DNA from: Flavobacteria bacterium BBFL7
GTDB taxonomy: Bacteria; Bacteroidota; Bacteroidia; Flavobacteriales; Flavobacteriaceae
Length of the DNA: 64,000 nt
Direction of reading: 5' to 3'
Assembly: GCA_000153385.1 (NCBI GenBank)
Contig: CH672374.1
Location: 1,800,544 to 1,864,543, forward strand
Part shown: positions 1-64,000 of the stretch, piece after piece
Position numbering within the stretch: position 1 is the stretch's first letter
Layout of the letters: every line of letters begins with the position of its first letter
Made by a program: the position numbers and the translations under genes
Notes under the pieces: generated by a model
Database searches by the model: none
Told to the model about the DNA's origin: nothing
The model's input: only the letters and a program-made list of their open reading frames with translations

Positions 1-460
1 CATTCATTTCAAAAACACCTGGTGTAGATTGTAAAATCTGTGATGCGTTTCCAGTACTCAGTGACGTATTTTCAACATTAAATATAAGTCGATCTGCTCT
101 ACGCTCTACAGTTGGTTTTTCAGCAATTAACATCACTGCATCTAGTTGTGCTGCATCGGTTTCTAGTTGTAGATTATTAAGGGCAGTATCATTTTGTAGA
201 GTCAGCTTTCGCGAAAGCGTAACATAACCAACAAATGAAGCCTTAAAATCATAATCACCAACTATTACATTTGAAAAAGTAAAAATTCCAGCCTCATTTG
301 AAGAGGTTCCATATTTAAAAGTTCCATCTTCAATATCTTGTAACACAAGATTTGCAAACGCAATAGGTGCTCCATCGGAATCAATAAGGTTTCCTGTAAG
401 ATTAATTTGAGCAAACGTACTTAAGGAAGTGAATAGTAATAAAATGGATATCAGTTTCAT
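1..460 (-). CDS. TonB-linked outer-membrane receptor, N-terminal part (runs off window)
   Basis: Reading the minus strand from the ATG at 460-458 gives an uninterrupted frame of 153 codons that leaves the window at base 1. It opens with a signal peptide (MKLISILLLFTSLSTFAQ). A carboxypeptidase-regulatory-like beta-sandwich follows, with GNLIDSDGAPIAFANLVLQD, a NEAGIFTFSNV strand and a SFVGYV strand. Next comes the stretch KPTVERRADRLIFNVENT, which resembles the plug entry of outer-membrane beta-barrel family receptors in Bacteroidota. The substrate cannot be told because the barrel lies outside the window. One dispersed palindrome copy sits in the coding region and reads TLSRK. The gene is divergent from lepA. 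Confidence 0.8.
   Translation of the reverse strand, partial: MKLISILLLFTSLSTFAQINLTGNLIDSDGAPIAFANLVLQDIEDGTFKYGTSSNEAGIFTFSNVIVGDYDFKASFVGYVTLSRKLTLQNDTALNNLQLETDAAQLDAVMLIAEKPTVERRADRLIFNVENTSLSTGNASQILQSTPGVFEMN
205..218. repeat. Dispersed palindrome copy 1 (in receptor CDS)
   Basis: GCTTTCGCGAAAGC with GT added on the right, so the 18-bp ideal is trimmed on the left. It lies inside the minus-strand receptor gene and is read there as Thr-Leu-Ser-Arg-Lys. Confidence 0.9.
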
Positions 461-523
461 GCCATAAATAAAAGAGCCTCTAAAATAGGAAAGCTCCTTA
501 AAAAATCGGGCAAGGAATTAGAT

Positions 524-531
524 TATATTTG
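524..531 (+). promoter_or_regulatory. Bacteroidota -7 element for lepA
   Basis: TATATTTG matches the Bacteroidota -7 consensus TAnnTTTG exactly and ends 19 bases before the lepA ATG. I see no convincing -33 TTTG partner. Confidence 0.5.
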
Positions 532-550
532 CAGCAGTATTTAACGGACT

Positions 551-2350
551 ATGAAGAACATACGCAATTTTTGCATCATCGCACACATTGACCACGGTAA
601 AAGCACACTGGCAGACAGACTGTTAGATGCAACCCATACGGTTACAAAACGTGAATCACAAGCACAGTTACTAGATAATATGGATCTAGAACGTGAGCGT
701 GGTATAACGATAAAATCCCATGCGATTCAAATGGATTACACCGCACCAGATGGTGAACAATACATTCTTAATCTGATAGATACACCTGGCCACGTAGATT
801 TTTCTTATGAGGTTTCTCGTTCTATCGCGGCTTGTGAAGGTGCTCTTTTAATTGTTGATGCTGCACAAAGTATTCAAGCTCAGACAATTTCTAATCTATA
901 TCTAGCACTAGAAAATGATCTAGAAATCATACCTGTACTTAATAAAGTAGATTTACCTAGTGCAAACGTAGAAGAGGTAACAGATGACATCGTTGACTTA
1001 TTAGGATGCGATCCTAGTGAAGTAATTCCTGCTAGTGCAAAAACAGGTTTAGGTATTCAAGATATTCTAGACGCAATTATAGAGCGTGTTCCTGCACCTA
1101 CTGGTAATGTTGATGAGCCGTTACAGGCTTTAGTTTTTGATTCACAATACAACCAGTTCCGTGGTGTAGAGACTATTTTTAGGGTTATTAATGGAACTAT
1201 AAAAAAAGGACAACACATCAAATTTGTCGCTACTGGCGAGAGTTATTATGCAGATGAAATAGGTACTTTGAAATTGAATCAAGTTCCTAAAAAAGAAATA
1301 AAAGCTGGTGATGTAGGTTACTTAATTACCGGTATTAAAGAGGCTAAAGAAGTAAAGGTAGGTGATACTATAACAGATCATTCAAACCCTACTACAAATC
1401 CGATTGAAGGTTTTGAAGACGTTAAGCCTATGGTTTTTGCCGGTATTTATCCAGTAGATACTGAAGACTATGAAGACTTACGTTCTAGTATGGAAAAACT
1501 ACAGTTAAACGACGCATCTTTGGTGTTTGCAGCAGAAAGTAGTGCTGCACTTGGTTTTGGATTCCGTTGTGGTTTTTTAGGTATGTTACACTTAGAAATC
1601 ATTCAAGAACGTCTAGAACGAGAGTTCAATATGACTGTTATCACAACTGTGCCTAACGTTTCTTATTATGCTTATACTAATAAAGAACCTGATGCGCGCA
1701 TTATCGTTAATAACCCAAGTGATTTACCAGAACCTTCTACATTAAATAGAGTTGAAGAACCATATATTAAAGCGACAATTATTACAAAATCAGATTTTGT
1801 AGGTAATGTGATGTCTTTATGTATTGAAAAACGTGGTATAGTTACTAATCAAACATACTTAACTACAGAGCGTGTTGAACTTACCTTTGACATGCCACTG
1901 GCCGAGATTGTTTTTGACTTCTACGATCGTTTAAAAACCGTTTCTAAAGGTTATGCATCATTTGACTATGCGCCTATAGGAATGCGTGTTTCTAAACTTG
2001 TAAGATTAGATGTTCTTTTAAATGCGCAACCTGTAGATGCTTTAAGTGCTTTAATACATGCTGACAACGCTTATACCATAGGTAAAAAGATGGTAGAAAA
2101 GCTGCGTGAACTCATCCCTAGACAACAATTTGATATACCTGTTCAAGCTGCTGTAGGAGCAAAAATTATTGCTCGTGAAACTATTAAAGCCCTACGTAAA
2201 GACGTAACGGCAAAATGTTATGGTGGTGATATCTCTCGTAAACGTAAGCTTCTAGAGAAACAAAAGAAAGGTAAGAAACGTATGCGCCAGGTAGGTAATG
2301 TAGAGATACCTCAACAGGCATTTATGGCGGTGTTGAAATTGAATGATTAA
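551..2350 (+). CDS. lepA: Elongation factor 4 (LepA), ribosome back-translocating GTPase
   Basis: This is a translational GTPase of 599 residues, the usual LepA length. The G-domain motifs are all visible: AHIDHGKST at residues 11-19 (P-loop), RGITI (switch I), DTPGH (switch II) and NKVD (base recognition). The rest follows the EF-G-like order of domain II, domains III and V, and the LepA-specific C-terminal domain, which is rich in basic residues ([20 protein letters not shown]). It acts on 70S ribosomes in the cytoplasm, where it remodels stalled or misassembled complexes. The gene is monocistronic, with a clear -7 element upstream and a strong hairpin downstream. Start at 551 is supported by the immediate [15 protein letters not shown] opening. 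Confidence 0.97.
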
Positions 2351-2388
2351 TAGAAAGTGGTATAAAAACCGCTATTTATATAAAATCT

Positions 2389-2426
2389 AAAAAAGGGACA
2401 GAATTAATTTTCTGTCCCTTTTTTTT
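2389..2426. terminator. Bidirectional intrinsic terminator
   Basis: A perfect inverted repeat, AAAAAAGGGACAGAA then TTCTGTCCCTTTTTT, with a six-base loop. It lies between convergent lepA and the antiporter gene and carries T-runs on both strands. Confidence 0.9.
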
Positions 2427-2442
2427 ATAATTATATTTCTTT

Positions 2443-4287
2443 TTACTCCATCACAATATCACCACTCGCCTGCACCACAATTTTTTTACCTAGATAAACC
2501 AGCTTACTATCTTCTTCTACTTCCATATCTAGTGATGTAGATGGTATAATATCTATCTCATTTTTCTTTCTAATAAATAAAGGTATGATGTTTTCATCAG
2601 TCTTTGTGATTTCAATCAATCCTTCATAATGCTCTTGTGATTTAATAGTGATCTCATGTATCTCTCCATAATAACGTGCTACTTCCATCATGTTTACATA
2701 ATCATCGGTAGATGAAAATAGACCTCTTGTAGGATTTTCATCAGGATTGCTCACCTCAGTAGAGTGTACTAATCGGTAAGCACCATTTTCTCCAAAACGT
2801 GCTGTAAAACGTTCTAATGCATAATCATTGATCTGCGAGTTACCCGTAAGCGCCATTAAAAAACCTATATTATTAAATTCAATATCATCGGTAATGGCGT
2901 CACTGTAAATATCTGCAGCTACAGCGTCTAGTCCTTTATCTTTTGCAATACGTACATTATTAGTATTAGTGTCTACAAGCACGACACTACGTCCATGTTC
3001 CTTTAAATAACTAGCAATAATGCGAGAAAATTTTGAAGCTCCTACTATCATAATCCCATCAGATTGCTTCAAGAACACACCTACAATTTTTGCAAACAAC
3101 CTGGCAGTTGTTGCATTCAATAGTACAGTACCTAATACAATCATAAATACCAGTGGTGTAATATACTCTGCTCCATCAACACCTTGTGTAACCAGTTTAG
3201 AACCAAAAAGTGATGCGATACCTGCCGCTACAATACCACGAGGTCCAACCCATGATATAAATAACTTCTCATTAATTTTTAGACCACTATTTATCGAGCT
3301 GGCAAATACACCTAATGGACGTATGATAAAAGCCACTATTGCAAACAATACTGCCGTTTCCCATCTATAGATTAGATAAAGGTCTTCCATATTAATATTT
3401 GCTGCAAGAAGTATAAACAGAATCGATATTAATAAAACACTCAACGACTCTTTAAAATAAAGTAGTTCTTTAAGGTTAGGTAAATTAATGTTACCCATAA
3501 CCATACCCATAACAACAACAGCTAGTAGACCAGACTCGTGTGCAAAAGAATCACTAAGAACAAAAACTCCTAGAACAGCCGCAAGTGTAAATACATTTAA
3601 TAGGTAATGAGGTATCAACTTTTTCTTAATAGAAAATGCCAGTGCATGAGCAAATGAGAATCCAAAAGAGAATCCAAACAACACAATCTTACCAAATTCC
3701 TCAAGCGCTACTAAAGTAAACTCTCCACCTGCATTTGCACTTATAAATTCAAATACCAGTACCGCAAATAAAGCACCTATAGGATCAATTAAAATCCCTT
3801 CCCATTTTAAAATTGAACTCACATCTTTTTTAAGAGGTATATTTCTTAAGATAGGAGTTATAACGGTAGGTCCGGTAACTATAATTAAGGCTGAGAATAG
3901 TAAAGCGATTTCCCAACTAAGCCCAAAAATATAGTGCGCCGCAACACCTGCACCAGCAAATGTAATAATCACCGCAACCGATATTAATTTACCTATCACC
4001 GGTCCTGTATTAAGAATCTCTTCCTTCTTTAAAGTAAGTCCACCTTCAAAAAGTATGATACTAATCGCTAGCGATACAAAATAAAAAAGACTCTCGCCGG
4101 GAAAAAGACCTTGCTGTCCATTCCATATAGGCTCAATTAATTTAGTAGCATCCTCAGTATATAAAGATGCAATAGGACCTACTAATAAACCTATAATTAT
4201 TAAAGGCAGAATGGCTGGTATTTTAAATCGCCACGCCATCCATTGTGCAAGTATTCCTAATATTATAATTCCAGCTAGTTCTAGCAT
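2443..4287 (-). CDS. CPA1-family cation:proton antiporter with TrkA-type regulatory domains
   Basis: A 614-residue membrane protein. The first 400 or so residues hold about twelve hydrophobic segments of the Na+/H+ exchanger fold, including ILFEGGLTL, VTGPTVITPILR and the WEGILIDPIGALFAVLVFE segment that carries the acidic ion-binding pair region. After residue 400 a soluble part begins with MIVGASKFSRIIASYL, a Rossmann nucleotide-binding (TrkA-N/RCK-like) module, and ends with a TrkA-C-like domain. It probably exchanges Na+ or K+ for protons across the inner membrane, gated by a nucleotide or ligand. It faces lepA and is separated from the MBL gene by 230 bp that hold palindrome copy 2. Confidence 0.88.
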   Translation of the reverse strand: MLELAGIIILGILAQWMAWRFKIPAILPLIIIGLLVGPIASLYTEDATKLIEPIWNGQQGLFPGESLFYFVSLAISIILFEGGLTLKKEEILNTGPVIGKLISVAVIITFAGAGVAAHYIFGLSWEIALLFSALIIVTGPTVITPILRNIPLKKDVSSILKWEGILIDPIGALFAVLVFEFISANAGGEFTLVALEEFGKIVLFGFSFGFSFAHALAFSIKKKLIPHYLLNVFTLAAVLGVFVLSDSFAHESGLLAVVVMGMVMGNINLPNLKELLYFKESLSVLLISILFILLAANINMEDLYLIYRWETAVLFAIVAFIIRPLGVFASSINSGLKINEKLFISWVGPRGIVAAGIASLFGSKLVTQGVDGAEYITPLVFMIVLGTVLLNATTARLFAKIVGVFLKQSDGIMIVGASKFSRIIASYLKEHGRSVVLVDTNTNNVRIAKDKGLDAVAADIYSDAITDDIEFNNIGFLMALTGNSQINDYALERFTARFGENGAYRLVHSTEVSNPDENPTRGLFSSTDDYVNMMEVARYYGEIHEITIKSQEHYEGLIEITKTDENIIPLFIRKKNEIDIIPSTSLDMEVEEDSKLVYLGKKIVVQASGDIVME

Positions 4288-4340
4288 ATTCTCTATTTTG
4301 GCTGAAAATTACGACCTTTTATTAAATGATGACGTGATTT

Positions 4341-4358
4341 ACGCTTTCGCGAAAGCGT
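4341..4358. repeat. Dispersed palindrome copy 2 (intergenic, full 18 bp)
   Basis: ACGCTTTCGCGAAAGCGT, a perfect 18-bp palindrome between the divergent antiporter and MBL-hydrolase genes. Confidence 0.95.
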
Positions 4359-4517
4359 ATTTATATAACATTATGTGATAAAAATTAAAAAATGTGTATC
4401 CTTTATAATTCATACTGATTATTTCAATTTAAAATTAAAAAAGTAGTTTAACGCAATTTCATGAAAAATCCTGTAACAAAATTTTAAATTGCACTACCTA
4501 TTGAACAGATTCGTTTT

Positions 4518-5372
4518 ATGAAAATACATCCTATAGAAGCTGGAAACTTTAAGCTAGATGGTGGCGCCATGTTTGGTGTCGTACCCAAGTCTCTTTGGCA
4601 ACGTACCAATCCAGCAGATTCTAATAATATGATCGATATGGCAGCACGTTGTTTGCTGGTAGAAAATGGTGATCGATTAACTTTAATCGATACCGGAATG
4701 GGAAATAAACAATCAGAGAAATTCTTTGGTTATTATTTTATGGACCACATCTATGATCTAGACAGCTCTCTTAAAAAAGCTGGTTTTTCTCGAGATGATA
4801 TTACAGACGTTTTTTTAACTCACTTGCACTTTGACCATTGTGGTGGTGTTATAGAGAAAAAGAAGAATGATTTTTATGAACCTGCGTTTGCAAATGCAAA
4901 ATTTTGGACTAATGAAGAGCATTGGAAATGGGCTGTAGAACCTAATGCGAGAGAAAAGGCATCTTTCCTTACAGAAAACATAAAGCCTATCGAGGAAAGC
5001 GGCCAGTTAAATTTTATCAAACAAAACAGTTCTTTTGCAACACAAAACGAGATGGATTTTGATATCCTTTTTGTTGATGGGCATACAGAAAAGATGATGA
5101 TACCACACATCACTATAGGCGATAAAACCTTAGTTTACATGGCAGACCTTTTACCTACTGCAGGACACATACCTATACCTTATGTAATGGGCTATGATAC
5201 CAGACCATTACTTACTCTCGATGAGAAAGCAAAATTTCTTAATGAAGCTGCCACAAAAGGCTATTACCTCATCCTAGAACACGACCCTAATAATGAAATA
5301 ATTACAGTGAAACACACCGAAAAAGGTGTGCGTCTCGATAAATCCCTTACTTTTAACGACTTATTTAATTAA
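4518..5372 (+). CDS. MBL-fold metallo-hydrolase
   Basis: A 284-residue soluble protein with the metallo-beta-lactamase fold. The signature THLHFDHCGG places metal ligands at H102, H104, D106 and H107. Further ligand candidates are the VDGHTEKM segment (His near 198), the YMADLLP aspartate and the LEHDP histidine near the end. There is no signal peptide, so it is probably cytoplasmic. The extended N-terminal part before LIDTGMG resembles the quorum-quenching lactonase and related hydrolase groups, but the substrate cannot be assigned from sequence. The S8 peptidase lipoprotein gene starts only 5 bp downstream, so the two are probably co-transcribed. Confidence 0.85.
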   Translation: MKIHPIEAGNFKLDGGAMFGVVPKSLWQRTNPADSNNMIDMAARCLLVENGDRLTLIDTGMGNKQSEKFFGYYFMDHIYDLDSSLKKAGFSRDDITDVFLTHLHFDHCGGVIEKKKNDFYEPAFANAKFWTNEEHWKWAVEPNAREKASFLTENIKPIEESGQLNFIKQNSSFATQNEMDFDILFVDGHTEKMMIPHITIGDKTLVYMADLLPTAGHIPIPYVMGYDTRPLLTLDEKAKFLNEAATKGYYLILEHDPNNEIITVKHTEKGVRLDKSLTFNDLFN

Positions 5373-5377
5373 AAATC

Positions 5378-7006
5378 ATGAATTACTCCTTTATTAAGAA
5401 AACAATGTTAACCGTAGCGGCAGCAGGTATGCTAGCTGGTTGTGGTAGTGGTTTTACTATCGTATCTCCACCTATTGAAAACATAGACTCAACACCTATT
5501 AAAACGACTGCAATGTCTGATGTTGAGGCAAAAAACTGGAAGGATCTAGACCTACAGACAGACACCATTCCTGGAATGAGTGTTAATAAAGCTTATACTG
5601 AAATCCTTAAAGGTCGCATGGGAACTACTACTGTAGTTGCAGTAATAGATTCAGGTATTGACATCGAGCATGAAGATCTAGATGGTGTAATCTGGACTAA
5701 TGAAGATGAAATCCCAGGAAATGGTATCGATGATGATAAAAATGGATACATCGATGATGTACATGGATGGAACTTCTTAGGGAACATCGTTGATGAGAAT
5801 CTAGAGTATGAGCGTATCGTAAGAGATAAAGCTATGTTACCTGCAGATATCGTTGCAAAAGCTCAAAAAGAGTATGATGCAAAACTAGCGCAAGCGACAC
5901 AAAGCAAAGAACGTTTTGAAGGTATCCTACAGCAAATCGTTGAAGCTGATAAAGTTGTAAGTGCACACTTAGGCAAGTCAGACTATACACCAGCAGAGGT
6001 TGCTGCGATCAGTTCTGAAGATGAAACGATAAACAACGCAAAAGGAACATTGAGTTTCTTCTTTGGTCAAGGTCTTGAGTCTGTTGCACAGGCAAAAGAG
6101 GTCCTAGGTGATTACATTACAGATGCTACGAACCTATTAAATGGCGAAAAGTTAAAATCCAACTATCGTGAAGATGCGATGCCAGGTAACAATCCTTATT
6201 CTTATACTCCAGGAGAAATTTGGGGAGACAACCAGTACAGCGGTCCAGACCCAGAAAAAGCAGATGCATTTCACGGTACACACGTTGCAGGAATCATCGC
6301 TTCAGAGCGTGATAACGGTCTAGGTGTAAATGGTGTTGCAAATAATGTAGAAATTATGGTACTAAGAGCCGTAAGCATGGGCGACGAGTATGATAAAGAT
6401 ATCGCTGCAGCTATAAGATATGCAGCAGATAACGGTGCTAAGGTTATCAATGGTAGTTTTGGTAAATACCATTCTTCAAACCCAGAATTTGTTTGGGATG
6501 CTATTAAATATGCCGAAAGTAAAGATGTACTTTTTGTAAACGCAGCTGGTAATGAAGGAACAGATACAGATTTTACTCAAGTATATCCACAAGATCAAGA
6601 ACTTGCAGGACCAGAGATCTCTGATAATTTCCTTACAGTAGGTGCTCTTGCTCCATCTTACGGTGCAGACATGCCAGCAAGTTTCTCTAATTATGGTAAA
6701 GCAACGGTAGACGTTTTTGGTCCTGGAGCACAGATTTATTCTACAGCACCATTAAATGAATATCGCAATGCAAGTGGAACATCTATGGCTTCTCCAGCAG
6801 TTGCTGGTGTTGCAGCGGTAATACGTTCACAGTTCCCTAAACTATCTGCTAGTCAGGTAAAACACATCATTATGGATAGTGGTTTAACAACTATGGCACG
6901 TGTAAATGTTGGTGGTGGAGCAGATACTAAACCATTCCAAGAAATTACTACTTCAGGTAAAATGGCAAACCTTTACAACGCCTTGATTATGGCGTCTAAA
7001 ATGTAA
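5378..7006 (+). CDS. S8 family (subtilisin-like) serine peptidase, lipoprotein
   Basis: 542 residues. The N-terminus is a lipoprotein signal with lipobox LAGC at Cys22, so the protein is probably anchored in an envelope membrane facing the periplasm or outside. The catalytic triad is complete: Asp91 (AVIDSGIDIEHEDLDG), His299 (FHGTHVAGI) and Ser469 (GTSMASPAVAG). The oxyanion Asn is in NAAGNEG. Between Asp and His lies an unusually long helical, Lys/Glu-rich insertion of roughly 130 residues (about 150-285), a feature of Bacteroidota S8 peptidases. The gene follows the MBL hydrolase by 5 bp and ends at a clear hairpin terminator. Confidence 0.93.
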   Translation: MNYSFIKKTMLTVAAAGMLAGCGSGFTIVSPPIENIDSTPIKTTAMSDVEAKNWKDLDLQTDTIPGMSVNKAYTEILKGRMGTTTVVAVIDSGIDIEHEDLDGVIWTNEDEIPGNGIDDDKNGYIDDVHGWNFLGNIVDENLEYERIVRDKAMLPADIVAKAQKEYDAKLAQATQSKERFEGILQQIVEADKVVSAHLGKSDYTPAEVAAISSEDETINNAKGTLSFFFGQGLESVAQAKEVLGDYITDATNLLNGEKLKSNYREDAMPGNNPYSYTPGEIWGDNQYSGPDPEKADAFHGTHVAGIIASERDNGLGVNGVANNVEIMVLRAVSMGDEYDKDIAAAIRYAADNGAKVINGSFGKYHSSNPEFVWDAIKYAESKDVLFVNAAGNEGTDTDFTQVYPQDQELAGPEISDNFLTVGALAPSYGADMPASFSNYGKATVDVFGPGAQIYSTAPLNEYRNASGTSMASPAVAGVAAVIRSQFPKLSASQVKHIIMDSGLTTMARVNVGGGADTKPFQEITTSGKMANLYNALIMASKM

Positions 7007-7028
7007 GCCGTATTTAAATAATATTGTT

Positions 7029-7062
7029 AAGCCTGTCCTAATATGGACGGGCTTTTCTTTTT
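7029..7062 (+). terminator. Intrinsic terminator after S8 peptidase
   Basis: AAGCCTGTCC, loop, GGACGGGCTT, then a T-rich tail. Palindrome copy 3 begins directly behind the T-tract. Confidence 0.85.
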
Positions 7063-7063
7063 A

Positions 7064-7079
7064 CGCTTTCGCGAAAGCG
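7064..7079. repeat. Dispersed palindrome copy 3 (intergenic)
   Basis: CGCTTTCGCGAAAGCG with A on the left and G on the right. It sits immediately after the U-tract of the preceding terminator and before the M1 peptidase gene. Confidence 0.95.
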
Positions 7080-7117
7080 GTATATTTATAACCTAATTAC
7101 TCAACAACAACAATCAA

Positions 7118-8980
7118 ATGAAAAAAATCATTTTACTACTCACCACTGCAGTTATACTAGCAAGTTGTGGATCTTCAAAAGATGTTGTAGCTAACCAAAG
7201 CGCCAACGCAAACGGTTACTGGCAGCAGGCTGTAGACTATAAGATGGATGTAGATATGGATGTGGACCGTTATCAATATATGGGAAAACAGACCTTAGTT
7301 TACACAAATAATTCTCCAGAGACTCTAGACAGAGTTTATTATCATTTATTCTTCAATGCTTTTCAACCAGGTAGTGAAATGGATGTAAGATCTCGCACCA
7401 TTGCAGATCCTGATAGACGTGTAGGATCTAGAATTGCTGCATTAGAACCTAATGAAATAGGTTATCTACATGTTTCCAATATGACACAAGATGGTACAGC
7501 TCTTCAACCACAAGAAGAAGGAACTGTTTTAGTTGTAAAACTAGCCAAAGCTCTAGCGCCAGGACAGTCTACTACTTTAAAACTAGATTTTAAGGGTCAG
7601 GTACCTGTTCAAGTACGTAGAAGTGGTCGCAATAACAAAGAAGGCGTTGCACTATCCATGACACAATGGTTTCCTAAAATGGCAGAATTTGATGCTACTG
7701 GATGGAACACAAGTCCATACATAGGACGTGAGTTTCATGGTGTATGGGGAAATTTTGATGTGAAATTGACACTTGATAAAGATTATACCGTAGGTGGAAC
7801 TGGATATTTACAAAACCCTAAAGACATAGGTCACGGTTATGATAAAGCAAACTCTGGTCCTGCAAAAGGTAAAGACGGTAAATTAACCTGGCATTTTAAC
7901 GCACCTATGGTACATGATTTTGCATGGGGCGCAGATCCAGATTTTATCCATGATGTATATAATGGTGCAAATGGTGTAAAACTTCACTTTTTATACAAGG
8001 ATAACGATGCGATTAAAGAAAACTGGAAAAAACTACAACCTAAGACTAATGAAATATTGAAATATTTCAACGAGCACATCGGTGAGTATCCTTATAAGCA
8101 ATATAGTGTGATACAAGGAGGTGATGGTGGTATGGAATATGCCATGTGTACTTTAATCACAGGAGAACGCAGTTATGGTAGTTTAATGGGCGTTACTGCT
8201 CATGAGTTTGCACACTCATGGTTCAATCACATTCTTGCTACTAATGAAGCAAAACATGAATGGATGGATGAAGGTTTTACCACTTTTATCTCTAATAAAG
8301 CAATGGCTTACATTAATGGAGAAGATGAAAGTACTGCAAATGGTGGTTCTTATAGAGGTTATCTAGGTCTAGCAAATTCTGGTAAAGAACAACCTCAAAC
8401 CACACATGCAGATCGTTATGAATACAATGGTGCATACGGTGCTAGTGCTTATAATAAAGGTGCTACTTTTTTAGCACAATTAGGCTATATTATTGGTGAT
8501 GAAAAACGTGATGAAGTAATTAAAGAATATTATAACACATGGAAATTCAAACATCCAGAGCCTAATGATTTTAAACGTGTTGCAGAGCGTGTTAGCGGAT
8601 TTGACCTAGAATGGTACCTACGTGATTGGACGATGACTACAAACGTTATCGATTATTCTATTGAGAACTTAAGCAGTCTAGACGGCATGAGCGTGGTATC
8701 ATTAAAGCGCAATGGTTTAATGCCTATGCCATTAGATATTAAAGTAACCATGAATGATGGAAGCGAGAAATGGTTTTACATACCGTTAGAAGAAATGCGC
8801 GGTGAGAAAGCCGTACCTAATAACTGGACTGTTTTAAATGACTGGGCTTGGGCTTACCCAACCTATGAACTAGAATTAGACGGCGTGGATATGCGTTCTA
8901 TAAAATCTGTTGAAATTGATCCTACGAATAACATGGCAGATGTGGATAAAGAAAATAACAACTGGTCTTTACAAGAGTAA
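7118..8980 (+). CDS. M1 family metallopeptidase, lipoprotein
   Basis: A 620-residue aminopeptidase-type protein. A lipoprotein signal ends in LASC. The zinc site is HEFAH at residues 362-366, with the third ligand Glu385 in WMDEGF, giving the HExxH-x18-E spacing of clan MA(E). The exopeptidase motif appears as GGMEYAM before it, with Ala in place of the usual Pro. It likely removes N-terminal residues from peptides in the periplasm or at the cell surface. It stands alone between two strong hairpins. The 20-nt segment before the ATG is A/C-rich, as is usual for Bacteroidota translation starts. Confidence 0.93.
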   Translation: MKKIILLLTTAVILASCGSSKDVVANQSANANGYWQQAVDYKMDVDMDVDRYQYMGKQTLVYTNNSPETLDRVYYHLFFNAFQPGSEMDVRSRTIADPDRRVGSRIAALEPNEIGYLHVSNMTQDGTALQPQEEGTVLVVKLAKALAPGQSTTLKLDFKGQVPVQVRRSGRNNKEGVALSMTQWFPKMAEFDATGWNTSPYIGREFHGVWGNFDVKLTLDKDYTVGGTGYLQNPKDIGHGYDKANSGPAKGKDGKLTWHFNAPMVHDFAWGADPDFIHDVYNGANGVKLHFLYKDNDAIKENWKKLQPKTNEILKYFNEHIGEYPYKQYSVIQGGDGGMEYAMCTLITGERSYGSLMGVTAHEFAHSWFNHILATNEAKHEWMDEGFTTFISNKAMAYINGEDESTANGGSYRGYLGLANSGKEQPQTTHADRYEYNGAYGASAYNKGATFLAQLGYIIGDEKRDEVIKEYYNTWKFKHPEPNDFKRVAERVSGFDLEWYLRDWTMTTNVIDYSIENLSSLDGMSVVSLKRNGLMPMPLDIKVTMNDGSEKWFYIPLEEMRGEKAVPNNWTVLNDWAWAYPTYELELDGVDMRSIKSVEIDPTNNMADVDKENNNWSLQE

Positions 8981-9001
8981 GTTATCAGTCATTAGATTTT
9001 G

Positions 9002-9034
9002 AAAAAGCAGCTGTTAAATTACAGCTGCTTTTTT
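9002..9034 (+). terminator. Intrinsic terminator after M1 peptidase
   Basis: AAAAAGCAGCTGT, six-base loop, ACAGCTGCTTTTTT: a perfect stem followed by a T-run. Confidence 0.9.
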
Positions 9035-9072
9035 GTTGTCCTAAATTCAATGATAGCATTCTCTTAAAAACA

Positions 9073-9080
9073 TATCTTTG
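9073..9080 (+). promoter_or_regulatory. Bacteroidota -7 element for rnpA
   Basis: TATCTTTG fits TAnnTTTG exactly and ends only 4 bp before the rnpA ATG at 9085. If transcription starts about 7 bp downstream, the message would be leaderless or the true start could lie further in, so the assignment is tentative. Confidence 0.4.
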
Positions 9081-9084
9081 CATC

Positions 9085-9462
9085 ATGCGTTTCACCCTAG
9101 GAAAAGAGACTAAGCTTAAAAGTAAAAAATCTATAGAGTTACTTTTTACAGAAGGTTCTTCTATACGTAAAGGACCTATACGTTGTGTTTATAATCTCAT
9201 AAACATGGATCAACCTCATAAAATAGGTGTCAGCGTCTCAAAACGATTTTTTAAAAAAGCACCAGATCGCAATCGTATTAAAAGGTTGTTGAGAGAAGCT
9301 TATCGTTTAAATCAACATGACTTAATAACTCCTGAAGGAAAAAGTATTGAAATGATGTTTCTTTTTCAATCTCCTAAAATGCCTGAATTTGAAACCGTTC
9401 AACAGTTGATTAAAAAACTAATCATCGAGTTAAACAAGCAACATCAACAATTAGAAGATTAA
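9085..9462 (+). CDS. rnpA: Ribonuclease P protein component
   Basis: 125 residues, the usual size. The N-terminal LGKETKLKSKKSIELLF is the family opening, and the signature RNR motif is present in APDRNRIKRLLREAYRLN, followed by the acidic and hydrophobic C-terminal helix. The protein binds the RNase P RNA and helps it recognise the 5' leader of pre-tRNAs. No rpmH gene lies immediately upstream, unlike the arrangement in many bacteria. The S41 peptidase gene follows after 111 bp. Confidence 0.95.
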   Translation: MRFTLGKETKLKSKKSIELLFTEGSSIRKGPIRCVYNLINMDQPHKIGVSVSKRFFKKAPDRNRIKRLLREAYRLNQHDLITPEGKSIEMMFLFQSPKMPEFETVQQLIKKLIIELNKQHQQLED

Positions 9463-9573
9463 TTGGCATTTTAATTGTATTCTACTTAAAATAGCCACTA
9501 AACGGCAAGAAAATGAGTCATCTACCGTTTTTATCCTATATTTAATGCAACGTGTATAGAACCGTTAACAACT

Positions 9574-11217
9574 ATGAAAGGCACCATTAATATTAAAAGA
9601 CAGATTTTACTTCCTATTCTAGGAGCGTCTATTTTCTTTACCACAGCTAGTTTTCAAAACGACTTTTTTGAAATCGCAAAGCAGATTGAGATTTTTACAG
9701 AAATGTACAAACAGCTCAATATGAACTATGTAGATGAGACTAATCCAGCAGACTTAATGGATAATGCCATAGAAGGAATGTTGTCAGAATTGGATCCATA
9801 TACTAAATACTGGACAGAACAAGAAGTTGAGAAGTCTATCATTAATAGACGTGGCGCTTACACAGGTATAGGTGCTGTAGTGAGTACTAGAGATGATAAA
9901 GTGATTATAGTAGAACCATGGAAAGACCATCCTGCTGATGTTGCAGGACTTAAAGCTGGTGACGAGATTATAGAAATAGATGGCATCAAGCTAGCGGACT
10001 ATAAAGAAAATGCCGGTGATTTATTGAAAGGTAGTGCAGATACAGAAATATCAATCGTTTATAAACGACAGGGAAAAGAGAAATCTGCAAAAGTTAAAAG
10101 ACAGGCAGTTGAGGTTAATGCCGTTCCTTTTTATGAAATGGCAACCCCAGAAATAGGATATGTGGTATTATCTAAATTTAATGAGAAAGCTTCTCGAGAA
10201 ACTAAGGCTGCAATTGTAGCATTAAAAGAAAAAGGAGCTACTAAAATAATACTTGATTTAAGAGGCAATCCTGGTGGATTATTAAGTGAAGCGGTGGCAG
10301 TTTCTAACCTGTTTATTGAGAAAGACAAATTGATAACCAGTACTCAATCTGTTGTTGAACAGTATAATAAAACATACCTTACAAAACGTCCTGCGTATGA
10401 TCCAGACATACCTGTGGCTGTACTTATTAATGGACGCAGTGCCAGTGCCAGTGAAATAGTAAGTGGTAGTATACAAGATTATGACCGTGGTGTGGTAATA
10501 GGTGCTCGTAGTTTTGGTAAAGGACTAGTACAACGTCCTAAACCACTATCCTATGGTACACAAGTAAAAATAACCATCTCAAGATATTATACACCTAGTG
10601 GCCGTTGTATACAAGCATTAGACTACTGGAATCGCGATGAAGATGGAAATGCCGTGCGCACTAAAAAAGAAGATTATAACGCCTTTAAAACTGTAAATAG
10701 CGGTCGTACCGTTTATGATGGCGGTGGTGTACAACCAGATATTGAATTAGCAAGCGCAGCTTACTCACCTATAACGACTGCTCTTCTTAAGGATAACGCC
10801 ATCTTTGACTATGCTACAGTGTATTATTATAATCATCAGGTAGCAGATATGGATAGTTTTAGATTCACGGATACCGATTTTAATGACTTTGTTAATTGGG
10901 TTGAGAGAAAAGGATTTGATTTTAATACTGAAACAGAGTCTGCATTTGCAAAAGCATTTAAAACTGCTGAAAAAGAGGAACTAGATGATGATATCAACTC
11001 TAGTTATAAGGCCATGCAAGAAGCGATTAATAATGCTAAAAAGAAGGATATGAAGGATAAAAAGGCTGAAATCATGAGCCTTCTTACTGATGAAATCGTT
11101 AAAAGATATTTCTATCGTGACGGTTTATATAACTATCAATTAAAATTCAATCCAGAAATTTTAGAAGCTGTAAATGTTCTAGAAGATCAAAACAAATACA
11201 ACAGAATTTTAAAATAA
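9574..11217 (+). CDS. S41 family C-terminal processing peptidase
   Basis: 547 residues. A single hydrophobic N-terminal segment (about 9-26) acts as signal or anchor. A helical N-domain with DPYTKYWTEQE follows, then a PDZ domain around residues 95-170 (AYTGIGAVVS to VKRQAVEV). The protease core contains LDLRGNPGGLL, the catalytic Ser in GRSASASE at about residue 293, and the catalytic Lys in SFGKG near 316. It belongs to the CtpA/Prc-like group that trims or degrades envelope proteins in the periplasm. The C-terminal 150 residues are charged and helical. Near 10942-10956 it encodes AFAKA with wobble-diverged codons. The OmpA gene begins 2 bp after its stop, so they form an operon. Confidence 0.93.
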   Translation: MKGTINIKRQILLPILGASIFFTTASFQNDFFEIAKQIEIFTEMYKQLNMNYVDETNPADLMDNAIEGMLSELDPYTKYWTEQEVEKSIINRRGAYTGIGAVVSTRDDKVIIVEPWKDHPADVAGLKAGDEIIEIDGIKLADYKENAGDLLKGSADTEISIVYKRQGKEKSAKVKRQAVEVNAVPFYEMATPEIGYVVLSKFNEKASRETKAAIVALKEKGATKIILDLRGNPGGLLSEAVAVSNLFIEKDKLITSTQSVVEQYNKTYLTKRPAYDPDIPVAVLINGRSASASEIVSGSIQDYDRGVVIGARSFGKGLVQRPKPLSYGTQVKITISRYYTPSGRCIQALDYWNRDEDGNAVRTKKEDYNAFKTVNSGRTVYDGGGVQPDIELASAAYSPITTALLKDNAIFDYATVYYYNHQVADMDSFRFTDTDFNDFVNWVERKGFDFNTETESAFAKAFKTAEKEELDDDINSSYKAMQEAINNAKKKDMKDKKAEIMSLLTDEIVKRYFYRDGLYNYQLKFNPEILEAVNVLEDQNKYNRILK

Positions 11218-11219
11218 GA

Positions 11220-12278
11220 ATGAAGCGATTACTATACATATGTGCTTTCCTTACTGCCTTTTGTGCTAGTTCACAAATCACAGTCACACATTCTGTATAT
11301 TTTGATGTAGATAAAGATCAGTTCTCTTTTAGTGAAGGAAAACAACTCACATCATTCTTTGATGATCTTATTTATAAACCCATTCTTACCGTAAAAATAT
11401 TAGGGTATTGTGATGATAGAGGTAGTCATGAGTATAACCTAGACTTATCTAATAGACGAGTAGAAACCGTTTCTGAATGGTTAGAAAACCATGATATTGA
11501 ACTAGAGAACATCTCTAAAAAAGTAGAAGGATTAGGTGAAGTTGCCCTAGAAGATGAATTAGACTTTCAAGAAACGGAAGAGATTAGAGCTCAAAATCGT
11601 CGTGTAGATGTAGAATTCTCTTTAAGTGCAGATAGAACAAAACGAGTTGCCATAAAAAAACTACGAAAGCGAGAATTAACAGACAGTGAAGCTCAACAAA
11701 TTCCTAGCTATGAAAAAAAGGTGGTGGCTGCAATTATAAATAATCCTAGCAGCACCGTTGTCATTCCTACTAATGAAAACCCAATTACAGAAGAGGTTCA
11801 AGAAAAAGAAGATGAAGAAGAGTTTTTAGATATACCTACTAAACTTGATCCACCTATAGATAATACTAAAGAACCATTTAAATCACTTTTAAGTAAAAAA
11901 CTTAAAAAAGGTCAGGTCATCAGATTAGAGAATATTCTATTCTATAAAGGTCGTTCTACGATTTTAGAAGAATCACAACCACTACTCGATCGTGTTGCAG
12001 AAATTTTAATCGCTAGAGAAGATATTCATTTTGAAATACACGGACATGTATGCTGTATCAATCCTGCCTATCCAGATGCGTATAATAGAGATACTAAAAA
12101 ATCAAATCTATCCCATGCTAGAGCACTAGCTATCTATAAAATACTGCGCAGTCGTGGTGTAAAACATACCCGTATGAGGTTTAAGGGATATGGAAGGACT
12201 AGACCATTAGGTGGTATTGATAAACTAGACCGTAGAGTCGAGCTTTACATCACTAAAATAGATCCTCCTAAAAATTAA
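11220..12278 (+). CDS. Outer-membrane protein with two OmpA-like domains
   Basis: 352 residues with a signal peptide (LLYICAFLTAFCASSQ). It appears to carry two OmpA/MotB peptidoglycan-binding domains. The first spans about residues 22-137: YFDVDKDQFSF, ILGYCDDRGSHEYNLDLSNR, QNRRVDVEF. The second spans about 238-350: ILFYKGRSTIL, FEIHGHVCC, LSHARALAIYKIL, GYGRTRPLGG, LDRRVELYI. An acidic linker rich in Glu and Pro joins them. Each domain would bind the diaminopimelate of peptidoglycan, tethering or spanning the wall. Directly coupled to the S41 peptidase. The second domain contains a Cys pair in place of the usual Asp-Arg approach, so its ligand site is unusual. Confidence 0.82.
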   Translation: MKRLLYICAFLTAFCASSQITVTHSVYFDVDKDQFSFSEGKQLTSFFDDLIYKPILTVKILGYCDDRGSHEYNLDLSNRRVETVSEWLENHDIELENISKKVEGLGEVALEDELDFQETEEIRAQNRRVDVEFSLSADRTKRVAIKKLRKRELTDSEAQQIPSYEKKVVAAIINNPSSTVVIPTNENPITEEVQEKEDEEEFLDIPTKLDPPIDNTKEPFKSLLSKKLKKGQVIRLENILFYKGRSTILEESQPLLDRVAEILIAREDIHFEIHGHVCCINPAYPDAYNRDTKKSNLSHARALAIYKILRSRGVKHTRMRFKGYGRTRPLGGIDKLDRRVELYITKIDPPKN

Positions 12279-12309
12279 GAGCAATTATTCTTTTTTATTT
12301 AATTACTTC

Positions 12310-12325
12310 ATCGTAATATTGCGAT
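12310..12325. promoter_or_regulatory. Probable ArsR operator 1
   Basis: ATCGTAATATTGCGAT is a 16-bp near-perfect palindrome lying 4 bp before the arsR start. A near copy lies in front of the next gene, which is the pattern expected for autoregulation by ArsR. Confidence 0.7.
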
Positions 12326-12329
12326 TAAT

Positions 12330-12662
12330 ATGGGAACGACTAAAACAGAAATATTTACTGCACAACAAAACCAAATGGCTCAAATGGCCAAGGCACTTGG
12401 TCATCCAGCCCGTATAGCTATTGTGCAATACTTATTACAACAAGATACATGTATATGTGGAGACCTAGTCACAGAAATAGGTCTTGCGCAACCTACCATC
12501 TCACAACATCTTAAAGCACTTAAAAACGCAGGATTGATTAAAGGAAACATAGAAGGTACCAGTACATGCTATTGTCTAGACTATGAAAATTGGGATCTTA
12601 TGAAGAGTTTACTATCTCCTTTATTAAACCTTGAATCTGATAACACAACAAATTGCTGCTAA
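12330..12662 (+). CDS. arsR: ArsR family metalloregulator
   Basis: A 110-residue winged-helix repressor. The helix-turn-helix reads LAQPTISQHLKALKNAGLIK, and the wing follows as GTSTCYCLDY. The metal-sensing motif CICGDLV in helix 3 holds the Cys-x-Cys pair typical of As(III)/Sb(III) sensors, and the C-terminus ends with a further Cys-Cys. In the absence of metal it should repress its own operon; metal binding releases DNA. It heads the arsenic cassette and carries a palindromic operator directly in front of its start codon. Confidence 0.93.
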   Translation: MGTTKTEIFTAQQNQMAQMAKALGHPARIAIVQYLLQQDTCICGDLVTEIGLAQPTISQHLKALKNAGLIKGNIEGTSTCYCLDYENWDLMKSLLSPLLNLESDNTTNCC

Positions 12663-12680
12663 AAAAATTTGAATTTATTA

Positions 12681-12696
12681 ATCGTAATATTACAAT
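12681..12696. promoter_or_regulatory. Probable ArsR operator 2
   Basis: ATCGTAATATTACAAT shares 14 of 16 bases with the site upstream of arsR and lies 12 bp before the DUF6428 gene. This suggests a second ArsR-controlled promoter inside the cassette. Confidence 0.65.
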
Positions 12697-12708
12697 TAAA
12701 GAAAAGCT

Positions 12709-13179
12709 ATGAAATTATCCACATTTAAAAATCAGCTATCACAATTAGAACAAATTGCATTTCAATTACCAGATGGTAGTCTTGTACCATCACACTTTCA
12801 TGTAACTGAGGTAGGTAAAGTTGTAAAACACTTTATAGATTGTGGTGGTACAGAACGTCTAGAAACTGTAGTTAATTTTCAACTATGGGAAGCAAACGAC
12901 TATGATCATCGATTACATCCAGAAAAATTAGTTTCTATTATAGAGCTATCTCAGGATAAATTAGGCCTACCAGATGTAGAAATAGAAGTAGAATATCAAG
13001 CGGGAACAATTGGTAAATATGGTATCGATTACAATGGTGAACACTTTCTACTTACCAATAAATTGACCGATTGTCTTGCCAAAGATTCCTGCGGTATACC
13101 ACCAGAACAATTAAAAAAACCTAAAGTTCAACTTTCTGAAGCCCAAAATACATGTGCGCCAGGATCTGGTTGTTGTTAA
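12709..13179 (+). CDS. DUF6428-like arsenic-cassette protein
   Basis: 156 residues, soluble, no signal peptide. The opening KLSTFKNQLSQLEQIAFQLPDGSLVPSHFHVTEVG is characteristic of a small family found next to arsR/arsC genes in Bacteroidota (DUF6428 by my recollection). The biochemical role is not known to me. Notable are two conserved-looking His in SHFHVTEVG, and a Cys-rich C-terminus (DCLAKDSCGIPPE and CAPGSGCC) that could bind arsenite or another thiophilic metal. It has its own putative ArsR operator and is followed after 13 bp by the arsC-like phosphatase gene. Confidence 0.75.
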   Translation: MKLSTFKNQLSQLEQIAFQLPDGSLVPSHFHVTEVGKVVKHFIDCGGTERLETVVNFQLWEANDYDHRLHPEKLVSIIELSQDKLGLPDVEIEVEYQAGTIGKYGIDYNGEHFLLTNKLTDCLAKDSCGIPPEQLKKPKVQLSEAQNTCAPGSGCC

Positions 13180-13192
13180 CTTAAAATATAAA

Positions 13193-13807
13193 ATGATGTT
13201 TTCTACTTTAGAACAAACCATTACAGACTTAAATATGGATGGAATTACGCTTTCGCGAAAGCGTATCCTAGACCAACTTAAAGATTATATTCAAAGTCAA
13301 ATTGACAATGAACAAAAGGTTAATCTTAACTTTATTTGCACACATAATTCCCGACGTAGTCACCTCTCACAATCATGGGCACAGGCTATAGGAAGTTTTT
13401 ATGGCATCAATAACTTACAATGTTATTCTGGTGGTACAGAAGCTACAGAGTTATTTCCAGAAGTTACTGAAGCTTTAAAAGATGCAGGTTTTCAAATTGA
13501 AAAACTATCAACAGATGAAAATCCTATTTATAGCATCAGATATAATGAGATCGATCATCCTATTATAGGATTTTCAAAGAAATTCAATGCAACATTTAAT
13601 GTACAACAACAATTTGCAGCCATTATGACCTGCTCGAGTGCAGATCAAGGTTGTCCACTAATATTAGGTGCTTCTGCTAGAATACCTATAACTTATGAAG
13701 ATCCTAAAATCGCTGACGGTACTGACCAACAAGCAGCTGCGTATAAAGAACGTAGTCTTCAAATAGCTAGTGAATTAAAATACGTCTTTTCAGAAATTAA
13801 GTTATGA
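13193..13807 (+). CDS. arsC: Low-molecular-weight phosphatase-type arsenate reductase
   Basis: I place the start at the ATG at 13193, just after the preceding gene's stop, which gives 204 residues; an in-frame upstream extension to 13154 would overlap that gene. The P-loop is CTHNSRRS, with Cys49 and Arg55 forming the CX5R site of the protein-tyrosine-phosphatase fold. The C-terminal half carries a [11 protein letters not shown] segment, whose Cys residues may serve the thiol relay of thioredoxin- or glutathione-linked arsenate reductases. It would reduce arsenate to arsenite for export. A dispersed palindrome near residue 20 reads ITLSRKRI. The stop overlaps the pump gene by 4 bp. Confidence 0.82.
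13247..13264. repeat. Dispersed palindrome copy 4 (in arsC-like CDS, full 18 bp)
   Basis: ACGCTTTCGCGAAAGCGT, perfect, read as Thr-Leu-Ser-Arg-Lys-Arg in a variable N-terminal helix of the arsC-like gene. Confidence 0.95.
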
Positions 13808-14835
13808 GCACTAAAAAACTAAGCTTTCTCAATCAATATTTAACGCTTTGGATATTTCTGGCCATGGCAATAGGTGTAGGATTAGGATATTTTATACCTA
13901 GTATAGCTACTTCTATCAACAACATGAGTAGTGGAACAACTAATATCCCTATTGCTATAGGATTAATTTTAATGATGTATCCACCACTGGCCAAGGCTGA
14001 TTATAAACTCTTACCTGTCGTATTTAAAAACACTAAGATATTAAGTATCTCACTTTTATTGAATTGGGTAATAGGTCCCGTGTTGATGTTTGCACTAGCC
14101 TTGATTTTTTTACAAGACCATCCAGAATATATGGTGGGACTTATTTTAATAGGTCTAGCACGCTGTATAGCCATGGTATTAGTATGGAATGATCTAGCAG
14201 ATGGTTCTCCTGAATATGGAGCTGGATTAGTCGCTTTAAACAGCGTTTTTCAAGTATTTGCATACTCATTCTATGCATGGTTGTTTATAACCGTATTGCC
14301 GCCTTATTTCGGCTTTGACGGTGCAATTGTAGATATATCAATTGCAACCATTGCAGAAAGTGTTGCTATCTATCTAGGAATTCCATTTTTAATGGGAATT
14401 TTAAGTCGTTACTTTCTTGTAAAAGCTTGTGGTAAAGAATGGTATGAAAACGTATTTATTCCGGCTATTTCTCCTATCACTTTAGTGGCATTATTGCTTA
14501 CTATTATTTTAATGTTCTCATTAAAAGGTGAGTTAATTGTAGAAATTCCGTTTGATGTGTTATTGATTGCGGTTCCCTTAATGATATACTTCATAGTCAT
14601 GTTCTTAATAGGATTTTTTATCAGTAAATATCGTGGTGCGTCGTACAGTGAAAACGCAGCTATTGCTTTTACTGCAGCTGGAAATAATTTTGAGTTAGCG
14701 ATTGCAGTTGCGATAGCCGTTTTTGGACTTAATTCTGGTCAGGCATTTACAGGTGTAATCGGACCGTTGGTAGAAGTTCCTGCGTTAATATTACTGGTAC
14801 GTGTAGCATTCTGGTTAAAGAAAAAGTATTATTAG
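13804..14835 (+). CDS. arsB: ACR3 family arsenite efflux permease
   Basis: 343 residues with about ten transmembrane segments, no large soluble domain. Family hallmarks are visible: [14 protein letters not shown], the [18 protein letters not shown] segment with the conserved thiolate Cys of ACR3 pumps, and [20 protein letters not shown] with its conserved Asn-Asn-Phe-Glu. It would export As(OH)3 out of the cytoplasm, driven by proton motive force. It overlaps the arsC-like gene by 4 bp (ATGA), so translation is likely coupled. A strong hairpin ends the operon. Annotation pipelines often call ACR3 proteins arsB although they are unrelated to the E. coli ArsB. Confidence 0.94.
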
Positions 14836-14922
14836 AACATACGACCCATTCATATAGGTTAAAGATTATAATTTGTAATTACTTCTCCATTTTCATTAAA
14901 GAAGATTCATTTATTTTTTGCT

Positions 14923-14966
14923 AAAAAAGGCATATTCAATTTCTAGAATTGAATATGCCTTTTTTT
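14923..14966 (+). terminator. Intrinsic terminator of the arsenic operon
   Basis: A long inverted repeat, AAAAAAGGCATATTCAATT and its complement, with a short loop and a T-run. The remaining bases up to 15118 hold no gene I can support, only AT-rich sequence and a CTAGTTAACTAG palindrome near 15007. Confidence 0.92.
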
Positions 14967-15118
14967 AGTTCTTATAAGATAGAGATAATCACACAAGGCA
15001 CTAGCTAGTTAACTAGCACTGGACATAATAGTCATACACGGATTACCAGATCAAGACCTAAGGAAAATCTATTAATGATCGCTTAAAAAGAGCTACTAAA
15101 TAGTTCTGATTGCTTTAG

Positions 15119-15126
15119 TATCTTTG
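15119..15126 (+). promoter_or_regulatory. Bacteroidota -7 element for the His-rich protein gene
   Basis: TATCTTTG, an exact TAnnTTTG match, ends 4 bp before the GTG start at 15131. This is the same close spacing as at rnpA. Confidence 0.4.
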
Positions 15127-15130
15127 TCTT

Positions 15131-15457
15131 GTGAAAGTCATATTATTCATCTTCTCGATATATTTTCTAGGACTCAACATCATGCCTTGTAATGATGGTA
15201 ATATTGAGCACCATGATGATATAGAACACACTGTAGATAATGATGATCATAATCATGATGACGATCATGATCATGAAGATGAATGCTCACCATTTTGCCA
15301 GTGTAATTGCTGCTCAGTTCATGTTATTTCTTTTGAATTTGAGCCTTTAGAGTTTACTATACTACCGGCAATTAATTCACAAATCTCTTTTTATATCAGT
15401 CCTGTTTATGACGGGTTTGATGGCTCTATCTTGCAGCCACCACAATTAAATAGCTAG
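15131..15457 (+). CDS. Small exported His/Asp-rich protein, DUF6660-like
   Basis: 108 residues starting with GTG. The only alternative ATG (15182) would remove the signal peptide, so GTG is preferred. The N-terminus MKVILFIFSIYFLGLNIMPC is a signal sequence. A dense metal-binding stretch follows (HHDDIEHTVDNDDHNHDDDH and onward), then a Cys cluster CSPFCQCNCC. Such proteins commonly precede metal-linked TonB receptors in Flavobacteriaceae; I believe the family is DUF6660. It could scavenge or buffer Zn, Cu or Ni in the periplasm. The TonB receptor gene follows after 52 bp, so the two probably work together. Confidence 0.72.
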   Translation: MKVILFIFSIYFLGLNIMPCNDGNIEHHDDIEHTVDNDDHNHDDDHDHEDECSPFCQCNCCSVHVISFEFEPLEFTILPAINSQISFYISPVYDGFDGSILQPPQLNS

Positions 15458-15509
15458 AAATTTCAAGAGCATTATGCTCATTTTATTTTAGTCTATTTAA
15501 ACATTTTAC

Positions 15510-17720
15510 ATGAAAAAAATCATTTTATGCAGCATGTTGTTGCTGTGTTACGCTTTCGCGAAAGCGCAATCCAAAACAACCTACGATATCAACATCACTG
15601 TGGTATCTGATGAAAATAATGAACCATTACTAGGTGCAAACGCTTCCATCCAAAATCTCCAAAAAGGTGCGATGACGGATATTAATGGAAAAGGAATCAT
15701 TAATAACCTAGAGGCTGGGACTTATGAACTAACCGTTTCTTTTATAGGATACGAAAAACAAACCGTTACTGCCGTTATACCAGATCAACTGGACTATAGA
15801 TTTCAACTACACGAGGCAGAAGGCGAACTGGAAGAAATCATTATACAGTCTACACGTTCTTCTCGTAGTTTTAAACGCACACCTACTCGAGTAGAATTTA
15901 TAGGTGGAGAAGAGCTTATTGAAAAAACAGCCATGAACAGTACTAATATAGCTATGGTACTGAGAGAAAGTACTGGAATCCAGATGCAGCAAACTTCTCA
16001 AAGTAGTGCAAATCAATCCATACGTATTCAAGGATTGGATGGTAGATACACACAGTTGTTAAAAGATGGATTTCCACTTTATGGTGGTTTTGCTGGTGGA
16101 CTAAGTATCATGCAGGTGCCGCCATTAGATATTTCGCAATTTGAGATTATTAAAGGAAGTTCTTCAACTTTATATGGTGGTGGTGCCATTGCAGGACTGG
16201 TAAATATGCAGTCTAAAACACCAGATGATGAGGCAGAGTTAGATTTAATGTTGGTAGGTACACAAGCCTTAGGAGTTACTGGAAACGTGTTTTACAGCGC
16301 GCGTTATGATAAATGGGGAATGACCCTTTATGGAAGCGCAAATTCTCAAAAAGAATATGATCCAGATGGAGATGAATATTCTAATTTACCTCGAGCACGT
16401 ACCATTTCCCTAAATCCTAAGGTATTTTATTATCCTAGTGATAAAACAACCTTATGGCTAGGATTTAATGGTACATTTGATGATCGTAAAGGTGGAAATC
16501 TAGATGCTATAGATGGCGATAATAATGAATATCTAGAACAAAACATATCGCGCAGGTTAAGTACACAAGCCGTATGGGATACTCAACTTACAGATCATTC
16601 TAACTTCCAGTTTAAAAATAGTGTTGCCTATTTCAATAGAGAATTACTGATTCCTAATATGGATTTTAAAGGTAATCAGGTCAACACATTTACTGAGGTC
16701 AATTATAAGACCAATTCTACAAAATCTGATTGGGTTTTTGGTGCTAATCTATACACTTCTAGCTTTGATGAAGATGCGCAGATTAATGAACGTGATCAAA
16801 AAGATACTACGATAGGTGCTTTTGTAAATAATATCACAGACCTTAATGATAACTGGATATTAGAAACTGGTCTACGTACAGATTTTACAACAGATTGGGG
16901 TGCTTTTGTGTTACCTAGAGCTTCATTATTATATAAAAGTGATGGAAGGTTTACAAGTCGTTTAGGTGGTGGATTAGGTTATAAAATTCCTGATTTATTT
17001 ACTGAAGATGCAGAACGATTGAATTTTCAAAATGTAATGGCTATTGATAAAAATAATCTCGTGGCAGAGACCTCTTATGGTATGAATCTAGATTTTGATT
17101 ATGGGTTTGCTATTACTGATCAGATTAATTTCTCGATTAATCAATTATTTTATTTAACCGCCATAGATAACGGATTGCTACTTAATAGCAGTGCCACTAA
17201 TCCTGGGATGTTTGAGTATTCAAACGCGACAGATTTTACCTTAAGTCGTGGTGCAGAGACTAATATTAAATTCTCTTATAAAGATTTTAAATGGTTCTTA
17301 AACTATGCATTTATTGATACACAGCTTAATTATCTAGATGGTAATCCTCAAAAACCACTCACTGCAAAACACAACGCTGGTAGTGTTATAATGTATGAAA
17401 ATGAGAAATGGCGCATAGGTTATGAAACCTATTATACTGGTAAACAACTGTTATTTGATGGCTCAGATTCTCAAGATTTTTTATTGATGGGTCTGCTGGT
17501 TATGAAAAACTTTGATTGGGGAAATCTCTATATGAATTTTGAAAATCTAACAGATAGAAGACAGAGTCGCTACTCTCCTACTGTCACTACTGATATAACA
17601 GGAGTGCCCACTTTTAATGAAATATATGCACCTACAGATGGTTTTATCTTAAGTGCAGGAATCATATGGAAACCATTTGGTAATAAAAGTCATCACGGTC
17701 ATGGACATCATGATGATTAA
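15510..17720 (+). CDS. TonB-dependent receptor, probable metal uptake
   Basis: 736 residues. The signal peptide ends CYAFAKA-QSK, where the Ala-Lys-Ala cleavage site is encoded by a dispersed palindrome. Residues about 25-110 form a carboxypeptidase-regulatory-like domain (NEPLLGANASIQNLQKG, SFIGYEKQTV). The plug follows (IIQSTRSSRSFKRTPTRVE, IRIQGLDGRYTQLLKDGFPL, SSTLYGGGAIAGLVNMQS), then a 22-strand-type barrel. The C-terminus, GNKSHHGHGHHDD, is His-rich. A His-rich tail and the upstream His-rich partner point to Zn, Cu or Ni rather than siderophores or sugars. It works in the outer membrane with TonB-ExbBD. The gene ends at a long hairpin shared with a convergent gene. Confidence 0.9.
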   Translation: MKKIILCSMLLLCYAFAKAQSKTTYDINITVVSDENNEPLLGANASIQNLQKGAMTDINGKGIINNLEAGTYELTVSFIGYEKQTVTAVIPDQLDYRFQLHEAEGELEEIIIQSTRSSRSFKRTPTRVEFIGGEELIEKTAMNSTNIAMVLRESTGIQMQQTSQSSANQSIRIQGLDGRYTQLLKDGFPLYGGFAGGLSIMQVPPLDISQFEIIKGSSSTLYGGGAIAGLVNMQSKTPDDEAELDLMLVGTQALGVTGNVFYSARYDKWGMTLYGSANSQKEYDPDGDEYSNLPRARTISLNPKVFYYPSDKTTLWLGFNGTFDDRKGGNLDAIDGDNNEYLEQNISRRLSTQAVWDTQLTDHSNFQFKNSVAYFNRELLIPNMDFKGNQVNTFTEVNYKTNSTKSDWVFGANLYTSSFDEDAQINERDQKDTTIGAFVNNITDLNDNWILETGLRTDFTTDWGAFVLPRASLLYKSDGRFTSRLGGGLGYKIPDLFTEDAERLNFQNVMAIDKNNLVAETSYGMNLDFDYGFAITDQINFSINQLFYLTAIDNGLLLNSSATNPGMFEYSNATDFTLSRGAETNIKFSYKDFKWFLNYAFIDTQLNYLDGNPQKPLTAKHNAGSVIMYENEKWRIGYETYYTGKQLLFDGSDSQDFLLMGLLVMKNFDWGNLYMNFENLTDRRQSRYSPTVTTDITGVPTFNEIYAPTDGFILSAGIIWKPFGNKSHHGHGHHDD
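15551..15566. repeat. Dispersed palindrome copy 5 (in TonB receptor signal peptide)
   Basis: CGCTTTCGCGAAAGCG, preceded by A. Read as Ala-Phe-Ala-Lys-Ala exactly at the expected signal peptidase I cleavage site. Confidence 0.95.
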
Positions 17721-17738
17721 GTAAATTTTACTTTTATT

Positions 17739-17787
17739 AAAAGCTCCATATTATGAAGGTACCTCTCATAATATGGAGCTTTTTTTA
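17739..17787. terminator. Bidirectional intrinsic terminator
   Basis: AAAAGCTCCATATTATGA pairs with TCATAATATGGAGCTTTT, followed by a T-run. It separates the convergent TonB receptor and DUF2892 genes. Confidence 0.9.
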
Positions 17788-17797
17788 TGTCTATTAT

Positions 17798-18004
17798 TTA
17801 CTTTTTTACTGGGCAACTATTAATCCCTAAAACTGCGTATAAGGGACAAAAATTCATAAAACTAGTGGCTAATAATACACCACCTACAATTAATAAAATA
17901 ATTCCTAGTGTACCTGTTATTACATTAGTAAAGAATAAAATAGATACTATTACTGCAAATAATACTCTTACCATTCTATCGATGTTTCCTAAATTCTTCT
18001 TCAT
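17798..18004 (-). CDS. DUF2892 (YgaP-type) inner-membrane protein
   Basis: 68 residues: a charged N-terminus (MKKNLGNIDRMVR), two transmembrane helices separated by a short turn, then the C-terminal FMNFCPLYAVLGINSCPVKK. This is the DUF2892 fold, known as the membrane part of YgaP-like rhodanese proteins, and the CPLY and CP Cys residues are typical. The function is unclear, possibly sulfur or metal related. It lies 70 bp downstream of a Crp/Fnr regulator on the same strand, a common neighbour in Bacteroidota. Confidence 0.85.
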   Translation of the reverse strand: MKKNLGNIDRMVRVLFAVIVSILFFTNVITGTLGIILLIVGGVLLATSFMNFCPLYAVLGINSCPVKK

Positions 18005-18074
18005 GACTTATACTTTTAAAATGAGATACAATAGTAGTCTAGTGTATGTTCTTAAAAAGTGACTTAAGTCACAA

Positions 18075-18698
18075 CTAAAGGATTTTAATAGTTTGATGTG
18101 ATAAAACAAGTTTGTTATCGTTCTCTAATTTTTTTAAAACACGACTAATCACCTCTCGAGATGTAGCCAGATCGTCAGCCAGCGCTTGATGAGAGATTTT
18201 AATGATTTGAGAATTAGTTAAAGACGCTTTATCGTGGAGTAGATTTAAAATGCGCTCGTCCATTTTATGAAACACCATATTCTCTATAGTGTTTAATAAA
18301 TCTGCATAGCGCATCTCATATTGTGAGTTAAAAAGTAGATTTAACTCTGGAAATTGCTGCAGCCATTTTTTAAGTCTGTCTGCTGGTAATAAAAGTATCT
18401 CTGTATCTTGTAATGTCTGTGCATAAATCTCACTAGTTCCATTTTTAATACCTGCTGCAAACGACATCACACAACTCTCACTTGCTTTTATATGATATAG
18501 TAATAATTCTTTATTATCATGGGTAGTATAAACTCGCAAGAGTCCTTTTAACACTACTGGTATCACCTTTACATACTGACCTTTACGTAAAATCTCTTGA
18601 TGATTAGGAACAGTGATAATGTCACATTCTCGATTAATAGTTTCTACTAGTGTTTTATTAAAAAATGGAAAGTGCTTATGAAGGTCAGTATAGGACAT
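18075..18698 (-). CDS. Crp/Fnr family transcriptional regulator
   Basis: 207 residues. The N-terminal two-thirds is a cyclic-nucleotide-binding-type beta barrel (LRKGQYVKVIPVVLKGLLRVY, SCVMSFAAGI). The C-terminus is a winged helix with ISHQALADDLATSREVISRVLKKLE as the DNA-recognition helix-turn-helix. There are no N-terminal Cys residues of the Fnr iron-sulfur type, so it probably senses a small molecule or redox state indirectly. It lies 2 bp after the ElaA gene and upstream of the DUF2892 gene, all on the minus strand, suggesting one operon and possible control of the DUF2892 gene. Confidence 0.9.
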   Translation of the reverse strand: MSYTDLHKHFPFFNKTLVETINRECDIITVPNHQEILRKGQYVKVIPVVLKGLLRVYTTHDNKELLLYHIKASESCVMSFAAGIKNGTSEIYAQTLQDTEILLLPADRLKKWLQQFPELNLLFNSQYEMRYADLLNTIENMVFHKMDERILNLLHDKASLTNSQIIKISHQALADDLATSREVISRVLKKLENDNKLVLSHQTIKIL

Positions 18699-18700
18699 AT

Positions 18701-19141
18701 TTAAAATTCTAAGGTCATCGCTTGATGAGGAATTCCGTCTTCTAAGTATTTCTCGCCCGTAGCCATAAAGCCTAAATCTTTATAAAATTTATCTAGATAA
18801 CATTGCGCAGATATCTTAATAGATGGAAATCCTTGATTTTTACAATAATCAATACTCGCAGTCATAATTTTCTGGCCGTAGGCCGCGCCGCGATTTTTGG
18901 GACATACTACTACTCTACCTATGCTAGATTGTTTAAAATAATCACCTGGTTGAAACACACGTGTATATGCTACAAGTTTGTCATTTACATAGCCTACAAT
19001 ATGAATAGCTTTTTGATCCTTACCATCCATATCTTGATAAACACAGTCTTGTTCTACCACAAAAACTTCTGTGCGCAACTGTAACACATCATACAGTTCT
19101 TGAATATTAAAGTTAGAAAATGATTTAACGATTACATCCAT
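18701..19141 (-). CDS. ElaA-type GNAT N-acetyltransferase
   Basis: 146 residues with the ElaA subgroup opening LYDVLQLRTEVFVVEQDCVYQDMDGKD, followed by the acetyl-CoA-binding motif A region IGRVVVCPKNRGAAYGQKIM. The terminal FYKDLGFMATGEKYLEDGIPHQAM is also typical. It would transfer an acetyl group from acetyl-CoA to an unknown amine substrate in the cytoplasm. The gene is packed between a hypothetical gene (2 bp gap) and the Crp/Fnr gene (2 bp gap), so these are almost certainly one transcript. Confidence 0.92.
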   Translation of the reverse strand: MDVIVKSFSNFNIQELYDVLQLRTEVFVVEQDCVYQDMDGKDQKAIHIVGYVNDKLVAYTRVFQPGDYFKQSSIGRVVVCPKNRGAAYGQKIMTASIDYCKNQGFPSIKISAQCYLDKFYKDLGFMATGEKYLEDGIPHQAMTLEF

Positions 19142-19143
19142 TC

Positions 19144-19404
19144 TTAAAATTGTTTTGGGACGACTTTGGGCTGTGGTGGCTTCACTCCTATTCTTATGTC
19201 AGTAATAATTTTCTCTAGCATATTACCAAATTCTTCATCGCCTGCGGCCATCAATTCTTGACGTCTAGAGTCTAGATCGTCCAGTGTTTGTTCTCGATCA
19301 TGATCGTCAAACTCTTCAAGATCGCGCCATATCTCCATCAATTTTTTTTGAGGATGTATCGCTGTTCTTAATTGATGTATAATAATAGAAGCTTCTTTTC
19401 TCAT
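19144..19404 (-). CDS. Small soluble hypothetical protein
   Basis: I choose the ATG at 19404, which gives MRKEASIIIHQL and 86 residues; a GTG five codons upstream is possible. The product is acidic, mostly helical and has no signal peptide or membrane segment (EIWRDLEEFDDHDREQTLDD, then a Pro-rich tail). I do not recognise a characterised family. It is the first gene of the tight minus-strand cluster with the ElaA acetyltransferase and Crp/Fnr regulator, which is the best hint to its role. Confidence 0.6.
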   Translation of the reverse strand: MRKEASIIIHQLRTAIHPQKKLMEIWRDLEEFDDHDREQTLDDLDSRRQELMAAGDEEFGNMLEKIITDIRIGVKPPQPKVVPKQF

Positions 19405-19486
19405 ATTTATTTTGTGCACCAGTGATTATTAATAGAATCACTCAACTGTTTAAATTAATTGCTAGCTATGTAGTCTACTAATCTTA

Positions 19487-19762
19487 CTATTTCTTACCGC
19501 GATAAATTAATGATATACGGTTGTGTTCTAGTAAAAGCTGTTCATCTTTTTGATAGCTTTTTAATAAATGAATCGCATAATCTAATTGATCTTCACTGAT
19601 ATTTCTGTAAGCCGGCGCAGGTATAACATCGCTCCACTTTGCAAATAAAGTATTGTCTAAAGCAATGCGCCAGTAGCAATGATTATCAAATTTCAAGTGA
19701 TAATATTGATTAGGTAATGCATTCCCTAGATCCAGATACTCTTGTCTTTTATTAAGATTCAT
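19487..19762 (-). CDS. Small hypothetical protein, conserved-looking
   Basis: 91 residues, soluble: MNLNKRQEYLDLGNALPNQYYHLKFDNHCYWRIALDNTL and so on. Aromatic residues are frequent and the sequence reads like a compact folded domain, not a shadow frame. I cannot name a family with known function. It overlaps the end of the upstream small membrane-protein gene by 11 bp, implying co-transcription. Confidence 0.6.
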   Translation of the reverse strand: MNLNKRQEYLDLGNALPNQYYHLKFDNHCYWRIALDNTLFAKWSDVIPAPAYRNISEDQLDYAIHLLKSYQKDEQLLLEHNRISLIYRGKK

Positions 19763-19982
19763 TATAGTAATTATAAAAGTAAATAGATAAAATAACTAGA
19801 GTTATTGATAACAAATAAAATAAGAAACTAATGGAAATTCTATTCCATCGACTTTCTATTGTTATAAATACATGTCTAAATATGAAGTATCTAATAATCA
19901 AATATATAATACCACTAGGCAATATTATGAATATAAAAAGGAGTAAAATATAATCAGTTAATGATCCACCAGATAGTAACAT
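19752..19982 (-). CDS. Small two-helix membrane protein
   Basis: 76 residues with two strongly hydrophobic segments (about residues 10-32 and 50-70) joined by a basic loop, IESRWNRISIS. It looks like a genuine small inner-membrane protein. The family is unrecognised. It begins 43 bp after the rpiB stop in the same direction and overlaps the next gene, so it probably belongs to the rpiB transcript or a separate short operon. Confidence 0.5.
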   Translation of the reverse strand: MLLSGGSLTDYILLLFIFIILPSGIIYLIIRYFIFRHVFITIESRWNRISISFLFYLLSITLVILSIYFYNYYNES

Positions 19983-20006
19983 TATTTAATATATGGTTGA
20001 GTATCT

Positions 20007-20022
20007 CGCTTTCGCGAAAGCG
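20007..20022. repeat. Dispersed palindrome copy 6 (just after rpiB stop)
   Basis: CGCTTTCGCGAAAGCG plus T, beginning 3 bp beyond the rpiB stop codon on the minus strand. Confidence 0.95.
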
Positions 20023-20025
20023 TAC

Positions 20026-20457
20026 TTATGAACAAGCTATCTTATTCACACGATTTGCATGGCGTCCACCAGCAAATTCTGTATCTAAGAAAGTCTCTAC
20101 CATGGCAATAGCCTGTGGTATAGAAGTGAAACGTGCTGGTATACAGATGATATTTGCATTATTATGCTCTCGAGCAAGTCCTGCAATTTCTTTAGACCAG
20201 CAAACTGCTCCACGTACATTTTGATACTTATTAACGGTCATAGACACACCTTGTGCACTTCCACAAATAACTATACCTAGATCTACCGTGTGGCTATCAA
20301 CATCCTGCCCTACCTTGTGAGCAAAGTCTGGATAATCAACACTATCTAAAGTATCTGTTCCATGATTAGTTACTTGATGACCTCTTTTTTTAAGCATATC
20401 AACAATAGCTTGTTTATAATCTGGTCCTGCGTGATCGTTTCCTATAGAGATGTTCAT
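20026..20457 (-). CDS. rpiB: Ribose-5-phosphate isomerase B
   Basis: 143 residues, normal for RpiB. The N-terminal ISIGNDHAGPDYK holds the Asp-His substrate site, and the catalytic Cys lies in ICGSAQGVSMTVNKY. The later His-Asn region reads REHNNANIICIPARF. It interconverts ribose-5-phosphate and ribulose-5-phosphate in the pentose phosphate pathway. It is the last minus-strand gene before the long non-coding region with the DnaA boxes, and it transcribes away from that region. Confidence 0.93.
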   Translation of the reverse strand: MNISIGNDHAGPDYKQAIVDMLKKRGHQVTNHGTDTLDSVDYPDFAHKVGQDVDSHTVDLGIVICGSAQGVSMTVNKYQNVRGAVCWSKEIAGLAREHNNANIICIPARFTSIPQAIAMVETFLDTEFAGGRHANRVNKIACS

Positions 20458-20719
20458 GATAGCGGTGTTTTACGATGCAAATTTAAGTCTAGTTATTGAT
20501 AATCTAGGGTTATTAACATCGATGGTTTTACACTATTCATAAACAATAGATAACCTGTTGATATCAATTGAAAGAAAACATTAGGAAGTGAAGCTTTAAA
20601 AACCCATATCCATTTAAAATCGACATGACCAAAATATAACTCATGTTTTTAGAACTGACTTTTCAGACCTAAAAAGATGTTCGTCAACATAAAAATTGAA
20701 GGTTGTTTATGTACATTTT

Positions 20720-20960
20720 GATGTGAATAAGGGTTGTGAACAACTGTGTATAAACCTGGCTCATTTATATTAGAATCTTACTTTACAATTAGTTAACATT
20801 AGGATAACATGTGAATAAGTAGAGATAAATTGTAGATTTATTAAGTTCCTAATTTTTTCCTAAAAAGATATACCGCTATTCACACTACATCATCATCATC
20901 AATTTTATTTAAATTTTTAAAAAAGAAAAAATGATATTGTTTATAATGTGGATAACGTTT
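20720..20960. other. oriC: Candidate replication origin (DnaA-box cluster)
   Basis: The non-coding stretch 20458-21116 holds four exact matches to the DnaA-box form TGTGNATAA (complement TTATNCACA), all in the same orientation: 20722-20730, 20745-20753, 20810-20818 and 20947-20955 (the last is the ideal TGTGGATAA). Single-mismatch boxes lie at 20735-20743 and, inverted, at 20876-20884. Between the last boxes is a very AT-rich run at 20900-20946, suited to unwinding. Known bacterial origins combine exactly these elements. dnaA is not nearby, which is common in Bacteroidota. Against it, many genes to the left run toward the site. Confidence 0.6.
20888..20901. repeat. (CAT)n trinucleotide tract in candidate origin
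   Basis: Four CAT units plus CA, at the edge of the AT-rich segment. It is not a DnaA-trio in either reading (those need TAG/TAA-type steps). Confidence 0.8.
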
Positions 20961-21116
20961 AAAACTATAAAAAATACTCTTTGAGATTTAAGAAGAAATT
21001 AAAGCATCTTATAATGAGTTTTAAATCTGTAAAAATTACTTTTGGAATAATTCATGTAACTCTATTCCCTGTATAGGAAATAAGTGAATAGACAGTGAAA
21101 TATTTTTAGAAACTAG

Positions 21117-21284
21117 TTAAACACTAGTAGTGCTATTTTCTATCAATGGTGAAGATTCCTCAAAGCTATCAACAGTATGCTCTGTATCTAGTGCTTTATT
21201 CACTAAAAGAACCACTAGAAGAATACCCACAAGAAAGATTCCTATGAATAGTAAAGTTGATTTTAGAGGTTTTCTAGTTTCCAT
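21117..21284 (-). CDS. Possible small single-span membrane protein
   Basis: Starting at the ATG at 21284 gives 55 residues: a basic N-terminus (METRKPLKS), one clear transmembrane helix (TLLFIGIFLVGILLVVLLV), then an acidic Ser/Thr-rich tail. This topology is plausible for a real small protein. The opposite strand also has an open frame of similar length but with no coherent features. No known family recognised. Confidence 0.45.
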   Translation of the reverse strand: METRKPLKSTLLFIGIFLVGILLVVLLVNKALDTEHTVDSFEESSPLIENSTTSV

Positions 21285-21424
21285 TTGTTTAATAATATTA
21301 ATCATAAGACGATTAATATTTAACAAAGTTACAGTTATTTCTTAAATAATTGTTAATAGGGTGATATTAAATCATTAATAATCAAAGTATAAACCACTTA
21401 CAATCTCTCAGAGTTTTAAAAGAT

Positions 21425-21432
21425 TAACTTTG
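21425..21432 (+). promoter_or_regulatory. Bacteroidota -7 element for rnr
   Basis: TAACTTTG, an exact TAnnTTTG match, 18 bp before the rnr ATG. Confidence 0.5.
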
Positions 21433-21450
21433 TAGAAGTATAAATAGAAT

Positions 21451-23649
21451 ATGAAGAAGAAGAAAAAAAGAAACTCAAAAACAAAGTTTCAAAACCTCAG
21501 TCAATCGGTACTGAATGTATTAAAACAAGAACCTAATAAGGATTTTAATTATAAACAAATATGTGCAAAGCTTTCTATATCAGATGCTAGCACACGCAAT
21601 CAAGTAATTAAACGACTTCACCGTTTAAAATCTAAAGCTCAAATAGAAGAAACAGGTCGTGGTAAGTTTAAAATAATAAAAGCAATCGATTATTACACTG
21701 GTACTATAGATATTAGTACACGTGGTACTGGATATGTTATTACAGAAGAACTACAGGAAGATATTATGATTCCGCGTCGTTCTCTAGGTCAGGCCTTAAA
21801 CGGTGATCAAGTTGAAGTTTATGTTTATCATAGAAGAAGAGGTCAACAACCTGAAGGAGAGATTACTAAGGTAATTGAACGTAAAAAAACAGAATTTGTT
21901 GGAACGATTCAAGTACATGAAAAATTTGCTTTTGTAAACGTTACAGATCCTAAAATTCAAACCGATTTCTTTATTCCAGGTCGTGAGATCAATGGAGCAA
22001 AAGATGGTCAGGTCGTTTTAGTAGAGTTTGTAGAATGGAATGATAAGCAAGACTCACCTAATGGTAAAGTAAAATCGATTTTAGGTGAACCTGGTGAACA
22101 TAATACTGAAATTCACGCTATACTAGCCCAATATGGTTTACCGTATGAGTTTCCTACAGCAGTAGAAGAATATGCAAACCAGTTAGATAAAAGTATAACT
22201 GATCAAGAAATAAGTAAACGTCGTGACATGCGAGAATCGCTTACTTATACGATAGATCCAGCAGATGCCAAAGATTTTGATGATGCTCTTTCTTTTGAAA
22301 AGTTAGAAAATGGTCATTATGAAATAGGAATCCATATTGCAGATGTAAGTCATTATGTAAAAGAAGGTACGCCACTGGATGATGAAGCATATGAACGCGC
22401 CACTTCTGTATATCTAGTGGATAGAGTAGTACCTATGTTACCAGAGGTATTATCAAATGGTGTTTGTTCTTTAAATCCACATGAGGATAAACTTTGTTTT
22501 TCTTCAGTATTTGAAATGGACGATAGTGGAAAAGTTTACAAACAATGGTTTGGTCGCACTATCATACATTCAGATCAACGATTTGCTTATGAGGAAGCAC
22601 AGCACATTATTGAGACTGGTAAAGGAGAAATTCCTGCAGAAATATCGTTAACGCAAAAGGATACGACAGCAGATCCTGCCATTGTTGAAGCGACACTTAC
22701 CTTAGATAGCATTGCAAAAAAGATGCGAAATGAACGTATGGTTCAAGGTGCATTAAGCTTTGATAAAACTGAAGTTAAATTTAACCTTAATGAGAATAGT
22801 GAGCCAGTAGGTGTTTATTTTAAAACTTCTAAAGATGCCAATAAGTTGATAGAAGAATTTATGCTATTGGCTAATAGGAAAGTAGCTGCATTTATTGGAA
22901 AACGTGATCCTAAACACACTTTTGTTTATCGTATTCATGACGAACCTAATGATGAAAAATTAGGTGCTTTAGCAAAGATTGTGACTCGTTTTGGTCATAA
23001 ATTAGATTTAAGAGATCGCAAGCATGTCACGCAATCATTAAATAAATTATTGATAGATGTAAAAGGTAATAAAGAACAAAATATGGTTGATACTCTTGCT
23101 ATCAGAACCATGTCTAAGGCAGAGTATTCTACACAAAACATAGGTCACTATGGTCTAGCGTTTGATTACTACTCGCATTTCACATCACCTATACGTCGTT
23201 ATCCAGACGTGATGGTCCATAGATTATTACAACATTATCTAGATAAAGGAAAAAGTGTAAGTGAAGAGCTCTATGAAGAAAAGTGTCACCATTCTACTAA
23301 TATGGAGATTCTAGCTACTAAAGCAGAACGTGATTCTATCAAATACATGCAGGTTAAGTTCATGAAAGATCATGAAGACGAGCAGTTTTTAGGTGTTATT
23401 TCTGGAGTTACCGATTGGGGAATTTATGTAGAAATTATTTCTAATAAGTGTGAAGGAATGATACGTTTAGGAGATCTAGATGATGATAGTTATGAATTTG
23501 TAGAAGAAGAGTTTGCAGTGATAGGTCGCAAGACTAAAAACGCTTACAGACTAGGCGACGAGGTTTATGTAAAAGTAAAAAATGCAGATCTTGTTAAAAA
23601 ACATCTAGATTTTTGGATGATAGGTAGTAAAGAAGCTGTTGAAAACTAA
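21451..23649 (+). CDS. rnr: Ribonuclease R
   Basis: 732 residues. A basic N-terminus and a winged-helix domain (NYKQICAKLSISDASTRNQVIKRLHRL) precede cold-shock-type OB folds. The RNB catalytic core holds the Asp cluster in YTIDPADAKDFDDALSFE and in IADVSHYVKEGTPLD. An S1 domain closes the protein (GVISGVTDWGIYVEI). It degrades structured RNA 3'-to-5' processively in the cytoplasm, in rRNA quality control and mRNA turnover. It is followed, with an 11-bp overlap, by a small Cys4 protein gene missed by length filters, then a lipoprotein gene. Confidence 0.96.
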   Translation: MKKKKKRNSKTKFQNLSQSVLNVLKQEPNKDFNYKQICAKLSISDASTRNQVIKRLHRLKSKAQIEETGRGKFKIIKAIDYYTGTIDISTRGTGYVITEELQEDIMIPRRSLGQALNGDQVEVYVYHRRRGQQPEGEITKVIERKKTEFVGTIQVHEKFAFVNVTDPKIQTDFFIPGREINGAKDGQVVLVEFVEWNDKQDSPNGKVKSILGEPGEHNTEIHAILAQYGLPYEFPTAVEEYANQLDKSITDQEISKRRDMRESLTYTIDPADAKDFDDALSFEKLENGHYEIGIHIADVSHYVKEGTPLDDEAYERATSVYLVDRVVPMLPEVLSNGVCSLNPHEDKLCFSSVFEMDDSGKVYKQWFGRTIIHSDQRFAYEEAQHIIETGKGEIPAEISLTQKDTTADPAIVEATLTLDSIAKKMRNERMVQGALSFDKTEVKFNLNENSEPVGVYFKTSKDANKLIEEFMLLANRKVAAFIGKRDPKHTFVYRIHDEPNDEKLGALAKIVTRFGHKLDLRDRKHVTQSLNKLLIDVKGNKEQNMVDTLAIRTMSKAEYSTQNIGHYGLAFDYYSHFTSPIRRYPDVMVHRLLQHYLDKGKSVSEELYEEKCHHSTNMEILATKAERDSIKYMQVKFMKDHEDEQFLGVISGVTDWGIYVEIISNKCEGMIRLGDLDDDSYEFVEEEFAVIGRKTKNAYRLGDEVYVKVKNADLVKKHLDFWMIGSKEAVEN

Positions 23650-23806
23650 GCATTGCTATACATGTAAAAAGGAAGGTACAGTCATGTATCGCATACAGAT
23701 TACTAAAGGTAAAGACTGGATTTTTTGTTGCAAGACCTGCACAGAAAATCACCAATCTTTACCTTTTTATAAATATGGTGGCACTTGGAAAGGTAAAAGA
23801 CACTAG
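23639..23806 (+). CDS. 55-residue Cys4 zinc-ribbon-like small protein
   Basis: An open frame from TTG at 23639, overlapping the rnr stop by 11 bp, gives MKTKHCYTCKKEGTVMYRIQ and onward. The pairs CYTC and CKTC, 25 residues apart, make a plausible zinc knuckle. The C-terminus LPFYKYGGTWKGKRH is basic and aromatic. The only internal ATG (23684) would lose the first Cys pair, so the TTG start is preferred. The next gene starts 2 bp after its stop. Tight packing on both sides and the coherent motif argue that it is real. A nucleic-acid-binding partner for RNase R is a guess. Confidence 0.65.
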   Translation: MKTKHCYTCKKEGTVMYRIQITKGKDWIFCCKTCTENHQSLPFYKYGGTWKGKRH

Positions 23807-23808
23807 TT

Positions 23809-24273
23809 ATGAAAAGACTATTATTATTATTATTAACGATATGCTCACTTGTTTCTTGTAAAAGAGATTTTTCTAAAGGACCTCAATTAAATTGGTTACA
23901 AGGTAGATGGCAAAGAGTAGATGATCAAGCTGGAAGAATCACTTTTGAAAATTGGAGGATGCAAATTGATGGAACTTATTTAGGGCATGGTTTTACTCTA
24001 GCTGAAAATGATACAGTTTTTGAAGAAAAATTAACTATTAAGCCATTTAATAAACTACTTAAAAATGATAATAGATGGGTATTTCAAGTTACCGGTGTTA
24101 ATGAATCACCCACCATTTTTATGATAAAAGAATCTACTAATAATAGTTTTACAGCAGTAAATCTAGAAAATGAATTTCCTACTCATATACGATACACTTT
24201 TTCAAATGATAGCTTAAAAGCTGTCGTTTATAATGATAAAAAGTCGATAAATTTTACTTTTAAAAAGAAGTAA
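23809..24273 (+). CDS. Small lipoprotein of unknown function
   Basis: 154 residues with a lipoprotein signal (LLLLLLTICSLVSC). The mature part, GPQLNWLQGRWQRVDDQAG, TFENWRMQIDGTYLGHGFTL, then alternating beta strands to the end, looks like a lipocalin-like or DUF6265-type beta barrel that opens with an LxGRW motif. The ligand is unknown. It is the third gene of the rnr transcript, 2 bp behind the Cys4 protein. Confidence 0.75.
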   Translation: MKRLLLLLLTICSLVSCKRDFSKGPQLNWLQGRWQRVDDQAGRITFENWRMQIDGTYLGHGFTLAENDTVFEEKLTIKPFNKLLKNDNRWVFQVTGVNESPTIFMIKESTNNSFTAVNLENEFPTHIRYTFSNDSLKAVVYNDKKSINFTFKKK

Positions 24274-24547
24274 ATATTTGTATCAATCATATTCTTTTTA
24301 AGCTAAAAGTTATATTTACTGTATTTCACCCATGATTTAATACTTTAATCTATAAATTAATTTTAGTAAATCACATTTTATCCTCACTTGATAATACGTC
24401 AGATATTTGCATTGGTTATCCTGGTTAGTTAACTAGAAAGTGTATTTACCTTTTTCCCCTGAAAAAAGTAGTACATAAAGATATTTTAGATATTCCCTAA
24501 ATATCAAAATATCATTTCAAAAAAGTAGAGTTTTTTTGGTTAGTATG

Positions 24548-24582
24548 AAAGGTAGTTTATCGCAAGATGAACTGCCTTTTTT
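24548..24582 (+). terminator. Intrinsic terminator in a gene-free stretch
   Basis: AAAGGTAGTTTATC, GCAA loop, GATGAACTGCCTTTTTT. It stands 275 bp past the nearest upstream stop codon. The gap 24274-24633 has no gene I can support, so this hairpin may end a small RNA or a long 3' UTR. Confidence 0.65.
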
Positions 24583-24633
24583 CGTTTACTGTAACAAAAC
24601 CATTTGTTTGACATCTTTATAAAAATAATTCAC

Positions 24634-25308
24634 ATGAAAATTTCAACTCTATTTTTGTTCTTATTAGTTACCGTATTCAGTTTTGCTCAAAACCCTAGGG
24701 AAGTTGAGTTAGGTAACTTTGACACCATTAAAGTCTATGATTTAATAACTGTAAATCTGGTTAAATCTGATGAGAATAAGATAGTTATTTCTGGTCACGA
24801 TGCTAGTGATGTAGAGTATGTTCATAAAAATGGAACTTTAAAGATACGCATGGCTTTTGATAAACAATTCGACGGTACAGAGACTTTTGTCCATGTTCAT
24901 TACACAGATTTAAAAGTAATTGATGGAAATGAAGGTGCGTTTATTACATCAAATGAACTTATAGAACAACCACAACTAGAGATTAGAGTACAAGAAGGCG
25001 CTCGAGTTAAAGCTGGTGTAATGGTAGAATATCTTGAGATTAAGGCCGTATCCGGTGGTATCACAGATGTAAGTGGTGCCGTAGATCAACAAATAATTAA
25101 TGTTAATACAGGTGGTATTGTAGAAAATCAAGACTTGAAATCTAAGCGCTCAAAAGTGAAAGTAAGAGCTGGCGGAGAAGTAGAAGTATACACTACTGAT
25201 GCTGTCAATATTAACATTCAGGCAGGTGGCGATGTGCGAGTTTATGGTAATCCGCAAGAGATTTCTAAGAAGACATTTGCAGGTGGACGCATTGAAATAG
25301 TAGAGTAG
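24634..25308 (+). CDS. GIN-domain (DUF2807) exported protein
   Basis: I choose the ATG at 24634, which yields a clean signal peptide (MKISTLFLFLLVTVFSFAQ) and 224 residues; a TTG ten codons upstream would bury it. The mature chain is a right-handed beta-solenoid-like series: GNFDTIKVYDLITVNL, TDLKVIDGNEGAFI, EIRVQEGARVKAGV, LEIKAVSGGITDVSG, VRAGGEVEVY, NIQAGGDVRVYG. This is the pattern of the putative auto-transporter adhesin head-like GIN domain. It is probably periplasmic or surface exposed; its role is unknown. Palindrome copy 7 follows the stop by 11 bp. Confidence 0.85.
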   Translation: MKISTLFLFLLVTVFSFAQNPREVELGNFDTIKVYDLITVNLVKSDENKIVISGHDASDVEYVHKNGTLKIRMAFDKQFDGTETFVHVHYTDLKVIDGNEGAFITSNELIEQPQLEIRVQEGARVKAGVMVEYLEIKAVSGGITDVSGAVDQQIINVNTGGIVENQDLKSKRSKVKVRAGGEVEVYTTDAVNINIQAGGDVRVYGNPQEISKKTFAGGRIEIVE

Positions 25309-25319
25309 TATTGTAATGA

Positions 25320-25335
25320 CGCTTTCGCGAAAGCG
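25320..25335. repeat. Dispersed palindrome copy 7 (intergenic)
   Basis: CGCTTTCGCGAAAGCG flanked by A on both sides, between the GIN-domain gene and the LysE-type gene. Confidence 0.95.
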
Positions 25336-25406
25336 AATCAATTATCATCACACAGGTAAAAAACCCAACATTAATTTTTACCTTTGAGCAATAACCTTAT
25401 AATTAT

Positions 25407-26150
25407 ATGCTCGAAGACGTTCTTAGTGCAATTCCGCTGGGATTTTTAATGGCCTTTCTCATAGGACCAGTGTTCTTTGCATTACTAGAAACCAGTGCGA
25501 TTAAAGGATTTAGAGCTGCAGTAGCACTAGATATAGGAGTTATTCTTGCAGATATCATTTTTTTGCTAGCGGCATATTTCATGACTTCTTCTATTTTAGA
25601 GAAGTTAAAAGATGATCCTGGACTTTATATTTTTGGTGGTTCTATACTTGCGATATATGGTATAGTTTCTTTTGTAAAAACTAGAAAATCTTATCTTAAA
25701 GAGGTTGACCCTAAAGTACTTATCGTAAAAAAGAATAACTACTTTTCTTTATTTATAAAAGGTTTTTTCCTCAACTTTATCAATATAGGTGTCTTAGGAT
25801 TTTGGCTAGGATTAATAGTCGTTTTTAGTCCTCAATTAGAGAATGACGCTAATAGAATTCTCACCTTTTTTGGTGCAGTGTTAGTTACTTATTTCATAGT
25901 AGATCTATGTAAAATAGTGCTTGCAAAAAGTTTGAATCGTTATCTCACACCTCATCGTATCTTTCTATTAAAAAGACTTATCGCTATTATCATGGGCATA
26001 TGTGGTGCTGTTTTAATCTTTAAAGGAGTTTTTCCAGATGTAACAGATCAAGTAGGTGAGCAGTTACATATTATTCCAGAATTACCAGAACCAGTCGCTC
26101 CTGAACTAGAAGGTGTAGAGGAAATTCCTGTACTTAACGATTCTATTTAA
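25407..26150 (+). CDS. LysE family translocator
   Basis: 247 residues with six predicted membrane helices. The LysE/RhtB opening is clear: IPLGFLMAFLIGPVFFALLETSAIKGFRAAVALDIGVILADI, with the conserved G-P-x-x-x family motif. A second conserved block is GFFLNFINIGVLGFWLGLI. It would export amino acids or related small solutes. The C-terminal 40 residues are Pro/Glu-rich and probably cytoplasmic. Substrate not predictable. Confidence 0.88.
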   Translation: MLEDVLSAIPLGFLMAFLIGPVFFALLETSAIKGFRAAVALDIGVILADIIFLLAAYFMTSSILEKLKDDPGLYIFGGSILAIYGIVSFVKTRKSYLKEVDPKVLIVKKNNYFSLFIKGFFLNFINIGVLGFWLGLIVVFSPQLENDANRILTFFGAVLVTYFIVDLCKIVLAKSLNRYLTPHRIFLLKRLIAIIMGICGAVLIFKGVFPDVTDQVGEQLHIIPELPEPVAPELEGVEEIPVLNDSI

Positions 26151-26186
26151 AATAAAAAATCCCCAATCAGTAAAGATTGAGGATTT
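26151..26186 (-). terminator. Terminator of tRNA-Cys (minus strand)
   Basis: On the minus strand: AAATCCTCAATC, six-base loop, GATTGGGGATTT, then a T-rich run. It may also stop readthrough from the LysE-type gene. Confidence 0.75.
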
Positions 26187-26189
26187 CAG

Positions 26190-26260
26190 AGGCGTCTAGC
26201 GGATTCGAACCGCTGTACTAGATTTTGCAGACCCATGCCTAGCCGCTCGGCCAAGACGCC
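26190..26260 (-). tRNA. tRNA-Cys (GCA)
   Basis: On the minus strand a 71-nt cloverleaf forms. The acceptor stem pairs GGCGTCT with AGACGCC, with discriminator U. The D arm holds GGCCGAGCGGC. The anticodon loop CTGCAAA contains GCA (cysteine). The T arm is AGCGG TTCGAAT CCGCT. CCA is not encoded. A hairpin with T-tail lies just downstream. Confidence 0.95.
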
Positions 26261-26336
26261 TTTTACGCCCGCAAAAATAACAAAAAAGTTGTCTTTATCA
26301 CTATTATTAATCAAAAACGCTCTTTAGTGTTGACTT

Positions 26337-26693
26337 CTAGCGACTTTGCTGCATAGAAATGACCACACTTGCCACATCACCACCTATAGGAGGATTGATT
26401 TTTGCCACTTTTACATGCGCTTTTTGTACTAATTGCTCTTCACTTAGAACTCGATCCAGTATTCTTTGTGCGACTTGTTCTAGTAATTTTGAACGTATCG
26501 CCATTTCTTCTACTATGATTCTATTAAGTGAAACATAATCTACGGTATCACCCAGTTCATCAGTCTTAGCGCTTTTTGATAGATCAGCAGTTACTTCTAG
26601 ATCTACACGATATTCACTACCTATCATAGCCTCTTCATCGAGACATCCATGGTTAGTATAAACCTTTACGTTTTCAAGTATAATTGTATGCAT
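26337..26693 (-). CDS. folB: Dihydroneopterin aldolase
   Basis: 118 residues, the family size. The N-terminal ILENVKVYTNHGCLDEEAMIGSEY corresponds to the conserved Y-x-x-H-G-x-x-x-E-E active-site region, and KAHVKVAKINPPIGGDVASV holds the catalytic Lys and substrate loop. It cleaves 7,8-dihydroneopterin to 6-hydroxymethyl-dihydropterin in folate synthesis. It lies between tRNA-Cys and the divergent glnS, and is transcribed toward the tRNA. Confidence 0.92.
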   Translation of the reverse strand: MHTIILENVKVYTNHGCLDEEAMIGSEYRVDLEVTADLSKSAKTDELGDTVDYVSLNRIIVEEMAIRSKLLEQVAQRILDRVLSEEQLVQKAHVKVAKINPPIGGDVASVVISMQQSR

Positions 26694-26736
26694 GTGGTAA
26701 AGATACTATGAGTATGGTTAGGACTGAAATAAGCTG

Positions 26737-26744
26737 TAAATTTG
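26737..26744 (+). promoter_or_regulatory. Bacteroidota -7 element for glnS
   Basis: TAAATTTG matches TAnnTTTG. It overlaps an upstream in-frame TTG, so that codon cannot lie in the message, and this supports the ATG at 26772 as the start. Confidence 0.6.
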
Positions 26745-26771
26745 TTTCATCTAAATATATTGAAAAGAGCC

Positions 26772-28451
26772 ATGAGTGATACTACTAAAACTAATAACTT
26801 CATAGAAGATATTATAGAAGACGATTTAAACAATGGTCTTTCTCAAGATAAATTACGTTTCCGTTTTCCACCAGAACCTAACGGGTTTTTACACATAGGT
26901 CACGCTAGTGCAATATGTTTAAACTTTGGACTAGGAGAGAAGTACAAAAGGCCAGTAAATCTGCGTTTTGATGATACTAATCCTGCAAAAGAAGAAGCAA
27001 AATATGTAGCTGCAATCCAAAAAGACGTAGAATGGTTAGGTTATAAATGGGATAATCTGTGTTATGCATCAGACTATTTTCAAGAGCTTTATGACTGGGC
27101 AGTTCAAATGATTAAAGATGGGAAAGCATATGTAGATTCCCAATCTAGTGAAGAAATGGCCGCTCAAAAAGGGACACCTACTCAACCTGGAGTAGATGGA
27201 CCTTACCGTAATAGAAGTGTAGAAGAAAACCTATCACTTTTTGAAGGTATGAAGAATGGAGAATATGCTGAAGGAGAACACATCCTGCGTGCTAAAATTG
27301 ATATGCAGTCTAATAATATGCTCATGCGTGATCCTATCATGTATCGTGTGGTTGATAAAGCACACCATAGAACCGGTACTGATTGGAAAATCTATCCTAT
27401 GTACGATTGGACACATGGAGAAAGTGATTATCTAGAGCAAATCTCACACTCTTTCTGTACGCTTGAATTTAAGCCTCATAGAGAGCTTTATGACTGGTTC
27501 CTTGATCAGGTTATAGATAAAGATAAAATACGTCCTAAACAACGTGAATTTGCCCGTAGAAACGTATCACATACCGTTACCAGTAAACGTAAACTTCAAA
27601 AACTGGTAGAAGCTGGTGTTGTTAACGGATGGGATGATCCACGTATGACGACCATATCTGGTTTAAGACGTCGTGGTTACACTCCAGCATCATTAAAAAA
27701 CTTTGCAGAGTCTATAGGAATCGCAAAACGTGATAATCTAGTAGATATGAATCACCTCGAGTTTCATTTAAGAGATGATTTAAATAAAACTGCAGATCGT
27801 GTGATGTGCGTATTAGATCCAGTAAAACTGGTTATTACTAATTATCCAGACGATCAGATAGAGATCCTTCAGGCAGAAAATAGTCAGGAAGACGAGTCTC
27901 GTGGTTTTAGAGAAGTTCCTTTCTCAAAAGAACTTTATATAGAACGTGAAGATTATAGAGAAGAGGCAAATAAGAAATTCTTCCGTCTTAAAAATGGAAA
28001 AGAAGTACGTCTTAAAAACGGATATATCATTAAAGGTGAAGGTTGCCTTAAAGATGCAGATGGTAATATTACAGAGATTCACGCGACCTATGATCCAGAT
28101 TCTAAAAGTGGAAGTGGTACTGAGGCCAGTATGCGTCGAGTAAAAGGAACACTTCATTGGGTAAGCGCAGCACAAGCTGTTCCTGTTGAGGTACGTTTAT
28201 ACGATCGTTTATTTACAGTACCATCACCAGATACAGATAAGGAAAAAGACTTTATGGAGTTTGTTAATCCTAATTCGCTAGAAGTTATTACTGCCATGGC
28301 AGAACCTGCAATGAAAAATTTAAAAGTAGGTGACATTGTACAATTTCAACGTATGGGATATTTCTGTGTTGATCCAGATTCTTCAGATGAGAAGATGGTA
28401 TTCAACCGTACAGTAACCTTGCGAGATACTTGGGCAAAGCTAGAAGACTAG
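26772..28451 (+). CDS. glnS: Glutamine-tRNA ligase
   Basis: 559 residues from the ATG at 26772. The class I signatures are HIGH in FLHIGHASAICLNFGLG and the KMSKS-type loop VTSKRKLQKLV. RFDDTNPAKE and TDWKIYPMYDWTHGESD mark it as GlnRS and not GluRS. Two C-terminal beta-barrel anticodon-binding domains follow, ending in QRMGYFCVD. It charges tRNA-Gln directly in the cytoplasm. gltX is present at 32.1-33.6 kb, so both enzymes coexist in this genome. Confidence 0.96.
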   Translation: MSDTTKTNNFIEDIIEDDLNNGLSQDKLRFRFPPEPNGFLHIGHASAICLNFGLGEKYKRPVNLRFDDTNPAKEEAKYVAAIQKDVEWLGYKWDNLCYASDYFQELYDWAVQMIKDGKAYVDSQSSEEMAAQKGTPTQPGVDGPYRNRSVEENLSLFEGMKNGEYAEGEHILRAKIDMQSNNMLMRDPIMYRVVDKAHHRTGTDWKIYPMYDWTHGESDYLEQISHSFCTLEFKPHRELYDWFLDQVIDKDKIRPKQREFARRNVSHTVTSKRKLQKLVEAGVVNGWDDPRMTTISGLRRRGYTPASLKNFAESIGIAKRDNLVDMNHLEFHLRDDLNKTADRVMCVLDPVKLVITNYPDDQIEILQAENSQEDESRGFREVPFSKELYIEREDYREEANKKFFRLKNGKEVRLKNGYIIKGEGCLKDADGNITEIHATYDPDSKSGSGTEASMRRVKGTLHWVSAAQAVPVEVRLYDRLFTVPSPDTDKEKDFMEFVNPNSLEVITAMAEPAMKNLKVGDIVQFQRMGYFCVDPDSSDEKMVFNRTVTLRDTWAKLED

Positions 28452-28476
28452 TATTTTCTAAATATTTTGAATAATT

Positions 28477-28494
28477 ACGCTTTCGCGAAAGCGT
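28477..28494. repeat. Dispersed palindrome copy 8 (intergenic, full 18 bp)
   Basis: ACGCTTTCGCGAAAGCGT, perfect, 25 bp after the glnS stop. Confidence 0.95.
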
Positions 28495-28616
28495 ATCTTA
28501 TAAAATCCTTCTTATTTTAACTGTAATTAGTATTAATTATGTTGATTTAAGAAGGATTTAATATATATACCATAATTGTTAACCGGTTATTAACGTTAAA
28601 CAAGGCATGGTCTATC

Positions 28617-28624
28617 TATCTTTG
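28617..28624 (+). promoter_or_regulatory. Bacteroidota -7 element for the YtxH operon
   Basis: TATCTTTG, exact TAnnTTTG, 31 bp before the YtxH start. A short palindrome, TAACCGGTTA, lies upstream at 28580-28589 and could be an operator. Confidence 0.5.
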
Positions 28625-28655
28625 AATCAATTAATAATCAATAAATTATACGAAG

Positions 28656-29009
28656 ATGGCAAAGACAGGAAACGCATTAATAGCAATAGTAGCAGGAGCA
28701 GCAATAGGAGTAGCAGCAGGATTGCTATATGCTCCGGAAAGTGGTGCAAAAACTAGAAAAAAATTAAAGAAAAAGGCTGATAAGGCGCAAAAGGATATTA
28801 AAAACCAAGCACAAACTGCTTATGATACCTTAACAACTAAGGCCACTGAATACAAAGGTACGTTAGATGAGCGCATAGAGACTGCGTTATCAACAGCAAG
28901 TTTTAAAGCAGATGATGCAATCGTGTCACTAGAAAGAAAATTAGAGCAATTAAGAGCACAAAATGCAAAGCTGCAGAAGCCTAAGGTAAACGGAAAAACA
29001 ACGGTATAA
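28656..29009 (+). CDS. YtxH domain protein
   Basis: 117 residues. One N-terminal hydrophobic helix rich in Ala and Gly (ALIAIVAGAAIGVAAGLLYAPESGAKTR) is the YtxH signature, including the LLYAP-x-SG-x-x-TR motif. A long basic helix and probable coiled coil follow. YtxH proteins are general-stress-type membrane proteins with unknown mechanism. It is the first gene of a three-gene operon with a holin-X-like protein and a DUF6327-like protein. Confidence 0.9.
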   Translation: MAKTGNALIAIVAGAAIGVAAGLLYAPESGAKTRKKLKKKADKAQKDIKNQAQTAYDTLTTKATEYKGTLDERIETALSTASFKADDAIVSLERKLEQLRAQNAKLQKPKVNGKTTV

Positions 29010-29018
29010 ATCTTATTT

Positions 29019-29405
29019 ATGGGAAAAGGTATAAGTGAGAATATTCAAGAATTTACAACCGCTACTCAAAGTTTTATAGAATCATCTATTAACTATCATA
29101 AACTCGACCTTTATAAAAAAGTGATGAGTGGTGTGATATCGAGTAGTCATAAATTGCTATTAGGATTTTTTTTACTGATATCAATTCTATTTTTAAGTCT
29201 AGCAGCTAGTGTCTACATAGGTGACTTATTAGATAATGATGCTTTAGGATATTTAATAGTTGGTCTATTTTATTTCCTTTTAGTTATACTGGTGGCTATA
29301 TTTATGAAACCAGTCATTGAAAAAAGTTTACTGCGAAAAACTAGCCAGCAATTCTTCAATTCAAATGAGGATATAAAAATCGATAAGTATGAGAGTTTAC
29401 AATAG
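29019..29405 (+). CDS. Phage-holin-like (Holin-X superfamily III) membrane protein
   Basis: 128 residues. An amphipathic N-terminal part is followed by two transmembrane helices (about 47-70 and 78-98) and a charged cytoplasmic tail. This is the architecture of the putative Actinobacterial Holin-X / superfamily III group, which in Bacteroidota is chromosomal and travels with YtxH genes. No phage genes are nearby, so a lysis role is unlikely. A stress or envelope role is an inference. The gene starts 9 bp after YtxH and its end overlaps the next gene by 17 bp. Confidence 0.78.
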   Translation: MGKGISENIQEFTTATQSFIESSINYHKLDLYKKVMSGVISSSHKLLLGFFLLISILFLSLAASVYIGDLLDNDALGYLIVGLFYFLLVILVAIFMKPVIEKSLLRKTSQQFFNSNEDIKIDKYESLQ

Positions 29406-29595
29406 TTTTGATGAAATAGATAGAGATTTAAGGTATTTACAACTGCAAAAGCAGGTTGATCAAGAGACCATGAAACTTAATCTTAATGAAGTAAAAGAAA
29501 GCTTCTCTGCAGTATCAGTATTAACTAACATTGTAAGTTCTATTGCAAAGAAAGCGGTGATTCTTAAAACGGTTAACAAATTGATAGGAAGATAA
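29389..29595 (+). CDS. DUF6327-like small protein
   Basis: 68 residues: MRVYNSFDEIDRDLRYLQLQKQVDQETMKLNLNEVKESF and a hydrophobic C-terminal half. The Y-x-S-F-x-E-I-x-x-D-L-x-x-L opening is, to my recollection, the family now numbered DUF6327, found behind YtxH and holin-X genes. Function unknown. It overlaps the previous gene by 17 bp and is followed by a strong terminator, so it is the last gene of the operon. Confidence 0.7.
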   Translation: MRVYNSFDEIDRDLRYLQLQKQVDQETMKLNLNEVKESFSAVSVLTNIVSSIAKKAVILKTVNKLIGR

Positions 29596-29616
29596 AATTG
29601 CATTGAAAAAGAAATG

Positions 29617-29646
29617 AAAAAGCACCGCTATTGCGGTGCTTTTTTT
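29617..29646 (+). terminator. Intrinsic terminator of the YtxH operon
   Basis: AAAAAGCACCGC, TATT loop, GCGGTGCTTTTTT. It also separates the operon from the convergent SPFH gene. Confidence 0.92.
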
Positions 29647-29670
29647 ATTTAATAAAATAGATTTATAAGA

Positions 29671-30639
29671 TTAATCTTGCCATCCATCTGAATCATCTTT
29701 TCCATTAGCCTCATCTCCTTCTTTATTTTTATTAGTCTTTTTCATTTGCTCACCTATTTGTGCACTTGCAGTGAAACTAGCAATCATGTTGTTTAACATA
29801 TCACTACCAGCTTGTGGTGAGTTAGGTAAAAGAATAAGGTTAGAATTAGTTTCTTCACCTAAAGATTGTAAAGTATCATAATGTTGAGTAACCACTATTA
29901 AAGCACTTGCCTCTTGAGAATTGATACCTACGTTATTTAAAACATCAACACTTTCTTCTAATCCACGAGCGATTTCACGACGTTGATCTGCGATACCTTG
30001 ACCTTGTAAACGTTTAGATTCAGCCTCGGCACGTGCTTTTGCAACAATCTTGATACGATCTGCTTCAGCTTCATACTCAGCAGCTGTTTTCTCGCGCTCT
30101 GCTGCATTAATACGATTCATAGCTGCCTTTACCTGTATATCTGGATCAATGTCTGTTACAAGCGTTTTAATGATGTCATATCCATAATCCATCATTGCCT
30201 CGTTCAATTCACGTTTTACAGCAATAGCAATATCATCTTTCTTTTCAAAAACGTAGTCTAGTTTCATTTTAGGAACCTCAGCACGTACTACATCAAATAC
30301 ATATGATGTTATCTGGTCATGTGGGTTTTGTAATCTATAGAAAGCATCATATACTTTTTCTCTTCTAACCTGGAACTGTACAGATATTTTAAGACGAACA
30401 AATACATCATCTTTTGTCTTAGTTTCAACAATTACATCTAGTTGTTGAATTTTAAGATTAATACGTCCTGCAATTTTATCAATTAATGGCACTTTAAACT
30501 GGAGTCCAGAATGACGCATACTGGTAAATTTTCCAAAACGCTCAATAAGAGCAGCTGTTTGTTGCTTTACCGTAAAAAATGAACTGAAAATTAGTAGAAG
30601 TATGATTACTCCTAAAATTGGAAAAATTAATTGTCCCAT
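29671..30639 (-). CDS. SPFH/Band 7 domain membrane protein (stomatin-like)
   Basis: 322 residues. One N-terminal membrane helix (about 4-22) is followed by the SPFH/prohibitin domain: VKQQTAALIERFGKFTSMRHSGLQFKVP and FVRLKISVQFQVRREKVYDAFY. A long helical stretch rich in Ala and Glu follows (AAEREKTAAEYEAEADRIKIVAKARAEAE), then a C-terminal Gly/Asn/Lys tail. Slipin-type proteins oligomerise in membrane microdomains; here no NfeD partner gene is adjacent. It is convergent with the YtxH operon. Confidence 0.9.
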   Translation of the reverse strand: MGQLIFPILGVIILLLIFSSFFTVKQQTAALIERFGKFTSMRHSGLQFKVPLIDKIAGRINLKIQQLDVIVETKTKDDVFVRLKISVQFQVRREKVYDAFYRLQNPHDQITSYVFDVVRAEVPKMKLDYVFEKKDDIAIAVKRELNEAMMDYGYDIIKTLVTDIDPDIQVKAAMNRINAAEREKTAAEYEAEADRIKIVAKARAEAESKRLQGQGIADQRREIARGLEESVDVLNNVGINSQEASALIVVTQHYDTLQSLGEETNSNLILLPNSPQAGSDMLNNMIASFTASAQIGEQMKKTNKNKEGDEANGKDDSDGWQD

Positions 30640-30715
30640 AGTTAGTGTTTTAAGTTTGTTTAAAGATACAGTACAATTAGTCTAACGATATCTTTATTTG
30701 TTACAATAAGCCATC

Positions 30716-31360
30716 TTATTTACAATGTTGTTCATAGAGTTCAGGTAAAAGAAAAACACCTTTTTCTTTATAAAGTTCTTTGGTAATATGAGAAGATATT
30801 TCTGGACAAATATCTTCGAAATATACTTCTACCTTTTTAACAAAAGCCTTGTAAAAATTCATTTTAGCTATTAGCTTCTGTGTGTTCTGCAATTCTATCA
30901 TTATAACATCCTTATCCTTTGGGAATAAGATATAAGTAAAAGATGTATAGCTTGTTGTTGCAAATTGACCGTCTGGATTAGAGCTTTTTACCTCACCACT
31001 ATATACTGAAATTCCATTTTCATTTTTTTCCAATAATTTAAACCAAGAAGCCTTTTTACTTCTTTTCATTTTTTTACCTCCGAATAACTTGTATCCCTTA
31101 CTGAATCTCATCTCATATGTAATAACGGTGTCATTATTATTTGTGATTTCTATTGACTGTAAATTTTTGGATTTGAGCTTTTCATTTTTACTTTCTAAGG
31201 ATGATTTATATTTTATGGTTTTAACCATCGAGTGATCAGGAAATTGAAAATAACCTATTAATTCGGTACCGTCAGTTTTCACAGCTTTTCCTGGATAATA
31301 CTTTGAAGCTATAGAAATAAACGGGATGAGAATAAATAGAGTAAGGAGTATATTTTTCAT
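30716..31360 (-). CDS. Exported protein of unknown function
   Basis: I place the start at the ATG at 31360, which gives 214 residues and a clear signal peptide (MKNILLTLFILIPFISIAS); the longer frame to 31510 has no signal and overlaps the region of the divergent gene's start. The mature protein begins YYPGKAVKTDGTELIGYFQFPD, and its predicted strands suggest a beta-rich domain. I do not recognise the family. It is divergent from the small outer-membrane-like protein at 31470. Confidence 0.65.
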   Translation of the reverse strand: MKNILLTLFILIPFISIASKYYPGKAVKTDGTELIGYFQFPDHSMVKTIKYKSSLESKNEKLKSKNLQSIEITNNNDTVITYEMRFSKGYKLFGGKKMKRSKKASWFKLLEKNENGISVYSGEVKSSNPDGQFATTSYTSFTYILFPKDKDVIMIELQNTQKLIAKMNFYKAFVKKVEVYFEDICPEISSHITKELYKEKGVFLLPELYEQHCK

Positions 31361-31469
31361 GATACTTATTTGAAAGAATTTACAGCTAAGGTAAACATTA
31401 ATAAGATTAGATTGCTTTCTATGAAGTCTCTGAGCTCTTTTATTATTATGTTTAGCTTTTAATTTAATT

Positions 31470-32105
31470 ATGAGAAGTTTATTTATTATTATTTTCATTT
31501 GTGGTTTCAATATAGTTGCTCAGGCTCAAAGAAGACAAGCTTCAAATAATAGATTAGGTATAGCCCTAGATGCTACTTTTTTTAGTTTAAACACTGATGA
31601 TGTAGCGGTAGATGGTAAAGTAGGGTGGAGCGCTGGATTAGAAACCAGAGGATCTTCTAGACCTTATTGGGATATGATTTTTGGAATACACCTTTTTAAT
31701 AATAAATTTTCTGTTCAAGAAGCGTTAACACTTGATGATATAGATATGAGTGTTATAGGTGCAGAGGTAAAGTTACTATGGGCTTATAAAATTGAAAATA
31801 GAGATTACTTATCATTAGAAGTAGGACCTGCCGTATCCTTTAATGGTGAATTTAAAGTAGCAAATAAAAGATATGAAGACAGTATAATTACAGGAAGTAG
31901 TGCTGTTACTGTATCTTCTTTTCAAGAAACATCACCCGTTAATATTAATGGTATTGTAGGCTTAAGTGGAGGATCAGATCAGATCAGATTTTCTGCTCAT
32001 TATCACTATGCATTTTTAGATGTTTTAAATGGTAAGAACGCTCTAAGCGAAGAACTCAACGGTAATATGAGTTATATCACCGCTGGAGTTCGCTTTTATT
32101 TTTAA
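31470..32105 (+). CDS. Outer-membrane beta-barrel-like protein
   Basis: 211 residues with a signal peptide (SLFIIIFICGFNIVAQAQ). The rest alternates hydrophobic and polar residues in strands and ends with aromatic SYITAGVRFYF, the typical C-terminal beta signal for the BAM complex. A small eight-stranded type barrel (OmpX/porin-family-like) is likely. Its stop lies within the last codons of convergent gltX (4-bp overlap). Confidence 0.75.
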   Translation: MRSLFIIIFICGFNIVAQAQRRQASNNRLGIALDATFFSLNTDDVAVDGKVGWSAGLETRGSSRPYWDMIFGIHLFNNKFSVQEALTLDDIDMSVIGAEVKLLWAYKIENRDYLSLEVGPAVSFNGEFKVANKRYEDSIITGSSAVTVSSFQETSPVNINGIVGLSGGSDQIRFSAHYHYAFLDVLNGKNALSEELNGNMSYITAGVRFYF

Positions 32106-33619
32106 GATAACTTCTTTATAGCATGTTGAATGCGAGCGATAGTTTGATTTTTACCTATCATACTTGCAATTTCAAACACATCAGGTCCCATCAAACTACC
32201 TACTAATGATAGTCTTAACGGCATCATTACTTTACCAAAGCCCATTTCTTGACTAGTAATCCAGCCTTTAACTGCGGTACTTAGACCAGTAGCGCTATCA
32301 TCTGTACAATCTTCAATAATTTTAATCACATCTGTCATGATGTTAGAAGTATCTTCTTTCCAAGCTTTTTTAACTGCTTTTTCATCATAAGAGTCAGGTG
32401 CAGTAAAGAAGAAACCAGCCAGTTCAAAAAGATCTTCTGTAAAAACAGCACGTTCTTTCACTAGACCACAAACTATATTCACATAATCCTGTGATCCATA
32501 ATCGATACCTTTTTCTTCTAACGCTTTCGCAAAAGCGGCACCTATAACAGCATCATCTTGTGCAACATACCATTGTTGTTGAAACCATTTTGCTTTTTCT
32601 GGATCATATTTTGCACCAGAACTATTTACTTTATCAAGACTAAAGGCTTGAACCAATTCATCAAGGCTGAAAATCTCTTGTTCAGTTCCTGGATTCCATC
32701 CTAGAAATGCCAGGATATTTATCATCGATTCTGGAAGAAAGCCATCTTGTTTAAAACCTGTAGAAACTTCTCCACTTTTAGGATCTTTCCATTCCAGAGG
32801 GAATACTGAAAAGCCCATTTTATCACCATCACGTTTACTTAATTTTCCTTTACCTGTAGGTTTTAGGATTAATGGTAGGTGAGCAAATTTAGGTCTGTCC
32901 CATCCAAAGCTTTCATAAAGTAATACATGTAACGCCATGCTAGGCAGCCATTCTTCACCACGTATCACGTGAGAAATTTTCATATCATGGTCGTCTACCA
33001 CATTAGCAAGGTGGTAAGTAGGCATTCCATCGCTTTTGAAAAGTACTTTATCATCGATAAGTGAGGTGTCTATTTCAATCCCTTTACGGATTTCATCAAA
33101 CATGTGTAGCGTTTTCAACTCTGGTTTAAAACGAATCACATAATCATCTCCACGATTGATACGCTCTTTTACTTCATCATTAGATAAGGTAAGTGAATTG
33201 GTAAAATCGTTACGATTGTTATGATTGTATATAAAGGTTTCCTTTTTTGCTTCTGCATTTTCACGAGCCGTTTGCAATTCTTGCGCAGTATCAAAAGCAT
33301 AATAGGCAGCACCATTTTCTATAAGGTCTAGTGCATATTGTTTGTACATTGATTTGCGTTCGCTTTGTCTATAAGGTCCACAGTCTCCTTCTTTTCCCGG
33401 TCCTTCATCATATGGGATTTGACACCATTTTAAAGCGTTAACTATGTAATCTTCAGCACCTTCTACATATCTATTTTGATCTGTATCTTCTATACGTAGT
33501 ACAAAAGTACCGTTATGTTTTTTTGCAAATAAATAATTGAACAATGCTGTTCTAACGCCACCTATATGTAATGGTCCTGTAGGACTAGGTGCAAATCTTA
33601 CTCTTACTGAAGTGCTCAT
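32102..33619 (-). CDS. gltX: Glutamate-tRNA ligase
   Basis: 505 residues. Class I motifs are RFAPSPTGPLHIGGVRTALFNYLFA (HIGH region) and GKLSKRDGDKMG (KMSKS region). VLRIEDTDQNRYV and the VDDHDMKISHVIRGEEWLPS segment mark it as GluRS. A C-terminal helical anticodon-binding domain completes it. It charges tRNA-Glu and supplies tetrapyrrole synthesis. A degenerate dispersed palindrome encodes AFAKA near residue 363 in the anticodon-binding part. Confidence 0.96.
   Translation of the reverse strand: MSTSVRVRFAPSPTGPLHIGGVRTALFNYLFAKKHNGTFVLRIEDTDQNRYVEGAEDYIVNALKWCQIPYDEGPGKEGDCGPYRQSERKSMYKQYALDLIENGAAYYAFDTAQELQTARENAEAKKETFIYNHNNRNDFTNSLTLSNDEVKERINRGDDYVIRFKPELKTLHMFDEIRKGIEIDTSLIDDKVLFKSDGMPTYHLANVVDDHDMKISHVIRGEEWLPSMALHVLLYESFGWDRPKFAHLPLILKPTGKGKLSKRDGDKMGFSVFPLEWKDPKSGEVSTGFKQDGFLPESMINILAFLGWNPGTEQEIFSLDELVQAFSLDKVNSSGAKYDPEKAKWFQQQWYVAQDDAVIGAAFAKALEEKGIDYGSQDYVNIVCGLVKERAVFTEDLFELAGFFFTAPDSYDEKAVKKAWKEDTSNIMTDVIKIIEDCTDDSATGLSTAVKGWITSQEMGFGKVMMPLRLSLVGSLMGPDVFEIASMIGKNQTIARIQHAIKKLS
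32522..32537. repeat. Dispersed palindrome copy 9 (degenerate, in gltX)
   Basis: CGCTTTCGCAAAAGCG, one mismatch from the ideal. In the coding direction the change is TTC to TTT, synonymous for Phe in AFAKA. Confidence 0.75.
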
Positions 33620-33729
33620 TATAGCCGTTTTTTAAGGCAACAAAGATAATATTTGTAAATGATGCATTAAGCGATTATAAAGATTGATTTAATCTCAAAT
33701 GAAGAACAATTAAATAATCAAATACATTT

Positions 33730-34779
33730 TTAAGATGACATTTCTATCATTTCTCGCGGGACATGTTTATTAACAATTGAAAACCATAAAGGTGGTATTG
33801 TTGCAATAACCATCATCGTGGGATATCCATAGGGTAGTTGTGGACTTTCTCTATGATAATCTAAAACTTGATACTTCTTATTAGTTCTATAATGATGATC
33901 ACTATGTCTAGTAAGTTCATAAAGTAAAATTCTGCCCAGTACATGATTAGAATTCCAACTATGTATTTCTTTTACCACTTCATATCGACCTGATTTCTTT
34001 TGGACTCTTCTTAGTCCGTAATGTTCAAGATAATTGATAATTTCAAGTAAACTGAAACCTACTATTGCTATACATAAGGCTACAACTGTAGTCATCCATG
34101 AAAAGGAAATACCTATCAATACTAAATAACTTATTTGAATAATTAAGTACCAAAACATATCATTTTTCAAGGTAAAAAACGACTGGTTTTCTCCTTTTAA
34201 TAGTCGATTTTGAATACGCCAAGAGTTAATATATTGTTGGGTTACAGAACGCCACCAGAAAGCATATAGATTTTCATTAAATCGTGCAGTAGCTGGATCC
34301 TCTGGTGTAGCGGCATTAACATGGTGTCCATAGTTATGCTCAATATAAAAGTGCATGTATAGACTAGGTAATAGTAATATTTTACCTAGATAACGTTCTA
34401 TAGAATCTTGCCTATGACCCAATTCATGAGCGACATTAATACCATTACTACCTGCAACTATTCCTAGTGAAAAAACTAAACCTACTGTTTCATAAGTATG
34501 AAAATCACCCGTGGAGTATGTGAATAACCCATAAAAAAGCACACTAAATATGATGGGTACATTTAACCAAAGTAGAATATCAAAGAATTTATTTTTTAAT
34601 TTACTTTCTTTACTAGCTTCATCTAGGTTATTAGTTAAGGAAGGCATGACTAGTTCAATTAATGGAACAATTGTGAAAACCATTAATGGTGTAATATAAA
34701 GAGAATATCCTCTATAATAAATACCGAGAACACTCAGAATAGGAACGATATATGCGGTAAGATATTTGAGATCTTTCAT
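33730..34779 (-). CDS. alkB: AlkB-type membrane fatty-acid-desaturase-fold monooxygenase
   Basis: 349 residues from the ATG at 34779 (a TTG three codons earlier is less likely). It has about six membrane helices and the histidine boxes of alkane hydroxylases: HELGHRQD, EHNYGHHVNAATPEDPA, NYLEHYGL and TRHSDHHYRTNKKYQ. These His residues bind the di-iron centre in the cytoplasm-facing active site. It would hydroxylate terminal carbons of medium-chain alkanes or related lipids with a rubredoxin donor encoded elsewhere. It stands alone and is divergent from the DUF4175 gene. The family box NYLEHYGL supports alkB over fatty-acid desaturases. Confidence 0.88.
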   Translation of the reverse strand: MKDLKYLTAYIVPILSVLGIYYRGYSLYITPLMVFTIVPLIELVMPSLTNNLDEASKESKLKNKFFDILLWLNVPIIFSVLFYGLFTYSTGDFHTYETVGLVFSLGIVAGSNGINVAHELGHRQDSIERYLGKILLLPSLYMHFYIEHNYGHHVNAATPEDPATARFNENLYAFWWRSVTQQYINSWRIQNRLLKGENQSFFTLKNDMFWYLIIQISYLVLIGISFSWMTTVVALCIAIVGFSLLEIINYLEHYGLRRVQKKSGRYEVVKEIHSWNSNHVLGRILLYELTRHSDHHYRTNKKYQVLDYHRESPQLPYGYPTMMVIATIPPLWFSIVNKHVPREMIEMSS

Positions 34780-34899
34780 CGTTATCAACTTATAATCCGA
34801 TAGGTTTCATAATTAAATTAAATATGTTCAATATACACTATATCATAAACATAGTGCCCATTGCGTTATATTTACCCTACATAGACGACATAAGAAGTA

Positions 34900-37800
34900 A
34901 TGAATAACTTTCAAATCATAGAGCACAAGCTCAAACGTTTTATTAAAAAATACTATACTAATGAGATCATCCGTGGTGTGATTTTATTTTTAGCTATAGG
35001 ATTACTTTATTTTTTATTTACCGTAGTAATAGAACATTTTCTATGGTTAAGTTCATTAGGTAGAACGATATTATTTGGTCTATTTATAGTAGTGCAAGTA
35101 GCGTTACTGTTCAAATTTGTTGGGATTCCAATAGCCAGACTTTTAAAACTATTTTCAGGTATTGATTTTAGGGATGCTAGTTCGATAATAGGAACTCATT
35201 TTCCCGAAGTGTCAGATAAGTTGATTAATGTTTTACAATTACATAAAAATGGAGGTGATGATGAGCTTACCTGGGCTAGTATTAATCAAAAAAGCGAAGA
35301 GTTAAAACCGATACCATTTTCTCTTGCAATAGACTTTAAAAAAAATAGTGCTTACCTTAAATATCTTGCCATTCCTGTTTTAATAATAGCCGCACTTTTT
35401 TTTACAGGTAATAATGATGTCATCACAGAAAGTTCAAAACGTGTCGCAGATTTTAATAATGAGTATATACCACCAGCACCATTTACTTTTAAGTTACTTA
35501 ATGAAGATTTAAACACCTTACAAAAACGTGACTTTAAACTTAATGTAGAAGTTGCTGGAAGAACAATCCCAGAAAACGCAAGTATAAACTTCAATAATCA
35601 AACTTATTACTTAACTCAAGAAGCTCCGGGAAGATTTAGTTTTGTATTTACTAATCCATTGACAGATACTCCATTTTATCTTAAAGCAAATGAAGTGCGT
35701 AGTGAAAATTTTGAACTTACTGTTGATGATGTTCCTTCCATTAATAAATTTCAGTTGGTGATGGACTATCCATCTTACACGGGTAAGAAAGATGAGGTTA
35801 TAAAAAGCACAGGAAACGCTTTGGTTCCACAGGGAACTAAGATTACCTGGAAGTTAGAAACCGCTGCCACAGACCATGTAGATTTTAAATATACTAACGC
35901 TGTAGAGTCGTTTGAAAAAGATGGTAATGATTTCGCTTTCGCGAAAGCGATATTAAAACCAATTAAATATGCTATTTCAACCAGTAATAATCATGTTAAA
36001 GATTTTGAAGAATTAAACTTTAAAATTGAAGTATCCAAAGATGAGTATCCAGAATTAACAATGGAAATGAAGAAAGACAGTATACAAAATAGTGTACTTT
36101 ATTTTAGAGGTCAGGCAGCAGATGATTATGGTATTAAGAAAATACAACTAGTTTATTTTGATAGTCAGGATAGTTCAAATAAACAGATTTATGAGTTAGG
36201 TAAAAATCGTGGAACATTTGACCAATTTTTGTTCACTTTTCCTGGTAATCTGCCTTTAATTGGTGGAATAGATTATCAATTCTATTTTGAAGTAATTGAT
36301 AATGATGCTGTTAATAACTTTAAGAGCTCAAAAAGTCAAGTTTTTGGTTTTAAAAAATCAACCAAAGAAGAAGAAGAACAGCAACAATTACAAGATCAAA
36401 AAAAATCTTTAGAAGAGTTAGAAAAATCACTACAAGAACAAGAAAAACAACAAGAAGAATTAAAGGAAATAAGTCAAGAACAAATTGAGAAGAAACAACG
36501 TGGCTTTAACGATAAAAAGAAGTTAGAACAAGCTCTAAAGAATCAACAAGATCAAGAACGTGAAATGCGTCAACAAATGGAGAAAATGAGGGATAACCTA
36601 GAGAAATCTAATCCTGATAAAGATCCTATGAAAGATGCTCTTAAAGAACGTCTTCAACAAAGTGAAGAGGAAATTAAAAAAAATGAAGAGTTACTTAAAG
36701 AACTACAAGAGTATCAGGATAAACTAAGTAAAGAAGATCTTAAAGAAAAAATTGAGAAAGCTCAAAAGAATTCAAAACAACAAAAACGTAATTTGAAACA
36801 ATTACTAGAGCTCACTAAAATGTATTATGTGACTCAAAAGTATGAGCAAATGATAGATAAGCTTAAAGATTTATCTGATAAGCAAGAGGAACAATCTAAA
36901 AAGCAAGGTGAAAAGAATAAAAAGTCCGAACAAGATTCTTTAAATCAGGAATACAAAGATTGGGAAAAGGAATTACAGGAACTAGAGAAAGAAAACAATG
37001 GTCTTAAAAAGCCGATGAAGTTAGATTTTGATCCACTTAATTCTCCAGAGATAAAGGAAGAACAACAACAATCTAGCGAGGATCTGGATAATTCTAAAAC
37101 ACAAGATGCCAAGAAAAAGCAAAAGAGTGCTGCAGATAAAATGAAGCAACAAGCTCAAGCAATGCAAGCGCAATTGAGTTCTGGTAAATCTGAAAAATTG
37201 AAAGAAGACGCAGATATGCTTAGACAGATATTAGATAATCTGATTGTATTTTCAAAGGAGCAAGAAAACGTCCTTAATGGTGTTAAGAATTTGAATAGGA
37301 ACAGTCCAAATTTTGGTAAAAAACTAAAAGTCCAAAAAGATTTAGAAAAAGCATTTAAGCATGTTGATGATAGTTTATTTGCTTTAGCTTCTCGTAATCC
37401 TGAGGTTGGAATTGATATCAATCGAGAAGTAACTGATATTTATTACTATATTGATAAATCTTTAGTACAACTAAGTGATTTTGAGATGAATAAGGGTCAA
37501 ATATCTCAACAATTTACATTAAATAGTGCTAATAAGCTTGCTAACTTATTAAGTAGTGCCATGGATGCTATGAATAATGCTATGGCTTTACCTGGCAAAG
37601 GTGAAGGTGAACCTGGAGAAGGTCAAAGTTCAGGTTTTCAATTACCTGATATTATAAAAAAACAGGAATCTTTGATGAAAGATGGTGGTGATGGTAAGGA
37701 AGGTGATGATGGTAAAAAACCTGGTGACGGTGAAGGAAAGAAACCAGGTGAAGGACAACCTGGAGAATCAGGTCCGCCTGGCCAAGGCGGCAAAGATGGT

Positions 37801-38442
37801 CAGGAAGGACAATCTGGAGAAGGCGGACAGTCTGGAGAAGGTGGTGATAGTGGGCAAGGCGGTAAAGATGGTAATGGAAGTACTGGCGAATCTGGTCAAG
37901 GCGGTAATAGCGGTCAGGGCGGTCAAGGTTCTAATGGTGAAGGATCCAACGGCGATGGTAGCAACAGCGGTAATAGTTCAGGTGATGGTTCAGGTGATGA
38001 ACAAGGTGGCTATAAAGAATCTGAAGAAGAAAGTGCTAGAATCTATGAAATTTACAAGAAACAGCAAGAGTTAAGAAACCAATTAGAAGATATGATCCGT
38101 CAGGAAGGATTGGAAGGTTTAGTTGATGAAATTACTGATAAAATGAAGGCAGTGGAACGTAAGTTGTTGGATCAAGGTTTTAATCGTGATGTTCAAAATC
38201 AAATGATGGAAATACAACATGATTTATTGAAATTAAAGGATGCTGGTTTACAGCAAGGAAAAGAAGATCAAAGAGAAGCAAACACTAATTTTAAGGATTA
38301 TAATAATACCACTAAGTCAGATCTTCCAGACGCTTCTTTGTATTTTAATAGTAAGGAGATTTTAAATAGACAAGTACTACCTTTGCAGCAAGAATATAAA
38401 GCGAAAGTAAAGGAGTATTTTAAAGAAGATGGTGGACTTTAA
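34900..38442 (+). CDS. DUF4175 family large membrane protein with coiled coil and collagen-like region
   Basis: 1180 residues. Two to three membrane helices lie in the first 175 residues (ILFLAIGLLYFLFTVVIEHF, ILFGLFIVVQVALLFKFVG, YLAIPVLIIAALFFTG). A beta-rich extracytoplasmic part follows. From about residue 490 to 760 a Glu/Lys/Gln-rich coiled coil dominates (EEEQQQLQDQKKSLEELEKS). From roughly 905 to 1040 comes a glycine-rich low-complexity run with GxxG steps (GEGQPGESGPPGQGGKDGQ). A short C-terminal helical domain closes it. DUF4175 proteins are widespread in Bacteroidota with unknown role. The stop overlaps ybeY by 14 bp. Palindrome copy 10 encodes AFAKA near residue 347. Confidence 0.85.
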   Translation: MNNFQIIEHKLKRFIKKYYTNEIIRGVILFLAIGLLYFLFTVVIEHFLWLSSLGRTILFGLFIVVQVALLFKFVGIPIARLLKLFSGIDFRDASSIIGTHFPEVSDKLINVLQLHKNGGDDELTWASINQKSEELKPIPFSLAIDFKKNSAYLKYLAIPVLIIAALFFTGNNDVITESSKRVADFNNEYIPPAPFTFKLLNEDLNTLQKRDFKLNVEVAGRTIPENASINFNNQTYYLTQEAPGRFSFVFTNPLTDTPFYLKANEVRSENFELTVDDVPSINKFQLVMDYPSYTGKKDEVIKSTGNALVPQGTKITWKLETAATDHVDFKYTNAVESFEKDGNDFAFAKAILKPIKYAISTSNNHVKDFEELNFKIEVSKDEYPELTMEMKKDSIQNSVLYFRGQAADDYGIKKIQLVYFDSQDSSNKQIYELGKNRGTFDQFLFTFPGNLPLIGGIDYQFYFEVIDNDAVNNFKSSKSQVFGFKKSTKEEEEQQQLQDQKKSLEELEKSLQEQEKQQEELKEISQEQIEKKQRGFNDKKKLEQALKNQQDQEREMRQQMEKMRDNLEKSNPDKDPMKDALKERLQQSEEEIKKNEELLKELQEYQDKLSKEDLKEKIEKAQKNSKQQKRNLKQLLELTKMYYVTQKYEQMIDKLKDLSDKQEEQSKKQGEKNKKSEQDSLNQEYKDWEKELQELEKENNGLKKPMKLDFDPLNSPEIKEEQQQSSEDLDNSKTQDAKKKQKSAADKMKQQAQAMQAQLSSGKSEKLKEDADMLRQILDNLIVFSKEQENVLNGVKNLNRNSPNFGKKLKVQKDLEKAFKHVDDSLFALASRNPEVGIDINREVTDIYYYIDKSLVQLSDFEMNKGQISQQFTLNSANKLANLLSSAMDAMNNAMALPGKGEGEPGEGQSSGFQLPDIIKKQESLMKDGGDGKEGDDGKKPGDGEGKKPGEGQPGESGPPGQGGKDGQEGQSGEGGQSGEGGDSGQGGKDGNGSTGESGQGGNSGQGGQGSNGEGSNGDGSNSGNSSGDGSGDEQGGYKESEEESARIYEIYKKQQELRNQLEDMIRQEGLEGLVDEITDKMKAVERKLLDQGFNRDVQNQMMEIQHDLLKLKDAGLQQGKEDQREANTNFKDYNNTTKSDLPDASLYFNSKEILNRQVLPLQQEYKAKVKEYFKEDGGL
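35934..35949. repeat. Dispersed palindrome copy 10 (in DUF4175 CDS)
   Basis: CGCTTTCGCGAAAGCG, perfect 16 bp, read as Phe-Ala-Phe-Ala-Lys-Ala. Confidence 0.95.
37602..38013 (+). repeat. Glycine-codon-rich low-complexity tandem region
   Basis: Imperfect repeats of GGT/GGC-rich units (for example CAAGGCGGTAATAGCGGT) encode runs of Gly with Ser, Gln, Glu, Asp and Lys. The region is locally much richer in G than the neighbouring sequence. Confidence 0.85.
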
Positions 38443-38848
38443 TTATCAATTTGATTTTAAATTAACTGATGAGATTTATTTTTCTAAGTGGTTGGATGCT
38501 ATTGCATCTTCTGAAAATAAATCTATTGGCGATTTATCTTATGTTTTCTGCACTGATGAATTTCTATTAGATATCAATCAACAGTATTTAAATCATGATA
38601 CTCTTACAGATATTATCACATTTGATTATTGTGATGACCAACTCATTCATGGCGAAATTTATATTTCTATAGATAGGGTTAAGGAAAACGCTTCAGATTT
38701 TCAAGTAACTTTTACTGAGGAGTTACTTAGGGTAATGGCACATGGTTTGCTTCATCTGTTAGGCTATGGAGATAAATTGGATGAGGAAAAAGTTATAATG
38801 CGTTTAAAAGAAGATGAAAAAATTAATATGTTTCACGTGAAACAATAG
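38429..38848 (+). CDS. ybeY: Endoribonuclease YbeY (rRNA maturation factor)
   Basis: 139 residues. The metal site motif is AHGLLHLLGYGDKLDEE. The third His of the enterobacterial HGxLHLxGYDH is replaced, as I recall for Bacteroidota YbeY. The central DTLTDIITFDYCDDQLIHGEIYIS is diagnostic. YbeY matures the 3' end of 16S rRNA and assists ribosome quality control. Its last codons (MFHVKQ) are encoded by a parS site. It overlaps the DUF4175 gene by 14 bp and lies 2 bp before mnmG. Confidence 0.92.
   Translation: MVDFNYQFDFKLTDEIYFSKWLDAIASSENKSIGDLSYVFCTDEFLLDINQQYLNHDTLTDIITFDYCDDQLIHGEIYISIDRVKENASDFQVTFTEELLRVMAHGLLHLLGYGDKLDEEKVIMRLKEDEKINMFHVKQ
38829..38844. promoter_or_regulatory. parS: parS centromere site 1 (ParB-binding)
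   Basis: TGTTTCACGTGAAACA is identical to the canonical 16-bp parS palindrome recognised by chromosomal ParB/Spo0J across bacteria. It is embedded in the last codons of ybeY, just ahead of mnmG. Confidence 0.93.
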
Positions 38849-38850
38849 GT

Positions 38851-40722
38851 ATGTTTGATAGAGAATATGATGTAATAGTTGTTGGTGCAGGACATGCTGG
38901 TAGTGAAGCTGCTGCGGTCGCTGCTAATATGGGTTCAAGTACATTGTTGGTTACTATGAATCTTGAGACTATAGGGCAAATGTCTTGTAATCCTGCAATG
39001 GGTGGTATTGCTAAAGGGCAAATTGTCAGAGAAATTGATGCTTTAGGAGGATTAAGTGGAATAGTGTCAGACAAAAGTGCTATTCAGTTTAAAATGCTTA
39101 ATCAATCTAAAGGTCCTGCAATGTGGTCACCTAGAACCCAGAATGACAGAATGCGTTTTTCTGAAGAATGGCGTATGCAATTAGAAGCTATACCGCTGTT
39201 GGATTTTTATCAAGAGATGGTAGCCGGATTAATTATTGAAGATGAAAAAGTTGTTGGTGTTCGTACGTCTTTAGGAATCGAAATCAGATCTAAAGCTGTA
39301 GTCCTTACCAACGGTACTTTCTTAAATGGACTGATACATATCGGCGATAAGCAATTTGGTGGTGGTAGAGCAGGCGAGCGCGCTTCTACTGGAATTACTG
39401 GTCAATTAGTTGATTTAGGATTTGAGTCTGGTAGGATGAAAACGGGAACTCCTCCTAGAGTTGATGGTCGTTCTTTAGACTATTCTAAAATGGAACCGCA
39501 ACCTGGTGATGCCGTTACATCAAAATTTAGTTATAGTAATCTGACCTCTTCGTTGAAAAATCAAAGAGATTGTCATATGACCTATACAAGTCCTGAAGTT
39601 CATAATTTGTTACGTGAAGGATTTGATAGATCGCCTATGTTTAATGGCAGAATCAAATCTTTGGGTCCTCGATATTGTCCTAGTATCGAAGATAAAATCG
39701 ATCGTTTTGCTGATAAAGACAGGCATCAATTATTTGTAGAACCAGAAGGTTGGAATACTTGTGAAGTGTATGTTAATGGCTTTAGCACTTCACTTCCTGA
39801 AGATGTACAGTTTAAAGCTTTACGTAGTGTAGTAGGTTTTGAAAAAGTAAAGTTTTTCAGACCAGGTTACGCTATTGAATATGACTATTTTCCACCTACT
39901 CAATTAAAACATACGTTAGAGACTAAGCTCATTGATGGTTTATATTTTGCTGGTCAGATAAATGGTACTACAGGATATGAAGAAGCCGCTTCTCAAGGCC
40001 TAATGGCTGGTATAAATGCAGTTCGTAAAATAAGAGAAGAAGAGCCATTCATTCTAAAAAGAGATGAAGCTTATATTGGTGTGCTTGTTGATGATTTAAT
40101 AACTAAGGGAACCGAGGAACCTTATAGAATGTTTACATCACGAGCTGAATATCGAACCTTGTTACGACAAGATAATGCAGATTTAAGGTTAACACCTAGA
40201 GCTGTGGATTTAGGTATTGTAACTGATGAATCTCTTAAAAGAGTTGAGCGTAAAGCAACTGAATCGGAAAAAATGGTTCAGTTTTTACGGGATACAAGTT
40301 ATGATTTCAAAGAGATGAACAATCTGTTAGTTGCTAAGGGTAGTAAACAAGTGACTCAGAATGATAAGTTGTTTAAAGTTTTTTCTAGACCACAGGTGAA
40401 TCTTGAAGATATTAAGACGATTTCTCAGGTTAAAGGCTATTTAAAGGAGAATGATTTAGATGACGACATTTTAGAACAAGTTGAGGTTCATGTCAAATAT
40501 GCTGGCTACATTGCAAAAGAAAAAGATAATGCTGATAAATTACACAGATTAGAAAATGTGAAAATTCCATCTGATTATGATTTTAAATCCATTAAGTCTC
40601 TTTCCTATGAGGCACGCGAAAAATTAACTACAATCCAACCAGCAACAGTCTCCCAAGCATCTCGTATTTCTGGAGTTTCTCCTAGTGATATTTCGGTGTT
40701 ATTAGTACATATGGGCAGATAG
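38851..40722 (+). CDS. mnmG: tRNA uridine 5-carboxymethylaminomethyl modification enzyme MnmG (GidA)
   Basis: 623 residues, the usual size. The FAD dinucleotide-binding motif is VVGAGHAGSEAA near the N-terminus. Further conserved blocks are NPAMGGIAKGQIVREIDALGG, RMKTGTPPRVDGRSLDY, GQINGTTGYEEAASQGLMAGINA and MFTSRAEYRTLLRQDNADLRL. With MnmE it installs the cmnm5 group at the wobble uridine of several tRNAs. A parS site lies at each end: one 7 bp before the start and one overlapping the stop codon. gidA genes often lie near oriC, which fits the parS sites. Confidence 0.97.
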   Translation: MFDREYDVIVVGAGHAGSEAAAVAANMGSSTLLVTMNLETIGQMSCNPAMGGIAKGQIVREIDALGGLSGIVSDKSAIQFKMLNQSKGPAMWSPRTQNDRMRFSEEWRMQLEAIPLLDFYQEMVAGLIIEDEKVVGVRTSLGIEIRSKAVVLTNGTFLNGLIHIGDKQFGGGRAGERASTGITGQLVDLGFESGRMKTGTPPRVDGRSLDYSKMEPQPGDAVTSKFSYSNLTSSLKNQRDCHMTYTSPEVHNLLREGFDRSPMFNGRIKSLGPRYCPSIEDKIDRFADKDRHQLFVEPEGWNTCEVYVNGFSTSLPEDVQFKALRSVVGFEKVKFFRPGYAIEYDYFPPTQLKHTLETKLIDGLYFAGQINGTTGYEEAASQGLMAGINAVRKIREEEPFILKRDEAYIGVLVDDLITKGTEEPYRMFTSRAEYRTLLRQDNADLRLTPRAVDLGIVTDESLKRVERKATESEKMVQFLRDTSYDFKEMNNLLVAKGSKQVTQNDKLFKVFSRPQVNLEDIKTISQVKGYLKENDLDDDILEQVEVHVKYAGYIAKEKDNADKLHRLENVKIPSDYDFKSIKSLSYEAREKLTTIQPATVSQASRISGVSPSDISVLLVHMGR

Positions 40723-40736
40723 TTTCACGTGAAACA
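40721..40736. promoter_or_regulatory. parS: parS centromere site 2 (ParB-binding)
   Basis: AGTTTCACGTGAAACA differs from the canonical parS only in its first base. It begins in the mnmG stop codon and ends directly at the ATG of the next gene. Confidence 0.9.
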
Positions 40737-41582
40737 ATGAAAAAAAACAATAATTACTCAGAGCATTTTCTTTCTTTAAAGGACTATTTTTTAACTCAAG
40801 AATCATTTGAACTTTATAAAGATCCTTCTTCTGGAGTTCTTAAAACTATTCCTCAACCAGAGCTTTTAGAAGTTTATTATGAAAGTGAGGATTATCTATC
40901 TCATGATGATTCTCAAAGTTCTTTATTTGCCAAGTGCTATCAATTTGCAAAAAAATGGAATCTTAGAAGTAAGAAACGATTAATTGCAGGTTATGCTCAA
41001 AAAGGAAAAATATTGGACATAGGTGCTGGAGTAGGAGATGTAGTAGGCGTGTTAAAAAATGATGGTTGGGATGCTATAGGTTATGAGCCTAGTGAAAAAG
41101 CAAGATCTGTTGCCACTAAGAAAGGTGTAGAATTATTAGATAATACAGACTCTATAAGTTCTGACAGTATTAAAGTGATTAGTATGTACCATGTTTTGGA
41201 ACATGTTCGAGATTTTGGTGATCAAATTAATCAAATTAAAAACTGGCTTACTAAAGATGGTATTTTGATATTAGCATTGCCAAATTACAATTCCTATGAT
41301 GCAAAATATTTTAAGCAACACTGGGCAGGTTTTGATGTGCCTAGGCATTTATATCACTTTAATAAAGAGTCTATAGGAATTATCTTTCAAGATGATTTCG
41401 AGCTCATAGAAACTAAACCTATGTGGTTTGACAGTTTTTATGTATCCATATTATCTGCTCGTTATCAGAAAAGAAAATTTCCTTTTCTTTTTGGTGTATG
41501 GATAGGTTTTTTATCGAATTGCGTAGCATTGTTCTCTAAAGAGCCATCTTCACTAGTTTACGTCCTTAAAAAAGGACTTTAA
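40737..41582 (+). CDS. Class I SAM-dependent methyltransferase
   Basis: 281 residues, soluble. The SAM-binding motif I is GKILDIGAGVGDVVGVLKNDG at about residue 80, with the acidic motif II in AIGYEPSE and a methyltransferase-11/23-type ISMYHVLEHVRDF block. The substrate is unknown; the family often acts on ubiquinone-like or glycan precursors. The C-terminal HFNKESIGIIFQDDFELIETKP resembles the methyltransferases of sugar biosynthesis loci. Its start codon abuts a parS site, 14 bp past the mnmG stop, so it probably shares the mnmG transcript. Confidence 0.85.
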   Translation: MKKNNNYSEHFLSLKDYFLTQESFELYKDPSSGVLKTIPQPELLEVYYESEDYLSHDDSQSSLFAKCYQFAKKWNLRSKKRLIAGYAQKGKILDIGAGVGDVVGVLKNDGWDAIGYEPSEKARSVATKKGVELLDNTDSISSDSIKVISMYHVLEHVRDFGDQINQIKNWLTKDGILILALPNYNSYDAKYFKQHWAGFDVPRHLYHFNKESIGIIFQDDFELIETKPMWFDSFYVSILSARYQKRKFPFLFGVWIGFLSNCVALFSKEPSSLVYVLKKGL

Positions 41583-41709
41583 GCCTTTTTAAGCGCTTTT
41601 TAAGTTAACTTCAATATAAACCCTTGTTTTTTTTAGAACCATTGTTTAATCTACTTTAATTAATCAATTTTTAATAAGTTTAAATTATACTAATTAATTT
41701 ACTGATAGG

Positions 41710-42102
41710 TTATATTGATTGTATCCAAAATAGCCCAAAAACAACAAGAAGAAAATATATAGCCGTTCTTCCAGCACCTCTATAATCTTGTAGAATTCTA
41801 AGCCCGATGAGAAGAATTAAAAATAAAATACCTGTAATTATTAATCCTATTTCACTTAGAGCAATATCTTGATCTATTATTAAATCATAAATACCTAAGG
41901 CTAGAAAAGAGGTCACTATTATCTCTAGACCTAAAATGATGATTAAGGATAATTTTACTAGAAATGGTGGAAGATGATTTTTGTACATTTCTATATAATC
42001 CTTAAGAGTCTTATTCCAAACAAATAATTTTTCATAAGCTGAAATAATTATCGTCAGAAGTAAAAAAACTAGAATTAAAATAGGACCAGAATAAGTAATC
42101 AA
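41710..42102 (-). CDS. Four-helix membrane protein, possibly DoxX-like
   Basis: 130 residues with four predicted transmembrane helices (about 5-24, 48-70, 80-98, 108-128) and a basic loop GLRILQDYRGAGRTAIYF. The short four-helix arrangement recalls DoxX/MauE-like proteins, but the diagnostic motifs are not clear, so the family is uncertain. It is in the same direction as holB, downstream of it by 77 bp. Confidence 0.6.
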   Translation of the reverse strand: MITYSGPILILVFLLLTIIISAYEKLFVWNKTLKDYIEMYKNHLPPFLVKLSLIIILGLEIIVTSFLALGIYDLIIDQDIALSEIGLIITGILFLILLIGLRILQDYRGAGRTAIYFLLVVFGLFWIQSI

Positions 42103-42179
42103 CAGAAAGAATTTTTAACGAAAGGTAAAATTAATACCTTTTTATAATTAATTCCTAATTTTCAACAGGTTAACTACTT

Positions 42180-43310
42180 TTAAGCAGATTTATGAATAAG
42201 ACGAGTAAGTCCTATTGCTAGGTCTGTTAGAATAACTTTACCATTACCATTTCTTTCAATATGGTATATAGCCTTCTCTATCTCATCACTTATAGGTTGT
42301 ATACGATGACCTTCTATAAATGGAGCAAACTTTTCTAATTTAAAATCTGGCATTTGTGGTGTTAAATAAACCGCACTATTTGCCTTATAATTAAGTAGCA
42401 TTGCTTGTCTGAAATATTCTAGACAATAAAGTAAAAAGCGTTTTTGAGTTTCTCGATTAGTAGCGGCTATCATATCTGCCCACGCAATTAAATCGTTGAT
42501 TGCAGACTTGCGCCCACGCGCAGCAAATGCCGTACGTACCCATGTAACAAACCATTTCTCAAAATCTATATCTTCAGAAATATTGTTAATAGACTGTACA
42601 GCTTTATTATAATCACCATTAGATTGCCTTGCGATTTGTTGAGCACGCGTTATTTCAAGTCCATTTCTTTCTATCAATCCATTTGCTATGGATTCACTAT
42701 TTAATTTAGGAACATGTAAAAGTTGACATCGAGACTTTATAGTGTTAATGATTTGATCTTCATCTTCAGCTATAAGTAAGAAAACCGTTTTAGCTGGTGG
42801 TTCTTCAATCAGTTTCAATAATTTGTTTGAAGCCTCGGTATTTAATTTATCTGCACCCCAAATTATTAATACTTTGTATCCGCCTTCATAGGACTTAAGA
42901 CTTAATTTAGAAACTATTCTCTTCGCCTCATCTACACCTATCTTGCTTTGTTTTTTTTCAATTTCTATAGTTTGATACCAGTCTGCTAGACTTCCATATG
43001 GCTGGGTTTTTAAAAATTCTCGCCATTCTGTAATAAAATCATCAGATACAGCCTTAGTTTTAATCCTAGCATTATTTGCAACTGGATAAGCAAAATGTAG
43101 ATCTGGATGCGCAATTTGATCCATTTGTGCATTACATCTTTCCTTATCATCGCTACACAATATACTCCTTGCATAAGCTAGAGCTAGAGGTAAAACACCA
43201 CTACCAGTGTGACCTACCATCAACTGCGCATGTGCAATTCTACCGTTTTGAACGGTTGTTTGTAAATGTCTTTTAAGATGTTCTAGACCTATGATATCTT
43301 GATATCGCAT
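42180..43310 (-). CDS. holB: DNA polymerase III delta' subunit
   Basis: 376 residues from the ATG at 43310; a longer frame to 43373 lacks homology-like sequence. It has the AAA+ clamp-loader fold: IIGLEHLKRHLQTTVQNGRIAHAQL, a P-loop-like GHTGSGV without the ATP-binding Lys (delta' does not hydrolyse ATP), KLNTEASNKLLKLIEEPPAKTVFLL and the sensor segment IINTIKSRCQLLHV containing the SRC motif. It loads the beta clamp with DnaX and HolA. It is divergent from pgk. Confidence 0.9.
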   Translation of the reverse strand: MRYQDIIGLEHLKRHLQTTVQNGRIAHAQLMVGHTGSGVLPLALAYARSILCSDDKERCNAQMDQIAHPDLHFAYPVANNARIKTKAVSDDFITEWREFLKTQPYGSLADWYQTIEIEKKQSKIGVDEAKRIVSKLSLKSYEGGYKVLIIWGADKLNTEASNKLLKLIEEPPAKTVFLLIAEDEDQIINTIKSRCQLLHVPKLNSESIANGLIERNGLEITRAQQIARQSNGDYNKAVQSINNISEDIDFEKWFVTWVRTAFAARGRKSAINDLIAWADMIAATNRETQKRFLLYCLEYFRQAMLLNYKANSAVYLTPQMPDFKLEKFAPFIEGHRIQPISDEIEKAIYHIERNGNGKVILTDLAIGLTRLIHKSA

Positions 43311-43354
43311 ACTGCAAATATAAAAGTATAGGCGCGAGGTTGTATCATAACCGC

Positions 43355-43362
43355 TATATTTG
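43355..43362 (+). promoter_or_regulatory. Bacteroidota -7 element for pgk
   Basis: TATATTTG, exact TAnnTTTG, 22 bp before the ATG at 43385. It lies inside the in-frame extension to 43340, so that extension is not likely translated. Confidence 0.6.
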
Positions 43363-43384
43363 TGACCATTCACAACATATAACT

Positions 43385-44569
43385 ATGAAGACGATTAACG
43401 ATATCAATTTTAAAGATAAAAAAGCTTTAGTAAGAGTAGACTTTAATGTACCACTCAATGATGATTTTGAGGTTACAGATACGACACGTATCCATGCTGC
43501 AAAGGATACGATTATTAAAATATTAGAAGATGAAGGATCTGTAATATTAATGTCACATCTAGGTCGTCCTAAAGGAAATCAAGAAGAATTCTCTTTGAAG
43601 CATATCGTTGCCGCTGCGACTGACATTCTAGGTGTTCAAGTGAAATTTGTAGAAGATACTATAGGAGATGCCGCTCAACAAGCAGCTGCAAACCTACAAC
43701 CATGCGAGGTTCTTTTATTAGAAAACTTAAGGTTTCATAGTGAAGAAACTGCTGGTGATTCCGCTTTCGCGAAAGCGTTATCTCAATTAGGAAATGTATA
43801 CGTAAATGACGCATTTGGTACTGCACATAGAGCACATGCCTCAACTGCAATTATCGCTCAATACTTTGAAGAAAAGTGCTTTGGTCACTTAATGACACGA
43901 GAAATAGAGAGTTTAAATAAAGTATTAGAAACTCCAGATCAACCTGTTGTAGCCATATTAGGTGGTGCAAAAGTTTCATCTAAGATTACAGTTATTGAAA
44001 ATATATTAGATAAAGTAGATGATTTAATCATCGCTGGTGGTATGGCTTATACTTTTATTAAAGCACAAGGTGGTAAAATAGGTGATTCTCTATGTGAGGA
44101 TGATAAAATGGGACTAGCTTTAGAAATTCTTGAAAAAGCTAAATCAAAAAACACAAATATTCATTTACCTGTAGACGCTATTACTGCAGACGCCTTTTCT
44201 GAGCATGCAACGATGGATAACGCCGCTATAGATGAGATTCCTAATGGTTGGATGGGATTAGATATAGGTGAAAAATCTAGATCAGAATTTCATACCGTAT
44301 TAATGCAAGCTAAAACTATTCTATGGAATGGTCCTGCTGGTGTATTTGAACTCGAACCTTTTTCACATGGTACTATATCACTAGGGAAATCTGTTGCTGC
44401 TTCTACTGCTGCTGGAGCATTTTCTTTAGTAGGTGGTGGTGACTCTGTAGCTGCAGTAAAACAATTTGGTTTTGATAATCAAGTAAGCTATGTATCTACT
44501 GGTGGTGGTGCCATGCTAGAAATGTTAGAAGGTAAAACACTTCCTGGTATTGCAGCCATATTGGACTAA
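43385..44569 (+). CDS. pgk: Phosphoglycerate kinase
   Basis: 394 residues from the ATG at 43385. Conserved blocks: ALVRVDFNVPLND (substrate-binding N-terminal domain), MSHLGRPKG, NLRFHSEE, VYVNDAFGTAHRAHAS, PVVAILGGAKVSSKI, GGMAYTF, WNGPAGVFE and SLVGGGDSVAAV near the nucleotide site. It catalyses 1,3-bisphosphoglycerate + ADP to 3-phosphoglycerate + ATP in glycolysis. Palindrome copy 11 encodes the AFAKALS stretch directly before VYVNDAFG, a place where many PGKs carry similar residues. The transglycosylase gene follows after 15 bp. Confidence 0.97.
   Translation: MKTINDINFKDKKALVRVDFNVPLNDDFEVTDTTRIHAAKDTIIKILEDEGSVILMSHLGRPKGNQEEFSLKHIVAAATDILGVQVKFVEDTIGDAAQQAAANLQPCEVLLLENLRFHSEETAGDSAFAKALSQLGNVYVNDAFGTAHRAHASTAIIAQYFEEKCFGHLMTREIESLNKVLETPDQPVVAILGGAKVSSKITVIENILDKVDDLIIAGGMAYTFIKAQGGKIGDSLCEDDKMGLALEILEKAKSKNTNIHLPVDAITADAFSEHATMDNAAIDEIPNGWMGLDIGEKSRSEFHTVLMQAKTILWNGPAGVFELEPFSHGTISLGKSVAASTAAGAFSLVGGGDSVAAVKQFGFDNQVSYVSTGGGAMLEMLEGKTLPGIAAILD
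43762..43777. repeat. Dispersed palindrome copy 11 (in pgk)
   Basis: CGCTTTCGCGAAAGCG, perfect 16 bp, read as Ala-Phe-Ala-Lys-Ala before the conserved VYVNDAFG block. Confidence 0.95.
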
Positions 44570-44584
44570 TACTTAAATCATTAC

Positions 44585-46161
44585 ATGTATAAATTCTTTT
44601 TCATCTTTTTTGCGATTTCTATGGGGTCAGTAGCGCAAGTTACACCAGATAGTACAAGTACTTCTAGTCGTATCATCACCTATGAGGAGTTCAAAAAAAA
44701 TCAGCAACAAGAACAGCAAGCTTTATCAGTATCAGATACAATTAAGCCTGTTACAGAAATAGTAATAGATAGTACTGCGATCGTTAGTATACCTGTATTA
44801 ACAGTGACTGATGCTGGTATTAATGAATATCCAGAGGTTGACGAATTTGACGAGAAATTACTTAAAGAATTGTATAATAATGACATGTATGATTACATGT
44901 ATGATGAAGTTATACAAATGGACTATAGTGAAGCTGTCATGAAATCCTTGCCTACAGACACACTTAAAGCACGTCTGAAACGTATTAATGAGAGCACACC
45001 ATTTCAAATAGATTACAATCCTGTATTAGAGCAATTAATTAATAAAAAGCTGAGTCACCAGCGTATCTATATGGAACGCTTAATGACTTTGAGTGATTAT
45101 TATTTTCCGCTATTTGAGGAGATGCTAGATAAATATGATATACCATTAGAGATGAAGTATCTAGCTGTAGTAGAAAGTGCACTAGATCCTAGAGCAAAAG
45201 TCGTGTAGGAGCTACTGGATTATGGCAGTTTATGTTTGCAACAGGCCGTGATTTTGATCTTCAAGTAAATTCTTATGTAGATGAACGCATGGATCCTATT
45301 AAATCTACTGAAGCTGCTTGTAAATTTTTAAAGAGTTTATATAATATTTATGGAGATTGGGATTTGGCTTTGGCAGCTTATAATTCTGGTCCTGGAAATG
45401 TAAATAAGGCTATTAGACGTAGTGGTGGATATAAAAACTATTGGAATCTAAGACCATATTTACCACGTGAGACAGCAGGATATGTGCCAGCTTTTCAAGC
45501 TATGGTATATTTATACACATATGCCAGCGAGCATGGTTTTCAACCTGCGCAAACCGCTTATAAAACAATTGCGACAGACACGATACGAGTAAAGAAAATG
45601 ATTTCTTTAGATCACGTTGCTCAATTTACTGATGAAGATATTGAAACTATACAATTTCATAATCCCAGCTATAAATTAGACATTATTCCAGCGGTTTCTG
45701 GTAGAAATTATTATTTGAGATTGCCGGTAAGAGCAGCAGGGAAATTTGTGAGTAGTGAGGATGCGGTATACGCTTTCGCGAAAGCAGAATTCGACAAAAA
45801 AGAAAAGCCATTACCAGAACTCGTTAAAGCAGAGTCACGTGTAGTTTATCGTGTTAAAAGTGGAGACTATTTAGGTAAAATTGCTAATAGATATGGTGTA
45901 AGAGTAAGCCAGCTCAAAAGGTGGAACAGTCTACGTAACAATAATTTAAAAATAGGACAGCGATTATATATTCATCCCAGAAGGCCCGTTACCAGTAGTG
46001 CTTCAAACACAAAAAAAGCACCTGGTAATTACAAAGTAAAAAGTGGTGATAGCTTATGGAAAATAGCAAACACCTATGGCATAACTATTGCTCAAATTAG
46101 AAAATTGAATCCTGGTAAAACCGAAGATTTACAACCAGGCACTACTTTAAAACTTAAATAA
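44585..46161 (+). pseudogene. mltD: MltD-like lytic transglycosylase with LysM repeats, frameshifted
   Basis: Two adjacent frames (44585-45208 and roughly 45199-46161) together make one protein. The first part has a signal peptide, an acidic spacer and the start of the SLT domain up to the catalytic AVVESALDPRAK. A missing A in the AAAA run at 45196-45199 then shifts the frame into a stop. Adding one A restores AKSRVGATGLWQFMFATG, the normal continuation. The second part carries the rest of SLT (LALAAYNSGPGNVNKAI) and two LysM repeats (YRVKSGDYLGKIANRYGV and YKVKSGDSLWKIANTYGI). It would cleave peptidoglycan in the periplasm. It could be a sequencing error, a true mutation or a recoding site. 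Confidence 0.88.
45771..45785. repeat. Dispersed palindrome copy 12 (in transglycosylase)
   Basis: CGCTTTCGCGAAAGC followed by A instead of G, read as Tyr-Ala-Phe-Ala-Lys-Ala. The change is synonymous (GCG to GCA). Confidence 0.9.
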
Positions 46162-46168
46162 TACTCTT

Positions 46169-47146
46169 ATGAGATCGATAGTTTACATATTTCTCGCAAT
46201 GATTACATTAACTGGTTGTAATGATGCGCCGGTAATTGTAACAGATAGCGCCGGTAGAATGAATGATATTCTACTAGTGATTGAAAATGAATTATGGGAG
46301 AATGAAGTAGGTGATAGTATTAGACAAATTCTAGCCGCACCAGTAGATGGATTAGTACGAGAAGAACCACAGTTTTCCCTTAATCAGATTGAGCCAGATT
46401 CTTTTGCAGGGCTGTTGATGAAGAATCGTAACTACTTAAAAGTTGAAGTATCTAATAAAGAACCTGGTGTAAATGTTACTACTGGTTTATATGCAAATCC
46501 ACAGACCGGTGTTATCATTAGAGGTAAAGACGCTGCTGGAATTATTGAGCAAATTATTACTAATGCACAACAAATTAAAACCATCTTTAACGATGGAGAG
46601 ATCAAAGAAAAGCAACGCTTGATGGAAAAAGTAGCGCTTAATATAGATCAGATTAAGGAACGATTTAATATTGAACTAATCGCACCTAGATCATATAGAT
46701 ATGCAGCACCAGACGATAAAGATTTTTTCTGGTTGCGACGTAATATTAAGGAAGGTACCATGGATATTATGATTTATGAAGTAAATCGTGATAAAATTCC
46801 ACAAGATTCTAATGTAGTAGCTAGTATTACTAAGGTAAGAGACTCTGTAGGTTCTTTAAAAGTTCCTGTGGATAAAGGTGAATTTATAACTGAACGTGCT
46901 TTCTCTCCTTATGTTAATGAAAGTCAAGTAGACGGTAAGTTTGCTTATGAAACTAAAGGATTATGGGAAGTAAGTGGACAGTTTATGTCTGGACCTTTTT
47001 TGAATTATGCGATTTATAACGAAGAAAAGAATAATTGGTTAATTATTGAAGGTTATATTTTTGCACCTAGTGCAAAGCAACGTAATTACCTTTTTGAACT
47101 AGAATCGATATTGAAAAGTGTGAAGTTTATATCACAAGAAGATTAA
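46169..47146 (+). CDS. DUF4837-like lipoprotein
   Basis: 325 residues. A lipoprotein signal ends in TLTGC. The N-terminal sequence GRMNDILLVIENELWENEVGDSIRQIL is typical of the Bacteroidota family DUF4837. The central NRDKIPQDSNVVASITKVRDSVG and the AYETKGLWEVSGQFMSGPFLNY block are also family-like. Function unknown; the protein probably sits in an envelope membrane. It begins 7 bp after the transglycosylase gene, so a role in cell-wall turnover is possible by context only. A strong hairpin follows. Confidence 0.82.
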   Translation: MRSIVYIFLAMITLTGCNDAPVIVTDSAGRMNDILLVIENELWENEVGDSIRQILAAPVDGLVREEPQFSLNQIEPDSFAGLLMKNRNYLKVEVSNKEPGVNVTTGLYANPQTGVIIRGKDAAGIIEQIITNAQQIKTIFNDGEIKEKQRLMEKVALNIDQIKERFNIELIAPRSYRYAAPDDKDFFWLRRNIKEGTMDIMIYEVNRDKIPQDSNVVASITKVRDSVGSLKVPVDKGEFITERAFSPYVNESQVDGKFAYETKGLWEVSGQFMSGPFLNYAIYNEEKNNWLIIEGYIFAPSAKQRNYLFELESILKSVKFISQED

Positions 47147-47167
47147 AAGATATATAATGATTTAATT

Positions 47168-47206
47168 AAAAAAAGCCCTTTCAATTTAATTGAAAGGGCT
47201 TTTTTA
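47168..47206. terminator. Bidirectional intrinsic terminator
   Basis: AAAAAAGCCCTTTCAAT and its complement ATTGAAAGGGCTTTTTT, short loop, between the convergent DUF4837 and tatA genes. Confidence 0.93.
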
Positions 47207-47222
47207 TAAAATATGATTTAGA

Positions 47223-47414
47223 CTAGTTGTTAGAGTCTATTTGATCATTATTTGCTTTGTCTTCCTTAGTAGCGTCTTTAAATTCTTTAATTCCACCACC
47301 TAGACCGCGCATTAATTCTGGTATTTTTTTACCTCCAAAAATCAATAACACTACTAGCGCTATTAATATAATACTACCATAACCAGGCATTCCTAAAATA
47401 AAGTTTGCTAACAT
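47223..47414 (-). CDS. tatA: Twin-arginine translocase subunit TatA/E family
   Basis: 63 residues from the ATG at 47414. One membrane helix ([22 protein letters not shown]) is followed by the amphipathic helix with [25 protein letters not shown], the TatA signature. The tail is acidic and polar. It forms the pore-like component of the Tat system for folded proteins. tatC is not in the window. Confidence 0.94.
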
Positions 47415-47627
47415 AATATGTGTTTTAAAAACATTACAAAGATACAATGAACTCTTTCAAACTTTTAATAATGACGTTAAAATTACTTATTTTATAAAAA
47501 GTAGAAGGTTAGCCCATTTCTAGCTACCTATAATTATCCTAAATAAGACAATTTTAAAGCATACTTAAAGTTAAGATTAGTAAGAACAGCATTGTATAGA
47601 AATAACGTGCGAGCTATTATATTATTT

Positions 47628-47635
47628 TATCTTTG
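47628..47635 (+). promoter_or_regulatory. Bacteroidota -7 element for the M23 peptidase gene
   Basis: TATCTTTG, exact TAnnTTTG, 19 bp before the ATG. Confidence 0.5.
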
Positions 47636-47654
47636 AATTTCGTTATAAACGCTC

Positions 47655-48521
47655 ATGGCTACTAAAAAGGAAAAAGGAAAACTTAAGAGAAAATGGCTGC
47701 ATCGCTATCGCATGGTGGTACTCAATGATGATACTTTTGAAGAACGCTTTTCTTTAAACTTAACGAGGTTAAATGTTTTTATCGTCACTGTTCTATCTGC
47801 TATCATTCTTATTGGATTAACCACGGTTTTAATTGCATTTACTCCATTGAGAGAATTTATTCCTGGTTATGCTAGTACAAAACTTACTAAAGATGTCATA
47901 ACCCTAGAAAATAAAACAGACTCTTTACTAACTTCTATACAATTACAACAACAAAAATATGATCGTATACAAATGGTATTAAGTGGTAATATTACTGCTG
48001 CAGAATATGCTAGAATCGATAGTATTGCAAAAATAGAAACAGCAAATCAGGAGGATCTTACGATGCCTATTGAAGAGGACAGCCTGTTGAGAGATGAGGT
48101 AGATCGTGAGGATAAATACAATGTAATAGAAGGAGCGACCACTCGAACTAACTTTATTTTCTTTACACCAGTTACAGGAACAATATCTGATGAGTTCAAT
48201 GCTCAAAAGAAACACTATGCAGTAGATATAACATCGGCAGCAAATGCACCTGTAAAAGCAGCTGCAGATGGTACCGTGATATTTGCAGGATGGAGCACAG
48301 ATACGGGAAATACCATACTTATGGAACATTCTTATGGTGTTATCACTGTTTATAAACACATGGCTACTTTAAATAAAAAGCAAAACGATCAAGTGCAAGC
48401 TGGTGAGGTGATAGGGATCGTAGGTAATACAGGTGAATTGACTAATGGACCGCATTTACATTTTGAATTGTGGATGGATGGCTATCCACAAGACCCAACT
48501 AATTTTATTAACTTTCAATAA
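47655..48521 (+). CDS. M23 family metallopeptidase (LytM-like)
   Basis: 288 residues. A basic cytoplasmic N-terminus is followed by one membrane helix (LNVFIVTVLSAIILIGLTTVLIAF) and a coiled-coil stretch. The LytM domain begins near VTGTISDEFNAQKKHYAVDI and carries the zinc motifs HYAVDI (the H-x-x-x-D site) and GPHLHFELW (H-x-H). It would cleave cell-wall cross-links or activate amidases in the periplasm. Its stop codon overlaps the GH3-like gene's ATG (TAATG), so translation is likely coupled. Confidence 0.92.
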   Translation: MATKKEKGKLKRKWLHRYRMVVLNDDTFEERFSLNLTRLNVFIVTVLSAIILIGLTTVLIAFTPLREFIPGYASTKLTKDVITLENKTDSLLTSIQLQQQKYDRIQMVLSGNITAAEYARIDSIAKIETANQEDLTMPIEEDSLLRDEVDREDKYNVIEGATTRTNFIFFTPVTGTISDEFNAQKKHYAVDITSAANAPVKAAADGTVIFAGWSTDTGNTILMEHSYGVITVYKHMATLNKKQNDQVQAGEVIGIVGNTGELTNGPHLHFELWMDGYPQDPTNFINFQ

Positions 48522-50011
48522 TGTCAATAAAATCAATTGCAGCAAAGCTATTTGCAGCCGTTATAGATAGGCAAACTCGTAAATGGTCAACGCAACCAGT
48601 CGCTACTCAAGAAAAAGTTTTTAAACACCTCATTAAGACTGCTCGAGATACGGCTTTTGGTAAGGCTCATTCTTTTCAAGATATAGATTCCCATGCTACT
48701 TTTATTGATAAAGTACCAGTAAGAGATTATGAAGAATTAAGGCCATTTGTAGATAGAGTTGTGGCCGGAGAATCAGATATATTATGGCCAGGTCAACCGT
48801 TATATTATGCAAAAACTTCTGGAACTACTAGTGGCGCAAAATATATTCCCATTACAAAAGAGTCCATGCCAGAGCATGTAAAGGCGGCTCGTAATGCAAT
48901 TCTAAGTTATATCCACGAGACTGGTAAAGCTACCTTTGTCGATCATAAAATGATTTTTTTGCAGGGTAGTCCTGAGATGGAAGATAAAAATGGTGTGCAA
49001 TTAGGTCGATTAAGTGGTATTGTCGCTCATTATGTGCCAGGATACTTACAAAAAAATCGTCTACCATCATGGAAAACAAATTGTATTGAAGATTGGGAAA
49101 CTAAGGTTGAAGCCATTATTGATGAAACCTTACCTGAGAATATGGGTATTATTTCTGGAATCCCTAGTTGGGTACAAATGTATTTTGAGCGCATTAAACA
49201 ACGTACGGGAAAGAAAGTAGGAGATGTATTTCCTAACTTTAATCTCTTCATATATGGCGGTGTAAATTTTGAACCTTATAGACCTAAATTTGAGCAGCTT
49301 ATAGGGAGAAAGGTTGATAGTATCGAGCTTTTTCCAGCCAGTGAAGGGTTTTTTGCATATCAAGATAAACAAGATGTAAAAGGCATGCTTTTACTCTTAG
49401 ATGCTGGAATTTTTTATGAATTTATTCCTGCAAATCAATTCTTTGAGGAAAATGCACCACGATTAACTATAGGTGAGGTAGAGATAGGTGTGAATTATGT
49501 GCTTATTATTTCTACAACTGCTGGTTTATGGGCTTATAATATTGGTGATACTATCGCTTTCACATCAACTGATCCTTATCGGGTTATTGTTACCGGTCGT
49601 ATTAAACATTATATAAGTGCAAGTGGAGAACATGTCATAGGTAAAGAAGTAGAGCATGCCATGAAAGAAGCGGCACAAATTCATAATGTGGTAATTAATG
49701 AATTTACCGTTGCTCCACAATTAGCGCCACCAGATGGACAACTACCATATCACGAGTGGTTTATAGAATTTGGTGAACAACCTAATGATCTGGAAGAGTT
49801 TAAGACAACATTAGACCTTAAAATGAGAGCACAAAATTCCTATTACGATGATCTTATAGTAGGTAAAATACTACAGCCTTTAGTCTTGAGTCAGGTTCCT
49901 CAAAATGGTTTTAAACAATATATGAAAACCATAGGGAAATTAGGTGGACAAAATAAGTTACCGCGACTCTCTAATGATCGTAAGATTGCTCAGGTATTAG
50001 AGCAATTATAG
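48521..50011 (+). CDS. GH3-like acyl-adenylating enzyme
   Basis: 496 residues, soluble. The ATP/AMP motifs of the firefly-luciferase/GH3 group are YAKTSGTTSGAKYIPIT (P-loop-like), ELFPASEGFFAYQ and YNIGDTIAFTSTDPYRVIVTGR. Plant GH3 proteins join amino acids to jasmonate or auxin; bacterial members have unknown acids and amines as substrates. No peptide-synthesis partner is next to it. Its translational coupling to a peptidoglycan peptidase gene is curious. The enzyme is probably cytoplasmic. Confidence 0.88.
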   Translation: MSIKSIAAKLFAAVIDRQTRKWSTQPVATQEKVFKHLIKTARDTAFGKAHSFQDIDSHATFIDKVPVRDYEELRPFVDRVVAGESDILWPGQPLYYAKTSGTTSGAKYIPITKESMPEHVKAARNAILSYIHETGKATFVDHKMIFLQGSPEMEDKNGVQLGRLSGIVAHYVPGYLQKNRLPSWKTNCIEDWETKVEAIIDETLPENMGIISGIPSWVQMYFERIKQRTGKKVGDVFPNFNLFIYGGVNFEPYRPKFEQLIGRKVDSIELFPASEGFFAYQDKQDVKGMLLLLDAGIFYEFIPANQFFEENAPRLTIGEVEIGVNYVLIISTTAGLWAYNIGDTIAFTSTDPYRVIVTGRIKHYISASGEHVIGKEVEHAMKEAAQIHNVVINEFTVAPQLAPPDGQLPYHEWFIEFGEQPNDLEEFKTTLDLKMRAQNSYYDDLIVGKILQPLVLSQVPQNGFKQYMKTIGKLGGQNKLPRLSNDRKIAQVLEQL

Positions 50012-50094
50012 TTGGATTGATTTTCTATAATTAATTTTACAATCTTATAACAACCGCTATAAGTGGTTATTGCTGTATAGACTAGTTAAATAAC

Positions 50095-50102
50095 TATCTT
50101 TG
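50095..50102 (+). promoter_or_regulatory. Bacteroidota -7 element for the DUF6909-like gene
   Basis: TATCTTTG, exact TAnnTTTG, 16 bp before the ATG. A TTG triplet at 50070-50072, 22 bp further upstream, could be part of a -33 element. Confidence 0.5.
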
Positions 50103-50118
50103 CTAGGAAATTTATTAT

Positions 50119-51852
50119 ATGCCTATACTTAACGTAGAACCACGCACAAGAGCCCAAGAAAGTACAAATGCTATCGAGCGCATGTATATAACCATGCGAC
50201 ATTTATTTAATCGTGGCTTTTATAAACCTATGGGTGTGAGTGGAGAATCATTAAGAGAATCACTACTTACCTTAAGACCAGAAATCTATGGTTCTATTGC
50301 TGAGGAGAAAATAGAGCTCAGCGGTTTACTTTACGTGATGGACCGTTTACCAGAAGGTATTGAAGAGTGTTCTTATATCAATTTAACTAGTGACGAAGGC
50401 TATCAAGGCTCACATTTTAAAGCGATTATCCCTAAAAAGAGACGTCGCAACTGCTATCGTATCGATAAGCACCAGATGAATATTGAGGTCACTCGTGGTC
50501 GCTCAGAGATCTATGACATCTTAACACACCTTACCTTTCTTATGATAGAATCTCATAAAATTATGAAGCAGGTTCTAGTTGGTGATAATGGTAGTACCAC
50601 TCGCGACTGGAAATGTCTTGAGGCAGTTGTAGGAAAAACTAAACTAACACAGCAAGAGAAAGAAGTTGCCGTAACACATGTAGCGACCATTTTGGGTCGC
50701 ACATTTGAAGAAGTGATGAGCGTTTATAATGATTTTGCAACTGCAAAAAATCCTCATCAGTTTCTAAGTACCATCTATCATTTAGGTAATCTTGCAAAGA
50801 AAGAGATCCTAGATGGGGAAAAGAGATTGGTGACATTCTCTCCTGTTTTAAGAGAACGCCTAGGTCATCATATTCATGGCGATAAATGGGCGTTACGTAT
50901 CAAGCAGCATCTAGTAGATCATAACTTATTTGACAGACCATTACATATCATTAGTGCAAACTTGCATAGTGTGATGAATTCACTCTATGGACCTAAAGCG
51001 CTAGAAGCAAAGTTGAAAAATAGCGACCGTATGGAATTGTTTGCGACTCTTAGTAATGACGCCGCAAAGAAAGATCGTGACGCTATTAAAAAACATGCTC
51101 TTGCAAACGGTATGTCTTATCTCAAGGACGAGAGTGGTACTAATATAGACGTACAAATTTTTGATATGTCCCAGTGCCAGTACATGGATGTAGATTTTTG
51201 TTCAGTTAGCTTTCGCGAAAGCGAGGAAAACACAAAGCCAGTGCTAATTGTTATGGACTACGCTTTTGGAGAACAGGCTTATGAAACCATGGATGAGTTG
51301 TTGAAACCATACAAAGATGAAAATGGTAAACTGCATTTAATGAACATGAAGTCTATCAACATCATGGGTAAAGCAGGAATACTAGAAGGAGATAAAGGTG
51401 ATATCATGGTTCCTGATGCACATGTTTTTGAAGGTACTGCAGATAATTACCCGTTTAAAAATAAACTGACTAAAAAAGATTTAAAAACGGATGGTATCAA
51501 TGTAGTAGCCGGTTCTATGGTGACTGTATTAGGTACTTCGCTACAAAATAAAGACTTATTACAATTCTTCTATAGTTCTAGCTGGCGTGTTATAGGATTA
51601 GAGATGGAAGGCGCTCATTACCAAAAAGCGATACAGGCAGCCTCTCGAGTACGTCGCAGTATCAATAAAAAGATCAATGTGCGATATGCATATTATGCTA
51701 GTGATAATCCATTAAAGACAGGTCACACACTTGCCAGTGGTGGATTAGGTCTTACAGGAGTAAAACCAGTATATGTCATTACTGAGAAGATTCTTGAACA
51801 GATCATGGAAAATAGTGTCGCGCCAGAAATAAGTACCCCAAATATAATTTAA
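50119..51852 (+). CDS. DUF6909-like protein with nucleoside-phosphorylase-like C-terminal part
   Basis: 577 residues, soluble. The first 250 residues are helical (RTRAQESTNAIERMYITMRHLFNRGFYKPMG) without recognisable motifs. The C-terminal half contains PVLIVMDYAFGEQAYETM, IMGKAGILEGDKGDIMVPDAH and WRVIGLEMEGAHYQKAI. The last resembles the E-M-E-G ribose-binding motif of purine nucleoside phosphorylases and MTA/SAH nucleosidases, with an Asp further on (YYASDNPLKTG). I recall the family as DUF6909; the catalysed reaction is not known to me. Palindrome copy 13 reads SFRES. It stands alone, with 70 bp to the wzz-like gene. Confidence 0.7.
   Translation: MPILNVEPRTRAQESTNAIERMYITMRHLFNRGFYKPMGVSGESLRESLLTLRPEIYGSIAEEKIELSGLLYVMDRLPEGIEECSYINLTSDEGYQGSHFKAIIPKKRRRNCYRIDKHQMNIEVTRGRSEIYDILTHLTFLMIESHKIMKQVLVGDNGSTTRDWKCLEAVVGKTKLTQQEKEVAVTHVATILGRTFEEVMSVYNDFATAKNPHQFLSTIYHLGNLAKKEILDGEKRLVTFSPVLRERLGHHIHGDKWALRIKQHLVDHNLFDRPLHIISANLHSVMNSLYGPKALEAKLKNSDRMELFATLSNDAAKKDRDAIKKHALANGMSYLKDESGTNIDVQIFDMSQCQYMDVDFCSVSFRESEENTKPVLIVMDYAFGEQAYETMDELLKPYKDENGKLHLMNMKSINIMGKAGILEGDKGDIMVPDAHVFEGTADNYPFKNKLTKKDLKTDGINVVAGSMVTVLGTSLQNKDLLQFFYSSSWRVIGLEMEGAHYQKAIQAASRVRRSINKKINVRYAYYASDNPLKTGHTLASGGLGLTGVKPVYVITEKILEQIMENSVAPEISTPNII
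51209..51222. repeat. Dispersed palindrome copy 13 (in DUF6909-like CDS)
   Basis: GCTTTCGCGAAAGC plus GA on the right, read as Ser-Phe-Arg-Glu-Ser. It is the only coding copy in this third frame. Confidence 0.95.
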
Positions 51853-51922
51853 GCTTCCTGTCATCGTTTCTAGAAAGAAGTAAACTTCAATTATATTTGA
51901 ATAAATAAAATCATCGATTTTC

Positions 51923-52960
51923 ATGGAAAACCAACCACAGAATAATCAAGAACAAGAAGTAGATTTAGTTCCCGTTTTTGTCTGGATTAGTAATGGATTT
52001 AAAAATGTTTTTACAGGTATAGGTAAGATATTTAAAGGCATTGTCCATTTTCTTATTCTATTTCTGATTTTCATTCAGAAAAACATAATCATCATTGCAA
52101 TAACTTCCATTATAGGTATTGCCTTAGGTTGGTATTTGAATTCAAAATCTAGTGATCAATTTACGGCTCAGGTAGTGGTACAACCTAATTTTAAAAGTTC
52201 TGGTCAATTAATTTCTAATATCAATTATTACCAGTCTTTAGTAGAACAAGAAGACTTTGAGAAATTAGCTCAAGAACTGAACAGCTCAAAAGATAAAACT
52301 GCTAAAATCACTTCATTAAGCATCCGTCCAGAGTATAACGATACAGAGCTACTAGAAGAATATGATCAACTGGCAAGAAAGTCAGACACCATGGCTTTAG
52401 ATAACTTCACTTTTGAAGGTTTTAAAGCAGCAAAACGAGATCAAGATTATCAATTTCAGTTAATTGAAGTAGCTTCAAAAGATAGAACCGTTTTAGAAAA
52501 CTTAATTAATGAAGTGATTAAAGTTAAAGAGAATTCAATTATTAAGGCAGAGCAGCAAGCACTTAAAGAAACTGCAGATTTTAACCTTAAATCTATGAGT
52601 TATCAGTTAATAGAACTAGACTCTTTAATCGCGGCTTATCAAACAGCTATTAAATCTAGTGATGTACAAGGTGGTAATGGTACTAATTTATACCTAGGTG
52701 ATCAAAAACCATCTGAGGCATTAAAAAACCTATTTGATCAAAAGAGAAATATACTTTATCAAATGTCTAGTGCTAGACAAGATAAGTACAGCTACAACAG
52801 TACAATCAATGTGGTATCGCAATACATTAAAAAAGGTGTGATAGAAAAAAAACATTACCGTCTTAAAGGAGCTTTGATCGGTCTAGGATTTGGACTTTTA
52901 ATTGCTCTTTTCCCATTGGTTTGGAGATTTTTGAAAAACTACGAAAAAGAGAATGCATAA
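51923..52960 (+). CDS. Chain-length determinant (Wzz/PCP-like) membrane protein
   Basis: 345 residues. Two membrane helices bracket a large periplasmic domain: about 45-72 (ILFLIFIQKNIIIIAITSIIG) and about 317-335 (LIGLGFGLLIALFPLVW). The middle is helical and coiled-coil, the layout of polysaccharide co-polymerases, and the cytoplasmic N-terminus is longer than in enterobacterial Wzz. It would set the length of the O-antigen or capsule made by the following genes. It overlaps rfbB by 8 bp. Confidence 0.8.
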   Translation: MENQPQNNQEQEVDLVPVFVWISNGFKNVFTGIGKIFKGIVHFLILFLIFIQKNIIIIAITSIIGIALGWYLNSKSSDQFTAQVVVQPNFKSSGQLISNINYYQSLVEQEDFEKLAQELNSSKDKTAKITSLSIRPEYNDTELLEEYDQLARKSDTMALDNFTFEGFKAAKRDQDYQFQLIEVASKDRTVLENLINEVIKVKENSIIKAEQQALKETADFNLKSMSYQLIELDSLIAAYQTAIKSSDVQGGNGTNLYLGDQKPSEALKNLFDQKRNILYQMSSARQDKYSYNSTINVVSQYIKKGVIEKKHYRLKGALIGLGFGLLIALFPLVWRFLKNYEKENA

Positions 52961-53969
52961 AATATTAGTCACCGGTGGAGCAGGATTTATAGGTAGTAAT
53001 CTTATAGAATACTTACTCAACAATACGAGTGATCATATTTATAATTTAGATAAATTAACCTATGCAGCAGACTTAGACTTTGCTCATAATTATCATCACG
53101 ATCGGCTCACTTTTATAAAAGGCGATATATGTGATACTGCTTTTATACAGCACTTGTTTCAAGAACATCAGTTTGATAAAGTATATCATCTCGCGGCAGA
53201 ATCTCATGTAGACAATAGTATAGAAAATCCACAGGTTTTTATTGAGACTAATGTAAACGGAACTTTTAACCTATTGCATGCCGCATATCATCTATGGATG
53301 GAGCAGCCACGAGTTTTTAAACCTGATTTTAAAACCATGCAACCCAGATTTCTACACATCTCTACAGATGAGGTTTATGGAAGTTTAGAGGATGATGGTT
53401 TTTTCACAGAGAAAACACCTTATGCACCTAGCAGCCCTTATAGTGCTAGTAAAGCCTCGAGTGATCATTTAGTAATGAGTTATGTGCATACTTATGGTTT
53501 ACCTGCGGTAATTACTAATTGCAGTAATAATTATGGACCTAGACAGCATGACGAGAAATTAATTCCAGTAGTCATAAGAAAAGCATTAAGCGGTGAACCT
53601 ATTCCTATTTATGGAGATGGGAGAAATGTACGCGATTGGTTATATGTAACAGATCATTGTCAAGCATTACATACTGTCTTAGAAAATGCAAGTATTGGAG
53701 AGAATTATAACGTAGGTGGAAAAAACGAAATAAGAAACATAGATATCGCAAATCATATTTGTGAAATTCTGGATACGGTTATGCCGCGTAAAGATGGACA
53801 ACCATATGCAGCACAAATTACCTATGTAAAAGATCGTCCAGGACATGATTACCGTTATGCAATTGACCCATCTAAAATTGAAAAAGATCTTCAATGGCAA
53901 CCAGCAGAAACCTTTAAGTCTGGAATTAAAAAAACAGTAGAATGGTATCTCAAAAAATATAATTCATGA
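52953..53969 (+). CDS. rfbB: dTDP-glucose 4,6-dehydratase
   Basis: 338 residues of the extended SDR fold. NAD site: [18 protein letters not shown]. Active site: STDEVYGSL (Thr, Asp, Glu) and [10 protein letters not shown] (Tyr-x3-Lys). NNYGPRQ and [18 protein letters not shown] bind the sugar nucleotide. It converts dTDP-glucose to dTDP-4-keto-6-deoxyglucose, step 2 of dTDP-L-rhamnose synthesis. It overlaps both neighbours, by 8 bp (wzz-like) and 4 bp (rfbA). Confidence 0.97.
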
Positions 53970-54829
53970 AAGGAATAGTTCTAGCCGGTGGTAGTGGTAC
54001 TAGACTGCATCCACTTACATTAAGCGTCAGTAAGCAGTTAATGCCTATCTATGATAAGCCTATGATTTATTATCCTATCTCAACTTTAATGAGTGCTGGA
54101 ATACAAGAAATATTAATCATCTCTACACCACAAGATCAACCACTTTTTAAAAATTTACTGGGTGATGGATCTCAACTGGGCTGTAGGTTTGAATATGCCG
54201 TTCAAGAAAATCCTAATGGTCTGGCAGAAGCGTTTATTATAGGCGCTGATTTCATAGGAGAAGATAGTGTTGCTCTAATTTTAGGAGATAATATTTTTTA
54301 TGGAACAGGTCTGGAAAAAGCACTTCAAGACAGTATAGATCCTGACGGTGGAGTCATCTTTGCCTATCACGTAAATGATCCACAACGCTATGGTGTGGTA
54401 GATTTTGATGATAAAATGCGTGTAACCAGCATTGAGGAAAAACCTGAAGAACCCAGATCTAACTATGCTGTTCCTGGAATTTATTTTTATGATAATGAGG
54501 TAGTAGAAATTGCAAAATATATACAACCATCACATCGCGGTGAGTTAGAAATTACAGACGTCAATAATGTATACCTTAATCGAGGCAGACTTAAAGTAAA
54601 TGTGCTCGATCAAGGAACTGCATGGCTCGATACAGGTACCTTTGAATCCTTAATGCAAGCCAGTCAGTTTGTACAAGTCATTGAACAGCGTCAAGGCTTA
54701 AAAATAGGCTCCATAGAAGAAGTAGCTTATCGCAAACGATATATTGAGAAGCAACAACTCAAAAACCTCGCACAACCTCTTATAAAAAGCGGTTACGGAG
54801 ATTATTTGATGAGACTTACAGAGAAATGA
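53966..54829 (+). CDS. rfbA: Glucose-1-phosphate thymidylyltransferase
   Basis: 287 residues. The nucleotidyltransferase signature [35 protein letters not shown] opens the protein; GDNIFYG and VEFD-type metal/base contacts follow ([28 protein letters not shown]). It forms dTDP-glucose from glucose-1-phosphate and dTTP, the first step of the pathway. It overlaps rfbB and rfbC by 4 bp each, so the rfb genes are translationally coupled. Confidence 0.97.
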
Positions 54830-55362
54830 TTGTAAAAGAAACTTCATTAAAAGATTGCTACATCATCAAGCCGCCTGTTTTTGGGGACGATCGCGGTTAT
54901 TTTAGTATAAGACATGATAAAAATGCTTTCGCAAAAGCGTTTCCTCAACATCCACCATTTGTATTACATAACGAGTCTTTTTCAAGTTATGGAGTGCTGC
55001 GTGGTTTACATCTACAAAAAGGAAATGCTGCTCAAGCAAAGCTAGTGCGTTGTGTACAAGGTAAAATTCTTGATGTTGCAGTAGATTTTAGACCAGATTC
55101 ACCTACTTACTTACAACACTTTTCTATTGAATTAAGTGGCGATAATCATCTACAACTTTTAGTTCCTAGAGGATTTCTACATGGCTTTTCTGTACTTTCA
55201 GAAACAGCAATCGTAAATTATCAAGTAGATAACTCTTATCAACCAGAGACGGAATTTGGGATACGATATGATGACCCTACGTTGAATATTGATTGGCAAA
55301 TTCCTACTACAGATATCCAATTATCTGAGAAGGATGAGAAATTAGGATATTTAAAGCTGTAA
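54826..55362 (+). CDS. rfbC: dTDP-4-dehydrorhamnose 3,5-epimerase
   Basis: 178 residues of the RmlC cupin-like fold. [33 protein letters not shown] (catalytic His in GLHLQ), [19 protein letters not shown] and [14 protein letters not shown] are family blocks. It epimerises C3 and C5 of the keto-sugar, step 3 of dTDP-rhamnose synthesis. A degenerate palindrome (copy 14) encodes NAFAKAF near the N-terminus. rfbD follows after a 131-bp gap with a stem-loop element. Confidence 0.96.
54925..54939. repeat. Dispersed palindrome copy 14 (degenerate, in rfbC)
   Basis: GCTTTCGCAAAAGCG, one mismatch from the ideal core. Read as AFAKA; the change GCG to GCA is synonymous. Confidence 0.75.
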
Positions 55363-55384
55363 TTTACGATAGATTAATAAATAG

Positions 55385-55420
55385 GTCACGTTAGTGGCAC
55401 CTCGACAAGCTCAGTGTGAC
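55385..55420. repeat. Intergenic stem-loop element between rfbC and rfbD
   Basis: The segment is bounded by GTCAC and GTGAC and contains CCTCGACAAGCTCAGTGTGA. I recall similar CGACAAGCTCAGTGTGACA strings as scattered intergenic repeats in many bacterial genomes. Only one copy lies in this window. Confidence 0.5.
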
Positions 55421-55493
55421 AAGTGTTTCAATTACCAATAGAACAAAAGTATCAGTCTGAGCCTGTATAAGACGTTTCATAAAGCGAATTAAT

Positions 55494-56330
55494 TTGAAAA
55501 AAGTTATCATCACAGGAGCAAATGGCATGTTAGGCACAGCAATAAAAAAGGCTCTGTCTGCACAAGATGTTTATGCATTTTCCAGTAATGAATTAGATAT
55601 AACCTGTTCACAGCAATTACACAAAAAGATTGCTGCTATACAACCTCATTACATCATTAACTGTGCTGCTTACACAGCCGTTGATCTAGCTGAAACAGAG
55701 CAAGAAAAAGCCTATAGGATTAATGCGCTTGCGGTTCAAAAAATGGCGCAAATAGCTGATCAATATGACGCCACATTAATTCATTTCTCTACAGATTATG
55801 TTTTTAATGGTGATGCAGCAACTCCTTATACATCAAATCAAGAAACCGACCCTATAAATATTTACGGCGCTAGTAAACTAGCTGGCGAAAAAGCCATAAG
55901 TCAGGTTAATGGTAAACATTATATTTTTAGGATTTCTTGGTTGTACGCAGCACATGGCAAGAATTTTTTCAATTGGGTAGCTGGAACAGATCTTGAAGAA
56001 TTGAACATAGTTGATTCTCAAACGGGTTCACCGACTAGTGCTCTAGATGTTGCTAATTTTATTAATCATCTTCTCAACAATGATCCCGCAAATTATGGAG
56101 TTTACCACTTTACAAATCAAGGTGAGATGACTTGGTACGCTTTCGCGAAAGCGATAAATCAAAAACTGGATTTAGGCAAAAATATAAATGCAGTAGCCGA
56201 ATTTAAAACCATCGCAAAACGACCAGCCTATAGCGTGATGGATTGTGGAGAAACACAGCGTGTTTTTGATTATGAAATCACAAGTGTGGAAAATGGATTA
56301 GATGAGGTAGTGAGGAAATCTACTTCTTAA
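55494..56330 (+). CDS. rfbD: dTDP-4-dehydrorhamnose reductase
   Basis: 278 residues starting with TTG, because the NAD(P) motif VIITGANGMLGTAI begins at the second codons and no in-frame ATG lies upstream nearby. The SDR catalytic part is HFSTDYVFNGD and YGASKLAGEKAI. TWYAFAKAI corresponds to the WYxFA block common in RfbD and is encoded by palindrome copy 15. The enzyme makes dTDP-L-rhamnose, completing the set rfbB, A, C, D. Confidence 0.94.
   Translation: MKKVIITGANGMLGTAIKKALSAQDVYAFSSNELDITCSQQLHKKIAAIQPHYIINCAAYTAVDLAETEQEKAYRINALAVQKMAQIADQYDATLIHFSTDYVFNGDAATPYTSNQETDPINIYGASKLAGEKAISQVNGKHYIFRISWLYAAHGKNFFNWVAGTDLEELNIVDSQTGSPTSALDVANFINHLLNNDPANYGVYHFTNQGEMTWYAFAKAINQKLDLGKNINAVAEFKTIAKRPAYSVMDCGETQRVFDYEITSVENGLDEVVRKSTS
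56138..56153. repeat. Dispersed palindrome copy 15 (in rfbD)
   Basis: CGCTTTCGCGAAAGCG, perfect 16 bp, read as Tyr-Ala-Phe-Ala-Lys-Ala at the WYxFA motif. Confidence 0.95.
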
Positions 56331-56449
56331 CATCATGTTTTTATACGCCTAATCTCTTATTTCATTTTTAAAATGTTAAACATTTTCTAATAAACCCATT
56401 AAAAGAAAATACATCTTTAATTTTCTAGGATAATCTAAAACTTTTTGAA

Positions 56450-57397
56450 ATGAAAAAATTACTTTTTACTATCACAATAGCCTTATTAGCCACCTTTAAT
56501 ATGAGTGGGCAAAATGAAATAATAAATAATGGAAACTTTATTCAAGAAGCTATAACTGGTTGGAGAGCTGGTTTAATTCTTCAAAGAGGAGGAAATATAA
56601 TTGGTTCTTTCGGGTCAGATGGTATCAATAAAGTACAATTATTTACAGGATCCACAATTGATAATACAACGGCTAGATTAACTATAAATAACGTAGGTAA
56701 TATAGGTATTGGAACTTCAAATCCACTTGATCGTTTACATCTATCAGGTAATTTAAGATTGAGTCATCCACAAAACACTCCAGTATCAGATGGCATTTAT
56801 TGGGACTTTAGAGGTCGTGCTATTGAACAATTCTCTTCTGATGGTCAAAGTAAAATGATAAGATTTACAAACTCAATGGCTGCAGGAAATGGAAATCCTC
56901 AAGGTGGATTTTCTTTTACAGATCATGTAGGAACTAATGTTTTAAGGATTAATAATTATAGGGTTGGTATAGGAACAAACACCTTGACAGAATCACTTAC
57001 CGTAAATGGAAATATATTAGCCGAAGAAGTAAGAGTAATTCAAGACGTACTGGCAGATTATGTTTTTGAATCCTACTACACTGGAACTTCAAAATTAAAA
57101 CCAGAATATACCATGCCTACTCTAGATGAAGTAGAGGCTTATACTAAAGAGAACAACCATTTACCTGAAATGCCAAGTGCTCAAGAAATAAAGGACGATG
57201 GGTTGGAGTTAAGTAAAATGACAAATTTATTACTGCAAAAAATAGAAGAATTAACACTTTACACTATTGAGCAAGAAAAACGTATTAAGGTTTTGGAAGC
57301 AAAGCTTACTAATACTTCTGTAGACGAAAACACATTAAACGAAGAAAAGAACGATGATGAATTAGAAAATCAAAATCAAACTTCATGTCAAGAATAA
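56450..57397 (+). CDS. Secreted tail-fibre-like protein with C-terminal coiled coil
   Basis: 315 residues with a signal peptide (LLFTITIALLATFNMSG). Repeated beta motifs IGIGTSNPLDRLHLSGNL and VGIGTNTLTESLTVNGNI are typical of the tail-fibre/trimeric adhesin-like proteins of Bacteroidota. The C-terminal part, VLADYVFESYYTGTSKLKPE and NNHLPEMPSAQEIKDDGLELS, resembles the endosialidase-chaperone-like region and ends in a coiled coil (LLLQKIEELTLYTIEQEKR). It may be a surface fibre or matrix component. It is not a prophage gene, since no other phage gene lies nearby. Confidence 0.75.
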   Translation: MKKLLFTITIALLATFNMSGQNEIINNGNFIQEAITGWRAGLILQRGGNIIGSFGSDGINKVQLFTGSTIDNTTARLTINNVGNIGIGTSNPLDRLHLSGNLRLSHPQNTPVSDGIYWDFRGRAIEQFSSDGQSKMIRFTNSMAAGNGNPQGGFSFTDHVGTNVLRINNYRVGIGTNTLTESLTVNGNILAEEVRVIQDVLADYVFESYYTGTSKLKPEYTMPTLDEVEAYTKENNHLPEMPSAQEIKDDGLELSKMTNLLLQKIEELTLYTIEQEKRIKVLEAKLTNTSVDENTLNEEKNDDELENQNQTSCQE

Positions 57398-57424
57398 TTG
57401 TTTAATTTTTTTTAAATTATCATT

Positions 57425-59656
57425 ATGAAGTATTTATCAATTATATTTTTGCTAACAAGTTGCCTAAGCTTTTCTCAAAATAGACAAAACGAGAATTGGG
57501 TCTTTGGAAAAAACCAATGGACTTTTACTAATAATACAAATGGATACAATGCCTTTCCTTCAAACAATTCAACAGGTTTAACTTTATTTGATGGCGTGAT
57601 TTCTGAATCATCAACGGCTTCAGTTAGTGATCCAAATACTGGGCAATTATTGTTCTACACGGACGGAATTACTGTTTTTGACAGGAATGGTAATGTTATG
57701 TTGAATGGAACAGAATTATTTGGAACCTGGAATTCAGGTTCAGGTAATCTCTTAGATAGATTTTATAGAACTGCAGGATTTTGTGGTGGTACTATGGGAG
57801 AACAAACAGCTTTGATTATTCCAAAGCCATTCGATGTAGGCATCTATTATGTTATTTCTACTGCTAAAGGAAGTTATTTTAATTATTGTACTCAAGGATT
57901 TAATACAGAGTACTTTAATTTGGGAATTAGGGTCGCTGAAATTGACATGAGTCAAAACAATGGATTGGGAGCTGTAATTTCTAAAAACAATATCCTCAAT
58001 TCACAAGGTGCACAAGGAATTACTTTGGCAGAACATACTGTTGATGGCTCGTATTGGTTAATTACTAATGCTTCTACTAACAGTAATAGTGCTTTTACAG
58101 TATATGAAGTCGATTCTAGTGGAATCAATTCTACACCAGTTATTAGTAGCAACAATCAAACATCTTTTTCTTTTATAAAGGCATCTCCAGATAAAACAAA
58201 ATTAGTAACCTTGGGTAGCAGCGTATCTAGTGGGCCCGCATATTATTTACATGATTTTGACGCTTCAACAGGTATTGTCTCATCACCTTTTAAATTAAAT
58301 ACTGTTGAACCAAATAATTTGTTAAAACCACATTACAATAATACTGCGAAGGTTAAAGGATCTGCAGAGTTTTCAGAAAACAGCAATATTTTATACTTTA
58401 TTGCCTCAGCTAACTTAGGTAATTCAGGTAGTCCTGTTGACGGAGCTGGAATTTGTAAATACAATATTTCTACCGGTCAATTAGTAGGTGTAAATAATTC
58501 AGGAAGTCGTTATGACATCCCAATAATTCCTGGCGCACAATCAGCTTCAAATTTTGTTTCAAATCTACAAATCGGACCAAACCAAAAGATTTATGGAATA
58601 TTAAATACTCAAGTTTCTGTCTCATCTACAACGAATATTAATAAGACTAATTTTGTTTATTCGAATAATGTAACTTATGATTATATAGTTATTGATGACC
58701 CTAATAATTGGCAAACGAATCCATCAAGTCTTTTAAGGTTTATTCAACCAGATGAATTTGCTATAAATGGTTATACTTTCCCACAATTAGTACCAGAATT
58801 TATCACAGAACCTCCTTGTGATGAGGTAACTAATATAAGAATAGAACAAGGTAATTTGTACTCTTGGGATAGTTCTGAAACTACTTTTGATTTTCAGTAT
58901 ATGGAGGACTCTAGATGTTGCGGAGATACTGCTAATGACCCTGATAACTTAATGTTTCAGATTACCACTTCAAATAATTTTATTAATCTTGATAATTTGC
59001 CAGGATTATTACAAGGTAGAGAATGCTTCTCTGTTCGTGTTAAACCTACAGATTGCGGTGAATGGGGAGATTGGTGTTGTATATCAGGTGTTGTAGGAGG
59101 TAATTATGTGTTAAGTAGAAATTGTTTTCCCTCTGATCCATGTGAGAATATTACATTTCAAGAATTAATAACACAAAATTTAAACAATGTAACTAACACA
59201 TTTGATAATGTCATTAATATTGAAGCCAACAATACAATTACGTCTTCAAACATAGAATATGTAGCAACTCAATCTGTTACTCTTTTACCTGGCTTTGAAG
59301 CACTCAATGGAACTGTTTTTACGGCTAGAATCGACGATTGTAATATTAACAATCTAAAAATGGATTATTCTAATAAAAATGTTGGTAAATCTGCAAAAAA
59401 TAATCAAACTATTACTAATAATGAAATTGTAGTATACCCTAATCCTGCAATTAATAGTCTTACAATTTCTTCTAGTTTTGATAATATGAGTAGCATTGTA
59501 TTCTTTGATTTAAAAGGAAGACAAATGCTTAGTGAAATAAATATTAATTCTACTGCATTTACTATTGATATTTCTTCTTTATCATCAGGTGTTTATATCA
59601 TTAAAACCATTGATGAAAAAGGTGTTCAATACACTCAAAAAGTAATCAAAGAATAA
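57425..59656 (+). CDS. Large T9SS-secreted surface protein
   Basis: 743 residues with a signal peptide. The main part (NENWVFGKNQWTFTN, LLFYTDGITVFDRNGNVML) resembles the beta-propeller-like domains of Bacteroidota surface proteins. A coathanger-stack-like block appears at SNIEYVATQSVTLLPGFEAL. The last 80 residues are the type IX secretion C-terminal domain: VVYPNPAINSLTISS, SSIVFFDLKGRQM and SSLSSGVYIIKTIDEKG. The protein would be exported and attached to the cell surface. It follows the fibre-like gene by 27 bp and ends before a hairpin. Confidence 0.85.
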   Translation: MKYLSIIFLLTSCLSFSQNRQNENWVFGKNQWTFTNNTNGYNAFPSNNSTGLTLFDGVISESSTASVSDPNTGQLLFYTDGITVFDRNGNVMLNGTELFGTWNSGSGNLLDRFYRTAGFCGGTMGEQTALIIPKPFDVGIYYVISTAKGSYFNYCTQGFNTEYFNLGIRVAEIDMSQNNGLGAVISKNNILNSQGAQGITLAEHTVDGSYWLITNASTNSNSAFTVYEVDSSGINSTPVISSNNQTSFSFIKASPDKTKLVTLGSSVSSGPAYYLHDFDASTGIVSSPFKLNTVEPNNLLKPHYNNTAKVKGSAEFSENSNILYFIASANLGNSGSPVDGAGICKYNISTGQLVGVNNSGSRYDIPIIPGAQSASNFVSNLQIGPNQKIYGILNTQVSVSSTTNINKTNFVYSNNVTYDYIVIDDPNNWQTNPSSLLRFIQPDEFAINGYTFPQLVPEFITEPPCDEVTNIRIEQGNLYSWDSSETTFDFQYMEDSRCCGDTANDPDNLMFQITTSNNFINLDNLPGLLQGRECFSVRVKPTDCGEWGDWCCISGVVGGNYVLSRNCFPSDPCENITFQELITQNLNNVTNTFDNVINIEANNTITSSNIEYVATQSVTLLPGFEALNGTVFTARIDDCNINNLKMDYSNKNVGKSAKNNQTITNNEIVVYPNPAINSLTISSSFDNMSSIVFFDLKGRQMLSEININSTAFTIDISSLSSGVYIIKTIDEKGVQYTQKVIKE

Positions 59657-59679
59657 GCTTTAAATTTATCTAGTAAACT

Positions 59680-59714
59680 AAAAGGATGTTATTTATAGAT
59701 AACATCCTTTTTTA
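59680..59714 (+). terminator. Intrinsic terminator after the T9SS protein gene
   Basis: AAAAGGATGTTAT and ATAACATCCTTTTTT with a short loop. Palindrome copy 16 follows directly. Confidence 0.9.
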
Positions 59715-59719
59715 TTATA

Positions 59720-59734
59720 CGCTTTCGCGAAAGC
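59720..59734. repeat. Dispersed palindrome copy 16 (intergenic, after terminator)
   Basis: CGCTTTCGCGAAAGC, preceded by A and followed by A. It sits a few bases behind the T-tract of the terminator, as copy 3 does. Confidence 0.93.
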
Positions 59735-59786
59735 AAATAAAACAAGTCCTAAGGAAACCTTATTTTTACAGCTTTACAAATATTAT

Positions 59787-60914
59787 ATGTCTGAAAAGAA
59801 TCATAAAGTTGCATTGATTACTGGTGTAACCGGTCAAGATGGTGCTTATTTAAGTGAGTTTTTATTAAAAAAAGGATATGAAGTACACGGTATCAAGCGC
59901 CGTGCTTCATTGTTTAATACAGATCGTATCGATCATCTGTATCAAGATCCGCATGAGACTGATGTAAAGTTTAAATTACATTACGGCGATCTTACAGATA
60001 CTACTAACTTAACTAGAATCATCAAAGAAACACAACCAGACGAGATTTATAATCTTGCGGCTATGTCACATGTACAAGTTTCTTTTGAAATGCCAGAATA
60101 CACCGCAAATGCCGACGGAATAGGTGCGTTACGTATCCTAGAATCTGTACGCTTGCTAGGAATGGAAAAGAAGACTAAAGTTTATCAAGCTTCTACATCA
60201 GAATTGTATGGTAAGGTGCAAGAAATTCCACAATCAGAAACGACTCCATTCTATCCGCGCAGTCCATATGCGGTAGCAAAAATGTATGCCTACTGGGCAA
60301 CGGTAAATTACCGTGAAGCTTATGGTATGTTTGCTTGTAATGGGATTCTTTTTAACCATGAATCTCCAGTACGTGGAGAGACATTTGTAACCAGAAAAAT
60401 TACTCGTGCGACTTCCAAAATCGTAAAAGGACTTCAAGATAAAGTGTATTTAGGTAACCTAGATGCAAAACGAGATTGGGGACACGCTAAGGATTATGTA
60501 CGCATGATGTGGATGATCTTACAACACGATGAGCCAGAAGATTGGGTTATCGCCACAGGAACAACGACTAGCGTGCGTGATTTTGTACGTATGGCTTTTC
60601 AGTACGTAGGAATAGAAATAGAATTTAATGGTGAAGGCGTGGATGAGAAAGGAATGGTGAAGTCCTGCTCAAATCCAGATTATCAACTAGAAATAGGAAA
60701 AGAAGTAGTGGCGGTAGATCCACGATATTTCCGTCCTACAGAGGTGGATTTATTAATCGGTGACCCTACTAAAGCCAAAGAAAAACTGGGTTGGGTTCCA
60801 GAAATCGTCCTTCAAGAACTCGTTAACGACATGATGAAAAGTGATTTACACTTAATGTCTCGGGAAGAATATTTAAAAAGTGGTGGTTATAGAATTAACA
60901 ACTACTTTGAATAA
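59787..60914 (+). CDS. gmd: GDP-mannose 4,6-dehydratase
   Basis: 375 residues. The NADP site is [53 protein letters not shown] (Ser/Thr, Glu) and [12 protein letters not shown] (Tyr-x3-Lys) are diagnostic. It converts GDP-mannose to GDP-4-keto-6-deoxymannose, which fcl then turns into GDP-L-fucose. Its last base is the first base of the fcl ATG, so the two are translationally coupled. Confidence 0.97.
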
Positions 60915-61954
60915 TGAATAAAGATTCAAAAATATACGTCGCTGGACATCGTGGACTTGTAGGAAGCGCCATCGTTAGTGAGTTAAAAAAATTAGGTTAC
61001 ACAAATTTTGTCCTGAAAACTCACAAAGAGCTAGACCTTACAAATCAACAAGCCACAGCAGACTTTTTTGCAACTGAAAAACCAGAATATGTCTTTCTTG
61101 CAGCGGCGAGTGTAGGTGGTATTGTAGCAAATAATACTTACAGAGCAGATTTTATCTATAAAAACCTCATGATTCAAAATAACGTGATCCATCACAGTTA
61201 TTTGAATGGTGTGAAAAAATTATTGTTTCTAGGAAGCACATGCATCTATCCTAAAATGGCACCGCAGCCCATGCCAGAGGACAGTTTACTTACTGGACCA
61301 CTAGAATATACAAACGAGCCTTATGCGGTAGCAAAAATCGCTGGGATCAAGATGTGTGAGAGCTATAACTTACAATATGGCACCAATTTTATCTCTGTAA
61401 TGCCTACTAATTTATATGGTCCTAACGATAATTTTGATTTAGAGAAATCACATGTACTGCCAGCGCTAATTCGTAAAATGCACCTAGGTAAATTATTAAT
61501 GGATGGAAATGAGCAAGCGTTAATGGAGGATTTAGGTGTTGATGATATCGCTTTCGCGAAAGCGGAATTACAAAAACACGGTATCACAGAAAATGGCATC
61601 GCTTTATGGGGAACTGGCTCACCAAAACGAGAGTTCTTATGGTCACATGACATGGCAAAAGCCTGTGTGTACCTCATGGAAAACAAAGATTTTACTGACG
61701 TTAAAGGAACCGATAAAGAAGTAAGAAACACCCATCTCAACATAGGAACTGGTGAAGATATTGCAATAAAAGAGCTCGCAGAGATGATAAAAAAAACAGT
61801 AGGTTATCAAGGAAAACTAGATTGGGATGCTACAAAACCAGACGGTACACCGCGCAAATTGACGGATGTTTCAAAACTCCACAACCTAGGATGGAAACAC
61901 GAGATAGATCTTGAAAAAGGTGTAGAGATGATGTATGAGGCTTATTTGAATTAA
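60914..61954 (+). CDS. fcl: GDP-L-fucose synthase
   Basis: 346 residues, SDR family. [14 protein letters not shown] is the NADP site; [36 protein letters not shown] and [15 protein letters not shown] are the family blocks. It epimerises and reduces the Gmd product to GDP-L-fucose. Around residues 205-235 it has a variable segment that contains the AFAKA from palindrome copy 17. The gene overlaps gmd by 1 bp. Confidence 0.97.
61549..61564. repeat. Dispersed palindrome copy 17 (in fcl)
   Basis: CGCTTTCGCGAAAGCG, perfect 16 bp, read as Ile-Ala-Phe-Ala-Lys-Ala in a variable segment of fcl. Confidence 0.95.
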
Positions 61955-61979
61955 TAAATAAAAAAATAATAAATTTTAT

Positions 61980-62690
61980 ATGAAGAAATGGCTAACACAT
62001 CACTACTATAAGTTACCTGTTATAAGACATTTAAATGAGATCATATGGGCGAATGTATATTCTGACAGCATAAGAGGTTATAGTTTTTTAAATGACCTAT
62101 CTCTTAATATCGGAAGATTTGCTTGTAATTATACTTTGTTGTACTTAACTCATAGGATAGTAAATAGTGTAAAACCGAAACGAGTATTAGAAATTGGTCT
62201 AGGCGAATCGACAAAATTTTTATCCACATTTATAAATCATACTCTTGATGATTGTAAACATTTTGTTGTGGAACATAATAAAGAATGGATTTCATTTTTT
62301 CCTTCATCTAGTCTTTATGATTGTACTGAAATTAAATACTTTGAAGTTGAGAAGTCTACTTTCAACGAAAAATATAACTCCTTAAATTATATAGGTTTTG
62401 AGACCTTAAGTAGTTATGGAACCTACGAGGTTATAATTATTGATGGTCCACATGGAACAAAGAATTTTTCTAGAAATGATGTTCTTCAAAACCTTGAACA
62501 CCTGATTGATTTCAACAATTTTACAATTGTTTTTGACGACACAAATCGTTCTGGAGAATTACAAACCTATAAAGCCATGTTGAAAAAGCTTAAAACCTTA
62601 GGTGTCAAATTTGGGACAACTAGATATTATGGTAGTAAAATCGTTTCTATTATTTATTCTGATAACTACAAATATTTTGAAAGTCTTTAA
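61980..62690 (+). CDS. Class I methyltransferase-like protein of the polysaccharide locus
   Basis: 236 residues. A SAM-binding-type motif RVLEIGLGESTKFL and an acidic VIIIDGPHG motif point to a Rossmann methyltransferase, but the substrate is unclear. The N-terminus is hydrophilic with no signal peptide. Position between fcl and wzx suggests modification of the sugar precursor. It begins 26 bp after fcl. Confidence 0.65.
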   Translation: MKKWLTHHYYKLPVIRHLNEIIWANVYSDSIRGYSFLNDLSLNIGRFACNYTLLYLTHRIVNSVKPKRVLEIGLGESTKFLSTFINHTLDDCKHFVVEHNKEWISFFPSSSLYDCTEIKYFEVEKSTFNEKYNSLNYIGFETLSSYGTYEVIIIDGPHGTKNFSRNDVLQNLEHLIDFNNFTIVFDDTNRSGELQTYKAMLKKLKTLGVKFGTTRYYGSKIVSIIYSDNYKYFESL

Positions 62691-62807
62691 TGAATTATTT
62701 AGTTAATTTGTCTCAATAATTTTAGTTTAAACGGCTTTTATTGGTGCATTATTAATTGGGAATTATTAAATTGAGTTTAGGTATTCTAAATACACTTGTT
62801 TAATATT

Positions 62808-64000
62808 ATGATGCGAAAGCTTTCTAAAAAACTGTCTGAAGAAGAAAAAACAGTGGCTAAAAACTATGGTGCACTTATCGTTCTTCAAGGATTGAATTAC
62901 TTATTACCATTACTCATCATTCCATTTTTAGAGCGACAGCTGGGGCTAGAAAAATTTGGTCTGGTAATGCTAGCACAGTATCTGATGGCATTTTGTGTCG
63001 CGGCAGCAGATTTTGGTTTTAATGTTACCGCAACAAGAGAAATTTCAATATTAAAAGCTGAAAAAGGAGATTATTCTACCATTTACTTTAAAGTTTTTTG
63101 GGCAAGAATGATTTTGCTTGTAGTTGTATTTATGCTATTAAACTTAGTCGTCTTTTTAGTACCTAGATTCACAGTAGAATGGGAGATTTACTTATTGAGT
63201 TATGGTGCAGTTATAGGTCAAATATTGTTACCTGATTGGTTTTTTCAAGGAATTGAAAAAATGAAGTTACTTACGATAGTAAATGTTTTAGCAAAACTAA
63301 TTTTCACGCTTTTATTATTTCTATTTATTTCGAATCCAGATGATTACACTTTTGTTCCGATTTTTAATTCTATTGGTTTTTTGACTGCTGGCTTAATTTC
63401 GTTTTTTCTAAGTTTAAAGTATGTAAAATGGCAATGGCCTAATTTTAAGGATTCTAAAGATTTTTATAATGAGAGCTTCCAGATTTTTATTTCCAATATA
63501 GCCTCGCAGTTGAGCAATGCTGCAAATGGGGTGGTATTAGGCTTTTTTGGTGGTGATGCAATTGTTGGTATTTTTAGTGCTTTTGATAAATTGATTATTG
63601 CAGCAAAAAAAATGTATCTTCCTTTTTATCAAGCGATGTATCCGTATTTTTCAAGGAAATCTTTTAATGAGAAATTAAAGATGATGAAGAAATTGATTCC
63701 TGTAATTACCATTGTAGGTATTATTGGATTTAGTATTATATTCCTGATGGGAGACTGGATTATTCAATCGCTATATAAAGATGATACTATTTATGAGAAC
63801 GTTTATCTATTCAAATGGATGGGATTGATAGCTTTTTTTACAGGCTTGAGCTTATTATTCCATTCTCTTTATGCTCCAGCAAGAAAACTATTTAATGACA
63901 GGATGAAGATGACTATAATTGCTGGTATATTTAATATTATTTTGAGTTTAATAATTGTTCCTATTTATGGTTTAAAAGGGACTGTGATATCAGTAATATG
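62808..64000 (+). CDS. O-antigen/polysaccharide flippase (Wzx-like), C-terminus outside window
   Basis: The frame opens at ATG 62808 (a second ATG follows directly) and runs to the window end, so it is partial; about 397 codons are present. It has many hydrophobic segments, starting with GALIVLQGLNYLLPLLIIPFLERQLG and AADFGFNVTATREIS, then ISNIASQLSNAANGVVLGFFGG. This is the MATE/Wzx multidrug/oligosaccharidyl-lipid/polysaccharide exporter pattern. It would flip undecaprenyl-linked repeat units across the inner membrane. It is the last gene of the visible polysaccharide locus. Confidence 0.88.
   Translation, partial: MMRKLSKKLSEEEKTVAKNYGALIVLQGLNYLLPLLIIPFLERQLGLEKFGLVMLAQYLMAFCVAAADFGFNVTATREISILKAEKGDYSTIYFKVFWARMILLVVVFMLLNLVVFLVPRFTVEWEIYLLSYGAVIGQILLPDWFFQGIEKMKLLTIVNVLAKLIFTLLLFLFISNPDDYTFVPIFNSIGFLTAGLISFFLSLKYVKWQWPNFKDSKDFYNESFQIFISNIASQLSNAANGVVLGFFGGDAIVGIFSAFDKLIIAAKKMYLPFYQAMYPYFSRKSFNEKLKMMKKLIPVITIVGIIGFSIIFLMGDWIIQSLYKDDTIYENVYLFKWMGLIAFFTGLSLLFHSLYAPARKLFNDRMKMTIIAGIFNIILSLIIVPIYGLKGTVISVI

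Follow-up and report, generated by a model that had tools for sequence, protein, structure and literature searches.

A palindrome with the core TTTCGCGAAA is dispersed through the genome of Flavobacteria bacterium BBFL7 and appears to provide docking points for a putative protein along the whole genome. It is clade-specific in its abundance, symmetric, evenly spaced with few neighbours closer than ~2 kb, constrained in sequence and present on phages and islands, and its near misses tend to lie in the gaps between exact sites. As the best explanation, to which we give somewhat less than an even chance, we propose that the palindrome is the anchor site of a symmetric chromosome-organising protein. 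We infer both the binding of a protein and its organising role, the latter solely from the spacing of the sites. A DNA uptake sequence and a Chi-like mark of self DNA are live rivals. The analysis does not support a HIP1-type methylase motif, a second ParB protein, terminators or inserted repeats.

Abundance of the palindrome

In the window, the whole stretch of 64,000 nucleotides analysed here, a direct count returned TTTCGCGAAA exactly 15 times, at every start given in the earlier note (Table 1), and both one-mismatch copies listed there are present. That such a word should be nearly absent by chance was borne out by 100 dinucleotide shuffles, which gave a mean of 0.06 copies. All 15 exact copies carry the extension CTTTCGCGAAAG and, as read from the printed flanks, the 14-mer GCTTTCGCGAAAGC; 11 carry the 16-mer CGC...GCG and three the full 18-mer. 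The remaining 12 are shorter than 18 bp, so the original description as an 18-bp palindrome fits the best copies only. According to the ORF list eight exact copies lie inside ORFs and seven between them, in line with the claim that the motif occurs in genes as well as between them.

Table 1. Exact and one-mismatch copies of the palindrome in the window
Feature	Position	Strand	Context
14-mer site, core 207-216	205..218	.	between ORFs; lepA (551-2350) follows downstream
14-mer site, core 4345-4354, full 18-mer	4343..4356	.	between divergent ORFs
14-mer site, core 7067-7076	7065..7078	.	flanked by ORFs 5378-7006 and 7118-8980
14-mer site, core 13251-13260, full 18-mer	13249..13262	.	within ORF 13154-13807
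14-mer site, core 15554-15563	15552..15565	.	inside TonB-dependent receptor ORF 15510-17720, near its start
14-mer site, core 20010-20019	20008..20021	.	between ORFs; 14/14 bases kept in L001, L002 and L003
14-mer site, core 25323-25332	25321..25334	.	between ORFs
14-mer site, core 28481-28490, full 18-mer	28479..28492	.	between ORFs
One-mismatch site, core at 32525	32523..32536	.	within ORF 32102-33619 (-); in the gap from 28481 to 35937
14-mer site, core 35937-35946	35935..35948	.	within ORF 34900-38442
14-mer site, core 43765-43774	43763..43776	.	within ORF 43340-44569
14-mer site, core 45774-45783	45772..45785	.	within ORF 45232-46161
14-mer site, core 51211-51220	51209..51222	.	within ORF 50119-51852
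One-mismatch site, core at 54927	54925..54938	.	within ORF 54826-55362; nearest exact site 1.2 kb away
14-mer site, core 56141-56150	56139..56152	.	within ORF 55494-56330
14-mer site, core 59723-59732	59721..59734	.	between ORFs 57425-59656 and 59787-60914
14-mer site, core 61552-61561	61550..61563	.	within ORF 60914-61954

The whole genome (3.10 Mb) holds 582 copies of the core against four of the reversed word, that is 188 per Mb or one per 5.3 kb. The count is thus far above expectation and the copies extend beyond the window, so neither of the outcomes that the earlier note named as speaking against a selected motif was found. Among related genera, which it had proposed to inspect, two of marine bacteria are rich in the motif, with hundreds of copies: Nonlabens, the genus to which we assign the window from the 98% match of its RNase R to N. 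ulvanivorans, and Dokdonia. Most others of the family are poor. All 23 Nonlabens genomes tested have 319-893 copies; in a survey of the family, 391 of 397 genomes had at most 34. A further sample of 39 genomes was picked for higher counts in this survey.

A single origin of the motif was considered and rejected, as the RNase R tree, built from the window and 34 of 80 loci, parts Nonlabens from Dokdonia with two label changes; one of its loci (L035) was labelled motif-rich on two sites in 13 kb. Genus dialects of the motif were likewise rejected, no comparable word having been found in the loci around RNase R. Exact 14-mers also occur in motif-poor genomes. Of the 21 fetched there, 18 are inside ORFs, several of which have homologues among the other genomes' ORFs, and three are intergenic. 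A pair of the latter is flanked by ychF-type and DUF2459 genes, and the third, a full 18-mer, by FUR-family and RelA/SpoT-type genes. An ancestral transcription-factor operator was dismissed, and these copies are read as coincidences, because no recurring regulator stands beside them.

The earlier note had likened the motif to HIP1 of cyanobacteria. Loosely this holds: both are perfect GC-rich palindromes, highly iterated (PMC4390886, for HIP1), massively over-represented, found in genes and between them, and clade-specific. The likeness fails in length (14-16 bp here, 5-8 bp for HIP1 and alternate HIPs), in density (HIP sequences are put at around 500-2500 per Mb in section 2.3 of PMC4390886), in the scarcity of close pairs that marks an exclusion zone, and in the absence of a link with either of the methylase families tested. 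Neither C5 nor N4/N6 methylases are universal in motif-rich genomes: PF00145 was without match in six of 14 and PF01555 in three of 11, and G007, with 791 copies, matches neither. That a DNA methylase together with mismatch repair made or kept the motif is therefore very improbable, all the more as a mutational process leaves the scarcity of close pairs unexplained.

Structure of the site

The unit is CGCTTTCGCGAAAGCG, to which Nonlabens adds a T-rich, C-poor 5' flank for a total of ~50 bp. Among 164 own-genome sites, chosen by the 10-base core, both GC flanks are present in 97% and the 16-mer in 74%. The exact 14-mer occurs 79 times in 464 kb and control palindromes with shuffled half-sites not at all (60 draws). 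In Nonlabens the flank signal reaches to about -25 and is alike in coding and intergenic sites; the 5' flanks are GT-rich (0.64). G234 is without this outer-flank signature (median -1.9 bits), and a wide footprint is thus not shared by all. A site carries ~33 bits, a value that is partly built in because sites were selected by exact core; this is far above the ~13 bits that by our own arithmetic would suffice to single out 600 sites in 3.1 Mb. Lone half-sites outside the palindrome are few, although for words such as GCTTTCG the reversed-word control is uninformative, as the reversal itself belongs to the motif.

The two halves of the site vary independently, which points to a duplex probably read by a protein rather than to a hairpin: the sites have on average 5.26 complementary flank pairs each, shuffles give 5.18, and 27% of the shuffles were as high. 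An RNA hairpin, a terminator or an inserted palindromic repeat would agree with the palindromic form and with the intergenic enrichment of the sites (61 of 164 in the ~9% of DNA that is intergenic). However, 103 of the 164 sites lie inside genes rather than at gene ends, no hairpin is kept by covariation, and convergent intergenic regions are not enriched (six of 60 typed sites against 15% of intergenic DNA). Together with the origin of one coding site without insertion, described below, this leaves us giving next to no credence to such an element. Gene calls of G234 were set aside because of their poor quality (coding fraction 0.73, with a caller trained on Nonlabens).

A site of the parS/Noc or nucleoid-occlusion kind, read by a ParB-family protein, was considered in view of the arms of the motif. 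Both parS and Noc sites are contiguous palindromes with TTTC...GAAA-like arms that are recognised symmetrically, and the motif, if read by a protein, resembles them in all of this, but it occurs in hundreds of copies. A second small ParB was not found in the genomes tested: ParB_N had one match in seven of eight motif-rich genomes and two in G014, the second of them in a frame of 616 aa such as motif-poor genomes also have; the ParB row for G262 is empty. All five motif-rich genomes tested retain a parS pair, exact or with one mismatch, and 14 sampled 20-kb stretches of C2, 12 of them with two to five sites, gave by eye no obvious regional thinning. We regard this reading as extremely unlikely.

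Spacing along the chromosome

The impression from the window that copies are spread rather than clustered extends to 520 kb, where four pairs lie less than 1.5 kb apart and 42.6 were expected. Exact sites alone have a spacing CV of 0.58 on this stretch, which falls to 0.47 when one-mismatch sites are added, compared with 1.02 in class-matched placements; in either case none of 5000 placements had a CV as low. The distance to the nearest exact site is 4.1 kb for one-mismatch sites and 1.76 kb for random places (n = 14, fraction 0.0005), and the direction is the same in G234 (n = 3, 0.019), in G250 (n = 7, 0.018), which is called Dokdonia-like from its motif density and G+C, and in the window (n = 2, 0.06). 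Adding one-mismatch sites lowers the CV in C1 and G234, but in G250 it goes from 0.57 to 0.59 and in the window from 0.44 to 0.45. Two-mismatch copies are placed in gaps in G250 (fraction 0.013) and not clearly so in C1 (0.11) and G234 (0.16). Two close site pairs on C1 offered nothing suggestive of autoregulation. Two stretches are poor in sites, L209 with none and L213 with one; the former contains one reverse transcriptase match and the contents of the latter are mixed.

An anchoring protein could account for this pattern. Such a protein, dimeric or larger, would bind the double-stranded palindrome with high specificity and would need to sit on the chromosome at steps of about 3-6 kb, organising or anchoring it, for example through regularly spaced bridges or loop anchors. 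The value of one site would drop when another lies within ~2 kb, so that selection would fill gaps and close pairs would not be favoured. DNA long resident in these hosts would gain sites, and transferred DNA would take sites into other genera. We found no binding protein for the palindrome, which counts against this explanation, as do the missing outer-flank signature of G234, the mixed behaviour of near misses, an information content well beyond need and the even spacing ascribed to uptake sequences as well.

Conservation and spread of the sites

Sites are far better conserved than their flanks. With flank identity as the neutral rate, pairs counted in both directions and sites without an alignable flank left out, all 16 site comparisons among seven Nonlabens sequences at flank identity 0.80-0.95 were perfectly kept against 15-29% expected; for Dokdonia (five of seven loci, identity 0.80-0.90) it was 67% of six against 10%. 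The one coding site examined arose via substitutions with no gap at the motif, and a REP or other inserted palindromic element was rejected on this ground. This origin, the strong conservation and the even spacing uphold the view of the earlier note that the palindrome is a selected dispersed motif and no mobile element. Like its author, we found no described role for it, in our case among the matches listed from open-licence literature.

Phages, of which some have integrases, carry sites too, and so do resistance islands of the copper type. The outer-flank signature has a median of 2.1 bits at phage sites, for 25 loci among the matches listed, near-duplicates included, that were hand-picked because they had several sites or low G+C, and of 3.0 bits at island sites; copies in motif-poor genomes score -4.6 bits and the null mean is -6.0. 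No sites occur in the Nonlabens phages P12024S and P12024L, which bear an annotated ERF-type recombination gene and are so closely related that they amount to about one observation.

This distribution over exchanged islands and phages would also agree with a DNA uptake sequence, in which a competence receptor prefers DNA with the palindrome and biased uptake followed by recombination accumulates sites. The motif shares with USS/DUS its hundreds of dispersed copies in genes and between them, its clade-specific word, the AT-rich flanks (in Nonlabens), the substitution origin at the coding site examined and its even spacing. PMC7811141 calls the USS distribution relatively even, as expected from neutral accumulation; PMC1939737 disputes this and would expect compaction sites to be more evenly placed than uptake sequences are. 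The latter paper describes uptake sequences as non-palindromic, whereas our motif is perfectly palindromic. Near misses are rare, with 16 one-mismatch copies against 100 exact 14-mers in 520 kb; a 10-base word of A. pleuropneumoniae, which differs in length from the 14-mer, has 438 exact and 947 one-mismatch copies (PMC1939737). Among the best-ranked 10 of 1,143 open-licence literature matches we found no competence data for Nonlabens or Dokdonia. Overall we consider an uptake sequence unlikely.

A Chi-like site would halt or retarget a nuclease that processes DNA ends, such as AddAB, and self DNA would need one every few kb. Chi is a short asymmetric word that is read on one strand, whereas the site described here is symmetric, longer at 14-16 bp and without orientation. 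The density of one per 5.3 kb is close to that of Chi in E. coli (1008 in about 4.64 Mb; PMC1939737), and sites would matter over a range of kb in both. The GT-rich 5' flanks and the recombination gene of the site-free phages would fit as well. PF12705 matched in all eight motif-rich genomes tested, the assignment as AddAB-type being a reading from frame sizes, but equally in all six motif-poor ones (14 of 14 overall), so that it does not discriminate and the motif is clade-restricted despite proteins common to both groups. We regard this alternative as improbable.

Implications

If the palindrome is the anchor of a chromosome-organising protein, these bacteria may carry a sequence-encoded, near-periodic scaffold, a proposal that we consider possible rather than probable. 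It would comprise some 600-1200 high-affinity sites for one dedicated protein, 3-6 kb apart, each keeping ~2 kb around it free of others. Genes, too, would have been made to carry them, with amino-acid changes, and resident prophages and conjugative islands would have gained them. Dispersed motifs such as HIP1 are still without agreed function. The present one is unusually clean, being long, sharply defined and measurably spaced, and its motif-rich genera Nonlabens and Dokdonia stand beside motif-poor relatives, as do phages and islands with and without the motif.

Results

We recovered at their positions all 15 exact copies of the 10-base core TTTCGCGAAA that the earlier note had listed in the window, where 100 dinucleotide shuffles hold a mean of 0.06 and other 10-base palindromes reach at most four copies each. 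Flanks extend 15 of the 15 copies to the 14-mer GCTTTCGCGAAAGC. The excess seen in the window holds for the whole genome, with 582 core copies in 3.10 Mb versus 4 for the reversed word, and 551 copies of the full 14-mer. In the open-licence PubMed Central literature, we found no title on a comparable genome-wide bacterial motif among the matches listed for the core, no mention of the 14-mer and nothing joining Nonlabens, Dokdonia and palindrome; wider searches there gave a single unrelated paper or no match, and among the top 10 of 1,143 matches in another neither genus was named.

In an RNase R comparison, the nearest named relative of the window is Nonlabens ulvanivorans (98%). Nonlabens genomes carry 319-893 copies each (23 genomes, our own included), and 36 genomes from elsewhere in the family and order carry 0-12. 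Six of 397 genomes in a family survey are rich, namely four Nonlabens, G234 (559 copies) and G250 (1107), and the remaining 391 hold at most 34 each. Dokdonia has 32 copies in total over seven named loci, and the 5.5-Mb genome of Dokdonia pacifica has 1195. Among 296 Bacteroidota genomes counted, the 14-mer exceeds four copies only in the window's own genome. In a tree of 35 RNase R sequences, motif-poor genera stand between Nonlabens and Dokdonia, so the motif would have been gained either twice or once with subsequent losses. Different recurrent words were seen elsewhere: one around CTGAACTTGTTTCAG, up to six per 22-kb locus in Salegentibacter (e.g. L051), looks like a dispersed hairpin, and CTTTACGGAAA, with five copies in single 22-kb loci (L061 and L071; Haloflavibacter and uncultured Mesonia), is possibly another dispersed motif.

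Own-genome sites have the symmetric consensus CGCTTTCGCGAAAGCG; that of Dokdonia is longer, TACGCTTTCGCGAAAGCGTA. Both GC flanks are present in 97% and the 16-mer in 74% of 164 own sites picked by the core, and each site holds about 33 bits, partly because sites were chosen by exact core. On each half the 5' flank is T-rich and C-poor to about -25, for coding and intergenic sites alike, and composition is near background past about -40. This outer flank is weaker in G250 and missing from G234 (median score -1.9 bits). Complementary pairs between the two flanks number 5.26 per site versus 5.18 in shuffles. Given this lack of covariation, a hairpin is not supported, and the symmetry resembles what a protein bound to duplex DNA would impose.

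Intergenic sites (61 of 164) fall in about 9% of the DNA, and the 103 genic sites use all three frames (27, 23 and 53). At the RNase R site, four Nonlabens loci encode SRK versus TQK in the window, with no insertion. All 16 Nonlabens site comparisons at flank identity 0.80-0.95 showed a perfectly kept site (15-29% expected at the flank rate), as did 56% of 61 at 0.70-0.80 (2% expected). In Dokdonia, sites were kept in 67% of 6 comparisons in the 0.80-0.90 range, where 10% would be expected, and in 50% of 14 in the 0.70-0.80 range, where the expectation is 2%.

Coordinates of individual features
Sequence	Positions	Feature	Remark
Window	38830-38843	parS word	exact, canonical; flanks mnmG/gidA
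Window	38851-40722	mnmG/gidA ORF	
Window	40722-40735	parS word	exact, canonical; flanks mnmG/gidA
Own-genome contig C2 (L209)	1-20000	20 kb with 0 exact sites	several ORFs alike in size; reverse transcriptase domain protein
L361 (motif-poor G583)	3998-4021	full 18-mer	between FUR-family and RelA/SpoT-type genes; possibly an ordinary operator of the same putative protein

On 520 kb of contig C1, gaps between the 105 exact sites have a CV of 0.58, and of 0.47 with one-mismatch sites added (119 sites); none of 5000 placements matched for coding/intergenic class (CV 1.02) was as low for either set. Only 4 site pairs lie less than 1.5 kb apart versus 42.6 expected, the observed/expected ratio climbing to 1 near 3 kb. 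The mean distance from one-mismatch copies outside the core set to the closest exact site is 4.1 kb, versus 1.76 kb from randomly chosen places (fraction 0.0005 for n=14). The difference points the same way in G234 (n=3, 0.019), G250 (n=7, 0.018) and the window (n=2, 0.06). As evidence to the contrary, the CV fell neither in G250 nor in the window when these copies were added, and two-mismatch copies showed no clear placement in gaps on C1 or in G234. Exact sites are evener than random in G250 (CV 0.57, 0 of 5000 random sets as low), in G234 (CV 0.65, 20 of 5000) and on contig C4 of another Nonlabens genome, G003 (59 sites, CV 0.69, P 0.0004).

The palindrome is missing from both of two related Nonlabens phages (35.7 kb each). 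It does occur on phage contigs that encode portal, terminase, tail-sheath or tape-measure proteins, four of those examined also carrying an integrase. At least one 14-mer, often clustered, occurs in 32 of 39 motif-poor genomes picked for their higher counts; copies fetched from motif-poor genomes are coding in 18 of 21 cases and non-coding in 3. The fetched clusters lie on islands encoding outer-membrane and RND efflux functions, multicopper oxidases and heavy-metal ATPases; in several of them conjugation genes occur as well. One island's efflux protein has 97-99% identity in Nonlabens G019, G017 and G008, 98% in G250 and some match in 19 of 26 genomes; our own genome has none. Phage sites (median 2.1 bits) and island sites (3.0 bits) bear the outer-flank signature, which is absent from copies in other motif-poor genomes (-4.6 bits), and we therefore read this DNA as having probably gained its sites while resident in motif-rich hosts.

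Discussion

The tests made did not support a HIP1-like methylase or a ParB/Noc paralogue. A second, longer ParB_N-domain frame occurs in G014, G145, G065, G188 and G074, motif-rich or not; it spans 599-616 aa in four of them, is broken in G074, and probably sits on mobile elements. All four other motif-rich genomes tested retain a parS pair spaced by about 1.9 kb, either exact or one mismatch off. This suggests an origin region of the chromosome close to the window. A cognate binding protein of the palindrome was not found in this analysis.

An uptake sequence would likewise make close-set sites redundant, and we consider this origin of the palindrome unlikely. According to PMC1939737, Karlin et al. 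had interpreted the even spacing of uptake sequences in terms of replication, repair or compaction, an interpretation that this paper contests. A Chi-like mark, which would have the same effect on close-set sites, appears somewhat less likely again. The best-supported reading is that a putative symmetric protein binds the duplex site and exerts a function over a kb range. This function may be the organisation of the chromosome.
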